A program made the translations under genes and the position numbers. A model generated the notes under the pieces. The model was not told the origin of the DNA. It was given only the letters and a program-made list of their open reading frames with translations, and made no database searches. Positions 1-64,000 of a stretch of 64,000 nt of DNA are shown here, piece by piece. Numbering within the stretch: position 1 is the first letter of the stretch; every line of letters begins with the position of its first letter. Location of the stretch: contig BDDD01005035.1 in assembly GCA_001972305.1 (NCBI GenBank), positions 1 through 64,000 of the forward strand. The letters run 5' to 3'. The stretch is from Cephalotus follicularis (lineage: Eukaryota > Streptophyta > Magnoliopsida > Oxalidales > Cephalotaceae).

Positions 1-2488
1 GTATGTGGTCCTATGTCAGTCAGTGCGCGAGGTGGTTATATCTACTTCATAACTTTTACTGACGATTTATCTAGGTATGGTTATGTGTATCTGATGAAAC
101 ACAACTCGGAATCCTTTGAGAAATTTAAGGAGTTCAGACTTGAAGTAGAAAAACAAACATGTAAATCCATTAAAATACTTTGGTCGGACAGAGGTGGAGA
201 ATACCTGTCAGTAGAATTCCTAGGTTATCTTAGAAATAACGGAATTCTATCTCAGCGGACTCCTTCTAGAACACCACAACATAATGGTGTATCCGAAAGG
301 AGGAATCAGACTTTGTTAGACATGGTTCAATCGATGATGTCTTTTACTGACCTTCCTACCTATCTCCGGGGTTATGCCCTAGATAAAGCTGCTATTATCT
401 TGAGTCAAATTCCTTCAAAATCTGCGCCTTCTACTCCATACCAGGTATGGTCAGGGAGGAAACCCAGCCTAAGCCGTTTGAAGGTTTGTGGCTGTCCGGC
501 TTATGTCAAGAGGCTTGACACAGATAAGCTGGAAACGCGGTCAGATCGTTGAAGGTTTGTGGGGTATCCTAAAGAAACTAAAGGATACTATTTCTACCAC
601 CCTAGCAAACAAAAGATATTTGTTTCACGAAATGCTGTGTTCCTAGAGAAGGAATATCTTCTTGAAGGAGACAGTGGGAGTAAGGTGGAACTTAAGGAGT
701 TACCATAGGTAGAAACCACACAAGAGATGGAGGAGTTGGAGGTTAGACCTTCAATAGACATAGCAGAGATTGGATCTCAGGTTGAGAATGGTTCTCAGTT
801 AGGCAGAGCTCCTCTAAGGTGATCAGGTATAATCCCATTAGCACCTGAGAGGTATGGTTTCCTCATTGATGGTACTGATGAGATAAACGTCATTAAAGAT
901 GATGAGCCTGCCAGCTATCTAGAGGCAGTGCAAGGCACTGAATCTGAAACGTGGCTAGGAGCCATGAAATCCAAAATGGATTCCATGTACTCCAACCAAG
1001 TGTGGAATTTGGTTGAAGCAGCCAAAGGTATAATGCCTCCTGGCTGCAAATGGATCTTCAAGAAGAAGATGAAAGCAGATGGAAAAATCGAGACTTATAA
1101 AGCTCGATTAGTGGCGAAACGGTATAGGCAACGACATGGAGTCGACTATACTGAAACTTTCTCACCTGTCGCCATGCTTAAATCCATTAGGATTTTTCTT
1201 GCTATTGTCTCTCATTATAATTATGAGATATGGCAAATGGATGTCAAGACGGCATTCTTAAATGGGCGTCTTGAACAGGATATTTATATGTCCCAACCCG
1301 AGGGGTTTACATCTTCCGAGCACCCGCACATGTTGTGCAAGCTCGAACGGTCCATCTATGGACTAAAGCAAGCATCTCATAGCTGGAATCTACGTTTTGA
1401 TGAAGTAGTGAAAGCTTTTGACTTCCTTAAAAATGTAGATGAGCCTTGTGTTTATTGAAAGCAATAGGGACCTAGTATCACTTTCTTAGTGCTATATGTA
1501 GATGACATCCTGCTCATTGGGAATGATGTAGGGATGTTACAGTCTGCAAAGATATGGCTAACTAAGAATTTTTTCATGAAAGATTTGGGAGAAGCTACCT
1601 ATATACTAGGTATTAGGATCTTCAGGGACAGATCCAATAGGTTGCTTGGGCTTTCCCAAAGCGAGTACATACACAAGGTACTGAAAAGGTTTAGCATGGA
1701 GAATTCCAAAAGAGGCCTATTGCTAATAGGCGAAGGAATTCATCTTTCTCGAAAGATGTCTCCTCAGACATCTAAAGAGAGAGCACACATGAGTCGGATA
1801 CCTTATGCTTCGGTAGTAGGGTCGATCATGTTAACCATGTTATGTACTAGGCCTGATGTCGTACTTGCCCTGTGTATGGCAAGTCAATTTCAGTCTGATC
1901 CTTGTGAGAAGCAGTGGGAAGTGGTCAAGGGAATCCTGAAGTACCTTAGGAGGACTCAGGATATGTTCTTGATCTATGGAAAAGATAGTGAGCTGAAATT
2001 GGAGGGCTTCACAGACTCCAATTTTGATAGTGATCCGGATGATCACAAATCTGTCTCTGGGTACGTTTTTGTACTTAATGGTGGAGCTGTGAGCTAGCGT
2101 AGTTCAACGCAAGGGACTATTGCAGAATCTACCACAGAAGCCGAGCATATAGCAGCCTCAGATGCCGCCAAGGAAGGTGTATGGATGCGCAAGTTCATTA
2201 CTGAACTAGGAGTTGTTCCATCCATTATTAGTCTAGTTGTAATATATTGTGATAAGAATGGGGCGGAACCACGGTCTCACCAGCGATCCAAAAACATCGC
2301 GCGACGCCATCATTTGATCCGAGAGATTATTGGTAGGGGAGATATACAGCCTGAGAGGGTCTCCTCGTAGGAGAACACAGCATATCCACTGACCAAGGCA
2401 ATGGGCACAAAGGCTCTGGAGCATCATCGTGGGACGATGGGTCTAGGCTATAGGAGTTCATGGCTTGAGGGTCAAGTGGGAGATTGTT
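1..2488 (+). pseudogene. copia A pol: integrase, reverse transcriptase, RNase H
   Basis: One reading frame (frame 1) can be followed from base 1 to 2488 with no frameshift, broken only by in-frame stops at 550, 706, 820, 1456, 1465, 2095 and 2368. The window opens just after the first catalytic Asp of integrase (VCGPM). The second Asp is in SDRGGEY (about 187) and the Glu in NGVSERRN (about 295). RT motifs are QMDVKTAFLNG (about 1240) and an intact YVDD at 1495-1506. RNase H is seen in STTEAEHIAASDAAKEG (about 2130). The stop at 2095 replaces the usual Trp of VSW. Copia pol normally makes a polyprotein processed in the particle; this copy cannot. The many TGA/TAG changes without indels fit methylation-driven C-to-T decay of a silenced copy. 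Confidence 0.93.
2471..2484 (+). other. polypurine tract of copia A
   Basis: The purine-rich run GTCAAGTGGGAGAT lies directly before the LTR start TGTTAG. This is the expected position of the plus-strand primer. It supports 2485 as the first LTR base. Confidence 0.8.
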
Positions 2489-4699
2489 AGATATAGTGAC
2501 CCGACAAGCCATTACACGGGTTGTCATATTATATCTTATCCTGTATGAAACAATCTTATTCCTCGTATACATGATGTGTGCTAATTTGTTATGGCAATAT
2601 CACTTGTGTTTTATCACTTAATTGAAGTAGTTTATTATTTACCTGCTTACACTTGTCATGCCCTGACATAAGGTTGGATGCCTAACATGGAGGCTGTGAG
2701 ATAGGTTACCTTATTCCTTATGTCAAATTAGTTCAAAGTCATAGGTTCACTTTGTGGGCATTAGTGAACCAGACAGACTTGCGCGTATGTTGCCTGCTCA
2801 TGGAATTGGAGGATGGATTCTCTCACTACCATCTGTGTTGGACACTAAGGCAAATACGGGGTGTGCGCTGGGAGTGTGTACACTGAACTGGACCCGCGTA
2901 GGAGACACTATTTGGTTAGTCGCTTTTCTCGTGATAGTAGTGACTCTTACTTGTTACGGTCGTGTATAAGTGATGATCATTGAGCGATTTCTCAAACTCG
3001 TCTGATCCTTATACCTGAGCGACTGCTCTATATTGTATGGAGACGGTTATGCTTTGATCTCCACCTTACCCAGTCCTTACGCAGGGCTGGCAATCGGGTG
3101 GTATTTGGGTATGATCGAATCTATATGAATATAAGTGAGTGCGCAATATGGGATTGTCACACCTGAGCGAAGGTGATCAGCTCTATTATGATCTAATTAT
3201 ACTTTGGAGTTATGAAATCCTTGGCCAAGGTTGAGGTGGATGGGAAATTAGATTTCCGGAGAGTTTACGAAAGGTCCTAGTAATGATCGGATATTTTAGC
3301 CATTGAGGCATTATCTAGGGTTGACACATATCCTTACCCTAGACCTCAATCGGGGCCAAGCATGACAAGGGATTATAGTACACGTGAACCGACGACTTGA
3401 AAAATCTATGGTTCTTGAGGTGTGTAATAAATTATTGGAAAATTAATTAGATTAATTTTTCCATCTGGATAATATTAGATATTATTCCGATAGCATTTAA
3501 ATTGGTCAAGGACTATTTAGAATGGCTAAACCGAACCTTAGGGGTATTTCGGTATTTTATGAACACCTGTGGTTTTAACCAAGATTTTATAGGGTCCCTG
3601 TCTAATAATGATTAGATCTTTTATATGTTGGACATATTAAGTCTTGGTGTCAAATATCGGTTATGTGGATTTTGTATTTTGTGGAAACACATTTGTTTGA
3701 TCTTACTTAATCAATATTCGAAGGGTACTTCATATCACTAAAGGAGTTAGACTCAAATTACCTCACCTGCCAGGAAAAGCGTCGACGCCTTCTGGGAAAG
3801 GCGTCTAGCGTTATTGTGTTTTTAGCGTCAACGCCTTTGGGAAGTGTCAACGCTTAACACTTGTAAAGACGCCGATGTCTTTTAGAAAGCATCGACGTTT
3901 TTAGTGCCACATTACATAAGCATTGATGTCTTTTGGAAAGCATCGACGTCTTTGAGCAGGACGTGCAACCTATGCACGAACTCACTTCGTGGGCATGTTT
4001 TCTCTCTCATCTCCAGCAGTTATCTCCCGTTCTTGCATGTTATGGGAATGTGGGGATCATGGCCACAGACTCCCTAGGAGTGAGGACCATGATCCTAAGT
4101 GAATGGGAGAGTGGGAGAGAGAAGAAGGAGGCTAGTGATAAGAAAAATCTGTAGAACTTTTTAAAAAGAATGAGTTGAGTTTTTGCTGGGCAAGAGTAGT
4201 TCGGATTTCTCTCTGCAGATATTGTTCCCTTTACTGTTATACACCAAGCAAGTTCTTGTCTAGGGTGGATTGATTTTGGCTAAGTCTTGTCAATGTCAAT
4301 TTACTCTTCTCATGCTTAAAGAGAGAGTGAGAGAACTTTGCTTTTGATCTTGCTGGTTGGAGTAGTTTATGTACCAGGGATTTTGGAAGCAATGATTTTG
4401 GTGTCTTCCCAAGCGTGTAGAAGCAAAGCAAGAAGGAGCCTTCACCCGCTAGTATAATATCCTTGTCTGCTTCTCTTATTGCCATGCTTGTGTGTGTCAC
4501 CATTGCATGCAATGGTGACATCTTTTCAATTAAGTGTTGATGTGGTGGTCCATGTGACCTGTGGTCATGCCATAAAAGGACTGTTTTTACCGTTGTTGGG
4601 TGTTCTTCCGCTGCCATGATTGCTTGTTTGAGTTTTGTTCTACACCCTACATGCCTTAGTCCTTTTATGGCATAGGAATTGGTTAATCCGATTCCATTA
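2485..4699 (+). repeat. 3' LTR of copia A (about 2215 bp)
   Basis: The LTR starts TGTTAG after the polypurine tract. Its end is inferred from the inverted copy at 18101-29661, whose ends are set by the TSD CTAAG: the copy starts TGATGGAAATGG, which matches the reverse complement of the sequence ending at 4699 (CCATTA, so the canonical CA end has decayed to TA). The interior shares a conserved block (about 3000-3400, around GTCACACCTGAGC) with 4735-5140, with the B LTR (8540-8900) and, inverted, with the J LTR (34100-34450). A palindrome cluster lies at 3777-3955. Reading frames here, such as 126 codons at 4237-4617 on the minus strand, look incidental. Confidence 0.82.
3777..3955. repeat. GTCGAC-type palindrome cluster in LTR A
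   Basis: Several spaced copies of a degenerate palindrome are visible: AAAGCGTCGACGCCTTC (3777), GCGTCAACGCCTTT, AAAGACGCCGATGTCTTTT, AAAGCATCGACGTTTTT and AAAGCATCGACGTCTTTG. The inverted solo LTR carries the matching cluster at 18849-18985. The motif therefore belongs to this LTR family and is not a separate insertion here. Confidence 0.85.
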
Positions 4700-4704
4700 G
4701 TATA

Positions 4705-6200
4705 GGCTCTACGAGTCTAGCTAGTTCTCGGTGGACTTGTCTGATCCTTAGACCTGAGCCGCTACTATACATTGCATAGAGACTGTCTGACTTTGATTTC
4801 TACCCTACCCAGTTCTTTTACGGGGCTGGCAAACAGGTAGCTTTTGGGTCTTGCAGGATTTATGTGAATGTAAGTGAGTTCGTAACATGGGATCGTCACA
4901 CCTGATGTCAGGGTTCTATAGTATCTGTGTACATTATGGACTTTGAAATTCCTGGCCAGGTTATGACGAGCTAGAACCTAGGGCTTTCGGAAAGGCTTGT
5001 TTATTGTTATGATGGTATATATACAGATTTATAGATACTGGCATATCTAGGGTTGACACGTATCCTTACCCTAGGTCCTGATCGGAGCCGAGGATGGCGA
5101 GGGATTATAGTACATGATAACTGTTGTCAAGATAAAGTATCGGATGTATCAGAAACGAACTTAATTGTGGAAATTAATCATGAGATCAATTTACAGATCT
5201 GGAATAAGATAGTCATAGGTTCATGGTCTTAAAAGTAGTCAAGGACTATTTATGGTTAGTTTACTTAAGAGCAAGGCGTCTTAGTAACATACCATCGTTA
5301 CCAATTTAATTTCGGACTGACCAGTTGACGCAACATAGTAATATGATTATGGTGTTAAATAATAATTGGATTATTATTTTATCTCTTATCTTTCAATCTC
5401 TCTTATCACTGATTACATGCAAACATCTCTCATCTCATTGGTTGGTTGCATGAAGACATAAGATGTTTCTTTCCTTTTAGGATGGGAAGGCAACGCGTCT
5501 TCATACTTTGATAATGCGTAAGTCATGCAACGCCAAAATGAAGACAACATGTCTTCTTCACTAGGCTGGCCGTTTGTTGTGGTGCCAAGAAAGGAATAAA
5601 ATCCTTTAGCCCGTTTCAACAGCCTTGTGGCATTTTTGAAATGGATAAGCCATTTGTTATGGCGCCATGGATGGTAAATTAGATTTCTATTCAAGGAATG
5701 AAATATGGTTAACTAATTTCCATTATGGCTAGCTTTATGGTGATCCATGATGTGTGGATCATGACTCTTGTTGCTGGAAAGCATAAGAGGAGAGAATGTG
5801 TCTTTGCAAAGAAGTAGTGACACTAGTGTGTGTAACCTGGAAGTTGCAAACACATAGAGAGAGAGCATTGGTCTGGTTTTTTGTGTTCTTAGAGAACAAT
5901 AGAATAAATAGGAGAAACAAATACCATTGATCCTAAACACCACTACTTGATTTCTATAGGTGGTGTACTGCTTTCATTGAGAATTACATTCCCTATATTG
6001 ATCCTAGATTAGGCTTAGAAATATAGGACTTTGATTTGTTTGTTATTCTGCTGTTGTCTATTCCTAAGTTAAAGCTTGATGTCTCAGAACGGATTCTTGA
6101 AGGAAGGTTCGTAGCTCGGTATAAAATATATCCTTCTATGTATAAATGTTTTGTTTGATTGGGTTGTTGATAAGTGATCCAAGGATGTTTATGATTGTTT
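4705..6200 (+). repeat. older A-like copia LTR remnant
   Basis: 4735-5140 aligns by eye with 3000-3400 of LTR A in the same order and orientation: GTCTGATCCTTAGACCTGAGC, the TTTGATTTC and CCCAG-TTC blocks, GGGCTGGCAA, GATCGTCACACCTGA, then TCTAGGGTTGACACGTATCC. It begins at a point equivalent to the middle of the LTR, so element A seems to have inserted into this older LTR. The right limit is uncertain; similarity fades after about 5300. 5140-6200 holds no convincing gene. Confidence 0.55.
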
Positions 6201-7985
6201 ATGGAGTTAGAATATGAGACGCTCTTTCTTTTAGAGCCACTTTAATGAAAATTAAAGTTGAACACCATATGTGGCTAACGCCTAAAATGACCATAAACGA
6301 AGTTTTATTCTTTCGCCTTATATATATATATATATCATCCAAAAATCATCACAAGGATCTCACAGTCTTTAAGATTTCTAATACATTCACCAACATACTA
6401 AAATTTCTACGCCTAGAAGCCACATACTAACATTGATGCTTAAATAAGTTATTTAGATACATTAGAAACTATTTCTAACATTAGACGAAGAATTGGAACT
6501 TACTAGGTGGAGTCACTCATTCCTTCAAGTTCCTACCAGTTCCTTCTAGATCCAAGGTGAGCTACCAAGTGTAGGAATGCCTCTAAAATTGTCCACACCA
6601 CGAGATCTCCTCCTTTTCTTCCTTTTTCAAGCCTAGAGATGAAAGAAGAACATTTTCTAGCTCTCTCTCAAGGTAGGCCGAAGTTTGTGTTTACGATATA
6701 TACAAAGATAAGATTTCATGGAAAAGATCTAGTATATTTTCCTTACCCCATGACACCTATAACTTCACCATTAAGTATTTCACTAGGTATTTGATTGAAG
6801 TTTTGTCTCATTTAAATCATCTCATGATTCAATTCGTTTGCCTTACACCCGGTATAGGAGATCGACACTTGTATTGTGTGTGACTCTTTAGGTTCATTAT
6901 TACGCTGGCCGTAGAACTGGATTTCGATTCCTATAATTGATATATTAAACATTTTTCATCACATGAAAACATTTTAATTGACATTCCCAATTAAAACTCT
7001 TTTAATCCTTTTTCCTCCAAAACATGTTATCAATCTGTTTCAGGCATTCTACTTATCAGCATCGACATCTAGCAATGCATATTGACCCCCAGGTAATATG
7101 ACTTTGCTTGAACCATAACATGCAGGTTCGTGTATTTTTAATCCTTCCATCGTCAATGCTCTAATTAAACCTAGGGCATGGATTACATCAAACACTAATA
7201 GCTTAATTTATAGGTACCATGATATAATGTCATTGGCCCTATCATATTAGAAGTGCCCCTCTAATATGAACCAGTAATATCTGAACGCTTCCTTAATATC
7301 AATGCTCTTACCCTCTCCAGGCATTTCTGCCAATGACCAAACAATATGAGTGTCTATCCCTTTTACTGGGAGAGATGGGTCCAATCTTCCTCACTCACCT
7401 ATCACTTCCATAAACCTGATATACCGAACTAGTACATGTATACTCCTCATGGTGAGGAGACATATTTAAGCATTGTTAAAGCATAGCATCCTATGTACAA
7501 GATACAAGTGATGGCTCATGTCTAAGGACCACTGTGGCGCTGCTACTGTCAGGAATATCCATTTGACGTATAGTAAAATTCCATACTGGCATTCCATCTT
7601 GTGAGTGAAGTTCAATGAACTCATTCACCCACGTGTATTACCCTTGTCTCCACAAAATGACTTATGAGATCCGCTACCCTCTAGACGAGCTGGCATACTA
7701 CGTACTGGTCTTATGGGATCAAGCGTGCCCTCAGTACTTAATCCTTTGACTAGGAAGATTCAAGAATAACGCTTACCAAGCTTCCAATCTCACTTCCTTA
7801 TCTCATCAATAATTTTGTTCCTCTAACTTTAATCTTCGGACATTTAACTGTAAATACATGCGTTAATACAGTAAATGAACTCATAGCCATTGATAATGAA
7901 ATATACACTTTTTTCAAACATTATTGATAGGTTTACAATTTACATAAACAATTTACATAAATTCGCAATTGGTTGCAGGACTTAT
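6200..7985. other. unassigned intergenic or decayed repeat
   Basis: I see no coding region, RNA gene or clear LTR boundary in this 1.8 kb. A short (TA)n run lies near 6320-6338. The stretch 7080-7850 has the composition of a decayed LTR or leader, but I cannot match it to any other part of the window. Confidence 0.4.
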
Positions 7986-10541
7986 TGTTAGGTTAGGGGT
8001 GTCCCTGTATGCCACGATATGGCTCGTTGTTTGTTTATGTACACTCTTGATTTATACAATTCTGAATTCCATTCATGTTTTATGTGGATATTTTTAATAT
8101 TGTCAATTCTATATGGCTCATCCCAACCAAAGAAAAGGAATAGAATAATTATTTATAATTAATTGTATGTCATATAGCACCCTGTCACATTCAAAGGGTT
8201 GGATCTCGTGCCAAGGAGGCTATGAGAATGAGATCCTTACTCCCTGCGATGAAATATTAAAAGTCATAGGTTCACTTTCTTTGGGCAATTGTTTAACCGC
8301 GAAGACTGGTCATATTATGCTTGCTCTCAGGGAAGGAGGATGGTTATCTCATTGCCATTTGGGTGGATCTCTAAGGCTAATGTGAGGCGTGTGTTAGAGA
8401 GCATGACACTGAACTGACCCACCAATAGGAAACCTATTTTGATAGTCAATATCCAATGTCAATAGGATTCCTATGGTCTCGGTAGTGTATAGTCTACGGT
8501 GACTAGTGGGTTTATAGCATGCGTTGTCTCCTTTGACCTCAGCGATTGGGATGCATTGTGTAGTAACCGTTTGACTTTGATTTCTGCCTTCCCTAGCACT
8601 AGCCACGTGTTGGCAAAAGGGTTGTCTTTGGGTCTTGTGGGAGCTGCATTGAGATGTATGGGCGAGTGTACAATAGGGGATCGTCACACCTGGGCTGAGG
8701 GTGACCGGCTCTATTTATCTATGTACGTTGTAGACTTAAAAGTCCTGATACGACATAGGTGGACTAGGAACGAGAGGTTCCCATGGAAGGTCTATCGATA
8801 GTGTCAGTGCGATCAAAGATTTATAGTTATCACAGAAAATATATGGGTGACATTTATCCAAACCGTAGACTGCGATCAGAGCTAAGTATAACGAGGGAAA
8901 CATGACACATATGCCGATGACTGAGTAAACCACTTGCTATTTGGACTATGATAGATATACATGGTAATTCATGGATCCGTAGGGTGACATGGGTAGGTCA
9001 CGCCGGTACAGTTTTGGATAGTCGGTGTACTATTAAAGTAGACGTACCATAAATCAGGATGTTCTGGGGATTTATCATCATAATGGAGATCGACAGGCTT
9101 TCGGATCCTGCCTATCTTTGAACATGTTGACATGTGAGGGACATTTTTCATTTAGTGAAAGGACAACGTCAGGGAGATGTTATTTTGCTAGTGAGTATTT
9201 CATTTGTTGGATATGGGTCCATGCAATGCCACGATGAAATATTCCATGCGAAAGGTTGAAATTTGAAGAGATTGTCTCATTCTTTGTTTTATGCATTAAC
9301 GCCATGAGTATGCGTTGACACCATGATAAATAGAGACTTAAGCGTTAACTCCATGAAGAGCATGCATTGACGCCATGAGAAACAGAGACTTAAGCGATTA
9401 CACCATGAAAAGCATGCGTTCATGCCGTGAAATAGAGAAAGAGAATGTCTCATCTTATCGTAGTCGTTGACGCCATGAAAAGCATGTGTTGACGCCCAGA
9501 TAGGAAGAGACACAACACCTATTTAATCTTATCGTGGGCATTAACACCATGATTGGAGGAGTCGCATGGCGTTGACTCCATGTTGGGCTGATGCACGACA
9601 TTATGCCAACTTGAGAGAAGTTGGTGGATTGAGAGAAGTGTGTTCAAGAAGCTAGAGAGTTGACATTGAGCTTTAAATGTGACAAGACAAAAAGACAAAA
9701 GGCATGATGGCTTTTATGTCACAAAAGGACATGAGGTCTTACATCTCATAACACACTTTGTCTCTTTCTCTCCCTCTCTCTCTTCCTTGCCCGTGCATGC
9801 TTCTCTTTCTTATGTTTGTGTATCCTCCTATCTTAGGCATTGACGCCTACAACGCCTCGTTTGAGAAGACACCATTTTCAACATTCCTTTCACCACTCAA
9901 CGCTCAATATAGGTGGAGATAACTTGTACAGTGCATCTGTTCTTGACCTAGAGTGACTTAGCATAGGTTACACACTTGGCCCCCAACAAATCATCTTCCT
10001 TATCCGTGGCTCAAGGAGGAGCTTGGAGATACTTGGTATTCTTGGGATAAAAGTGTAGAGGGAGCATTACTTGAAGGAAGGATCCATCACCTTTGGTAAT
10101 CATCTCTTCTCTTCTTGTTCTTGTGGTTCTTGGCAGCAGGTTGTAGCTAAGGTTGGTAAACCCTAGCCGAACTCCCATGTCTCTTTGGTTGGAACCTAGC
10201 ATACCCTTAGGGTTAGGGAATGCAAGGGTTCGGGTTGCATGGACATTTAGGCTAGGGTTTGTGTGTTGCCGTGTGAGATGTTTTCTAGTGTCCATTTCTA
10301 GGGTTTATGGAAACCCTATGTTCAACCCGATTCATCCCCCATGCTTGGTTTTTGGTTTTCGGTTTGATTGAATGTTTATTAAGGTTCCTTGGACATTTAT
10401 TGCGACAATTTGGACTTAGTTTAGGGCATACCATTGCTTTGGGATTAATCAATTGGATGAAATTTAAAATGAATTGGCCCTAAACCCTAAAGTTCAAATT
10501 GCTTGTTTTTCTTCCGTTGTGTTTTTGAGCCGTTCCCAACA
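7986..10541 (+). repeat. 5' LTR of copia B (2556 bp)
   Basis: The start TGTTAGGTTAGG matches the reverse complement of the J LTR start near 62100-62120. The end CCGTTCCCAACA lies three bases before the primer-binding site. The block 8150-8900 is homologous to the inverted stretch 34100-34870 of the J LTR and more weakly to LTR A. The interior 9280-9600 carries an array of GCGTTGACGCCATGA-type repeats. Confidence 0.85.
9280..9600. repeat. degenerate GCGTTGACGCCATGA array
   Basis: Repeats such as GCGTTGACACCATGA, GCATTGACGCCATGAGAA, GTCGTTGACGCCATGAAAAGCATG and GGCGTTGACTCCATG recur at irregular spacing. Each contains a half-palindrome like that in the GTCGAC clusters elsewhere (GCGTTGACGC against GCGTCGACGC), joined to CATGA and AGCATG units. 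Confidence 0.75.
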
Positions 10542-10544
10542 AAG

Positions 10545-10556
10545 TGGTATCAGAGC
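10545..10556 (+). other. primer-binding site of copia B
   Basis: TGGTATCAGAGC is complementary to the 3' end of plant initiator tRNA-Met. It lies three bases after the LTR end, the expected place for minus-strand priming. Confidence 0.92.
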
Positions 10557-11912
10557 GACCTAATTGACTACAATCAAACTTCAATTTGATGTTTGGTGGC
10601 TTTTGAGATTGCATATGTGTGATGGCCAAATTTATGTAGCCCTACGTTTAGTGGGAGTTGCATCTTTGTTGGTCACACTAATGAGATCAACAAACCTTTG
10701 AACGCCAAATTGTTACGTGTTGATTCAATTATATATTGGTTATATTTTTTAATTTCTTATGCATGCTGGTAAGCTTGGGACTCGACCTAGCTTTGAGTTT
10801 TCTTTGTGTGGATGATTTAATGGATTTATTATATTTATGGAATTCAATCGGTCTGAAATAAGGCTGCATGTGCGCGCTCTATATTTTTTTTCTTGTTCTT
10901 ATTTCTTAGAGTAGAATTCTCTTCTCCCTCAATTGTATTTCTTTTCTTGTAAATTGTACTATGGCTGTAAATTGAAGAAAGGAGAACAATGAAACTTGAA
11001 GAGGGGATCAAGAAGATTAGAAGACCAGTTTAAGGCCAAGTATGCGTGGTAGCAAATTGTAATAGAGTTAAATTAAATTAGTACACCTAGGAGACCAAGT
11101 GATCACGTTCCCTCACGTGATCACTAATAGCTTAAGTCCCAAGTCAGGCCACTTTTAGGGTGCATGAGATGGATGGTTTTTTCTTTTTATAAACAATCCA
11201 AACACGTCCAAGCATGCGAAGCCGTCCAAATGATTTGGAAGATTAAAATTAATCTAAAACGCTTATGGTAATTTTGTTAAAATTGATGAGACAAAAATCC
11301 CTCTAACTTGCAAATAATAAGTCCATAAGTGGTGGGGCATGCGGCTACCCTGTCGTTGGCCTTCCACAATCATCGTTGAATGGTGAGGACATATTGAGGA
11401 TAGCAAAAGCCCATAGCTATAGCAAAAGCCCATAGCTAAGGTCCCTGTATGACCTTTTTTGTTCAATTTTGGTGTAAGGTGGACTGGAAGGAAATAACCA
11501 TGTTTTGGCACTCTGACACGCCACACGTGTGGGAATAAAAAAGTGTTGATTTCTTTGTGGATTATGGGTCTAACTTATACCAGGATCTTATGATTTTGTC
11601 ATGCCCACAGTTGAAACCATAAGGGCCGGCAGGCCAAATCTTGCATCGGATCTTACATTTTGGGCAAGAGGTCCCAATGTAAATTTGTATGCATACCTAC
11701 CTATTTAGTTATTATGGTTTGCACGGCCCCACTAAGAAGCGAGAGGCTTCCCGAATTCCACTTGGAGGTGTGGGATATGGTTCGAATAGTGGGAGGAACC
11801 ATAATTACAAAAGACCAAGTATTATGGTAATAACATTAATGGAATGATTTGGTAATTAAACTCTCTTTTGTTTCCTCTTTTATAGGTTGCTAGTTATCAC
11901 ATATTCTTCAAA
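10557..11912 (+). other. leader of copia B
   Basis: About 1.36 kb separates the primer-binding site from the first gag codon. I see no credible reading frame in it. A stretch near 11700-11800 (GGGATATGGTTCGAATAGTG) looks like conserved leader sequence of this lineage, but that is from memory of related elements. Confidence 0.5.
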
Positions 11913-13621
11913 ATGTCAGTTGGCACAGCACTATCACGGGTTCTAGAAAACAAACAAGCTAACGGGTCCAAACTTCTTGGATTGGTAGCGCAATCTACGC
12001 CTAGCACTCACCAGCATGAAATTATCTCATGTCATGACAGAGAGCCCCCCACAATTGGGAGCCAACCCGTCAGAAGAGCAAAAGGCCAAGAGGGCCAAAT
12101 GGTTAGATGAGGATGAGCAAGCTCATTGCCTAGCGATTTTGGGTATGGTCCCAGAATTGCAATGACAGCAAGAGAAACTTGATTCCTTAGGAAACATACT
12201 TCTCCGTCTTCATAAGTTGTATGGATCCCGGTCGAGGACCGACAGGTTTAACTTGTCTCGTCAGCTCTTCTACACGAAGATGGCCGAGGGAACTTCAGTC
12301 CATGCTCATGGATTGAAGATGATTGATCTTATTGAGCAGGAGGCTCAACTAGAACTTACCATGGACAATGATTTCCACATTGACCTGGTTCTTTCATCTC
12401 TTACCCGGTCATTTTCCCAGTTCATCACTAACTTCCCCATGAACAAGGTGGATACTATTCTACACGTATTTATGGAAATGCTTTGTACGGCTGAAGCCGA
12501 CATGGACCACGGGGGTTCCAAGTTGAATGTGATGCTTTTTCCTTCTACATCTTCCCAGACTTCTCCTAGAAGGGGCGGATGGATAGGATCCATGTCCAAG
12601 GGCAAGGCACCCATGAAACCTAAAGCGAAGAAGAAGAAAGGAAGAAAAGCAGCTGTGTCGGCGGGGGGAGCTGTGGGGGGAGCCATCCTAGATACGATCC
12701 GACAGCTACAAGATGATGATTGTTGCTTTTATTGTGGAAATCAAGGACATTGGAGATCAGAGTGCAGTGAGTTCCAAAAGTCCAAATCAAGAGGTGCCTC
12801 AGGGACAAGTACTGTCATGATTGAGCTTTTTCTAACTACTAATGTTAGTTCAACTTGGGTTTTGGATTCAGGTTGTGGAACTAATATTTGTAGCTCTTTC
12901 CAGGGGCTAAGAGATGCTAGACAATTGAGAGAGGTTGAAGCTTTGGCCTTGCGCCGAGGTGTTGGATCGAGGATTCACACAACGGCAATAGGCCGTTATG
13001 AATTGTTTTTGTGTAATGGCCATGTAATTAAACTTGATCCTTGTTATTTTGTCAAGAACCTTGTAAGAAATGTTCTTTCTGTTTCCAATCTGTATAAGAT
13101 GGGCATGGACCTCATTTTTTCTTCAAATGGATGTAGACTTATACATAACAATGTTCTCACATGTGATGGACGCATTGAAAATGGGATCTATGTTTTAAAC
13201 ACAAATGAACAAATGGCTTTAACAATTTAAACTTGAACTAGCACTAAAAGACCAAGAGAGATATGCGATGTAAACCCTTCATACATATGGCATTATAGAT
13301 TAGGTCATCCTAGCGAGGCTACACTAACATGCATGGTTAAGGATGGTCTTTTGGACATCTAGGACGTGAAGTCCTTTCCTACGTGTGAGCTATGTTTAAT
13401 TGGCAAGATGACGAAATCTCCCTTCTCTGAGCCAGGAGAAAGGGCAATGGACATACTGGGACTTGTCCACACCGACATCTGTGGACCTATATCGGTCAAT
13501 GTTGTCGGAGGTTTTCCCTACTTCGTTACCTTCACCGATGACTTGTCACAGTATGGATATGTGTTCCTAATGAAACACAAGTCTGAAGCCTTTGTGAGGT
13601 TCAAGGAATTCAGACTAGAAG
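11913..13621 (+). pseudogene. copia B gag, protease and integrase N-terminal part
   Basis: The start ATG at 11913 opens a gag reading (MSVGTALSRVLENK). A frameshift near 11980 moves the coding frame to the one followed from about 11992 to 13621. In-frame stops are TGA 12163, TAA 13228, TGA 13234 and TAG 13360. The long open part (12217-13230) holds the gag body, a basic stretch, a CCHC knuckle CFYCGNQGHWRSEC (about 12725) and the protease site LDSG (about 12860). The integrase zinc motif is split: HYRLGH (about 13292) and CELC (about 13384). The frame ends in FKEFRLEV at 13621, where the E LTR begins. This copy cannot make a complete polyprotein. Confidence 0.9.
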
Positions 13622-15247
13622 TGTAATGCCCCAAATTTTATAACAATAACTGTATAAATAATTATTGTAATATTTGGCACAACGTATTGCTGTAATGAAG
13701 CCCAATGGAAGCCCGAGACAATAACAGATATTGCGTATTGAAGCCCACAATTATAAAGCCCGAAATGGCTAATAAAGCGCATTTTTAATGCACGTCTGTC
13801 CGGCCCAATGTTCGCATTATTATTATCGTTATTTTAGTGGCCGTTTGGATAATTAATATCGCAATGCGTGGAATAAACGAGACCCAGGCCTTAATATTTT
13901 ACTGGTAAATACCAAGAAGGGAGGCAAATGAATAAAGGAAAGAAAGGAGACACGGGCCCATAAGGGGCCCGTGCGAGAATGGAAAAAGAGAGCGCGAGAG
14001 AGAGAAAGGGAGAGTTGTGGCGCCAGAGACGACGCCTGAGCTAGCCACCAGACCTGGAGAGGACGGGGAGCAACCCAGGACCTCCACCCGACGGTAACTA
14101 CTTCTTCCTCTTCTCTTTTCCTTCTTTTCTTCTCTTATCTCTCCCTGACTCTGTGCACTTTTCCCGTACGATTCCGCCGCCATTGGAATTGCAGATGGAT
14201 CGGGTCTTCATTTAGAAGGCCATCTCTACCCGTTTTTACCATTGTTGAGGCGTATCTCAGCCGTAATCGGTTAGAATCAGTCTGCTGAGTCAACTTAGTA
14301 AGTTGACTCACTACCGCCTATGATTGCGCGATTAGTGCCGAGTCTTGGCGACTCTAGGGCAATGATGTGTTGAGCTAATGATTATGTAGCATTTTTTGCT
14401 GGTGACCAGAGCGGTTGAAGTTCGACGAGTCAGCTCAGGAGTGGAACTCACTGCTACCTATGAGACAACGTTCGGTGTTGATTCATTGCGAGTCTTGAGC
14501 GGTTTTGTACATACCGTTCAATGCGAAACCTGTTTATGGGCGTGGCCAGAGCTCCGATGGCTTGGCTAGAATCTGGCCAAACTCCGGTGATGACAGTGTT
14601 GCTTTCGGTGTACAGGTCATAACGAAAGTGTGATGGTTGTTGCAGTGATGCTAAGAGAGGAAGAGAACTCTGTTGGCACAAGGAGTTGTGCTCATGATAA
14701 TGATTGAAGCTTGGAGGAGGTGGTAGTTCATCGATTATGCTGCTAGTCCTCCCAGCTCGTAAGCTTAATCTTTAACAGGTAGGGTTACATATGCTCCTAT
14801 GGTACGTGCCTTGATAACTATTGACTTTATCGCATTCGTATACGCTGGTATGGGACGGTGGTATTCGAATGGTAGATCACTAGAGAACGGTTATACTATT
14901 TTACTTACATTCATGCTATTTAAAAAAATGGTATGGATTGATATGCTTTTTATTGATGATTGTGTGCTAAATGGATTGTTATGGTTTTGTAGGATTACTG
15001 ATTACAAGGCTTAATGAAATGCATACGGGTATAATGGACGGAATGGAGAATTGAGAGAAGTTGAGCTTCTGCCTTCTCTCAATTCAAGGGTTATGGAAAT
15101 GGATTTTATGGTTTTAAAATTGTTTTGGGTTTTAGCTGATGTTTGAAGCTTATAGATTCCTTTTGATCGAATTTACATGGATTTAAATGGATTTGCAATG
15201 GTTTTTATATGGTTTTCCAAATTGTTTGACAAACCCCTTGTTATGGT

Positions 15248-15405
15248 CAAACCGATGACGCCTTGACTAAAGGTGTCGACGCTTATGTGTAATTGATCAG
15301 CGCCTCATGTGTTACACACAGCATACGTTTGGTGTATATGTCGACGCTTAAGGCATAACGCCTTAACCGTCAAGGCCTAGCACATAACATCGACCCTTAT
15401 CACCC
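15248..15405. repeat. GTCGAC-type motif cluster in LTR E
   Basis: Copies include GGTGTCGACGCTTATG, TATGTCGACGCTTAAGG, GATGACGCCTTGAC and ACATCGACCCTTATC. They are fewer and more degenerate than in the other LTRs. The truncated 3' LTR does not reach this region, so the cluster cannot be compared between the two LTRs of E. Confidence 0.65.
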
Positions 15406-16004
15406 TGATTTAGCCAAAAGCACTGTTTATATGGTTTCAATCCAAAATGATTTCATCTTCAAATGGATTCCATAGGAAGTCTCCCTAAGGCCTTGTAGCC
15501 AATGGGAATCCCCTTGTAACATTTTTAAATTACGGATCAATCTTTAGAAAGGAATCTTTAAATAAAGTTTCATAAAAAGGGGCTTTTCTACAATAGGGTT
15601 TTCAAAAATGGTTAGAATAGTTCCATTGGGACATCTGGACGCGGATATTCCCATTTGGACTTCCTTTCCATTCATTATAACATCGATAGGGACCAACTAA
15701 ATGGTTTATAGAAATGGGTTATGGAAATGGTTTATGGAAAGAGAAATGGTTTATGAAAACGGAAATGGTTTATGGATATGGAAAACAATTTAAGACTACG
15801 AAAAATGGTTCTAAATGGTTTGACGGATGTGGATCCTATGAGGTCCTTTCTAAAATGGTCCCTATCATTTACATGAATATATGATTATGGGTTACAACTA
15901 CGACATGGATTGATTGACTGTATTATATGAGACCTGAAGAGATAACCCATTCATGACCGTCACCTCCGTGATGAATGTCATTAACGTTAGACCACATCAT
16001 CTGG

Positions 16005-16235
16005 TATCAATATAAATTACGTGGACCCCACATTGTTGGATGACCGATATAAATTACGTGGAGGACCGATATGAATTATGTGGACAACACATCGTGGGAG
16101 GACCGGTATGAATTACATGGACCCCACATCATGGGAGGACCGGTATGAATTACGTGGACTCCACGTCGTGGGAAGACCGATATAAATTACGTGGACCCCA
16201 CATCGTGGGAGGACTGATATGAATTATGATATGAA
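16005..16235 (+). repeat. 37-bp tandem repeat array in LTR E
   Basis: About five to six tandem units of 37 bp carry the pattern ACCCCACATCGTGGG, AGGACCG, ATATRAATTACGTGG. Each unit contains the imperfect palindrome CCCACATCGTGGG. The units differ by scattered substitutions, so the array is not a recent expansion. Confidence 0.8.
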
Positions 16236-16584
16236 CAACGTGGTCAGTGTTATGTCTACCTTACTCACCTACGATACAGAGAGTGCGTAGATAGTGGGAT
16301 GGACCCTATGGATTGATTGTTACCATGGATGATTATGGATTATTTACGGAGTGTCTACAGGCCTATGGCCTTTGATGTGATACCAGGACTAGTTGAGTAC
16401 ACCACTGCTTAGGGACAATTGGTATACGAAAGCTGTCCGCAGTTGGCATTCATGCATATAGCATGCCATGCAGAAATATACTATTATACTGTTACATTAC
16501 GTATATTCTGTTACACTGTTACATTACATGTCATACTGTTATACTTTTTCATTGCATGGCATATAATATTGCCCTCCGCTAAAC

Positions 16585-16715
16585 GGACGGTACGTTTATG
16601 GATTGAATGGCTATAGTTTGTACGGTTATGGATCGTACGACTATAGATGGTATGATTGTGGTTTGTACGGTTATGGATCGAAGGGTTATGGTTCGTACGG
16701 ATATGGATCGTAATG
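16585..16715 (+). repeat. short tandem array GGTTATGGATCGTAC
   Basis: Degenerate 15- to 30-bp units around TACGGTTATGGATCGTACG recur several times in a row. The same stretch of the LTR (15700-16720) is generally built from related TATGGA and GGTTATGG words. Confidence 0.65.
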
Positions 16716-17087
16716 GTCCGGATTGTGATGGTGTATAAATATTGATGGTGGTCATAGCTAGAGAGACCAGTGTTAGAGAAGGTCCATCTTATCTTCCCTA
16801 TTCTACTTACGAATGCTACCTCGGCAGGGACGGCCGAGAAAAGCTTATATATGCTTTGGAAGGACTTTGGAATGATATGGACGCCGAATGGTAATGGAAT
16901 TGTGTTGGAATCGTATGAACATGGTTATTGAATGGTGACTAATATGGAAAATGGCATGTTTCTAAAAGCTAGTTTTCATAGCATGGTTTATATCGATTGT
17001 CATGCATACATCTCTAATATTGTACACATATCTGCTGCACTTCTATATGTTACTTGCGTATGTATATCCTACACAACCTTCGGGTTG

Positions 17088-17117
17088 CTGACTCATGCAT
17101 TGTAATGGATGAGTCAG
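17088..17117. other. perfect 9-bp inverted repeat in LTR E
   Basis: CTGACTCAT (17088-17096) and ATGAGTCAG (17109-17117) are exact reverse complements around a 12-base loop. The element lies about 515 bp before the LTR end. It occupies a place comparable to the TTAGCC/GGCTAA inverted repeat in the other gypsy LTRs. Confidence 0.75.
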
Positions 17118-17634
17118 GTCCAGGTAACGCGCAGCAGTGGTCAGCCAGGCTAAATCGCAGGGTAAGGATCTACATCTCCTCTGACCTATCTTTATAAATG
17201 TGATTAATGTAAATAAACAGATATTGTATAAGAAACATGTTTTAGTTCAACTATTGACTTTCCAGCTTGTGGCAGTGCGTATGATATATGTGTGTTCTAG
17301 TAAAAGATATGGATGGGTCCTCCTATTGTGATATATTGCTGATTCCTCCTACGGGAGTATGGATTGTTTAGGGATGAGCCCATATATAAACTTTGTTTTC
17401 TTTACAAGGGGATATAGTCTGATAAATGAATACATCATGCTCGATTTTTGGGAGATTATAAGAGTTAGATTATATATTCGATTTGATTATTCCGTTGATG
17501 TTATATGGCTGTTTAAGTTTTAAATTTATAGCACTTTTTGGTGTATGATTATGATTGATAGAAATGGAGTGAATGAATGGTATATCACGCATCGAGTCAT
17601 GGGGTTTACTCTCACGGTTCGGGGCGTGATAGCT

Positions 17635-17646
17635 TGGTATCAGAGC
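17635..17646 (+). other. primer-binding site of gypsy E
   Basis: TGGTATCAGAGC, complementary to initiator tRNA-Met, lies three bases after the LTR end. Confidence 0.9.
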
Positions 17647-17826
17647 CAGCCTATGTTGGATAATCCAGGATAGATCCTCAGATAGTGGAATCGAGATTGA
17701 TTGATTGAGTTAAAGTGCTATATTCGGAGTTATTTGGAGTAGCGGAATAATAAGTGCTATAATGAGTTTCTACGAATTGGTTATGAAAGTTTATAGCTTA
17801 CTTTTGTCTCTTATACAAGGTAGAGT

Positions 17827-18095
17827 ATGGAAGGTCAACGTGAAAGAAACACAATAGGAGGTAGAGGCGGTCCAACGATCGGACGGACCCGAGTTAATAG
17901 AATTGTGGAAAAGGGAAAGTAAGGCCCTAGAAGCAGAAAATGTTGCTTTGACTCAAGAAGAGCCTAGAGATTATTTAAGAGAGACGCATGGCATGACAGC
18001 CAAATAAATGCAAATTGACGGTACCCAACGTGGGGCTAAGTTTATTGAGTTATCAAGGATAACATTTCATATGGTTAGCATGGAAGCAAGGTAGG
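17827..18095 (+). pseudogene. gypsy E gag, N-terminal stump
   Basis: ATG at 17827 opens 31 codons of a basic, Gly- and Arg-rich N terminus (MEGQRERNTIGGRGG) ending in TAA at 17920. This resembles the basic gag start of gypsy elements G1 and G2 in the same window. The rest, up to the inserted solo LTR at 18101, has no open frame. Its position directly after a PBS supports gag; sequence similarity alone would not. Confidence 0.55.
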
Positions 18096-18848
18096 CTAAG
18101 TGATGGAAATGGATAAACCGAATCCGGTGCAAAAAACGGACTTAGGCATATAGGGTGTAGAACAAAACAAAATTATATAAAATGGCAGCGGAAGAACACC
18201 CAATCAAAATAAAAAACAATCCATAAGGCATGTCCACAGACCACATGGATCACCACATCATTAATAGAATTGAATTGGTATCACCATAGCATACAATGGT
18301 GACACACAGGCATGGTAAGAAGAGAAGGACCAAGAGATATACCAGCGGGTGAAGGCTCCTTCTTTCTTTGCCGCTACATGCTTGAGTAGATTCCCTCTTT
18401 AATCTTCTCCAAGTCTATGGAACAACAAGCAATCCAACCAACAATAACCAAGAACAAAGTGTATAAACTCTATCTCTCTCACCATGCTTAGCAAAGGTAA
18501 ATTGATATTGACCAATGAAGTCAATAATCAATCCACCCTAGATAAGCTCTTGCTTGGTGCATCTCAGATGAAAGGAACACACTTTGCAGAGAGAAAATCG
18601 AAGTCACATTGCCTAGCAAAAAACTCAAAACTCATTCTTCTCATTTTCTGCAGAAAATGCTTATTACTAGCCCACTTCTTCTCCCTCCCACTCTCCCATT
18701 CACTTAGGATCATGGTCCTCACTCCTAGGGAGTCTGTGGCCATGATCCCCATGTTCCCATAACATGCAACAATGGGAGATGGTTGCTGGAGATGAGAGAG
18801 AAAACGTGCCCACGAAGTGAGCTCGTGCACAGGTTGCACGTTCTGCTC

Positions 18849-18985
18849 AAAGACGTCGACGCCTTCCAAAGGACATCGACGCTCATGCAATGTGGCACTA
18901 AAAACATCGACGCTTTCTAAAAGACATCGACATCTTAAAAAACGTTAAGCATCGACGCCTATCTAAAATATGTCGACGCTTTGTC
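18849..18985. repeat. GTCGAC-type cluster in the inverted LTR A
   Basis: AAAGACGTCGACGCCTTCC, GGACATCGACGCTC, AAACATCGACGCTTTC, AAGACATCGACATCTT, AAGCATCGACGCCTA and ATGTCGACGCTTTG follow one another. The order mirrors the cluster at 3777-3955. Confidence 0.85.
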
Positions 18986-19504
18986 TGGCCAGTGAAGCAA
19001 TAAGAATCTAACTCTTTTAGTGATCTCAAGTACCCTTCGAATATTGGTTAAGTAAGATCAAACATATGTGTTTCCACAAAATGAAAAATCCACATAACCG
19101 ATATTTGACACCAAGACGTAATATGTCCAACATATTAAAGAACTAATCATTATAAGGCAGAGACCCTATAAAATCTTGGTTAAAACAAGAGGTGTTCATA
19201 AAATACCGAAATACCCCCAGGGTCCGGTTTAGCCATTCTAAATGGTCCTTGACAAATTTAAATGCTATCAGAATAATATCTAATATTATCCATATGGAAA
19301 AATCAATCTAATTAATTTTCCCATACACCTCATAAACCCTAGATTTTCTAAGTCGTCAGTTCACGTGTACTATAATCCCTTGTCATGCTTGGCCCCGATT
19401 GAGGTCTAGGGTAAGGATATGTGTCAACCCTAGATAATACCTCAGTGGCTAAAATATCTGATCATTACTAGGACCTTTGGTAAACTCTCTGGTTACAACC
19501 CTTC

Positions 19505-19730
19505 AATTTCAATTTTAGTCTTCCTAGATCCATTAGGTCAAGGAAATCAATAAAAACCCTAGTTTCACAATTCACTTCCATTCAATCACTCAATCGATCA
19601 TGCAATTTAGTCAATCAATCAATAAAACAATAGGCAATTCAGTACAGAAGTCCTACCAATCACTGAAGCTTCAAAAGTTGAGCTTGCAATCACTCAATCA
19701 GCTGCTATGTTGTTCAATCGCCAGCCCACC
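19505..19730 (+). repeat. 226-bp fragment of the G1-type LTR
   Basis: 19565-19730 is clearly similar to 60455-60640 inside the G1 5' LTR, sharing CAATCAATCAATAAAACA, GAAGTCCTACC and ATCACTGAAGCTTCAAAAG. It abuts LTR A on its left and Sirevirus D on its right. No continuation is found on the far side of D. Confidence 0.75.
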
Positions 19731-20260
19731 TGAAATAAAGACTCTTGCAATATACAAGAGGGGGGGTGAATTGAATATTTATGTAAATATCGGGAATTTA
19801 AAAACTTTAAAACTAAAGAGTGAAGGGAAAGAAAAACTTCACCGAATTTAGAGTGGTTTGGCTAACTCTTGCCTGCGTCCACTTTTCCCAAGGCAGCTCC
19901 TTGAGTTTCCACTATCTCAAATTGATTATGGCACCAATTCGTTACACCTTTCAATTTCGTGATTGACCTCAATCACAAGACCTTGACCTCAAGACCTTAG
20001 AGGATTCTCCTCTTTTACAAGTAATTTGTGAAAGTGTTTACAAGATAACCTCTCAAATAGGTTGATATGACTTATACAGATCACAATATGAAACACTCAG
20101 AAAAAACTCAAAAGATAGAGCTTAGAAGCCTTTTAGAACATTAAAGAGCACTTTGATCTTTTACACACTAGAGTGCTTGAATTTGATATCTTTCTTGATG
20201 TTGTGTAATTATTGTTGAATCTTGCTTATTTGTTCTTTATTCTTCTGATACTTGAGTCTT

Positions 20261-20269
20261 CCTTATATA
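20261..20269 (-). promoter_or_regulatory. TATA box in D 3' LTR
   Basis: The minus strand reads GCCTATATAAGGAAG, a strong TATA box. It is identical in the 5' LTR. The palindrome array begins about 90 bp upstream of it. Confidence 0.75.
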
Positions 20270-20360
20270 GGCATAAAATATTTGTAGCCGTTGCATAATT
20301 CATGGAAGCTTTTGATTTTAAAATGTATTAGTGCAACTTTGAATTTGTCTCTGCTGACAT

Positions 20361-20905
20361 AAAGACGTCGATGTCTTTATAAAGGCGTCGATGTCTTTGA
20401 TAGTTGCAAGCCGTTGCAAGTGCGTTTACTAGCCGTTCCATGTTTTCCGGGTCAATCCATTTAAAAAGACGTCGATGTCTTTTTAAAAGCGTCGATGTCT
20501 TTTCTGGGAATATGTCCAGGCATTTGAAGCTATGAGCATCACATCGACTTCTTCTGTAGGGGTAGATGTCTTTTCCAGGAATTGCAGATAGGTCTAGAAA
20601 GGCGTCGATGTCTTTGGAAAGGGATCGACTTCTTTTCATGGATGTCGATGTCTGCACGAGAAAGGATCGATGTGATCAATCAATTTTGACCTGTAACTTT
20701 TGCACCTTAAGACGTCGATGTCTTCCTGATGGGGATCGATGTCTTTTGTACGGACGTCGATGTCTTTGCTTGTAGGGATTGATGTCTTCATTAAAATTTG
20801 ATCTGTAACTTTTGGCGCTAAGGACGTCGATGTTTTCTTGAAAGGGATCGATGTCTTTTGTACGGACGTCGATGTCTTTGCTTGAAGGTCGATGTCTTTG
20901 CCCTG
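20361..20905. repeat. palindrome array in D 3' LTR
   Basis: About 18 copies of a 15- to 18-bp degenerate palindrome occupy 545 bp, such as AAGACGTCGATGTCTTT, AAGGCGTCGATGTCTTT and GGGATCGATGTCTTTTG. Full forms (GACGTCGATGTC) alternate with half forms (GGATCGATGTC). The right arm ATGTCTTT is best conserved. The same array is in the 5' LTR (28440-28985). Frames across it give spurious peptides rich in KDIDVF and RHRR. Confidence 0.92.
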
Positions 20906-21015
20906 CAGATGATTTTTGCCTTTTGTGAAATTTTCTAATATCTTGCACATCAAGTAAACTTGTCAAATGCAAATATGTTATCATCAAAACTAGGATTAAG
21001 ACTAAATCATCAACA

Positions 21016-21340
21016 ATCTCCCCCTTTTTGATGACGACAAAAATTTGCTCAAAAAGGCATAAACATAAGTAATACCAATTAAAACATAAGTGATACCAAT
21101 AGAGTTATCTTATAAAGTAAGCAATGTTCATAAGAATGTTCCTTTTGAATGTGGAATATCAATTAGCTATGAGTTTTGCTTTCGAGAGCTCTTTCTCCCC
21201 ATTAGTTATAGGATCAAAATAATATCAATCAAAGCTTTTGAGTTCTCTCCCATAAATTATAAACTCTAACTTTTTGAGCCTTTTCTCCCCCTTTTTTGTA
21301 TAGCATCAAAAAGGTAGAAATCATTAGCTCCCCCTTAATA
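21016..21340 (-). other. multiple polypurine tracts of D
   Basis: The minus strand has AAAAAGGGGGAGAT directly before the 3' LTR (21016-21030) and further purine tracts near 21189, 21238, 21284 and 21329. Repeated polypurine tracts before the 3' LTR are a described Sirevirus feature. Sirevirus K shows the same arrangement at 58463-58947. Confidence 0.75.
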
Positions 21341-21615
21341 AAAGCAAGGGTAAAAATATGAACATAAGCATTAATGCACAAAATATAAACATAATTGAGA
21401 AAACATATTATCATTAACCAAAACCACATTCATACAACCATATCAAAAAAAAAAAACAACATATCATAAACACAATTTCATAATCATAATATCATTAAGA
21501 AACACATAATTTCATTAAAAAAAAAAACTTTGTCCTTGCAAAAATTTCATAAAAAAAATATAAATAAACACCATGGTTCATTACAACCAAACACAAATCA
21601 AAAACAGCAGCAAGA

Positions 21616-22747
21616 TCAAGCAACAGCAGGAGGGGGATTGGAATCGGAAGAGTCAACGCCCGAAGTCTCTTCACAAGTATCAATAGCCTTGGAAGCCGCG
21701 AGTTTTCGTTCCAATCTTTTGAGGCGTCGTTTGGTGACTTTTAGATCATAATAGATGGTGTCATCGACGTTCTCGAAGTCGGACCGAATCGATAAGTGAT
21801 CCTTTTCCAAGTTATTGAGCCGCGAGTTGACTTGCTCAAATTTTCCTTCAAGCGAAGCTTGCATAGAATCGAATCTAGAGCGCATAAACTCCATCATCCT
21901 ATCAAAATCAGTTGTGGATGAGGATCCTTGAGCTCGAGCAGGTAGAGTTTCTTCTTGAGCTTCCCATGGAGGGTTCTCCTCTTGTTCTTCTCTTTCGATC
22001 CTTTGCCCTTGATCAACCTTTGGGCAATAGGTCCAAACACCTCCTTGTTTCTTCCATCCCATCCTATTCAGCGTGCTTTTGTTATAGGTGTCCTCCTTCT
22101 TTAATTTTGTTGCAACTTCTTCTTCAAGCCGAACTTGGTGATGTTGAAAGATTTTGGTGAGGATGGATCCGAAAGGGAGAACGGACTTCTTTTGAGTGAA
22201 TGCTCTCACCATGGTTTTGAGCATGAGAAGGGGAAAAAAAATTCGATCTTTGAGAGGATGCACCACATATGGAGTGCTTGCATCCGGGATAGCTTGGCAT
22301 ACCCACCACCGGTGGGAAGAAGTTGATGCACAATGAGATGATGGATGAGTCTATGATCAATTGACAATCTGTTTGTGCTCAGTGCCATATTAGGATGTAT
22401 GTTTGGATCGTTTGGGTATAGAATGGACAAAATTTGATTAGGGTGAAAACCCTCAACCTCCAGCCATTTTTATGATAAAAAATGTACAAGCCGGTGTGTG
22501 GAATATGGAGGATAGAAGCTAGTATCCTAGCATTGAGAGAGATACGATGCCCTTTGACAGAAGAGGAGAGAGCAAACTCCTCATTAGGGCTGGACACTAT
22601 CCTTAGATTCATATAAAATTCCTTGACCAATTTTATATAAAAAGGGTCCTGGATTTGTACAAGGGGAAGAGGGTGAAGGTCATCAAGCCATGAAACGAAT
22701 GAAAACTCAGAGGAACAATAATCCAGATCGATGTTCCTGCCACCCAT
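21616..22747 (-). pseudogene. Sirevirus D extra ORF (env-like position), frameshifted
   Basis: Between RNase H and the 3' LTR three open stretches in different frames join into one protein reading. 22747 to about 22462 carries LVKEFYMNLRI and VKGHRISLNARILAS. About 22460-22245 carries LLPTGGGYAKLSRMQALHMW. About 22245-21616 carries FFPLLMLKTMVRAF and ends in a charged, coiled-coil-like tail (FEQVNSRLNNLEKDH). The first part resembles the putative plant transposon protein domain found in extra ORFs of Sireviruses. Two single-base shifts, near 22462 and near 22245, break it. No signal peptide or convincing membrane segment is seen, so a true envelope role is not supported. The function of this ORF is unknown in the family. 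Confidence 0.75.
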
Positions 22748-23592
22748 GACCCGTTTATCTACAAAAACAAAATTTCTCAGGGGGATTTGCTCTTCGGATT
22801 CGGAATCCGATTGGAGACCAGGGTCAGGGGAGGGTTCTCTAATGTCAAGCCTACGTTTTTTATCTAATAATCAATCATCACATCAAATGAGCATACAATT
22901 AAATCAATCATTCAAACAAATAGACATCATTCAAGTTCACATAAACCTAACTCTCTTCTAAATTTTGAAAAAGAATTTTCATCAAGAGGTTTAGTTAAAA
23001 TATCCGCCACTTGTTTTTCGGTGGGAATATACTCTAAAACAATGTCTCCACTTTCTACATGTTCTCTTAAGAAGTGGTATCTAATGTCAATGTGCTTTGT
23101 CCTAGAATGATGAACTGGGTTCTTAGCTAGACAAATGCTACTAGTATTATCACATTTAATAGAGACATCCTTTACACATATACCATAATCAATCAATTGT
23201 TGCTTTTGCCATAAGATTTGTGCACAACAACTACCTACAGCAATATATTCAGCTTCGGTGGTAGATAAAGCAACTGAATTTTGCTTGTTACTAAACCAAG
23301 AGATAAGCATGCTCCCTAGGTATTGGCATGAGCCACTAGTGCTCTTGCGGTCAACTTTATAACCACCAAAGTCGGCATCCGAGTAAGAATGTAAATCAAA
23401 ATTAGAATCTCGGGAATACCACAAGCCTGATGTAGGTGTGTATGCAAGATATTTAAAAATTCATTTTACGACAAACAAATGGGATTCTTTTGGATTAAAT
23501 TGAAATTGGGCACACAAGTACACACTAAACAAAATAACGGGTCTACTTGCAGTTAAGTACAATAAAGATCCTATCATACTTATATAAAGCTT

Positions 23593-23772
23593 TTGATCGA
23601 CATTTTTACCTTGTTCATCTTTGTCAAGCTTTGTAGAGGTGCTCATAGGAGTCTTGCTTGTTTTAGCTTTCTCCATTCCAAATTGATCGACATTTTTACC
23701 TTGTTCATCTTTGTCAAGCTTTGTAGAGGTGCTCATAGGAGTCTTGCTTGTTTTAGCTTTCTCCATTCCAAA
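23593..23772 (-). repeat. 90-bp perfect tandem duplication in D RT
   Basis: 23593-23682 and 23683-23772 are identical, 90 bp each, in frame. They duplicate the 30 residues from FGMEKAKTSKTP to GKNVDQ at the RT to connection boundary. Identity of the copies points to a recent event or an assembly error. Confidence 0.95.
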
Positions 23773-25796
23773 CTTCTTGAGAATTTCCTTTATATACTTT
23801 GTTTGGTTGATGAAGATTCCATCTTTGTTTTGTGTGACTTGTAGTCCAAGAAAGAAGTTGAGCTCTCCCATTAGACTCATTTCAAATTCGGATTTCATGG
23901 TATTTGAAAATTCCTTGCACAAAGAGTCATTAGTAGATCCAAAGATAATATCATGAACATATATTTGAACAATAAGTAAATCATTGCCTTTAGATTTTGT
24001 AAAAAGTGTAATATCAACATTACCTCGTTTAAAATCATTTTCAATTAAAAACTTTGTCAATCTCTCATACCAAGCACGAGGGGCTTGTTTGAGACCATAT
24101 AAAGCTTTGATTAATTTGAAAACATGATTTGGAAAGTGAGGGTCCTGAAAACCTTGAGGTTGTTCAACATACACTTCTTCTTTAATAAAACCATTTAAAA
24201 AGGCACTTTTCACATCCATTTGATATAATTTAAAATTTTTAAAGCAAGCAAAAGCAAGTAACAAACGAATAAATTCTAATCTAGCAACCAGTGCATATGT
24301 CTCATCATAATCTATTCCTTCTTCTTGTGAATAGCCTTGGGTAACTAATCTAGCCCTGTTTCTAATAATGGTCCCTTGATTATCCATTTTGTTTCTAAAA
24401 ACCCATTTAGTCCCTATTACCGAATGGTCCTTTGGTCTAGGTACTAAGCACCAAACTTTGTTCCGTTCAAATTGGTTTAGCTCTTCTTGCATAGCTACAA
24501 TCCAATTTTCATCTTTTTCGGCTTCTACAAAGTTCTTGGGTTCTAAGTGAGAAAGGAATGCAACATAGTTACAAGTGTTTGCACTAGACCTAGTCCTAAT
24601 ACCTTGATGAATGTTACCAATGATAGCTTCATGAGGGTGGTCTCTAACTACCTTGTATGTCTTAACTATAAGTTCTTTTTGGCAACTATCCTTAGGTTCT
24701 ACATCAATGTCCTCCGAAGGTTCATGAAATTCTATACTATCATGCATATGTGGATTAGAATCATGTAACTCATCAAAAGCAACATGCATAGATTCTTCTA
24801 CTAGTAGTGCACGTTTATTGAAACATCTATAAGCTCTACTAGTAAGGGAGTATCCAAGAAATATACCTTCATCCGCTTTCGAATAGAACTTACCAAGTTG
24901 ATCTTTTCCATTGTTGTGTATGAAGCATTTGCATCCGAAGGCACGAAAGTGACTAATGTTTGGCTTTCTCTCCTTCCATAATTCGTATGGAGTCTTTTTG
25001 AGAATTGGCCTTATTGATGTTCTATTCAAAATATAACATGCGGTGTTTGTGGCTTCGGCCCAAAAATATTTTGGAAGATCATTTTCGCAAAGCATGGTTC
25101 TAGTCATTTCTTCTAATGTTCTATTTCTCCTTTCAACAACTCCATTTTGTTGAGGAGTCCCAGGGGTTGAAAATTCATGTTTAAAACCATTTTTAATGCA
25201 ATAATCATCAAAAATATTATTTTCGAATTCTTTACCATGATCACCTCTAATTTTCAAAATTGAAAGTCCTTTTTCTTTTTTAACAATTTTACAAAAATTT
25301 TCAAATAAGGTAAAGGTTTCAGTTTTATGTGCTAAGAAATAAACCCATGTGTACCTAGTGTAATCATCAACAATAACATAGGCATAAGATTTACCTCCTA
25401 AGCTTATTATGTTTATTGGTCCAAAAAGATCCATATGAATTAGTTCGAGTGGCCTAGAAGTTGAGACAATGTTGGTAGATTTAAAACTTGCTCTTATTTG
25501 TTTACCTTGTTGGCAAGCATCACATAATTCATCTTTTTGAAAGCTCAATTTTGGAAGACCTTTTACTAGGTCATGTTTCAAAATTTTAGCAATGGTTCTC
25601 ATGCTAACATGTCCAAGCCTTCTATGCCACATCCAACTATCTTCATTTAAAGAGACAAGGCATTTTACATTTTGATTTTGAAGGTCATTTAAATTTATAA
25701 CGTATACATTGCCTTCTCTTTGTCCAATAAACTTAGTAGCATTATTGTTGTTGTCTACAACTCTACATGATGTATTTTCGAAAATAACTCTACAAT

Positions 25797-26254
25797 NNNN
25801 NNNNNNNNNNNNNNNNNNNNNNNNNNNNNNNNNNNNNNNNNNNNNNNNNNNNNNNNNNNNNNNNNNNNNNNNNNNNNNNNNNNNNNNNNNNNNNNNNNNN
25901 NNNNNNNNNNNNNNNNNNNNNNNNNNNNNNNNNNNNNNNNNNNNNNNNNNNNNNNNNNNNNNNNNNNNNNNNNNNNNNNNNNNNNNNNNNNNNNNNNNNN
26001 NNNNNNNNNNNNNNNNNNNNNNNNNNNNNNNNNNNNNNNNNNNNNNNNNNNNNNNNNNNNNNNNNNNNNNNNNNNNNNNNNNNNNNNNNNNNNNNNNNNN
26101 NNNNNNNNNNNNNNNNNNNNNNNNNNNNNNNNNNNNNNNNNNNNNNNNNNNNNNNNNNNNNNNNNNNNNNNNNNNNNNNNNNNNNNNNNNNNNNNNNNNN
26201 NNNNNNNNNNNNNNNNNNNNNNNNNNNNNNNNNNNNNNNNNNNNNNNNNNNNNN
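25797..26254. other. assembly gap (458 N)
   Basis: The run of N falls inside the D polyprotein and removes the protease and the start of the integrase region. The reading frame is the same on both sides as the gap is drawn; the true gap size is unknown. Confidence 0.98.
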
Positions 26255-26776
26255 TTGCGATAGCAAGTGTGTGTAGTGTGGCCATATCTATTGCAATAGG
26301 TGCAAGTTATGCTAGATGAGGTCTTTTTATTATCTTTCTTTTCAAGATATTTTTGAAAATGATTAACATTGTTCATCTCATCATAACCTAGGCGAGCCTT
26401 GTTAAAAACACATCTTTGAAGTCCTAAGAGTTTATCAAGTTTTTCACTACTATTTGAAAATTTTAAGAAAGTCTTCTTAAGAGCATCAATTTCAACTTTT
26501 AGAGTCTCATTTTCCTTTTCTAAAGAAATAGTCTTATCATCTAAGGACTTATTAGATTGACATTCTCTTTCTTGTTTTAAACTAACATTTTCTCTATTAA
26601 GTGCTTTAATGGTCTTTTTAAGAGAAGTGTTTTCTAAACTAAATTTCTCAAGTAGTTCAAGAAGTTCACTTACCTCATTCTCATCTTCATCTTCATCTTC
26701 ATCACTATCGTTGATTGCCATCGATGCTAGTTGTGCTACTTCTTGGTTATCTTCTTCTTCGGAGCTTGGTTCATCA

Positions 26777-27751
26777 CTATCCGACCATGTAGCAAGCATA
26801 GCTTTCTTCTTTTTTGATAGTATCTTTGGCTTTCTTCAATCTTGGGCATTCACTCTTGTAATGTTCGAGTTTATTGCATTCAAAACAAATTATTTCTTCC
26901 TTCTTTGTTTCGGATTTTGAAGGTAAAGTCTTCTTGAAGTGTTTGTTCCCAAACTTTTTCTTTGATAGGTATTTCTTGAATCTTCTTGTGATCAAAGCCA
27001 TTTCATCGTCACTATCTTCTTCACTTGAGTCCGTTGTGGAAGACTTAAATGCAATGACTTTCTTCTTCTTTTTATCTTGTTCTTCATCATCCTCATGGTT
27101 TTTGATGGTCATTTCATGTGTCATGAGTGATCCAAGAAGTTCTTCAAGCGGCAAGGTGTTTAGGTCTTTTGCTTCCTCTATAGCCGTAACCTTAGGCATC
27201 CAACTTTTGGGTAGACACCTAAGTATCTTTCTTACCATCTCACTATTAGTGTAGCATTTATTTAAAGATTGTAAAGAATTAATAATATTTGTAAATCTAA
27301 CAAACATACCGGAAATGTTTTCATTTTCCTTCATAGAGAACATTTCGTATTCTCTTACAAGCATATTTATTTTAGCATCTTTGACGTGGTTGGTTCCTTC
27401 ATAGGTAACCTCTAGTCTATCCCACATCTCTTTTGCGGTAGCACATGATGATACTCTATTGAATTCATTTGAATTTAAAGCACATATAACAACATGTTTA
27501 GCTTTATCATTTAATTGTACCTTCTTTCTATCATCATCCGTATATGAGCTTCTCGGTTTAAGGGTTTTGATACCTTCTTGCGAGATGATGTGAGGAAGTT
27601 CCGGACCGTCAATGATGATGTCCCATAAGCTGAAGTCAAGAGCTTGAATAAATATTGTCATCTTTGCTTTCCAATGACTATAGTTGTTTCCATCGAAAAA
27701 TGGAGGCTTTGAGATTGACATACTATCCTTGTTTGACATATTCAATTCCAT
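26777..27751 (-). pseudogene. Sirevirus D gag
   Basis: The 324-codon frame begins MELNMSNKDSMSISKPPFF, with the copia gag signature FDGNNYSHWKAKM. It contains the gag body (DRLEVTYEGT, LVREYEMFSMKENENI), an acidic stretch and a CCHC knuckle CFECNKLEHYKSEC. It stops at 26777 only because the frame shifts at a homopolymer (T6 at 26810-26815 on the plus strand). Removing one base there would fuse gag to the pol frame through KKKKAMLATW. Gag makes the particle shell and binds RNA. The ATG lies 46 bp downstream of the PBS in minus orientation. Confidence 0.9.
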
Positions 27752-27796
27752 GAAGGATCTTTGTAATCTCTAACAATTAAGAAATAAGATTAACCT

Positions 27797-27807
27797 CTCT
27801 GATACCA
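27797..27807 (-). other. primer-binding site of Sirevirus D
   Basis: The minus strand reads TGGTATCAGAG two bases after the LTR end, complementary to initiator tRNA-Met. Confidence 0.92.
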
Positions 27808-28339
27808 ATTGAAATAAACACTCTTGCAATATACAAGAGGGGGGGTGAATTGAATATTGATGTAAATATCGGGAATTTAAAAACTTTAAAAGTAAAGAGT
27901 GAAGGGAAAGAAAAACTTCTCCGAATTTAGAGTGGTTCAGCTAACTCTTGCCTACGTCCACTTTTCCCAAGGGAGCTCCATGAGTTTCCACTATCTCGAA
28001 TTGATTATGGCAGCAATTCGTTACACCTTACAATTTCGTGATTGACCTCAATCACAAGACCTTGACCTCAAGACCTTAGAGGATTCTCCTCTTTTACAAG
28101 TAATTTGTGAAAGTGTTTACAAGATAACCTCTCAAATAGGTTGATATGACTTATACAGATCACAATATGAAACACTCAGAAAAAACTCAAAAGATAGAGC
28201 TTAAAAGCCTTTTAGAACACTATAGAGCACTTTGAGCTTTTACACACAAGAGTGCTTGAATTTGATATCTTTCTTGATGTTGTGTAATTATTGTTGAATC
28301 TTGCTTAATTGTTCTTTATTCTTCTGAGATTTGAGTCTT

Positions 28340-28348
28340 CCTTATATA
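28340..28348 (-). promoter_or_regulatory. TATA box in D 5' LTR
   Basis: The minus strand reads GCCTATATAAGGAAG. This is the copy that would drive transcription of the genomic RNA. The palindrome array occupies the sequence immediately upstream. Confidence 0.78.
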
Positions 28349-28439
28349 GGCATAAAAGATTTGTAGTCGTTGCATAATTCATGGAAGCTTTTGATTTTAA
28401 AATGTGTTAGTGCAACTTTGAATTTGTCTCTGCTGACAT

Positions 28440-28985
28440 AAAGACGTCGATGTCTTTATAAAGGCGTCGATGTCTTTGATAGTTGCTAGTCGTTGCAAGT
28501 GCGTTTACTAGTCGTTCCATGTTTCCCGGGTCAATTCAATTAAAAAGACGTTGATGTCTTTTTAAAAGTGTCGATGTCTTTTCTGGGAATATGTCAAGGC
28601 ATTTGAAGTTATGAGCCTCACATCAACTTCTTCTGTAGGGGTAGATGTCTTTTCTGGGAATTACAGATAGGTCTAGAAAGGCGTCGATGTCTTCGAAAAG
28701 GGATCGACTTCTTTTCATGGACGTCGATGTCTGCACAAGAAAGGATCGATGTGATCAATCAATTTTGACCTGTAAGTTTTGCACCTTAAGACGTCGATGT
28801 CTTCCTGATAGGGATCGATGTCTTTTGTATGGACGTCGATGTCTTTGCTTGTAGGGATCGATGTCTTCATTAAAATTTGATATGTAACTTTTGGCACTAA
28901 AGACGTCGATGTTTTCTTGAAAGGGATCGATGTCTTTAGTACGGACGTCGATGTCTTTGCTTGAAGGTCGATGTATTTGCCATGC
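28440..28985. repeat. palindrome array in D 5' LTR
   Basis: The same series of GACGTCGATGTCTTT and GGATCGATGTCTTT units as in the 3' LTR, with scattered substitutions that often hit CG sites (for example GACGTTGATGTC near 28550). Confidence 0.92.
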
Positions 28986-29828
28986 AGATGATTTTTGCCT
29001 TTTGTGGAATTTTCTAATATCTTGCACATCAAGTAAACTTGTCAAATGCAAATATGTTATCATCAAAACTAGGATTGAGACTAAATCGTCAACACCTGCG
29101 TAAGGACTGAGTAAGGTGGTGATCAAAGCATAACCGTCTCCATATTATATAGAGTGGTCGCTCAGGTCTAAGGATCTGACGAGTTAGAGAACTCGCTTAG
29201 TGATGATCACTATTGACACGAGAATAGCGACTATCCAAATAGTATCTCCTACGCGGGTCCTGTTCAGTCTACACGCTCCCAGCGCGCACCCCTTATTTGC
29301 CCTAGTGTCCAACACAGATGGTAGTGAGAGAATCCATCCTCCAATTCCATGACCAGGCAACATACGCGTAAGTCTATCCGGTTCACTAATGCCCACAAAG
29401 TGAACCTATGACTTGGAACAAATTTGACATAAGGAATAAGGTAACTAGCTCACAACCTCCATGCCAGGCATCCAACCTTATGCCAGGGCATCACAAGTAT
29501 AAGTAGGTAATTAATAACTACTTTAATTAAGTGATAAAATACAAGTGATATAGCCATAACAAATCATCACGTATCATATATAAGGAATAAGATTGTTTCA
29601 TATAGGAACAGATATAAAACGACAGTCCATCCAATGGCTTGTCGGGTCACTATATCTAACACTAAGATGTTTCCTAGTGGGCCCTAACCCACAGATTAAC
29701 GGATCTTGCTAAGCGATCCGGTAGTGTTGCCGATGGATGAATTGGAAGTGATTTCGGAGATGGATCCAGACGGATAGGCATTGTCATTGGCAGCCTCCAA
29801 TTCACGTTGTGGACTGTATGAGTTGATA

Positions 29829-31340
29829 GTAATGTCGTTTGGAGCGACCAATGCCCTGCTGGATTCATGGACCTTACGAAAAGGGTGTTGAGTCCATATC
29901 TTGACCAATTAATCGTATTCTCCATCGATGATGTGTCAGTGTATCCCAAGTCTACAGAATGCCATGGAAAAACGGTTGCGCTGAGCATCGAAGGTCTTGT
30001 GGGATCGCCAATGGTATGCCAAGTTGAGCAAATATGGATTTTGGGTTAGCGGGAGTAGTTTTCCTTGGTTACAATGTCCTCAGTGTCGGTTCATCTGTGG
30101 ACCTAACAAGGATAAAAGTAGCAAGGGATTGGAAATGGCCAATAAACTTGACAATAGTCTGTGGTTTCTTAGGCTTAGTGGGTTACTATCGCCGCTTTGT
30201 CGAGGAAATATTACCGATTACTACACCATTGACCCGATTGACATGGAAAGGACGGCGGTTGATGGGATGACAGTTCTGAAGGAAACAATTGAATTGTGTT
30301 TTGAGCTTGTATGGGGAAGTTAGCTCCTATATTTCAAGGAAAGTTCGAACCTCATGAGTAAGTTATTCCACTCATGACATAGAATTTGCAGTGTTAGCCC
30401 ATGCGCTATGCCAATGGAGCACAAAGTTTGCGGTTTTCACAGATCACAAGAGTCCTAGAAGGATCTAAATATGAGACAAAGAAGGTGGATGGAGCTGCTC
30501 CATCGTTACATCTATGAGATCCAATATCACCCAGGTCAGACTAATGTGGTGACAGACGCTTTAAGTCACCGATTAGCTTGCTTGATGGTTTCCCAAGTTC
30601 AAGCATGACCAAGGTTGATGGATAGAATTAGACAAGCTCAAGGGATGGATGGTGAATTGCTTAAGGCTACATTACATGATCAAGTTGGATTCAAACCCGA
30701 ATCCTCGATTCATGGTGAGGAATTGATAAGATCCCAAGACAGAGTTTGTATCCTTTACAACAAATGGCTGAAGGATGAGCTGTGGTTACAAGCTTATCGC
30801 TCCAGTTTCTCAGTGCATCCGGCGATTAGTAAGATGTACCGGAATCTGAAGCTCAGTTTGGCAGAGTGACATGAAGAAATAGTAGGCAGAGTTTTCTACA
30901 GGCTTGCCGTACCCCTCAGCCTACGGGATTGGAACCTACTTTGTAAGGTAGAGTATCTGCCATGGATTAGAGTAGCACCTCAAAAGCGCGGTGGATTGGG
31001 ATGGCAGGTGGAATGAACATCTACTGTTAGTAGAAGTCCCATTGGGAGATCATGTATTGCATAATGTATTCATGTCTTAATGCTCAGGAAGTATTATCCA
31101 GATGCTTCTCACCGTCTACCATATGAGCCGTTATAGCTAAGGACGGATACGAATATGAAGAGATACCTATCTGGGTGATCAATTGTCGAATCAAATAGTT
31201 GAGGAAGAAGGACATTTCATTAATGGAAGTGTTATGGAAATACTATGGGATTGAGAAAGCCACATGGGACGTGAGGAAGAAATGCAGGCAATGTACCTTC
31301 ACATGTTTGAACCAAGGGAATCTCGGGACGAGATTTCTCT
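29829..31340 (+). pseudogene. gypsy E pol remnant: RT, RNase H, integrase, chromodomain-like tail
   Basis: Short open pieces in shifting frames follow the order of a gypsy pol. RT is seen in VMSFGATNA (29832) and an altered FIDD motif reading FSIDDVSVYPKS (about 29910), then VVFLGYN and [11 protein letters not shown] (about 30180). RNase H has VFTDHKS (about 30430) and NVVTDALSHRL (about 30545). Integrase begins with LQAYRSSFSVHPAISKMYRNL (about 30790), and its core is deleted or unreadable. From about 31160 to 31320 the frame gives a chromodomain-like tail (INCRIK, LWKYYGIEKATW). The tail order after integrase identifies a chromovirus. There are many stops and frameshifts. Confidence 0.82.
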
Positions 31341-31353
31341 AAGGGTGGGAGGA
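31340..31353 (+). other. polypurine tract of gypsy E
   Basis: TAAGGGTGGGAGGA directly precedes the 3' LTR start at 31354. Confidence 0.75.
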
Positions 31354-32464
31354 TGCAATGCCCCAAATTTTATAACTTTAATTGTATAAAAAATATTGTA
31401 ATATTTGGCACAGCGTATTGCTGTAATGAAGCCCAATGGAAGCCCGAGACAATAACAGATATTGCATACTGAATCCCGCAATTATAAAGCCCAAAATGGC
31501 TAATAAAGCCCATTTTTAATGCGCTCCCGTGAGGTCCAATGTTCGCATTATTATTATGGTTATTTTAGTGGTTGTTTGGATAATTAATATCGCAATGCGC
31601 GAAATGAACGGGACCCAGACCTTAATATTTTGCTGGTAAATACCAAGAAGGGGGGAAATGAAGAAAGGAAACAAAGGAGACACAGACGCATAAGGCTCCT
31701 GTGCGGTAAAGGAAGAAGAGAGTGTGAGAGAGAGAACTCGGGGGAGAACGAGAGAGAGAAAGGCAGAGTTGTGGCACTGGATACGACGCCGGAGCTAGCC
31801 ACCGGACCTGGAGAGGACGACGAGCTGCCCAGGACCTCCACCCGACCGTAACTCCTTCTTCCTCTTCCCTTTTCCTTCTTTTCTTCTCTTCTCTCTCCCT
31901 GACTCTGTGTGCTTCAGCCGTGCGATTTCGCTGCTGTTGGCATCACGGGTCTTCGTTTAGAAGGCCAGCGCTGCCCGTTTTGACCATTTTTGAGGCGTAT
32001 CTCAGCCGGAATCGGTTGGAATCAGTGGACTGAGTCGACTCAGGGAGTTTGACTCGATCCTATGACCATACCATTAGTACCGAGTCTCGGCGAGTCTAGG
32101 GCAGTGATGTGTTGTGCTAATGATTGTGTGGAGTTTTTGGGTGGTGACCGGAGGTATTGAAGTTCGGAGAGTCAACTTAGTGAGTTGAACTCACTGCCGC
32201 CTATGACACGGCGTTCGACGCTCATTCACGACGAGTCTTGAGAGGTTTTGTGCAGACCGTTCAATGTGGAACCTGTTTATGGGCGTGGACGGAGACCCGA
32301 TAGGTTGGCCGAAACTTCGGTGACGATAGTGTTACTTTCGGTGTACAGGTCGTAACGAAAGTGTGATGGTTATTACTGTGATGCTAAGAAAAGGAAGAGA
32401 ACTTTGTTGGCACAAGGGGATGTGCTAGTGACAATGAGTGAAGGTTAGAGGAGGTGGCAATTCA
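31354..32464 (+). repeat. 3' LTR of gypsy E, interrupted by copia J
   Basis: The first 1.1 kb of the E LTR aligns with 13622 to about 14730. It stops at 32464, where the J LTR starts. The remaining 2.9 kb should resume beyond the right edge of the window. Confidence 0.85.
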
Positions 32465-33612
32465 TGTTGGAACCCTGGTGAGGGTTCCTGGTCGATTTGG
32501 TCCTAGGACGCAAGTGTGTATAATTTTAATATTTCAAAATACCAAGACTGAAAGTCATGGTCCACACTTACATCTTAGTACCAAATTCAAAAGCCTAGGA
32601 TCTCCGTTTAATTAACAATCGAAGTAAAACAAGAACAAGCATGCACAATAAGATGAACCAAACACACATCGGTAACAATAAAAGTAAGAGCGAAGCAATC
32701 ATACAAACGTTGGAGGCTCCACCACTTTGCTGCTACACGCTTGCAGTAGCAAGTGCCGGTCACCGGTAACACCTCTGGATTTCAGACAGTTCACGTTAGA
32801 TCCGATCTTGGCATCACCGGCCTCCAAAAAATATCCTCTATCCATTTATGGCGGAGACACGCTGGGAAGCGCCCTAGAAGACAGCGAACAGTGGCAGTGC
32901 CTCAATGAGTTCAGACTCAGTGAGTCTCGGTCAACTAGCCATTGACCGGCCTTGACATATGTGGACGCTAACACCCCGACAAACACACTGGTGGCCGAGA
33001 CTCGGCCAGGAACACCAAGACCGGCCGACGGCGAGTCATAGGGTTGACTCGCCGTTCATCAACAGCGGCCGCCAAGCCACCAAACGGCTTAGCGACACCA
33101 GCCCGACACACCCCAACCGAAGACTCGCCATGACTTCGCGCGGAACGCCCAGTCACAGCAGCCCGACGTGTCAACTCGCCCGAGTTGACTCAGCAAATGC
33201 ACAACTGACAAAAAAACGCCGAAAACGCCTAAACTAGGGTCAAAATAGGTAGAGCTGAAGCGGGTCCACCTACCAGCACCATCGGCGGTGGAAGAGAAGG
33301 CGTTGGTAGCAACAAACTGCAAAACCCCCAAAATGTCATAGGGGAGAAAAAAGAGGAGAATGAGGGAGAAAACAGGGAGGAGAAGGGAGGAGGCTTACCA
33401 GTGACGGTCACTCACCTCTTCCCTGGCACCGACGCGATGCGCCGTCGTCTTCTCCGGCCAGAACACACCCCTACGCAGTGACGCGTGAAGCGTCTCTCTC
33501 TCTCGGCTAAACCGCACGTCAGGCGCTGGGAGAGAAGACACGGGAGAGAATGGGAGAGAGTGTGAGAGAGGTTTTTAAAATTGATTTTAAAATATATGTT
33601 TGACTTAATAAT

Positions 33613-33615
<3 letters not shown>

Positions 33616-33647
<32 letters not shown>
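33616..33647 (-). repeat. (GA)n/(TC)n microsatellite in J LTR
   Basis: About 16 perfect TC units on the plus strand. Shorter GA/TC runs surround it (33490-33560 and 33655-33740). Confidence 0.95.
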
Positions 33648-33650
<3 letters not shown>

Positions 33651-35841
33651 TTATTTCTCTTTTCTCCTTCTCTATAATTTTAAAGTCTATTTCAAAATTA
33701 AAATGTTTCTCCCTTTAGTAAATTAAAGACTCTCTCTTTAATTTTGATTTAATAAAATTAAATCATGCTCCGGCTTTAAATCTCTTATATATCAAGATGA
33801 CTATTAGTGGAATGAAAAACAAACCACTAATGTCAAAATAATATATACTAGTTAAAAATTAGATTTACCAACAAGCGAGCATGTGAGCAGCATGCATCAC
33901 TTTCCCAATAATCAGGCGGGACCCGAAAGCCCAGTGGATTTTCGGTACGATGATAAATTTCCCAGAACATCCCGAAGTTCCAGTACTACTATCCAGCTAA
34001 TAGTCCCGGTGTGATCTATGATCACCCCCGGATTCGTGGACCAAAAAGTACCACGTATATCATCCGTTATCCGATTCCCCACTACTTCATCACTGTCACC
34101 GGTTTATGTGCCGCGTATCCTTCATCATCTCGGCTCCTACCGCAGACTAGGGTTTTGATAAATGTCACCCCTAGGTAAAACCGCGATAACTATAATTCTA
34201 TGAACGTACTGAGACTATGGGAGATATCCCCTGAAACCTCTTGTTGCCAATCTCCCAGTACCCGGCCAGGATTTTAAGTCTTCAACGGTCATAGATGTTA
34301 TGGAGCCTATAACCCTCAACACGGGTGTGAGGATCCCATCTTGCCAACTCACCCATACATCTCAATGCAGCTCCCACAAGGCCCAAAGACAACCCTTTTG
34401 CCAGCACGTGGCTAGAGCTGGGGAAGGCGGAAATCAAAGCCAGGCAGTTACTACCTAATGCATGCTTGCCGCTCAGGTCTAATGATACAACGTAAATCAC
34501 ATGTGATCTAGTAGTCAACTTTGACTAAGCACTACCGCGACAATAGGAACTCTATTGATAGAGGTGTTGACTCTAAAAATAGATAACCTATGGTGGGTCG
34601 GTTCAGTGTCGTGCCTCTGCACGCACCCCGCATAAGCTTTAGGGTAAAACCCAAATGGCAATGAGATGATCCATCCTCCTATACCATTCGGAGCAAGCAT
34701 AACACATCAGGTCTTTGCGGTTCATCAATTGCCCTACGAAAGTGAACCTATGACTTGGAACTTTTGTCACAAGGGAGTAAGGATCTCATTCTCATAACCT
34801 CTCAGGCACGAGATCCAACCCTTTACGGACAGGACACTATATGTGTATTCAGTTGACATGATGATCAACTGATCCATTGAGACGGTTTGGGATTCTAAAT
34901 ATAGCAAGATGCCAATCTTTTATTTAAAATGCACAATAAAACATGAATGGAACTATCACACCCCGATTTCGAACAATGACATTTAAGTGATAGCAATTAA
35001 CATAATAATCCGACTTATCCATATTACGATAAATTTAAACCTTTTAAAACAGATATATCAGTCGCGAAAGCCTTTAATATAAGCCGAACTAACAACATAA
35101 CACGCATGTCACACCCCGTCTTTCCACAACATAGACAACATATAAGTGGTACGGCAATCAACATAAGATAATTCAGCTCGTGCAACATATCGATAAATTA
35201 AAACTTTCAATAGCGGAAGCAATAACATAAATGAGCCGAATTTAAAACTCGCATCACGCATCCTATACTACGTGATGCCTGATAATCCAACATGACTGTT
35301 GATCGCCCAAAATGGAGCGTGAAATAATACATCAGCACGAGATAACAATGTAAACCATGTTACAAATAATCCCAAATACATATCATGATAAATGTTCAAC
35401 AACTCAATTACAAAAAGAGAATATCCAAGCCTTCTCTTTAAATCTCCGTGCATGCTCCATAACATGTCCACTCCATCAATCTGTTACAGTAGGGGTTAGC
35501 CTTTGTCCTCACTCGGCTAAGTGAATAAACCCATGAAATACAGTTCGAGTCATAAGATAAGGAGTATCATGAATGAATGCATAATGATGAGCCATGACAT
35601 GAAATTTTCGAAGTAAATATACTTTTGTATAAAAATATATGCATGCTCACAATACAGGTATAACTTGTAAGTTATATCAACACAAGCAGTAAATATGTTC
35701 CCAAAAAGGAACCAGACAATCCAATCGTCATGACCGTCGCCACCTCCTGGCCCCAACGTCATAAAGCATCTAGGTTCGTTTCTAGAGTCGTTTTGGGTCT
35801 AACAGGTCCTATTCAAGTGAAGTTCTATTGTCCAGGAGGGA

Positions 35842-36222
35842 AGACGTCGATGTCATTTCTTAAGGCGTCGATGTCTTTTAGCCTAAAGCGTCAATCCTAT
35901 GTACAAATATTTCCAGGCGTATTCGAACCAAAGACGTCGATGTCTTTACAAAGACGTCGATGTCTTTTTCATACCAGAGAGTATCAGTTCGCGAGCCTTG
36001 ATTCTAGAGGGTAGAATCCGGCCTTTTAATCCCTCATATAGACGAATCCCACTCTCTAAACATGTAAGGCTTGCTACTGGTTAATAGGAACATAACCAGA
36101 ACATCAATTCGAATCTAAACAAGCGATTCCATGTGGCTAAATGGCCATCTAAAATGAACATCACAGTTCTATAATTTCCCAGAAAAGGCATCGATGTCTT
36201 TTACAAAGACGTCGATGTTTTT
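35842..36222. repeat. palindrome clusters in the 550-bp module of G2-prime
   Basis: AAGACGTCGATGTCATTT, AAGGCGTCGATGTCTTTT, AAAGACGTCGATGTCTTT twice (35934-35970), and a second pair AAAGGCATCGATGTCTTTT and AAAGACGTCGATGTTTTTT (36184-36222). This part of the LTR is absent from G2. Confidence 0.9.
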
Positions 36223-36666
36223 TTACAACACAGAACGTGTTTTCCACGATTTAACACGCCAAGCTATTATCAAATCCATTCTTTACACAACAGATTCACA
36301 TATTCGTGTAATAGTACATGCAAGATCAACTCAGTGTATCACAGTAACACTACAACAAGTTCAAAATCACAATTCCATCATTAACATGCAATTCACCATG
36401 CTATACATTAACTTAGAACTCAAAATGCATGTATAAATCCATCACTTTCCCCTACCTTATTGTTCCAAGTTAGGAACTGGAAAGTCCACCTCTTTAAGTC
36501 CCCAAGTTCTGGCTACCAGCAGCTCCAAGATCCCTTAGCAACTGCTGCCCACGAGCTCCAATCTCAGCTCCAAGCAAACTCAACAATGGTGCCTCTCACA
36601 CTCACTGTTTTCTTCCCTCTCTTTCTTATGGTGTTTTAAAACGAGAGAGAGAAGTGGGAAGGGTTG

Positions 36667-36674
36667 TTTTTATA
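36667..36674 (-). promoter_or_regulatory. TATA box in G2-prime LTR
   Basis: The minus strand reads CTGTATAAAAACAACC, a good TATA box. In both G2 LTRs the aligned sequence reads ACCTAAGAACGACC, so the box is lost there. The palindrome cluster 36972-37118 lies 300-450 bp upstream. Confidence 0.65.
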
Positions 36675-36971
36675 CAGATGGCTCCTTCCTAACCTCTTTC
36701 TTCTACCATTTAACAGGCCACCCCCGAGATCTCTCCCACTTTCCTTCTTTCTGCATTTCTTTTTTTGTTTTCTATTCTTCCCTTTTTGCAGGTTGCATGT
36801 TAGGCTGTATATTCCTTGCATGTTCCAAGTGAGGGCAGGTTTTAGTATTCCTGGCAATACACCGACATGTCCAACACGTCACAATGCACTTGTAAAGGCA
36901 TCTGGTAAAGCCCCATAAAAATCCCCCTTGCATGTTACTCTGCCGACGAAGAACGTGATAGCCATTCTTAC

Positions 36972-37118
36972 AAAGGCGTCGACGTCTTTTCCTTAGACGT
37001 CGATGCCTTTTCCATTTTTTGTAAGAAGGTGTCGATGCCTTCTCTCCATGTTGACTTTCATTCACGTGTACCACACTCCCCAAAGGCGTCGACGTCTTTC
37101 CAAAGACGTCGATGTCTT
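36972..37118. repeat. palindrome cluster near the start of G2-prime
   Basis: AAAGGCGTCGACGTCTTTT, AGACGTCGATGCCTTTT, AAGGTGTCGATGCCTTC, AAAGGCGTCGACGTCTTTCC and AAAGACGTCGATGTCTTTG. It corresponds to 47850-48005 and 54215-54370 in G2. Confidence 0.9.
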
Positions 37119-37605
37119 TGCCCCAAAACAGTGTCGTTTCAAGCTTTTAACACACATTCCATTCCAAAGCCATAAGTAGGGTTTGTAAGCATCCCTTGAG
37201 TTCAAAAACTCAACATTCTCATTAAATCAAGTTTAATGATTACATCATAAATCGAAATATTACATTCAGGAAAATACCGGGCGTTACAACGCATCCCATA
37301 CTACGTGTTGCAACAAAAATAACATCATTGTTAATTGCTCACGAAACGGAGCGTGAATTAACCTTCACTTTATGCATAAATATCTCCCACTTAGAAGTTA
37401 ACATATATAAATCAAATACCCAAATTATTGATTCAAACCCATAATACAAATTATCCAATTTGAACAAGTACAAGTTATCATCCTCTCCAACATGAGTAGG
37501 ATTATCATAATACAAATTTGCTTAAGCAACTTTCAATAGCAACTCCCAAAAATAGCCTTAATCGCACTTGTCCAATTGCCTCGTACAATCTGAAATAGTA
37601 GGGGG

Positions 37606-37630
37606 TTAGCCTTTGTCCTCACTCGGCTAA
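37606..37630. other. TTAGCC/GGCTAA inverted repeat in H
   Basis: TTAGCC (37606-37611) and GGCTAA (37625-37630) flank TTTGTCCTCACTC. The same structure is found in G2-prime (35496-35520) and both G2 LTRs (48936-48960 and 55298-55322), and with a 5-base loop in both G1 LTRs (42663-42679 and 56457-56473). Confidence 0.85.
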
Positions 37631-37857
37631 GTATATATATAATTTGGGATCAAGTAATGAATGACATGAATGAATACATTCATAATGCAAAACATAAATA
37701 ACATAGGATATACATGAACATATATATATATCCACCAAGCTTGTATCATCCGATAGCTACATTAACACAAGTACGAGCCTATCCCCGAAGGGGCCAGATA
37801 AAACAATCAGGTCACTAAGGACCCATCATGCCACATCAAGGTTGCTGACACCCAGGC

Positions 37858-38060
37858 TCAACATCTGGTTACTTACACAGCAGGGCTTAGTAACCCAAGG
37901 GAGTCCCTAGCTACTTGCCCAACAGAGCTCAGTAACCATTGCATGGAAAACCCTAGCTACTTACTCAACAGAGTTTAGTGGCTACCGTATAAGGAACTTC
38001 CAACTACTTTCCCAACAGGGCTCAGTAGTAGAATTCCTAGCTACTTACCCAACAGAGCTT
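37858..38060 (-). repeat. tandem repeats in LTR H
   Basis: About four to five units of 45-60 bp with the core CTAGCTACTTACCCAACAGAGC and then TTAGTAACC. Some units recur in degraded form near 38160-38190. These differ from the GTCGAC clusters. Confidence 0.75.
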
Positions 38061-38915
38061 AGTAACCCAAACAAGCCATCACAAGTAATTAGTAAAAAGA
38101 ATACTTGCAATCAAAACATCCCAAATGGGCATCAGTCCTTTTTAACACAGTTTACGTTTTCAGCTACTCACCCAACTGAGTTTAGTAGTTATCAAAATTT
38201 CACAGTCCTTTTCAAGTGATTTATAAGTATAAATTCTTGAAACATATATATATTTTGCTCAAATATATAAGAGTCATTTTTCAATCCTTTTCAAGTAGTT
38301 TTAGTGTATCATAAAATACTTGAAAACAATACATTAAAAATGTACTCCGATCTTTCGAAAATACTCATGTCCATACAACATAATTTAATTATGTGAAACC
38401 ATTTCGCAATCCTTTTTGGAAAATATACATTTCCGCACAACATCATATACACATTTCTCAAATCAAAATCATTTAAGAAATCATGCAGTATTACAAATGT
38501 GAAACCTCCAGTTACCATACACACCATGATTAGTAACCTAAGGAATTTCCATCACAATCCTTTTCCAAGTAAATTATTATGTATAAAGTACTTGACAGTA
38601 TTACATTTATTCAAAATGTATAACTAGTCTTCTTGCACAGTATTTAATCCTTCAAAAATACTTATTTTCGTATACATAATTTCAATCATTTGAAATCATT
38701 TGTACAATCCTTTTTGGAAAATATATATATTTCCATACAATCATCATATACACATTTCTCAAATTAAAATCCTTTAAGAAATCATGCGGTATCACAAAAA
38801 TTCAATTCACAGTAGTATGCAATGCAACCATATGCTCAAACATGCCTAGAGTCATTTCTAGAATCGTTCCGAAGCTAACGGGTCCAAATCGAGTCAAACC
38901 ATTCCAACCAGGAGG

Positions 38916-39460
38916 AAAGGCGTCGACGCCTTTCCTCAACGCGTCGATGCTTATTGTCCAAAAGCGTCGAGTTCATTTCCAATGTCAGTGCTTGTAACAG
39001 TACGAAACACGTCGACGTTTTTCTGTAGGCGACGATGTCCACAAGCCAAAACCCTTGGGCATCGATGTTCATCACAACGCGTCGACGCCTAAGGTAGGAA
39101 CCTTAACGCGTCCTCGCGTTATGCATTAGACCTAATACACAGCAACCAAAGACGTCGATGCCTTCCATAGACGTCGACGTTTAAGTGGCACCCGGAGGTA
39201 TCACCTCGTCCAGTCTCCATTCCAGGGAAGGATTCATCCTCTATCCAAGCATGCAACTCCAGATACATTACTTACGGTGTAACACGCACAACAGGTCATT
39301 CATATGCATAACCAGATCATCAACCCATCAACAATCCATAAATTCCAGAAGTAAACATTGCAGTCTGCAAATGTTTGTCATAGACATCGAGGCTTAACTA
39401 AGACGTTGACGTCTATTGCCTCATCGCATAAGGACATCGATGCTTACCACAAGAGCATCC
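38916..39460. repeat. palindrome clusters in the middle of H
   Basis: AAAGGCGTCGACGCCTTTCC (38916), AACGCGTCGATGCTTA, AAAGCGTCGAGTTC, AACACGTCGACGTTTTT, AACGCGTCGACGCCTAAGG, AAAGACGTCGATGCCTTCC and AGACGTCGACGTTTAAG (to 39182), then GACATCGAGGC, GACGTTGACGTC, GACATCGATGCTTA and AGCATCCACGTTTAAG (39380-39460). Confidence 0.88.
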
Positions 39461-39791
39461 ACGTTTAAGAGCCCAGAACACTGTCTCTTTCATTCCATCC
39501 ACAAAACAGGGGTACTCAACCCTTATATACATGCAATCAAGCATGGGATTCACCGAGGAATCAACATGCATACATAGTCCACACCAATAGGTGTTCAAAC
39601 CATCAACCAAACATTCAGTTCAACTCCAAACAAGCATGCAATTCATACATTTTATTCATGACAACACATTAACTTTGAACTCAAATATTGTGATGACCCG
39701 AATTTATAGTAAAGATATTAATTATGGAAAATGATTGCTATTGTGTAGTTGGCAAATATTTCAAGGGACCCGTAGTATGACCCTACACTCG

Positions 39792-40160
39792 GGGATAAAG
39801 AGTCGACAAAACTGTCTTAAGCGCCGACAGTTCCACTTAAAGCGCCGACGCTTGGGTAGTAACGATCGACGCTTAGACCCCTTCTATCTGCGCTTTAAAC
39901 CAGTGAAAGGGTAAATTGGACAAAGCCCTCACACCGTCGACGCTTAGGGATAAAGAGTCGACGCTTTGGGCAACGGTCGATGCTCTAAATGTAAAAGTCA
40001 ACGCTTCGAGATCAAGTATTGAAGTTGACTTGGAGGAGACTTAAAGCGGCAACGCTTTGTATGAAAGCGTCAGCACTTTAGTCAAGATATAAGTTGAAGA
40101 ACTCAGTATAAGGCCGTGACCATTGACGCTTAGGTGTAAAGAGTCGACGCTTTGCCATGT
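39792..40160. repeat. GTCGACGCTT cluster in LTR Y
   Basis: AAAGAGTCGACAAAAC, AAAGCGCCGACGCTTGG, CGATCGACGCTTAG, CCGTCGACGCTTAGGG, AAAGAGTCGACGCTTTGG, ACGGTCGATGCTC, AAAGTCAACGCTTCG, AAAGCGGCAACGCTTTG and AAAGAGTCGACGCTTTGCC. This is the GCGTCGACGC variant of the motif, on the plus strand. Confidence 0.88.
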
Positions 40161-40376
40161 GTCAGGTGCATAATTCTAGCTTTTTATCCCGTTTCGAAGG
40201 ATTTAAATGGATTGTAGGACACGTGTCAAGCAAGCGATGGAAGACTTATGATATTTTCCTAGAATAGGGCAGGTGGCATCAGCTGAATTCATTGAATTCA
40301 ATCACATGGAGGCAAGCTCACATGGGTGAGGTCATGGATGACACCATGCAAGCTTGGCCTCCAAGTTTGCCTCTCC

Positions 40377-40384
40377 TATATATG
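40377..40384 (+). promoter_or_regulatory. TATA box in LTR Y
   Basis: CTCCTATATATGTATG lies about 220 bp downstream of the palindrome cluster and about 690 bp from the LTR start. The position is plausible for the U3/R border. Confidence 0.55.
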
Positions 40385-41034
40385 TATGTGTATCTTCAGC
40401 TGAGCAAAAGGTTTCTTTCTGCTGAGATTGAAGAGGGAGATTTCGTGGGGGAGCAAGAAAGAAGGAGATCAAGTGAGATAAGGAAATTCTATACCCATTT
40501 ATGTCAAAGCATCCTCTGTTTTGATTCAAAATTATGCAGCAGATAGTTTAATTCATATCTTGCTCGTTTCTGGATGAAATTTCAAATGGTTGAATGTTTT
40601 GAAAACCTTAAGATGTATACTTTAACTGTTATGTTTTATGTATCTCGAAATTCTGTCGAATTCTTTGTGAAAAGCTATGTTTTCTTCTACTGCTCAGGTC
40701 TTGTTTTCAAAAGTAAACTGCAACTTTACAAATTCATTGCAGCTTCGTTTTTCAATGGAATGTTATGATTTTTATCTCTATAGATTCATTGAGATGTCTA
40801 CTTTAGCTTTTATGTTTTAAGTTTTCTACGACAGTGATTATTTCTATACGAAATATCTATTTTAGAAAAGTTATGCAAAACTATTTTCTAAAAGTTTTTG
40901 AGTTAATCACTCAAAGTGATGAGAAATGTTTTATGAATTGTGAAAGGAAATGAAATCATGGTTTCTATATGGAAAACCAGTTTTAGAAAGGTTTTACAAT
41001 GATGTTTTATGAATGCTTTGAGCTGATCACTCAA

Positions 41035-41240
41035 GGTATTAAGGAAGCTTTTATGAAATGATTTTATGAATGCATTTGAGTTAACTATTAAAATTAAGAG
41101 AAATGTTTTATGAATGCATTTGAGTTAACTACTCAAATGAAGAGAAATGTTTTATGAATGCATTTGAGTTAATTACTCAAATGAAAAGAAATGTGTTATG
41201 AATGCTTTGATCTTGTCACTCAAAGTATAAGAAATGTTTT
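41035..41240 (+). repeat. tandem hairpin repeats in LTR Y
   Basis: Three to four units of about 55-60 bp share AAATGTTTTATGAATGC, TTTGAGTTAACTACTCAAA and TGAAGAG. Each unit contains the imperfect hairpin TTTGAGT-TAACT-ACTCAAA. Weaker versions extend from 40900. Confidence 0.78.
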
Positions 41241-42280
41241 ATGAAATGTTTTATGAAATGAATGAACGACTACTAGATTGCGATCCAGTGAGGATTAATC
41301 TAGTAAAAGATTAATGAATGAACCACCCTTGGATTGTGATCCAAGGGAAATGGAGTGAGATGCTCAAAGTTAATGGAGCCGAGCGTGCTCACGGACATGC
41401 ATGTGATGTAAGGATAGTAATCGGGGAGTGCACAATGCCCCGGTGAAGCGGTGTAAAGGGTTCACTAGAGGTTCACGACCACCAAGTTTTATGAAATGTT
41501 CTGTTTCATGAGATATGAACAGAAAAAGTGTTTTAAAGATGTTTTCTTTATGTATGTGAAACTAAGGTTTTCAAGTATGGCTGTGATACAAGCCAAAAGA
41601 AGGTATGATTGGAAAACGTTTCTGATTGTTTTCAAGTATGCTGGTTATATATACCAGAAAATGTATGATTTTAGAAATGTTCTGGTTTTATAAAACTAGA
41701 AGATTATTTTCAAAGATATTATGAAATGTATGATGAGTGAAATGTTTTGATATAAACTATAAAAAATAACGGAATTCGATAACGTTTTATGACTATGCTT
41801 CTTACTGGGCTCTTTAAAGCTCACTCCTTTCAATGTCTTATTTTTAAAAAAATCTTCCAGGAAACAATGAACGTGATGTTGCGAGCTGTAGAGGAAGTTC
41901 GCAAAAGAAGTGTAAGGAAAAAGGAGTATGATATGCTATGCAATTATGTTTTAATGTCATGTGTTAATGTTTTGTGCCATGTAACGTTTTATGATAGACG
42001 GTGGATAGATGTTATAGTATAGAAACAAATGCTATAGGTTATGATGTTTTTATGTAAGATGATGATATCAAAAGTTATTGAACATACTTGAGTGTATGAG
42101 ATGTTAATGATAAAGGCGAGTATATGATTGTTTTATGATGTGATAAGTTTATGTTTTTCCGCTATGTAAGGTTACATGTTAAGTGATGTATAAATGTAAA
42201 GGTATTAGAAATGATCATGATAATGAGAATATGACATTTTGAAATTGGTGTTTCAAAGATGTAAGCATATGTGATCCTGT

Positions 42281-44210
42281 TGTAACACCTCGCGCCCGCA
42301 GGGCGGACATGTGGCGTTACGCTCAATCCAATACACATACAATGGTCGGGACTAGCAATATAAAAATGCGGAAGAACTTAAAACTTTCCAATACATATCG
42401 GATGCGGAAGAAACAATACACTGATCCATACATACGATACAATTCCTTTACAATACAACTCTTTTCAATACATTAACAATCTTTCAATACAAAAATCTCA
42501 ATACAATACACTCCAATTTCCACTACAAAGTCTCACAACCAGCTCCTCGGTGTCCAAGCAGTCATACGATCAACGGTCCTCAGTCCTTCTGTCCAATACT
42601 GCCTGCTGCCCTACCTATGCAGCACACAAAGGTACAACACAGCCCTACCCCGAAGGATGGGGTTAGCCACACTGGCTAAGTATAAACGCCATGCAGCATG
42701 TATAAATGTACAATGTGCAGTATCGGTGACAATTTATACAATAACAATGTGCGGTGTACAACATCGATGCATGACATGGCAAATGTACATGTACAATTGG
42801 CGATCATACTATCCGTATGACAGTGGCCCAAAATAGAGCATACATGTAGGATCTATAACAATAAATCAATGGCAGACACTCAATGGTGGTGTATGAAACA
42901 CCCAATCAATCAATCAATATCCTATAGAGCATGCGACCGGGTCAATACAATGTCAATCGGTTAACGGTGATCAATCCCACGGAAGGTAGTCCTACAAAAA
43001 GGGTGGGATATCTATCTACGGTTTCCAGATTGATCAGGTCTGGAACTCATAGATCTTCCAGCCTATGGCTGGGTCAATACGATCTCGATGAGCTACAACC
43101 GAGGGAGCTACTGATACCCTTAGGGAGCTACAGCCTCAAGGGAGCATCAATCGATAATCAATCGGTACCGCTCATCAGCGGGTCAATACAATACAATAAG
43201 TGAAACGATCGGCGGAATAGGCGGACAGAGTCAACGGCCTAACATGCCGACACGAATCATAAGGTCGCTCTATAGGATCCATACAATACAATCAATCAAT
43301 CAATCGAGTCAATACAATATTGGGTAAAGTCAATAAGTGGTGGTGTCTAATGGAGAAATGGGAACGTGAGTCCATCGTACCGACTTAGGCTCGCAACAAC
43401 ACTCACGACTCAAGCAATCGATCGATGTATCAATACAGCGTCGAAGCAAAGCAACAAGTGGTGGTGCCTAATGGAGGGATGGGAACGTGCATCCATTTTA
43501 CCGACTTAGACTCGCAGCAACACTCATGACTCAAGCAATCAATCGGTCAGTGCAATCATTAAAACTATTTTCAAACACTTGAACACCTCAAGTGAGGCTC
43601 CGGTCAAGTGGCAATATGAAAAGAAGTAGGAAACTAGCTTTAAAACAGTTAAAACTCCTTTCAGTACATTAGACGTCGATGTCTTTAATGAAAGACGTCG
43701 ACTCCTCTTTAAAATGGAGGAAAGACGTCGATGTCTTTAGAAAGACGTCGATGTCTTTAGAAATACGTCGATGTCTTTCCTTGTTCGTGTAGAGAATTGG
43801 CCAAAGACGTCGACGTCTTTTGAGAAAGGCATCGACCCTTTTCAATAAAAACAGCCTGAGAATGCGTATCAATGTTCAGCATCGACGTCTTTCCAGGGGA
43901 GAGACATCTCGAGGCAAAGACGTCGACGTCTTTAGAAAGACGTCGTTGTATTTGCTGCAGAATCAAGGATATTGCACTCGTATAAGAAAGACATCGACGC
44001 CTTTGGGCTAAGGGTCGACGTCCTTCCGGGTAGGGTCGATTTTTCTGGCAGAAAATGGGGCCAATCTCAAGCCAAAATCCAATTAAAAGACATTCTTTGA
44101 AAACCAAAGTTTACAGTCAATCATTTGAGGTTAGTAAGACTAGTTACAACCTTCCAAATTCGATTTCAATCATTCAATTTAACAATTAGGTCAAGGGTTT
44201 GCTATAAACC
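42281..44210 (-). repeat. 3' LTR of G1, truncated at its start
   Basis: It matches 56074-57081 plus 59546 to about 60445 of the 5' LTR. It contains the TTAGCC/GGCTAA hairpin (42663-42679), an imperfect 116-bp tandem duplication (43333-43550) and the palindrome array 43672-44035. At 44210 it joins directly to integrase coding sequence. Confidence 0.87.
43672..44035. repeat. palindrome array in G1 3' LTR, with perfect 18-bp copies
   Basis: AAAGACGTCGACGTCTTT occurs exactly at 43803-43820 and 43916-43933. Degenerate copies include TTAGACGTCGATGTCTTT, AAAGACGTCGATGTCTTT (43722 and 43740) and AAATACGTCGATGTCTTT. The array is repeated in the 5' LTR at 59932-60285. Confidence 0.95.
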
Positions 44211-47200
44211 TTAAACCACAACCCAAATACCATCATGTCTGTCATGAGTCAGAGGCAACCCAGACACGAAATCCATGGTAATATGCTCCCATTTCCACTC
44301 AGGGATGAGCAAAGGCTGAAGCAAGCCTGTCGGTCTTTGGTGCTCTGCCTTAACTTGCTGACAAGTGAGGCATCTCGATACAAACTCTGCGATTTCTCTC
44401 TTCATACCAACCCACCAATAGCTAAGTTTTAGGTCACGAAACATCTTCATACTCCCTGGATGGACAGAGAGACGAGATTTATGAGCTTGGGAAAGAAGCT
44501 CTTCCTTCAACTCGCTATCAGCTAGAATTCAAATTCCGTTCCTGTATCTCAATAATCCATCTGTAGAGAGAGAGAAATCGGGTTTCAATCCTTCATCAAT
44601 AGTAGAAGTCACTTTCTGTAATTCAATATCCATTATCTGTGCATCTCTAATCTGATCAAGCAATACAGGTTGCACCTGAATATGGGAAAGAGTCATACAA
44701 GATAGCTTGTGACTCAATGCATCTGCAACGACATTTGCTTTTCCAGGATGGTATTCAATGTCACAATCATAATCATTAAGAAGCTCAAACCACCTTCTCT
44801 GTCTCATGTTCAATTCCTTCTGTGAAAAGAGATATCTCAAACTCTTATGATCAGTGAAAACTGTAAACTTGGTCCCATAAAGGTAGTGGCGCCATTTTCC
44901 AAGAGCAAAGATAATGGTTGCCAGCTCCAAGTCAGGCACTGGGTAGTTTTCCTCATGTGGTTTGATCTTCCTCGATGCATAAGCAATCCCTTTTCCGTAT
45001 TGCATAAGAACACAACCAAGCCCCTTTCCAGAAGCATCGGTGTATACAACAAAGTCTTATTTCCCGTCTGGCAAGGCTAGGACAGGAGCGGAAATCAATT
45101 TGTCTTTCAACTCTTCAAAACTTCTTTCACAATCACTATCCCATACAAAGGCAATGTTCTTCTGTGTCAATCTGGTCAACGGTGTTGCAATACGGGAAAA
45201 TCCCTCAACAAACCGACGATAATACCCTGCTAAACCCAACAAGCTGCGAACTTTGGAACCATTCGTCGGTCGTTTCCAATCTTTCACTGCCTCTACTTTC
45301 GATGGATCCACTGATAAACCGTCACCAGAAACAATATGCCCTAGAAAAGCAACCTCCGATAGCCAAAACGCGCACTTATCAAATTTGGCATACAGTCAGT
45401 GATCCCTCAAAGTTTGCAATACAATGTAGAGGTGTTGGGCATGCTCCTCATCGGTCCTAGAATAGACCAAGAGGTCATCAATGAACACTACAATGAACTG
45501 ATCCAAATACTGCATGAACACTCGGTTCATCAGGTACATGAAAGCCGCAGGAGCATTAGTCACACCAAAAGGCATAACTAAGAACTCATAATGGCCATAT
45601 CTCGATCTAAAAGCCGTCTTCGGAATATCCTCCGGTCTGACTTTCAACTGGTGGTAGCCCGATCTCAAGTCGAGCTTGGAAAACACTGTCGCTCCTCTAA
45701 GCTGATCAAACAGCTCATCAATGTGCGGTAGAGGGTACTTATTCTTCACTGTAACTTTATTGAGCTGTCGGTAGTCAAAACATATACGGAGCGATCCATC
45801 TTTCTTCTTGACAAAAAGAACCGGTGCTCCCCAGGGTGAAGCACTAGGTCTTATAAAACCTTTGTCAAGAAGATTCTGTAACTGTATCTTTAACTCTTTC
45901 AACTCTATTGGTTCCATTCGGTACGGTGCTCGAGAAATCAGTGCAGTTCCTGGTATCAAATCAATTACAAATTCTATCTCTCTGTCTAGCGGCAACAATG
46001 TCAAATCCCGAGGAAAAACATCTCTGAACTCGCAAACCACTGGAATGTCCTCCAGTTCTGGCCGCCATCTGTCTGTATCGAGCACATGTGCCAGAAACCC
46101 CTGGCATCCCTGTCGTAACAATTTGTCCACATGTAAAGTCGAAATCATCGGAACAAACAAAGGCTCTAAGGTGCCAAGAAACCGAAAAGGTGGTCGTCCC
46201 GGAGTACTGAAAACCATAACTTTCCGATGACAATCCACCTGAGCAAAGCTAGCAGACAACCAATCCATGCCAAGAATCACATCTAGGAAATCCATCGGTA
46301 AAACAATAAGATCGGCTAACAAGCAACGATCATCAATCTCAACAATACAATCTCTACACACTCGATTGGTGGTCGCTGACTCACCGAGAGGTGTGGATAC
46401 CTCCATAAAGAATGGAAGGTACTCAGGACTCAAACCAACATGGGAGACAAAATGCAATGCAATGAATGAATGAGATGAACCCGGATCAATAAGAACCCGC
46501 GCTGGAAGCTGAAAGAGTTGAATGGTACCTCCAATCACAACATCTGACCCTGCTGCAGCACTCGGTTCCATAGCAAACACTCTAGCCTGAACTGTCAGAG
46601 CAGAACCCATAGGATACTTCCCCCTGGACTGCGAAGTCCCCCGGGAAGGAGACGGTACACTAGCTATCAGTCCTGGTAGAGGCGGTGCCCGCTGTGTCTG
46701 ATCAAATCCTTTAGGACGAGAACTCCGACGACAATCTCTAGTAATGTGGTCGGGACCACCACAAACCAAGCAATGACCCAAGAACCATCTACAATTCTCA
46801 GAAGTATGGTTGGTCTTCTGACAATGCACACAAGGAACCGTAGCACTCTGATTACCACTCTCAGAAAATCTGGAGGGTGTACCCTGACTAGGTGCTGAAG
46901 ATCGGCCTCCTCGACGTGCGTTCCTCGATCTGCCTCTCCTCCTGGAATGGGACAGATTCCCGCTTTCCTAATTACTACCCTGAGAACCAGGTGAGGGGCT
47001 ACTATCAGTCTTCTGTGATTTAGCACTGCCACTGTCACTACCACTCTACCAAGAAGAAGGAGTAGGCCTGGTGCGGGCTGCATTCCTCATCAGTTTAGCC
47101 TTAGCTGCAATATCCTCAAGCTGCATAGCTTGGGAAGAAATATCTGATATGGAGGTCAACCCCAAGGGACTCAATTGCCTCCTCAAATCCAATCGCAGTC

Positions 47201-47674
47201 CCCAAAGGAACTTCTTTGCTCTACGCTCTTGGCCATCCACTAAGTATGGAGCAGATCGGGCTAACTGCATGAATCTTGCCTCATACTCAGCAACTGTCAT
47301 GCTTCCTTGTACCAAGTTAGCAAATTCAATCTCCCTTCTGTCTGTCTCTACTTGAGGGTAGTACCTTGCATTGAATTCTCCTTTGAAGGCATCCCAAGAG
47401 CGGACTGTACCATTTTTTGTCCAATCTATGTTAACCATAGCCCACCAGTGCTCAGCTTCTCCTTGGAGCATATACACTGCCAATACCAATCTCTGTTCAT
47501 CATCACATCCCATGACCTCAAAGATCTTTTCCAGATGGATTAGCCAAGACTCAGTAAGGGTAGGATCAGGGAGTCCTACAAATGTTGGAGGCTACAACTT
47601 TAAGAAATGGCTCAACATGTCTTCCCTCTTTGGTCTACATTCCACTCTAGCCTTTTGGCGTCCCATCAGAGTAT
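44211..47674 (-). pseudogene. gypsy G1 gag-pol (gag C-terminal part, protease, RT, RNase H, integrase N-terminal part)
   Basis: A single minus-strand frame runs from 47674 to 44211, broken only by stops at 47592, 47046, 46968, 45396, 45057 and 44529. Gag has EAEHWWAMV and MTVAEYEARFMQLAR. Zinc knuckles are [14 protein letters not shown] and [14 protein letters not shown]. The protease site reads [10 protein letters not shown], with Pro where Ser or Thr is expected (DSG/DTG). RT has [13 protein letters not shown] and an intact FIDD (FIDDLLVYS, about 45470). RNase H has [12 protein letters not shown] and [10 protein letters not shown]. Integrase has the zinc motif (AHKSRLSVHPG, CLTC) and stops at 44211 in a deletion junction with the 3' LTR. 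Upstream, gag continues at 55704 once element G2 is removed, in the same frame. Confidence 0.92.
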
Positions 47675-47679
47675 GCATC

Positions 47680-49356
47680 TGTAACGCCCAGTATTTTTTT
47701 CCTGAATATAATATTTCGATTTATGATGTAGTCGTAAACTTGAATTAATGAGAATGTCGAGATTTTGAACTCAAAAGATGCTTACAAACCCTAGTTATGG
47801 TTTTGGAAATGGAATGTGTATGTCAAAACTTAAAACGACGCTGTTTTGGGGTAAAGACATCGACGTCTTTCTAAAGACATCGACGCCTATGGGAACCGAG
47901 GTACACGTGAATGCATGGGCATGCACGTCGACATTGTGTGAAGGCATCCACACCTTCTTACGAAAAGGGAAAAGACATCGACGTATAAGGAAAGACGTCG
48001 ACGCCTTTGTAAAGAACATCTGTCACGTTTTTTTTCACTGATAGAGTAACATGCAATGGGATCTTTGGGGGCTTTACCAGACGCCCTAACATGTGCATTG
48101 TGACATGTTGATCATGCTGGTGTGTTGCCAGGCATGCTCAAAACGTGCCCCTCACATGGAACATGCAAAGGAATATACCATCCTCACATGCAACCTGTAA
48201 AAGAAAGAAGGGAAGAAAATAAAAGAAAAGTGCAGAATCTGGAAAGAGGGAGAGAGCACAAGAGTGCCCATTAAATGTAAGGAGAAGGATGTTGGGGGGG
48301 AAGCCACCTACCTAAGAACGACCCTCCCCACTTCTCTCTCTCATTTTAAAACACCAAAGGAAAGAAAGGAGAGAAAACAGTGAGTGTGAGAGCCACCATT
48401 GTTGAGCTTGGATTGAGCAAGAGATTGGAGCTCGTGGGTAGCAGTTGCTGAGAGGATCTTGGAGCTGTTGGTGGCCAGAACTTGGGAACTCAAAGAGGTG
48501 GACTTTCTAGCTCCTAACTTGGAACAATAAGGAAGGGGAAAGTGATAGATTTATACATGCATTTTTGGTTTTAAGTTAGTGAATAACATGATGAATGGCA
48601 TGTTAATGGTTGAATGGTGATTCTGGACTTGTTGTGGTGTTAAAGTGATATACGGAGTTAATTATGCATGTACGATTTCATGAATATGTGAATTGGTTGT
48701 GTAAGGGATAGATGTGATAATGGATTGGTTTGTCTGGTTCCTTTTTGGGAATATAATTACTGCTTGTGTTGATATAACTTATGAGTTATACTTGTACTGT
48801 GAGCATGCAGATATTTTTATATGTACATACGGAGGTATACTTACTGTGAAAATTACATGTCATGGCTCATCATAATGCATCCATTCATGATACTCATTAT
48901 CATATGACTCGAACTGTATTTATGGGTTTATTCACTTAGCCGAGTGAGGACAAAGGCTAACCCCTACTGTAACAGATTGACGGAGTGGATATGATTTGGA
49001 GCATGCATGGAGACTTAAAGAGAAGACTTTGTTATCTCCCTTATTTATGTATTTGGATTATTGAACATTGATCATGTTATTCGGATTTTGTAACAGAGGA
49101 TATTTTGTTATCTCGTACTGTATTATTTCACGCTCCGTTTTGGCGCGATCGACAGTTATGTTGGGTTTATTTATAAACTTGTTGGGCATCACATAGTATG
49201 GGATGCGTGATGCATGTTGAAATTCAGCCTATTTGTGTTATTGCTTCCGCTACTGAAGGTTTTTATTCATTCGTTTTATCGCATGAGCTGAATTATCTTG
49301 TGTTGATTGCCTTACCGCTTTATGTGTTGTCTTGTTGTGGAAACGGGGGCGTGACA
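47680..49356 (+). repeat. 5' LTR of G2 (1677 bp)
   Basis: It starts TGTAACGCCC and ends GGGGGCGTGACA. It aligns along its length with 54045-55703. Palindrome cluster at 47850-48005; hairpin TTAGCC/GGCTAA at 48936-48960. The TATA box seen in G2-prime is degraded here. Confidence 0.94.
47850..48005. repeat. palindrome cluster in G2 5' LTR
   Basis: AAAGACATCGACGTCTTTC, AAAGACATCGACGCCTATG, CACGTCGACATTGTG, GGCATCCACACCTTC, AAGACATCGACGTATAAGG and AAAGACGTCGACGCCTTTG. It corresponds to 54215-54370 in the 3' LTR. Confidence 0.9.
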
Positions 49357-49359
49357 ACG

Positions 49360-49371
49360 TGATATCAGAGC
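49360..49371 (+). other. primer-binding site of G2
   Basis: TGATATCAGAGC three bases after the LTR end; it differs from the tRNA-Met match TGGTATCAGAGC by one G-to-A change. Confidence 0.85.
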
Positions 49372-49467
49372 ATATTCCATATATGCTTAGATAGGATATT
49401 TTCCTTGGCAATCAATAAATTGTTTTCCTAAAGTCGTGACTAACCGTCGTCCTTCTTATAGCAACAA

Positions 49468-50500
49468 ATGGACCGAAGGAGAACGCGTGGTAGGGCTAGA
49501 GCCGCTAGAGCCAATGCCCCTAAAGGAATGAATGTGCCGCAAGGAGTGAATGTTCCTCAATATGATAGAGACCCGATGACCCGGATTGCGGACTACTTCC
49601 AGCAACAGATGGCCTTTAATATGGCCAATATGGAGGAGATGCGCCAGTACTATGCGCAAGCTCGACCGCAACCTAGAGCTCCCGATCACTGCCCGGGAGA
49701 GGATGGTAGTCAGTTCGGAAGGGACATCGAGAGGTTTATGAGACAGAATCCACCTAGCTTCCGGGGAGAACTTGATGCTACGATTGCTGAAAGATGGCTT
49801 CAAGACTTGGAGAAGATTTTTGCAGTGATGGACTGTACCGATACTCAGAAGCTGAAATTTTCCGTGTACCGTCTATGGGGAGAGGCCACTCACTGGTGGG
49901 AGATGGTCAAAGCGAAGTGGGAGTCAGTGGGACTCGATGCTACATGGGAGAGATTCCAGACAGAGTTCCTCGATTCCTATGTACCACGGATCGAGCAAGA
50001 GCTGAGGGAGACAGAGCTTCTTGAGTTAAAGGGGAGATGACTGTGGCCGAGTACCAGGCCAGGTTTATGGAGCTATCCAGACATTCACCATATCTGGTAG
50101 CTAATGATGTGAAAAAGATACGGAGGTTTTTGAAGGATTTAGGACCGGACCTTCGGTCGAGGATTAAGGCTATGGAGCTGGGTACTTTTTCAGAGGTCGC
50201 TCAAAAGGCGAGGTTGCTGGAGAGCATATCCAGTGAGGACCGAGCAGAGAGAGCCCAGGCACAACAAAATTAACAGGGCCCGACAAGACCAGCTTCTTCG
50301 AAATGGCAAGGCAGTGGGTCTCCAACTAAATCATCGAAGAACAGATCTGGGCAGACTGCCACACAGGGGACTCCTAGTCAGGGGAGTAATACGGGAACCG
50401 GAGCTTGTTATCACTGTGGTAGGAAAGGCCACTTGCAGAAGGATTGTTGGAGGATGACCGAGCTATGTTTGAGGTGTGGGGCATCTGGCCATTCAATGAA
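49468..50500 (+). pseudogene. gypsy G2 gag
   Basis: ATG at 49468 opens a very basic N terminus (MDRRRTRGRARAARAN), then the gag body (RWLQDLEKIFAVMDC, GEATHWWEMVKAKW, TWERFQTEFLDSYVP). A one-base shift near 50035 moves the frame at ELLELKG to MTVAEYQARFMELSRH. TAA at 50271 interrupts it before the CCHC knuckle [14 protein letters not shown] (about 50405). A second knuckle follows with its last Cys changed to Tyr ([11 protein letters not shown]). The frame then passes into protease without a break, as usual for these gag-pol fusions. The broken frame rules out a full gag from this copy. Confidence 0.9.
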
Positions 50501-53500
50501 AGATTACCCGAAGAGTCAGGCTACAGCACCTACCGGACCAGCTAGCAGCAGCGGGGCTGCAGCGGGGCCTTCACAGCGAAGGGACACCGGCAAGGGCATT
50601 GAGAAAGGTAGAGTTTTTACCCTTTCACAGACAGAGGTTCCGGAGTCTACCTCGGTAGTTGGAGGTACACTGTATATTTATGGTTTTGTTGCTAGAATAT
50701 TGATGGACGATGGAGCATCACATTCTTTCATTTCATCACATTTTTCATCATGCTTAGATGTAACACCTGACTGTATGCCATATACCTTGGATGTGAGCAC
50801 ACCTGTCGGAGTTTCCATGTATACAAACACTGTATATAGGGGTTGTGAGATGTCTATGGCAGGCATTTCCTTGTACGCGGACTTGGTATTGTTTCCTATC
50901 CGCGACTTTGATATTATTTTGGGGATGGATTGGCTGTCGGCAGATCATGCTTACATGGATTGCTACAGCAAGACGGTTGATTTTTATCTGCCCAATGGTA
51001 TTACCTTCCAGTTCAAGGGAGACAAGGGGTTTTCTACACCAATAATATCCTTCATCCGTGCGTCGAGGTATATCGAGAAAGGGTGTGAAGGGTATCTTGT
51101 TTATGTGATTGATCGGAGGAAGGAGAAAGGTTTGAGCCTGGAGAAGATCCCAGTGGTGTGCGAATTTCCAGATGTATTTCCGGATGACTTGGGATCTTTG
51201 CCACCGAGAAGAAATATGGAGTTTGTTATCGATCTTATACCAGGTACAACTCCTATTTCTAAAGCACCGTATAGAATGGCTCCTGCAGAATTAAGAGAGC
51301 TGAAATTTCAGTTACAGGACCTGATCGATAAGGGTTTCATTCGACCCAGTGTTTCACCGTGGGGTGCACCTGTACTGTTTGTAAAGAAAAAGGATGGGTC
51401 GATGAGGCTCTGTATCGATTACAGAATGTTGAACAAGGCAACTGTAAAGAACAAATATCCTTTACCCCACATCGAAGATTTGTTCGACCAGTTGCAAGGA
51501 GCGAGAGTGTTCTCAAAGCTTGATCTGAGAACAGGATATCACCAGTTGAGGGTGAGGGAAGGAGATATTGACAAAACTGCCTTCCGGACAAGATACGGTC
51601 ACTATGAGTTCCTTGTGATGCCTTTTGGTATTACCAATGCACTGGCTGCGTTCATGTCAGTAATGAACGATGTGTTTTGACCGTATCTAGACCAGTTCGT
51701 CGTTGTGTTTATTGATGATGTGCTAGTATACTCAAGAAGTGAGGAAGAGCATGCTTGCCACCTGAGGTTGGCTCTACAGATTCTTCGAGAGCACCGGCTA
51801 TATGCCAAATTCAGTAAGTGCAAATTTTGGCTTAACCGTGTGATCTTTCTTGGTCACATTGTATCTGGAGAAGGTTTGGCGGTGGATCCGTCAAAGACAG
51901 ATGTGGTACGAGATTGGCCATAGCCGAGGAATATAACAGAGGTACGCAGTTTTCTTGTCTTGGCGGGGTATTACAGAAGGTTTATCCAGAATTTCTCAAG
52001 AATAGCTGAGCCTTTGACATGACTGGCCCAGAAGAAGACTTTGTTTGTCTGGGATGATGATTGCGAAGCTAGTTTCCGTGAATTGAAGGATCGGTTGGTC
52101 TCTGCTCCTATCTTGGCATTACCTGAGGGTAATGAGGGCTTTGCAGTCTATAGTGATGCATCGGGTAAGGGCTTGGGCTGCGTGCTAATGCAACGAGGAA
52201 AGGTGATTGCTTATGCTTCTAGGAAGCTGAAGCCGTATGAAGAAAACTACCCGACTCATGACCTTGAACTTGCAGCTATTATCTTCGCCCTTCAGAAGTG
52301 GAGACACTATCTTTATGGGGCGCAGGTGGGTACCTGTTCTGTCTGGACACACTGAACATGAGATAGCGCAGGTGGGTAGAGTTCTTTAATGATTATGACT
52401 GCAGTATCCAGTACCACCCGGGGAAAGCGAATGTAGTCGCTGATGCCTTGAGCCGCAAGGCTATGGTTGCTAGTACAACGGTGTCGCAATGGAAGATGTT
52501 AGAAGACTTACAAGAGTGGTCTCCGTTCAATCAGTCACCGGGGATCTTTCTAGCCGACATACGAGTACAGCCAGTGTTACTTGATCACATCAGAGATGCA
52601 CAACCACATGACCCGGAGTTGTAGTGGATTCGGGAGAACCGGGACTCGGAATCTGAATTTAGTGTGCATGCCGATGGTATTTTGAGGTATCGGGGACGTG
52701 TATGTCTTCCGAATGAACCTAGACTGAAGGATGAGTTACTCCGCGGGGCTCATAAATCCCTGTACAGTATTCATCCTCGTAGCACCAAGATGTACCAAGA
52801 TATGAAGAAGACATACTGGTGGCCCGGCATGAAGCGCGAGATTGCAGAATATGTCGCGAAGTGTTTGACTTGCCAAAGGGTCAAGGCCGAGCACCAGAGA
52901 CCCGCGGGACTGTTACAGTCACTACCAGTGGCAGAATGGAAGTGGGAACACATCACGATGGACATTGTTTCTGGATTTCCACTGACTGGGCATTGTCATA
53001 ATGCTGTGTGGGTTATTGTTGATAGACTCACCAAATTAGCACACTTCTTGCCCACACATGTCACTGATTCTGCGAGCAAGTTGGCTCGGTTATATGTGAA
53101 GGAGATTGTGAGACTGCACGGTGTTCCGGTGAGCATCGTTTGTGATAGGGATTCGATCTTCACTTCCAACTTCTGGAAGAGATTCCAGACAGCCTTCGGA
53201 ACGAGATTCAATCTCAGTACTACTTTCCACCCTTAGACAGACGGACAGTCGGAGCGTACCATCCAAACCTTGGAGGATATGCTCCGGGCTTGTGTAATCG
53301 ATTTTGGCAGGAATCTGGGAGGACCATATCCCCCTGATAGAGTTTTCTTATAACAATAGCTATCACTCGAGTATTGGTATGGCTCCATACGAGACACTGT
53401 ATGGGAGATAATGTAGGTCACCTGTCTGTTGGGACGAGGTTGGTGAACGACCATTGCTTGGGTCGGATTTGGTAGAGGAGACTACAGAGAAAGTCAAGTT

Positions 53501-53998
53501 CATCAAAGAGAAGTTGCTAGTAGCGCAAATTCGGCAGAAGAGCTATGCTGACAATGTGAAGAGAAGGCCTTTAACCTTCAATGTTGGGGATCACGTGTTT
53601 TTGAATGTATCTCCGTGGAAAGGAGTGCAAAGATTCGGGAAAAAGGGGAAGCTAGCGCCACGCTATATTGGTCCTTTTGAGATTCTGGAGAGGGTTGGGG
53701 AGGTAGCATATCAGCTAGCCTTGCCTCCTACATTGTCGAGTGTACATGATGTCTTTCATGTATCGATGGTACGAGGTTACATCCGAGACCCATCACATGT
53801 CCTGGATTTTGACTCGGTTACGGTGAGGGATGATCTTTCCTGAGAGGAGTCACCCGTGAGAATCTTGGATTGGGAGACGCAATTATTGAGGAACCGGTCC
53901 ATTCCGATGGTAATGGTCCAGTGGAAATTTCATCGGCCGGATGAAGCGACTTGGGAATGTGAGGATGACATCCGAGAACACTACCCGCACTTGTTCTA
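50500..53998 (+). pseudogene. gypsy G2 pol: protease, RT, RNase H, integrase, chromodomain
   Basis: The protease site reads [10 protein letters not shown], with Asp instead of Ser or Thr in the DSG/DTG triad; then [11 protein letters not shown] covers about 51200-51920 with [22 protein letters not shown] and FIDD (51708-51719). RNase H has [13 protein letters not shown] (about 52140) and is damaged by a deletion between two copies of GCGCAGGTGGGTA (52320-52332 and 52366-52378). Integrase has the zinc motif, Asp in MDIVSG and CDRDSIF, and Glu in GQSERTIQ. The chromodomain-like tail is 53844-53998 (RILDWETQLLRNRSIPMVMV, then WECEDDIREHYPHLF). Stops: TGA 51678, TAG 51921, TGA 52020, TAG 52622, TAG 53234, TAA 53409 and TGA 53841; a frameshift lies near 53315. 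Confidence 0.93.
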
Positions 53999-54030
53999 GT
54001 ATTGTGTTAATTTCGAGGACGAAATTTCTT

Positions 54031-54044
54031 GAAGGAGGGGTGGA
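54031..54044 (+). other. polypurine tract of G2
   Basis: GAAGGAGGGGTGGA lies directly before the 3' LTR start. Confidence 0.88.
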
Positions 54045-55703
54045 TGTAACGCCCGGTATTTTTTTTCTGAATGTAATATTTCGATTTATGATGTAGTCGT
54101 AAACTTGAATTAATGAGAATGTCGAGATTTTGAACTCAAAAGATGCTTACAAACCCTAGTTATGGTTTTGGAAATGGAATGTGTATGTCAAAACTTAAAA
54201 CGGCGCTGTTTTGGGGTAAAGACATCAACGTCTTTCTAAAGACGTCGACGCCTATGGGAACTGAGGTACACGTGAATGCATGGGCATGCACGTCGACATT
54301 GTGTGAAGGCATCGACACCTTCTTATGAAAGGGAAAAGACATCGACGTCTAAGGAAAGATGTCGACGCCTTTGTAAAGAACATCTGTCACGTTTTTTTTC
54401 ACTGACAGAGTAACATGCAATGGGATCTTTGGGGGCTTTACCAGACGCCCTAACATGTGCATTGTGACGTGTTGATCATGCCGGTGTGTTGCCAGGCATG
54501 CTCAAAACGTGCCCCTCACATGGAACATGCAAAGGAATATACCATCCTCACATGCAACCTGCAAAAGAAAGAAGGGAAGAAAATAAAAGAAAAGTGCAGA
54601 ATCTGGAAAGAGGGAGAGAGCACGAGAGTGCCCATTAAATGTAAGGAGAAGGATGTTGGGGGGGAAGCCACCTGCCTAAGAACGACCGTCCCCACCCCTC
54701 TCTGTCATTTTAAAACACCAAAGGAAAGAAAGGAGAGAAAACAGTGAGTGTGAGAGCCACCATTGTTGAGCTTGGATTGAGCAAGAGATTGGAGCTCGTG
54801 GGTAGCAGTTGCTGAGAGGATCTTGGAGCTGCTGGTGGCCAGAACTTGGGAACGCAAAGAGGTGGACTTTCCATTTCCTAACTTGGAACAATAAGGTAGG
54901 GGAAAGTGATATATTTATACATGCATTTTGGGTTTTAAGTTAATGAATAACATGATGAATTGCATGTTAATGGTTGGATTGTGATTCTGGACTTGTTGTG
55001 GTGTTACTGTGATATACGGAGTTAACTATGCATGTACGATTTCATGAATATGTGAATTGGTTGTGTAAGGGATGGATGTGATAATGGATTGGTTTGTCTG
55101 GTTCCTTTTTGGGGACATAATTACTGCTTGTGTTGATATAACTTATGAGTTATACTTGTACTGTGTATGCATATATTTTTATATGTACATACGGAGGTAT
55201 ACTTACTGTGAAAATTACATGTCATGGCTCATCATAATGCATTCATTCATGATACTCATTATCATATGACTCGAACTGTATTTATGGGTTTATTCACTTA
55301 GCCGAGTAAGGACAAAGGCTAATCCCGACTGTAACAGATTGACGGAGTGGATATGATTTGGAGCATGCATGGAGACTTAAAGAGAAGACTTTGTTATCTC
55401 TCTTATTTATGTATTTGGATTATTGAACATTGATCATGTTATTCGGATTTTGTAACAAAGGATATTTTGTTATCTCGTACTGTATTATTTCACGCTCTGG
55501 TTTGGGCTCTCGACAGTTTATAAACTTGTTGGGCATCACGTAGTATGGGATGCGTGATGCATGTTGAAATTCAGCCTATTTGAGTTATTGCTTCCGCTAC
55601 TGAAGGTTTTTATTCATTCGTTTTATCGCATGAGCTGAATTATCTTGTGTTGATTGCCTTACCACTTTGTGTGTTGTCTTGTTGTGGAAACGGGGGCGTG
55701 ACA
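54045..55703 (+). repeat. 3' LTR of G2 (1659 bp)
   Basis: It starts TGTAACGCCCGGTATT and ends GGGGGCGTGACA, followed by the TSD GCATC. By eye about 95-97 percent identical to the 5' LTR. Palindrome cluster at 54215-54370; hairpin at 55298-55322. Confidence 0.94.
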
Positions 55704-55890
55704 GCATCTGTGCCATAGTGGCACACAATTGTCTCCAAACCTCAGGGTCAGCACCCGCTGGTGGAGCATTAGGATCATACTCTGGAAAAGCATTACCAGT
55801 AGCTTGTTCATCATCAACAGGAGGAGGGGCAGGAGCAAGGGCATGAGCATTCCTTCCACCCCGTCGGCCACGCCTTCCTCTGTTTTCCAT
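55704..55890 (-). pseudogene. gypsy G1 gag, N-terminal part
   Basis: On the minus strand the likely start is ATG at 55890 (MENRGRRGRRGGRNAHALAP), a basic start like that of G2 gag. It runs through PEYDPNAPPAGADPEVWRQL to the TSD at 55704-55708. There the frame joins 47674 exactly when the 8024-bp G2 and one TSD copy are removed (MAQM then LMGRQK). An upstream in-frame ATG at 55908 is possible but less typical. Confidence 0.87.
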
Positions 55891-56059
55891 TACTATAAGA
55901 GACAACAATGGGATGATCAGATGAAATCACTTTCAATTCCAATATCAATCTCTTTTCCAATAACAATAGCATGAACAAGCAAGAACACAAATCATGCAAA
56001 TCCATTCAGTCAATCTCAATCAACGCATTTATATACTTAGCTAGCAGGCCGACCAATGT

Positions 56060-56070
56060 CTCTGATACCA
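56060..56070 (-). other. primer-binding site of G1
   Basis: The minus strand reads TGGTATCAGAG three bases after the 5' LTR end; this fixes the orientation of G1. Confidence 0.9.
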
Positions 56071-57086
56071 TACTGTAACACCCCGCGCCCGCAAGGCGGA
56101 CACGTGGCGTTACGCTCAATCCAATACACAATACAATGGTCGGGACTAGCAATATAAAAATGCGGAAAAACTTAAAAGTTTCCAATACATATCGGATACG
56201 GAAGAAACAATACACTGATCCATACATACGATACAATTCCTTTACAATACAAGTCTTTTCAATACATTAACAATCTTTCAATACAATAATCTCAATACAA
56301 TACACTCCAATTCCCACTACAAAGTCTCACAACCAGCTCCTCGGTGTCCAAGCAGTCATACGATCAACGGTCCTCAGTCCTTCTGTCCACTGCTGCCTGC
56401 TGCCCTACCTATGCAGCACACAAAGGTACAACACAGCCCCACCCCAAAGGATGGGATTAGCCACACTGGCTAAGCAGAAACCCCATGCAGCATGTATGCA
56501 TTGACAATGTGCAGTATCGGTGACAGTTTATACAATAACAATGTGCGGTGTACAATATCGATGCATGACATGGCAAATGTACATGTACAATTTGCGATCA
56601 TACTATCCGTATGACAGTGGCCCAAAATAGAGCATACGGATAGGATCTATAACAATCAATCAATGGCAGACACTCAATGGTGGTGTATGAAACACCCAAT
56701 CAATCAATCAAAATCCTATAGAGCATGCGACCGGGTCAATACAATGTCAATCGGTTAGCGGTGATCAATCCCACGGAAGGTAGTCCTTCAAAAAGGGTGG
56801 GAGATCTATCTACGGTTTCCAGATTGATCAGGTCTGGAACTCATAGATCTTCCAGCCTATGGCTGGGTCAATACGGTCTCGATGAGCTACAACCGAGGGA
56901 GCTACTGATACCGTTAGGGAGCTACGGCCTCAAGGGAGCATCAATCGACAATCAATCGGTACCGCTCGTCAGCGGGTCAATACAATACAATAAGTGAAAC
57001 GATCGGCGGAATAGGCGGACAGAGTCAACGGCCTAACATGCCGACACGAATCATAAGGTCGCTCATATAGGATCACACTACAATAC

Positions 57087-57336
57087 TGTTGACTTTTAGT
57101 CTCAACTCTAGGTTTTAATGGATTACAAATTTGCATTTAACTTTGCTACTTTATGTGCAAGAAAAGATATAAGCAAAACAAAGAAGTACAAAAACAGAGC
57201 AAAGCGTCGACTCTGTTGATCAAAGCGTCTGCTCTTTGAGGTACAAAGCGTCTGCTCTTTGTGCAAAGCGTCTACCGTCTCAGGACAGAGAACAAAATGG
57301 CAATTACAAAATGGCTAAAGCGTCGACTCTTAAGGT
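57087..57336 (+). repeat. 5' LTR of K, truncated
   Basis: It matches 58949 to about 59196 of the 3' LTR and then diverges at CTTAAGGTAA. Motif copies AAAGCGTCGACTCTG, AAAGCGTCTGCTCTTTG (twice) and AAAGCGTCGACTCTTAAGG are present. Confidence 0.87.
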
Positions 57337-57847
57337 AATGTTAACTAAAACCCAAGGCCCACGTTTAGTTATTTGTGGAATGTTCCCAAGTGAGGGGAGT
57401 TTATGTTACCTACTATCTTTCTAACCAAAACACAACTCGAATGTTATTGGAGAAATTTCCAACCTATACTTTCATATTTTGTTTTCTATCAACGTTCGAA
57501 ACACATACTTTCAAATTTGAGATCGAACTACAAGAAAAAGAACATCTATACGTTCACATCTACAAGGTTCAGTGAATTTAGAAGTAAGAACCGAACATAT
57601 ATATCCAAGTACATCAAAGATCGGCAACCACTTCTTTATCTAGGCAACCTCTTCACAACCTTGAACAACGTATTTCTTACCGAGAATTTTTGTTCAAGAC
57701 TGTAACAAGGTCGTCAGGTTTCGCAGCTGCCTCATCGGAATTCGCAGCTGCCAGTACACTGGCAACCCCTAGAGTTAAACTTAGAAGTCGAGTTTCGCGT
57801 CTGCAGTTGTACAACCTCAGCTGACGGTCTGAATTTCTCAGCTGCGA
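57337..57847. repeat. unassigned segment with CAGCTG palindromes
   Basis: This half-kilobase does not match the K 3' LTR. Its right part (57715-57847) has several copies of a different CG-containing palindrome: TTCGCAGCTGCC twice, CTCAGCTGACG and CTCAGCTGCGA, with CGCGTCTGCAG. It looks like LTR sequence of another Sirevirus-like family joined to K, ending at the gap. The open frame at 57403-57705 has no family features. Confidence 0.55.
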
Positions 57848-57872
57848 NNNNNNNNNNNNNNNNNNNNNNNNN
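57848..57872. other. assembly gap (25 N)
   Basis: A run of 25 N separates the CAGCTG segment from gag of K; the true distance is unknown. Confidence 0.98.
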
Positions 57873-57877
57873 TGTGT

Positions 57878-58408
57878 TTGAAAAACAAGACTTTTAAGAA
57901 AAATGCTATTTATATGTCTAATGAAATTGATAATTTGAAGAAAGAGAATAGCAAGTATGTGAATGAAATTGAATCTCTAAAGGATAAAAATAGCTTCTAT
58001 ATGAATGAGATTGACATTTTAAATGTTTCTTCAAAATTGTCAAATGATTTTATGGAAGAAAATGAAAAATTGAAAATTGAAATTGATGCCTTGAAGAAAT
58101 CCTTCTCTATTTTTTCAAATAGTAGTGCTAAATTGGATAATCTATTAGGCTTACAAAAATGTGTGTTTGACAAAGCCGGTCTTGGCTTTGAAGAAATGAA
58201 AAATGTCAAACATTTTAAGAATTTCTTTGTTAAGAAAGTAGAGCCTCAAATGTGTTGCAATTATTGTGGTAGATTAGGACATATTTCTACCTCTTGCTTT
58301 TATAGAAATAATATTTGTTGTGGTAAAACTAAGAAAATTTGGGTTCCTAAAGGAACTCTTGTGACTAACCTCAAAGGACCCAAGTTCAAATGGGTACCAA
58401 AAACGTGA
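57878..58408 (+). pseudogene. Sirevirus K gag, C-terminal half
   Basis: The 176-codon open frame begins within gag at the gap edge. It has heptad-like, Lys- and Glu-rich coiled coil (EIDNLKKENSKYVNEIESLK), then KLDNLLGLQKCVFDKAG, matching the same stretch in D (LLGLQRCVFNKAR, about 26400). A CCHC knuckle CNYCGRLGHISTSC follows, then a short tail (KKIWVPKG, GPKFKWVPKT) and a stop. In full Sireviruses this tail leads to protease; here the coding sequence ends and the 3' untranslated part follows, so pol has been deleted. Confidence 0.88.
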
Positions 58409-58462
58409 ACCTTGTTTTGTAGGTGTACTTGAAGTCAAGATCAATATGTTCAAGTACATAAC

Positions 58463-58947
58463 CTGGGGAGAAAGCCCTAGTTGAGGGGGAGGTATTGATA
58501 TTATGTTGATATTCTTGCTGCTTCAACAATTGTTTTTTATTTCCTTTATTCTCTTTTTATATCACTTTAAAATGAAACAATTGGTATTTATTCTTGTTAA
58601 AATTATCTTTTTGATGCTAACAAAAAGGGGGAGAATGCTTTATGATTAAGAAAAAAATTGATAGCATTTGTTTAGGGGGAGCTTGATATGAAAAAAATGC
58701 CATAAATGAAGAATGTGGTAAGGAGGAGTTTAAGGGTAAAGATAAGCTTTTTTGCATATATCTCCTTTTTTTTGAAACATGAATTTTAGAAGTCATATCA
58801 AGGGAGAGCTTATTTAGAATTTTTAAGTTGGTATCTAAAGAAACCCTTGTCTTGGTATCAAAAGAAAAATTCTTTTTATCTTTAATTGGTATAAATTTTT
58901 TTTTTCCTTAATATAGCAAAATTTTGTAATCATCAAAAAGGGGGAGA
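58463..58947 (+). other. multiple polypurine tracts of K
   Basis: Purine tracts with a GGGGGA or GGGGAGA core lie at about 58463, 58481, 58622 and 58673, and at 58934-58947 directly before the 3' LTR. The spacing region between them is T-rich and non-coding. Confidence 0.8.
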
Positions 58948-58948
58948 T

Positions 58949-59540
58949 TGTTGACTTTTAGTCTCAATCCTAAGTTTTAATGATTACAAATTTGCATTTA
59001 ACTTTGCTACTTTATGTGCAAGAAAAGATATAAGCAAAACAAAGAAGTACAAAAACAGAGCAAAGCGTCGACTCTTTGATCAAAGCATCTGCTCTTTGAG
59101 GTACAAAGCGTCTGCTCTTTGTGCAAAGCGTCTACCGTCTCAGATAGAGAACAAAATGGAAATTACAAAATGGCTAAAGCGTCGACTCTTAAGGTAAAGC
59201 GTCGACTCTTTAAGTCTGGCAGTCGACTCCAACATGTTGACGTCTGCGCTTTGAGCTGGAGATTCAAATTGAGACCCCCAACGGTCACATGACCGTCGAC
59301 GCTTAAGGCTACTCCGTCGACGCTTTGGACTCCTGGAACAATAGAAACTCAAGGGGCTCTTGAGAAAGTGGACGTAGGCACGGATTTGCCGAACCACTAT
59401 AAATTCGTTTGCACTTTCTATCCCTTAACTCTTTAATTGTTATTATTTGATTGTGCTTGTGTGAGTGTTTATGTTCATTGCTTAAATTGTATTTTCCGCA
59501 TACAAAGTTATTAGTTAAAGGTTGCCATACTTTCCTTTCA
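58949..59540 (+). repeat. 3' LTR of K (592 bp)
   Basis: It starts TGTTGACTTTTAG and ends TTTCCTTTCA before the TSD. Motif copies at 59062-59325 (AAAGCGTCGACTCTTTG, GACCGTCGACGCTTAAGG, CCGTCGACGCTTTGG) are followed within about 75 bp by a TATA box (TATAAA, 59398-59403). Confidence 0.9.
59398..59403 (+). promoter_or_regulatory. TATA box in K 3' LTR
   Basis: CCACTATAAATTCG lies just after the palindrome cluster, the same order as in D and Y. Confidence 0.68.
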
Positions 59541-59931
59541 AATACAATACAATCAATCAATCAATCGAGTCAATACAATATTGGGTAAAGTCAGTAAGTG
59601 GTGGTGTCTAATGGAGAAATGGGAACGTGCATCCATCGTACCGACTTAGGCTCGCAACAACACTCGCGACTCAAGCAATCGATCGATGTATAAATACAAT
59701 GTCGAAGCAAAGCAATAAGTGGTGGTGCCTAATGGAGGGATGGGAACGTGCATCCATTTTACCGACTTAGACTCGCAGCAACACTCATGACTCAAGCAAT
59801 CAATCGGTCAGTGCAATCATTAAAACTATTTTCAAACACTTGAACACCTCAAGTGAGGCTCCGGTCAAGTGGAAATATGAAAAGAAGTACGAAACTAGCT
59901 TTAAAACAGTTAAAACTCCTTTCAGTACATT

Positions 59932-60285
59932 AGGCGTCGATGTCTTTAATGAAAGACGTTGACTCCTCTTTAAAATGGAGGAAAGACGTCGATGTCTTTA
60001 GAAAGATGTCGATATCTTTCCCTGTTCAAGTAGAGAATTTGCCAAAGACGTCGACGTCTTTTGAGAAAGGCGTCGACGTTTTTCAATAAAAACAGCCTGA
60101 GAATGCGCATCGATGTTTGACATTGACGTCTTTCCAGGGGAGAGACTTCTCGAGGCAAAGACGTCGACGTCTTTAGAAAGACATCGATGTCTTTGCTACA
60201 GAATCAAGGATATTGCACTCGTATGAGAGAGACATTGACACCTTTGGGCTAAGGGTCGACGTCTTTCTGGGCAAGGTCGATTTTT
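59932..60285. repeat. palindrome array in G1 5' LTR
   Basis: It corresponds to 43672-44035. The perfect AAAGACGTCGACGTCTTT is at 60044-60061, and again around 60157-60174. Several other copies differ from the 3' LTR at CG sites (ACGTCG to ACGTTG or ATGTCG). Confidence 0.93.
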
Positions 60286-61687
60286 CTGGCAGAAAATGGG
60301 GCCAATCTCAAGCAAAAATCCAATTAAAAGACATTATTTGAAAACCAAAGTTTACAATCAATCATTTGAGGTTAGTAAGACTAGTTACAACCTTCCAAAT
60401 TCGATTTCAATCATTCAATTTAACAATTAGGTGAAGGGTTTGCTATAAACCCTAAAAACCTCAATTGAATCACTCAATCACTCAATTCAATCATGCAATT
60501 CATTCAATCAATCAATAAAACAGTAGGTAATTCAGTAAAGAAGTCCTACCTATCACTGAAGCTTCAAAAGTTGAGCTAACGATCGATCAATCGGCTGAAA
60601 ACGCCCAATAATCCGCTACTTTCTTGTTCAAAGGTGAGCCACCACTTGTAATCACTGTCCTTGTTGATGGGGATGCAATTCCGGCTGCAAGGGAGGAAGA
60701 TGGAGGCTCCAGCTAGAGAGAGAGAGGGAGAAGGATAGAGAGAGAAGAGGAAATGTGAATAATGAGAGAAAGAGAGAAAGAATTGACTTAAATAATCGAT
60801 TCGATCAACTCTCCGAAACTCGACCCAAAATCCTGACTATACAGGCATATAACCAATACAATATCAATAGGTATAAGAATACCTCAATACAATACGGTTC
60901 AATACGGTCCAATATGGTACAATACGGTACGATGTATGCATGAACAGTACCAAAGGGAATTCGGTCGTCACACTTGTGAAGTTATTGGGTAATAATGTTA
61001 GATTTTAAATCTAAGTTAAGAGTAAATGATATGAAATGGATGTTTAAATGATTAAACGATTTGACGGTCAAAGGTTACACCCATGTAACGCACCGATCTT
61101 CGGAGCTCGCTTTGAGCTTAAAGTGGACTCGGGTCGGGGGCGCTACAAATATGTACATATAATTCCCCTACCTATGGTTTGAAGTTAGAAACCTTGTAAG
61201 TTTACCTCTTTGTGTTCCAAGAATTGATCACAGTAGCTTCAAGGTTGTCCCGTTGCTGTAAGCTTCCAGCTCCAAGTTCCCCAAGCTCCATTGTTTCAAC
61301 AATGGTGGTTCTCCCTTTCTCTCACTTATTGGCTCCTTTCATTTCTTTTCCCTCCTTAGGCGTTTCTATCAGAGTATGTGGGGAAGGGAGGAGAATTTAT
61401 GTTAGGTGACTCTCTCTTCCCTTCAGCCATAAAGAACACTCCTGTGTCCTCTCCCTCTTCCCCATTCAATTTCTGCATTCTAACTTTGTTTCCTTCTCCT
61501 CTTCTTTTGCAGGTTGCATGCATGCTAACACTTGTTACATTCTCCATCCCTCCTCAGTCATGCAGGTCAGGAGGCTATCATGCATGCCCAACACGTCCCA
61601 CTTCGTGTCCCAAGGTGCCTACAACAAGTCCATAATTGTCTCCCTTTGCACATTATTCTGTCAGTTCATAACGTGACTGATATTCTT

Positions 61688-61830
61688 TTCAAAGACGTCG
61701 ATGTATTTTCCTCTTTCGTACAAGGGCATTGATGCCTTCTTCTGCATCGACGTGCATGTGCATGCATTTACATGCGCCCTTTGTTCCCATAGGCGTCGAC
61801 GTCTTTACAAAGACATTGACGCGTTTAGCC
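61688..61830. repeat. palindrome cluster near the start of H
   Basis: AAAGACGTCGATGTATTTT, GGGCATTGATGCCTTC, TGCATCGACGTGCATG, TAGGCGTCGACGTCTTT and AAAGACATTGACGCGTTT. It has the same relative position as 36972-37118 in G2-prime. Confidence 0.85.
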
Positions 61831-62120
61831 CAAAACTGGACTGTTTAGCGTCTAATTGCATCTTTTAGAATTTCTTTAACATTTCAATCATTCCCTCTTC
61901 CAAAATCTAACCTTTTGAATTTTGGAAAGCATCATCTAAGTCAAAATTCATTCCATTCTTATTAATTCAATAATAAGATTTCAATAAAATTGAAATATTA
62001 CATTGTCCAAAAATCTCGGGCGTTACAGGACCTAAGAATGTACGATTCAAGAGTGTGTCATATGTCAACAACATATACCTGCAGCCTTCTCGTGGCTTGC
62101 AGGGACACCCTAATCTAACA

Positions 62121-64000
62121 ATCTCCTACTTGTCCCTCCAGCCACGAAGGCCTCTAGCCTAAGCATATCGCACTCGAACACTGCTCATGGCCTTGGTGAG
62201 TGGGTCTGCTAAGTTCGCTTCTCGCACGACTCTCTCTATGGTGACATCTACTCTCATGATGTCTCCTATATTTCATCAATAACATCTCTTTTGAGATGTT
62301 ATATTCATCTATGATCTCCATGATCAAATGATACCGTAGCTGTATATGTTTGCGCGGTAATGAGACCCGGGTTCCAAGGTTTGTGCAAAGCCCCATCGTC
62401 ATCCCTATGCTGCACAACTGGACAACGATGGAAGGAACCTCATAAAGTTCCACAGTGAACTTTCGCAGCCAAACCAGCTACCATAACCGGTATCACAGGT
62501 TACAACATACTTTTATTCTCTGGTGAAGTATGCAGTCCTCGACTGCCACAAACTCCTCCCACTTACACAACACTTCCATTCAAGACCAACCCATATGCTG
62601 AAATGGATTTGTAATCATCCGGATCACAATTGAAACCAGAGTTAACCCAATTCTTACGTCTCAATTTACTATATTCTCCATATGTCAAGAAATAATCTAG
62701 AGTCTTTCACAGGCATTATATCCTCTTGACTATGTCCCAATGTCTCTTACAGGGACTGGACTGAAATCGACTAGCCAAACCCTTAGGCATATCGAAATCC
62801 AGCCTTGTACAAAGTATGGCATACATGATGGAGCCTATTGCTGTAGCATAAGGTTTCCTATTCATGCGTGTACTCTCCTTATAAGTCTTAGAAGACATCC
62901 TCTTGGAAAGGTGAATTCCTTGGCTAATTGGCAGTAAGCCATATATGGAATTCGTTCCATACCATTTCAACACTCTGCTACTGTACTGGCTTTGGGAAAG
63001 TCCAAGCAATCTACTCGATCTACTCTTTAGATCTTCATTCTCTAAAACGTAGAAAGCCTCTCCCAAATCCTTTGTGGAGAAGTTTTTGCTTAACTGTACT
63101 TCAACATACCTACATCATTCTCTATGTGTAGTATGTTTTCTACATACAACGCCAAGAAAGTGATTTCTGGGTTACCCTGTTTCCGGTAGATGTTAGGCTT
63201 ATTCATATCTTTGATAAAATCAAAATGGATATTTCAGCTACGGGATGCTTACTTAAGGTCATAGACCTTTGGATCTTGCACCTCTTGTGCGAATGCTCCT
63301 CGGATATAAACCCTCAGGTTTGGGACATAAAAATGTCCTCTTCAACATAGTCACTCTTGCAGACTATCATGACATCCATTTGTCATAGCTCATTATCACA
63401 ATGACCGGCAAAAGCAAGCATAATCCGAATGGACTAAAGTATTGCAACTGGTCAGAAAGTTCTCAGCATAAAGATCTCTTGTCTTAGTGTATATCCTTTC
63501 ACGACCAATTGCCCTTTAAAAAGGTTTCAACCTTTACCATTAACGCCAATCTTCCTCTTGAAGATTTACTTGCATTTGATAGGATTTTAAGCCTTCGGGT
63601 GCGTATACCAAGTTCCTCACTTGGTAGGCGTATATGGAGCCATTTTCGGATTTCATGATCTCTTATCGTGTCCTAGAATCAGTGCTCTTCACTGCTTCGT
63701 TGTAGCTAACAGGCTCGTCATCTCGGTGACGTTAGGTTCGTCAGTGCCTTTAATGAGAAAACCTTATTTCTCAGGCATTGTCGAAAACCTTTGCCTGATC
63801 TCCTCGCTAGAAGAGTGCCTTACCGAGACTCTATCTCAGATTGCGATCATTTCCTAATTATGTCTTTAGAAGAATAAACTTCTAGTTCCTTATCATATTG
63901 TGGGTTTCTACCTGGTGGAAACTCTCTTTGTTTCACCTAACCCCACTGCTTCCTGCAATCAGGTATTCCTCTCTAGGAATTTTGCAGTACGCGAAACAAA
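62121..64000 (-). pseudogene. copia J pol: end of integrase, RT and RNase H
   Basis: On the minus strand a purine-rich run (GGGACAAGTAGGAGAT) directly precedes the J LTR. RNase H is seen in HIQLRYHLIMEIIDEYNIS (62154-62453). The RT end and start of RNase H are open at 62716-63066 (SRLLGLSQSQY, PYATAIGSIMYA). The catalytic YVDD reads YVEN at 63135-63146. Further upstream MSQ-GFISEEHSHK (about 63290) and the integrase tail FVSRTAKFLER (about 63980) can be followed through several stops and frameshifts. Sequence is closest to the A and B elements. It is a decayed copy with no coding potential. Confidence 0.83.

What the first reader, a model, noticed from the sequence alone, without database searches (positions are those of the whole stretch)
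3777..61830. One palindromic motif family shared by LTRs of unrelated retrotransposon lineages
Clusters of a palindrome centred on GTCGAC (ideal form AAAGACGTCGACGTCTTT; variant AAAGCGTCGACGCTTT) occur in the LTRs of copia A, Sireviruses D and K, gypsy G1 and G2, and solo LTRs H, G2-prime and Y, with weaker versions in E and B. They belong to the LTRs: both LTRs of D, G1, G2 and K carry them at matching positions. A given 11-mer such as ACGTCGATGTC is expected about 0.015 times per strand in 64 kb of random sequence, yet there are dozens. Palindromic LTR repeats are described for Sireviruses; sharing one motif with gypsy and Tork-type LTRs is not something I know of. Possible explanations are a common host factor (GACGTC is the bZIP C-box core, but the GCGTCGACGC form lacks ACGT), a shared small-RNA target, or exchange between LTRs.
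Basis: partly seen in the sequence, partly recalled or inferred. Interest (0 to 1): 0.88.

Follow-up and report, generated by a model that had tools for sequence, protein, structure and literature searches.

The report
Shared palindrome in unrelated plant LTRs
Several families of plant retrotransposons in this stretch carry clusters of the same 18-base palindrome in their control regions and share almost nothing else there, as if different genomic parasites use one switch.

Summary
In detail: 70 sites within 4 mismatches of AAAGACGTCGACGTCTTT, against 0-2 per shuffle. At 10 bits or more, 82 of 89 sites lie in LTRs defined without the motif; the internal stretches tested hold none. Carriers form four LTR groups: copia A/A2; Sirevirus D with K (16-bp variant); gypsy G2/G2'/H/Y; gypsy G1. 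With sites masked, only a 216-bp A2-G1 patch without motif still matches between groups. Seven 10-mers occur in 4 or more of 8 LTR groups, all from the motif; Markov sets give 0.

Clusters are CpG-rich and sites are often spaced 20, 31, 41 or 51 bp; in D they precede a TATA box. Core bases are kept across sites although they change after insertion. This favours a protein-bound U3 element over an RNA hairpin, without proving it.

Closest known: Sirevirus palindromic repeated motifs (PMC2829016), CGG-CCG core, reported absent from other copia elements. Here the core is TCGA, and copia A and gypsy LTRs carry it too. Factor, host and genome-wide extent are unknown (genome search did not complete); copying versus convergence is unresolved.

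The parts
2486..4708 (+). LTR of copia A (3' LTR; start set by PPT at 2478, end approximate); motif cluster 3775-3953 with 18-mer and 16-mer types
   Evidence: copia RT upstream; PPT; sites; homology to A2
18093..19492 (-). LTR part of A2, relative of A (about 80%); motif cluster 18849-18983
19731..21015 (-). 3' LTR of Sirevirus D; 13 sites of at least 10 bits
   Evidence: LTR pair 95.7%; sites
27810..29094 (-). 5' LTR of Sirevirus D; 14 sites of at least 10 bits, upstream of TATATAAGG at LTR position 747
35097..37288 (-). G2' solo LTR (TSD TGCGT, read by eye); cluster at 36972-37119, second cluster at 35840-36222 in a 532-bp stretch absent from G2
37294..39688 (-). H, LTR-like sequence related to G2/G2' (boundaries not established); sites 38916-39447
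39689..40300 (+). H2, sequence starting TGTGATGACCC like a gypsy LTR (by its start only); six 16-mer-type sites (39839-40153); end not established
42281..44215 (-). 3' LTR of gypsy G1, its U3 side cut by a deletion; 11 sites of at least 10 bits, 43669-44004
56074..60972 (-). 5' LTR of gypsy G1 (starts TGTGACGACC at 60972), interrupted by K; 10 sites of at least 10 bits, 59930-60245
57087..59541 (+). K, Sirevirus-type insertion with TSD AATAC (by eye); both LTR copies (57087-57338, 58949-59541) carry 16-mer-type sites
47680..49356 (+). 5' LTR of gypsy G2 (element TSD GCATC, by eye); 4 sites of at least 10 bits
54045..55703 (+). 3' LTR of gypsy G2; 5 sites of at least 10 bits
61163..62027 (-). 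Y, TGTAACGCC-type LTR part (about 63% to G2 LTR); 4 sites of at least 10 bits
19489..19704 (-). Patch in the A2 LTR that matches the G1 LTR (60381-60597, 78%); A, B and C share a different, ancestral segment there; no motif inside

Best explanation
The palindromes are arrays of binding sites for one sequence-specific, dimeric nuclear protein, most likely a host transcription factor, in the U3 part of the LTR, where they raise or license transcription of the element. Several LTR families acquired the site separately, by copying from another LTR or by chance seeding, and multiplied it by tandem duplication at about two helical turns. Active source copies keep it under selection; inserted copies lose it by CpG transitions. 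Shown here: sharing, LTR confinement, little other similarity, CpG-rich clusters, spacing, base-specific constraint. Inferred: protein binding, dimer, host origin, activating role.
For: The motif accounts for the long words shared by the LTR groups: 7 10-mers in at least 4 of 8 groups, all motif, 0 in each of 10 Markov sets; at 9 and 8 letters some non-motif words appear too. With sites masked, blastn at E 1e-3 finds one between-group match, the A2-G1 patch. Adjacent spacings: 41 of 76 intervals are 19-22 bp (both LTRs of D, G1 and G2 counted), with others at 30-32, 41-42 and 50-51; the 12 intervals of 23-60 bp, one LTR per element, are in phase with a 10.2-10.5 bp repeat (one-sided p 0.002-0.005). 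Base-specific constraint: across 60 oriented sites positions 6, 9, 10 and 13 show 8 transitions while 7 and 12 show 40; between the two LTRs of D, G1 and G2 the same classes show 11 and 3 (hand count; Fisher p 3e-5), so the core is mutable but kept. Clusters have CpG o/e 1.24-1.83 against 0.29-0.82 in the rest of the LTR in 7 of the 9 LTR pieces where one search found sites. In D they lie upstream of a TATA box. No excess complementarity beyond independent columns, 433 against 431.9 of 540. Precedent: heat-responsive sites arose independently in several COPIA LTR families (PMC5059998, passages).
Against: No binding, expression or methylation data. No plant factor with this site was identified (no motif library was at hand). 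The site is longer than usual for one dimer and two arm spacings exist (18 and 16 bp). Sites are not independent (tandem copies; D gives 13 of 60). With the period left free and the 20-bp class removed, the best period was 9.5, the edge of the range tested, so helical phasing is only suggestive. Of the 9 LTR pieces, G2' shows no CpG contrast (0.80 against 0.91, its span covering two distant clusters) and E has a single site (1.27 against 0.85). Spacer-shuffle z is 2.7-3.0 for A against G2, G2' and Y and 2.4 for D-G1, so some similarity beyond the sites is not excluded. TATA position is clear only for D. The matrix that picked the sites was built from this window.
Confidence: 0.5

Rival explanations
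1. Shared small-RNA or RNA-structure element: the palindromes form hairpins in the U3 part of the transcript, feeding or decoying small RNAs, and sharing reflects that.
For: All six cluster segments folded do so better than dinucleotide shuffles, z -2.9 to -6.4. Sirevirus palindromes have been linked to small RNAs in maize (recalled; the paper is not held).
Against: Palindromes fold by construction. Columns show no excess complementarity. The commonest sense form has A7 opposite C12 (30 of 60 sites), which breaks the pair in sense RNA, though in antisense RNA it becomes a G-U pair; the antisense case was not tested by shuffling.
Confidence: 0.15
2. Exchange alone: a minisatellite-like 20-bp unit was copied between LTRs by template switching or conversion and has no function.
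For: A2 holds a 216-bp G1-like patch where A, B and C share the ancestral segment, so gypsy-to-copia LTR transfer happened. One 20-bp unit (43761) of the G1 3' LTR is missing from the 5' LTR. A few between-group pairs have spacer z of 2.4-3.0.
Against: No motif-bearing tract longer than the sites is detected between groups by masked blastn, 17 of 25 between-group pairs have z below 2, and base-specific constraint with decay after insertion argues for function.
Confidence: 0.15
3. Target of an element-encoded anti-silencing protein, as VANC proteins of VANDAL transposons bind tandemly repeated short motifs; other families exploit the factor of one autonomous family.
For: Clustered tandem sites, like VANC targets (PMC5735166, passages); clusters stay CpG-rich in otherwise CpG-poor LTRs. 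D has frames after pol.
Against: The VANC passages seen concern VANDAL DNA transposons. In the 20 frames scanned against Pfam no DNA-binding accessory gene stood out; one frame after D pol has a below-cutoff PF20167 hit and one frame of K a below-cutoff leucine-zipper hit. No dedicated search for VANC relatives was made and one D frame (22930-23460) was not scanned.
Confidence: 0.1
4. One family nested in the others, or a compositional artefact.
For: Nesting is real here: K in G1, G2 in G1, D in A2.
Against: Sites sit in register in both LTRs of D, G1 and G2; masked LTRs do not align between groups except the A2-G1 patch; shuffles give almost none.
Confidence: 0.02

Closest known systems
Sirevirus palindromic repeated motif (RM), Bousios et al. 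2010, PMC2829016
   Same: Short palindromes, many copies, in the upper half of the LTR, upstream of TATA, forming CpG islands; Vitis RM CGGTCGACCG shares the GTCGAC centre and Tnd-1 ACAATCGATTGT the ATCGAT centre.
   Different: The core here is TCGA with AAAG/CTTT arms and no CGG-CCG; it also occurs in a non-Sirevirus copia (A), where the paper found RMs absent from classic copia elements, and in gypsy LTRs, which the paper's Ty1/copia comparison did not cover in the parts seen; no copies in the D internal region.
Heat-responsive elements in Brassicaceae COPIA LTRs, PMC5059998
   Same: One host factor's site gained repeatedly in LTR families, partly by duplication (passages).
   Different: The passages concern COPIA families; the factor is known (HSF); the site is a different sequence (nTTCn type).
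VANC target motifs of VANDAL transposons, PMC5735166
   Same: Short motif multiplied in tandem in non-coding parts of mobile elements (passages).
   Different: VANDAL transposons, motif YAGTATTAY in one orientation, element-encoded protein; none identified here.
5' CpG islands of Del LTRs, PMC4029996
   Same: CpG-rich, length-variable block in the 5' part of gypsy LTRs (passages).
   Different: The word palindrome does not occur in that text; eudicot Del LTRs there had no island.

Membership tests
Sirevirus (elements D and K) | Several AGGGGGAG octamers near the 3' LTR | tested here: met
   D has 3 (21025, 21292, 21335, minus), K has 4 (58484, 58626, 58674, 58939) (criterion)
Sirevirus (element D) | CA/ATTGG junction next to the Met-tRNA PBS and poly-C signal near the LTR end | tested here: met
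   CA-ATTGGTATCAGAG at 27809 and a run of 7 C before the LTR end (criterion seen in passages)
Sirevirus (element D) | TATA box near mid-LTR after the repeat cluster | tested here: met
   TATATAAGG at LTR position 747 of 1285; last site starts at 638 (criterion)
Sirevirus RM (Bousios 2010) | Palindrome in many LTR copies forming a CpG-rich block | tested here: met
   13-14 sites per D LTR; CpG o/e 1.34 against 0.42; no formal island caller was run
Sirevirus RM (Bousios 2010) | CGG-CCG core | tested here: not met
   Core is [AG]TCGA[CT]; Tnd-1 is an exception in the paper too
Sirevirus RM (Bousios 2010) | Absent from non-Sirevirus elements | tested here: not met
   Same motif in copia A (PPT AAGTGGGAG, 41% RT identity to D) and in gypsy G1 and G2
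bZIP C-box | ACGT core in every site | tested here: not met
   For example 20381 AAAGGCGTCGATGTCTTT has none; the 16-mer form has none
Gypsy superfamily (G1, G2) | PF00078-type RT and RNase H; integrase after RT | tested here: met
   RVP_2, RVT_1 and RT_RNaseH in both; Integrase_H2C2 (and rve below its cutoff) after RT in G2; G1 ends within integrase by eye
Tork lineage (copia A) | RT phylogeny | not tested
   Only copia RT (PF07727) and 41% identity to D RT shown
Host transcription-factor site | Bound by a host protein and needed for LTR activity | not testable with these tools
   No binding or reporter data available

The most novel reading that the evidence does not exclude
In this plant one unidentified DNA-binding factor with a long palindromic site acts as a common regulator of LTR promoters across copia and gypsy retrotransposons: a shared regulatory code of unrelated genomic parasites, gained repeatedly and partly passed between LTRs, that keeps a small CpG-rich island in otherwise CpG-depleted LTRs.
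Probability: 0.4. Interest if true: 0.78.

Novelty: new variant of a known kind. Interest (0 to 1): 0.62.

Why it matters
Palindromic LTR repeats were reported as a Sirevirus feature absent from other copia elements. Finding one motif in copia and gypsy LTRs of the same genome that share little else suggests that unrelated retrotransposons converge on, or trade, one regulatory switch. That gives a direct handle, a fixed 18-base bait, on the factor that activates or shields LTRs, and makes the question of convergence versus LTR exchange testable by counting motif-bearing LTRs per lineage.

Tried and rejected
Literal search of 5.39 million open papers for 11 strings of the motif: 10 papers hold one of the first five strings (9 listed) and 10 hold one of the other six; by title and start of abstract none is about retrotransposons. 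Topic searches (20 of 51 listed) listed no paper whose title or abstract start reports one palindrome shared by copia and gypsy LTRs; most subscription journals are not held.

Viral contig scan with AAAGACRTCGAYGYCTTT: 13 loci, one place each, no second site within 4 mismatches and no TGGTATCAGAGC in any of the 13, so taken as chance single hits. Relatives of D pol and of G1 protease-RT in viral contigs: none confirmed.

Nested-fragment explanation: rejected. RNA covariation: no excess in the sense strand. bZIP C-box: rejected as a general rule. A strictly sense-oriented motif: rejected; the A7/C12 form is commonest in D (10 of 13), G2 (3 of 4) and the G2' clusters (8 of 11), but A2 has the opposite form in 4 of 5 sites. 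A G1 LTR continuous up to Y (62027): dropped, because a separate LTR start lies at 60972.

Errors of mine: one search paired some G1 sites wrongly and was replaced; still mis-registers one G2 pair (47940/54304), which I left out, with transversions, when counting transitions by hand (11 and 3) for the Fisher test (itself printed 15 and 5). The oriented profile of 60 sites includes 6 sites in H and 1 in E, whose LTR limits are uncertain.
Full report
WHAT IS THERE. The window is a stack of nested plant LTR retrotransposons. Self-comparison gives LTR pairs for D (19731-21015 and 27810-29094, 95.7%), G2 (47680-49356 and 54045-55703, 95.6%) and G1 (42281-44215 against 56074-57086 plus 59542-60456, 93-96%). 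Domains show copia RT for A and D and gypsy protease-RT for G1 and G2. A and D RT are 41% identical over 176 residues; G1 and G2 protease-RT are 54% identical over 444, so these two gypsy elements are related in coding sequence although their LTRs do not align. By eye, G2 has TSD GCATC, the solo LTR G2' has TGCGT, and K (57087-59541), inserted in the G1 LTR, has AATAC. D is inserted in A2, whose two flanks continue A, without an exact TSD. D and K are Sireviruses by the tested hallmarks. The host is a plant that was not identified; named plant relatives of D pol with full coverage match at about 60% in the best 120 of 7985 hits.

THE MOTIF IS REAL. There are 70 sites within 4 mismatches of AAAGACGTCGACGTCTTT against a mean of 0.4 in 20 shuffles, and 89 at 10 bits or more against 0.27 expected. 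Of those 89, 82 lie in LTR segments defined by LTR pairing or LTR homology alone, which cover 22,185 of 64,000 bases; the other 7 are in H (6) and E (1). Per LTR, counts at no more than 4 mismatches are A 3, A2 2, D 11, G2 4, G2' 10, H 5, G1 8 and Y 3; B, E, K, H2 and the region holding C have 0; internal stretches of D, G1 plus G2 and A plus B have 0; shuffles mean 0-0.07. The 16-base variant (no more than 3 mismatches) is the form in K (5 and 4 in the two LTR copies) and H2 (6), with some in A (3), A2 (3), H (4), and one each in E, G1 and G2; B, C, D and Y have none.

IT IS SHARED BY LTRS THAT SHARE LITTLE ELSE. With sites masked, blastn joins A with A2, B and C; D with K; G2 with G2', H and Y; and G1 with itself. 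Between these groups only one match remains, A2 with G1. Shuffling the spacers between sites tests for similarity beyond the sites. Of 25 between-group pairs, 17 have z below 2; four have z 2.4-3.0 (A with G2, G2' and Y; D with G1) and four involving H have 3.1-4.4, probably because weak copies in H were not held fixed. Of 11 within-group pairs, five have z above 6 (A-A2 25, G2-G2' 15, G2'insert-H 11, G2-Y 10, G2'-Y 6); the other six have 0.5-4.1. So a little extra similarity of A with the G2 group is not excluded. Without using the motif at all, 10-mers present in at least 4 of 8 LTR groups number 7, all parts of the motif; ten Markov sets give none. At 9 letters there are 18 against a Markov mean of 1.6, and at 8 letters 14 (in at least 5 groups) against 4.9, some of them not motif.

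ANATOMY. Oriented to element sense, the common form is AAAG[A/G]C[A/G]TCGA[C/T]G[T/C]CTTT (60 sites, one LTR per element). Neighbouring sites are most often 20-22 bp apart, that is, palindromes with 2-4 bases between them, then 30-32, 41-42 and 50-51. For the 12 intervals of 23-60 bp, a test at fixed periods of 10.2-10.5 gives p 0.002-0.005; a free search preferred 9.5, the edge of its range, and several intervals are homologous, so this is suggestive only. Clusters have CpG o/e of 1.24-1.83 against 0.29-0.82 in the rest of the LTR for A, A2, D, G2, G1, H and Y; G2' (0.80 against 0.91) does not show it over its long span and E has one site only (1.27 against 0.85). In D the cluster ends about 90 bases before TATATAAGG.

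SELECTION. Positions 6, 9, 10 and 13 (C, C, G, G of the CpGs) show 8 transitions in 60 sites, positions 7 and 12 show 40. Between the two LTRs of D, G1 and G2, where change is after insertion, the same classes show 11 and 3 transitions (hand count from the list, one mis-registered pair left out; Fisher p 3e-5). So the core does mutate once inserted but is kept in the lineages that spread. Caveats: tandem copies are not independent, the matrix was trained on this window, and 7 and 12 are often no longer CpG. Paired columns show no excess complementarity (433 against 431.9 of 540). The clusters do fold better than shuffles (z -2.9 to -6.4, six segments), as palindromes must.

HOW IT MAY HAVE SPREAD. 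B and C share the 5' part of the A LTR but not the motif, so within this copia group the motif was gained (or lost) separately. A2 carries a 216-bp patch that is 78% identical to the G1 LTR, exactly where A, B and C share another segment (A against B 69%, A against C 65%; A against A2 no match there). So a gypsy LTR segment has replaced a copia LTR segment at least once. The patch itself has no motif, so exchange is shown to be possible, not shown to be the route. Two arm spacings (18 and 16 bp), each found in a Sirevirus and in gypsy or gypsy-like LTRs (H2 by its start only), fit either repeated copying or one protein that tolerates both.

MECHANISM. The best guess is a dimeric host DNA-binding protein that recognises TCGA with outer AAAG/CTTT arms and acts on LTR transcription, with sites multiplied by tandem duplication. 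The factor is unnamed. A bZIP C-box does not fit sites without ACGT. Small-RNA, pure-exchange and anti-silencing readings stay open (see rivals).

WHAT IS KNOWN. Bousios et al. 2010 (PMC2829016; sections 6, 9 and 11 read in full, other passages seen) describe palindromic repeated motifs in Sirevirus LTRs, in the upper half, upstream of TATA, forming CpG islands, absent from classic copia elements, with a CGG-CCG core except Tnd-1. D fits in place and habit but not in core sequence, and the same motif lies in copia A and gypsy LTRs. Passages only were seen of PMC4029996, PMC4963935, PMC5059998, PMC5735166 and PMC12786077. A 2016 paper on maize Sirevirus palindromes is recalled; it is not held. 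By literal string the motif appears in no held paper on retrotransposons as judged by title and start of abstract.

LIMITS. One 64-kb window, one genome, no genome-wide count (genome search did not complete), no functional data. The verdict on sharing is strong for this window; the verdict on cause is not.

Noticed in passing
19489-19704 against 60381-60597: A 216-bp patch of G1-type gypsy LTR sequence (78%) replaces an ancestral segment in the copia A2 LTR: a case of LTR segment transfer between superfamilies.
   Followed up: partly
35727-36258: The G2' solo LTR has 532 bp absent from both G2 LTRs, with a second motif cluster, related to H.
   Followed up: partly
21619-23460, minus strand: D has open frames after pol; of the two scanned, one has a below-cutoff match to PF20167 (putative plant transposon protein). 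Whether this is an envelope-like gene is open.
   Followed up: no
23593-23772: Perfect tandem duplication of 90 bp inside the D pol frame, which stays open.
   Followed up: no
57087-59541: K is a short Sirevirus-type element inserted in the G1 LTR; its one frame of 110 aa or more has only a below-cutoff leucine-zipper match.
   Followed up: partly
9290-9438: The B LTR holds 52-bp tandem repeats with GCGTTGACGC, possibly a decayed relative of the motif; it does not pass our thresholds.
   Followed up: no
20465, 43691, 43875, 43987, 47853: All five central-CpG transitions between LTR pairs are G to A in element sense; five cases only.
   Followed up: no
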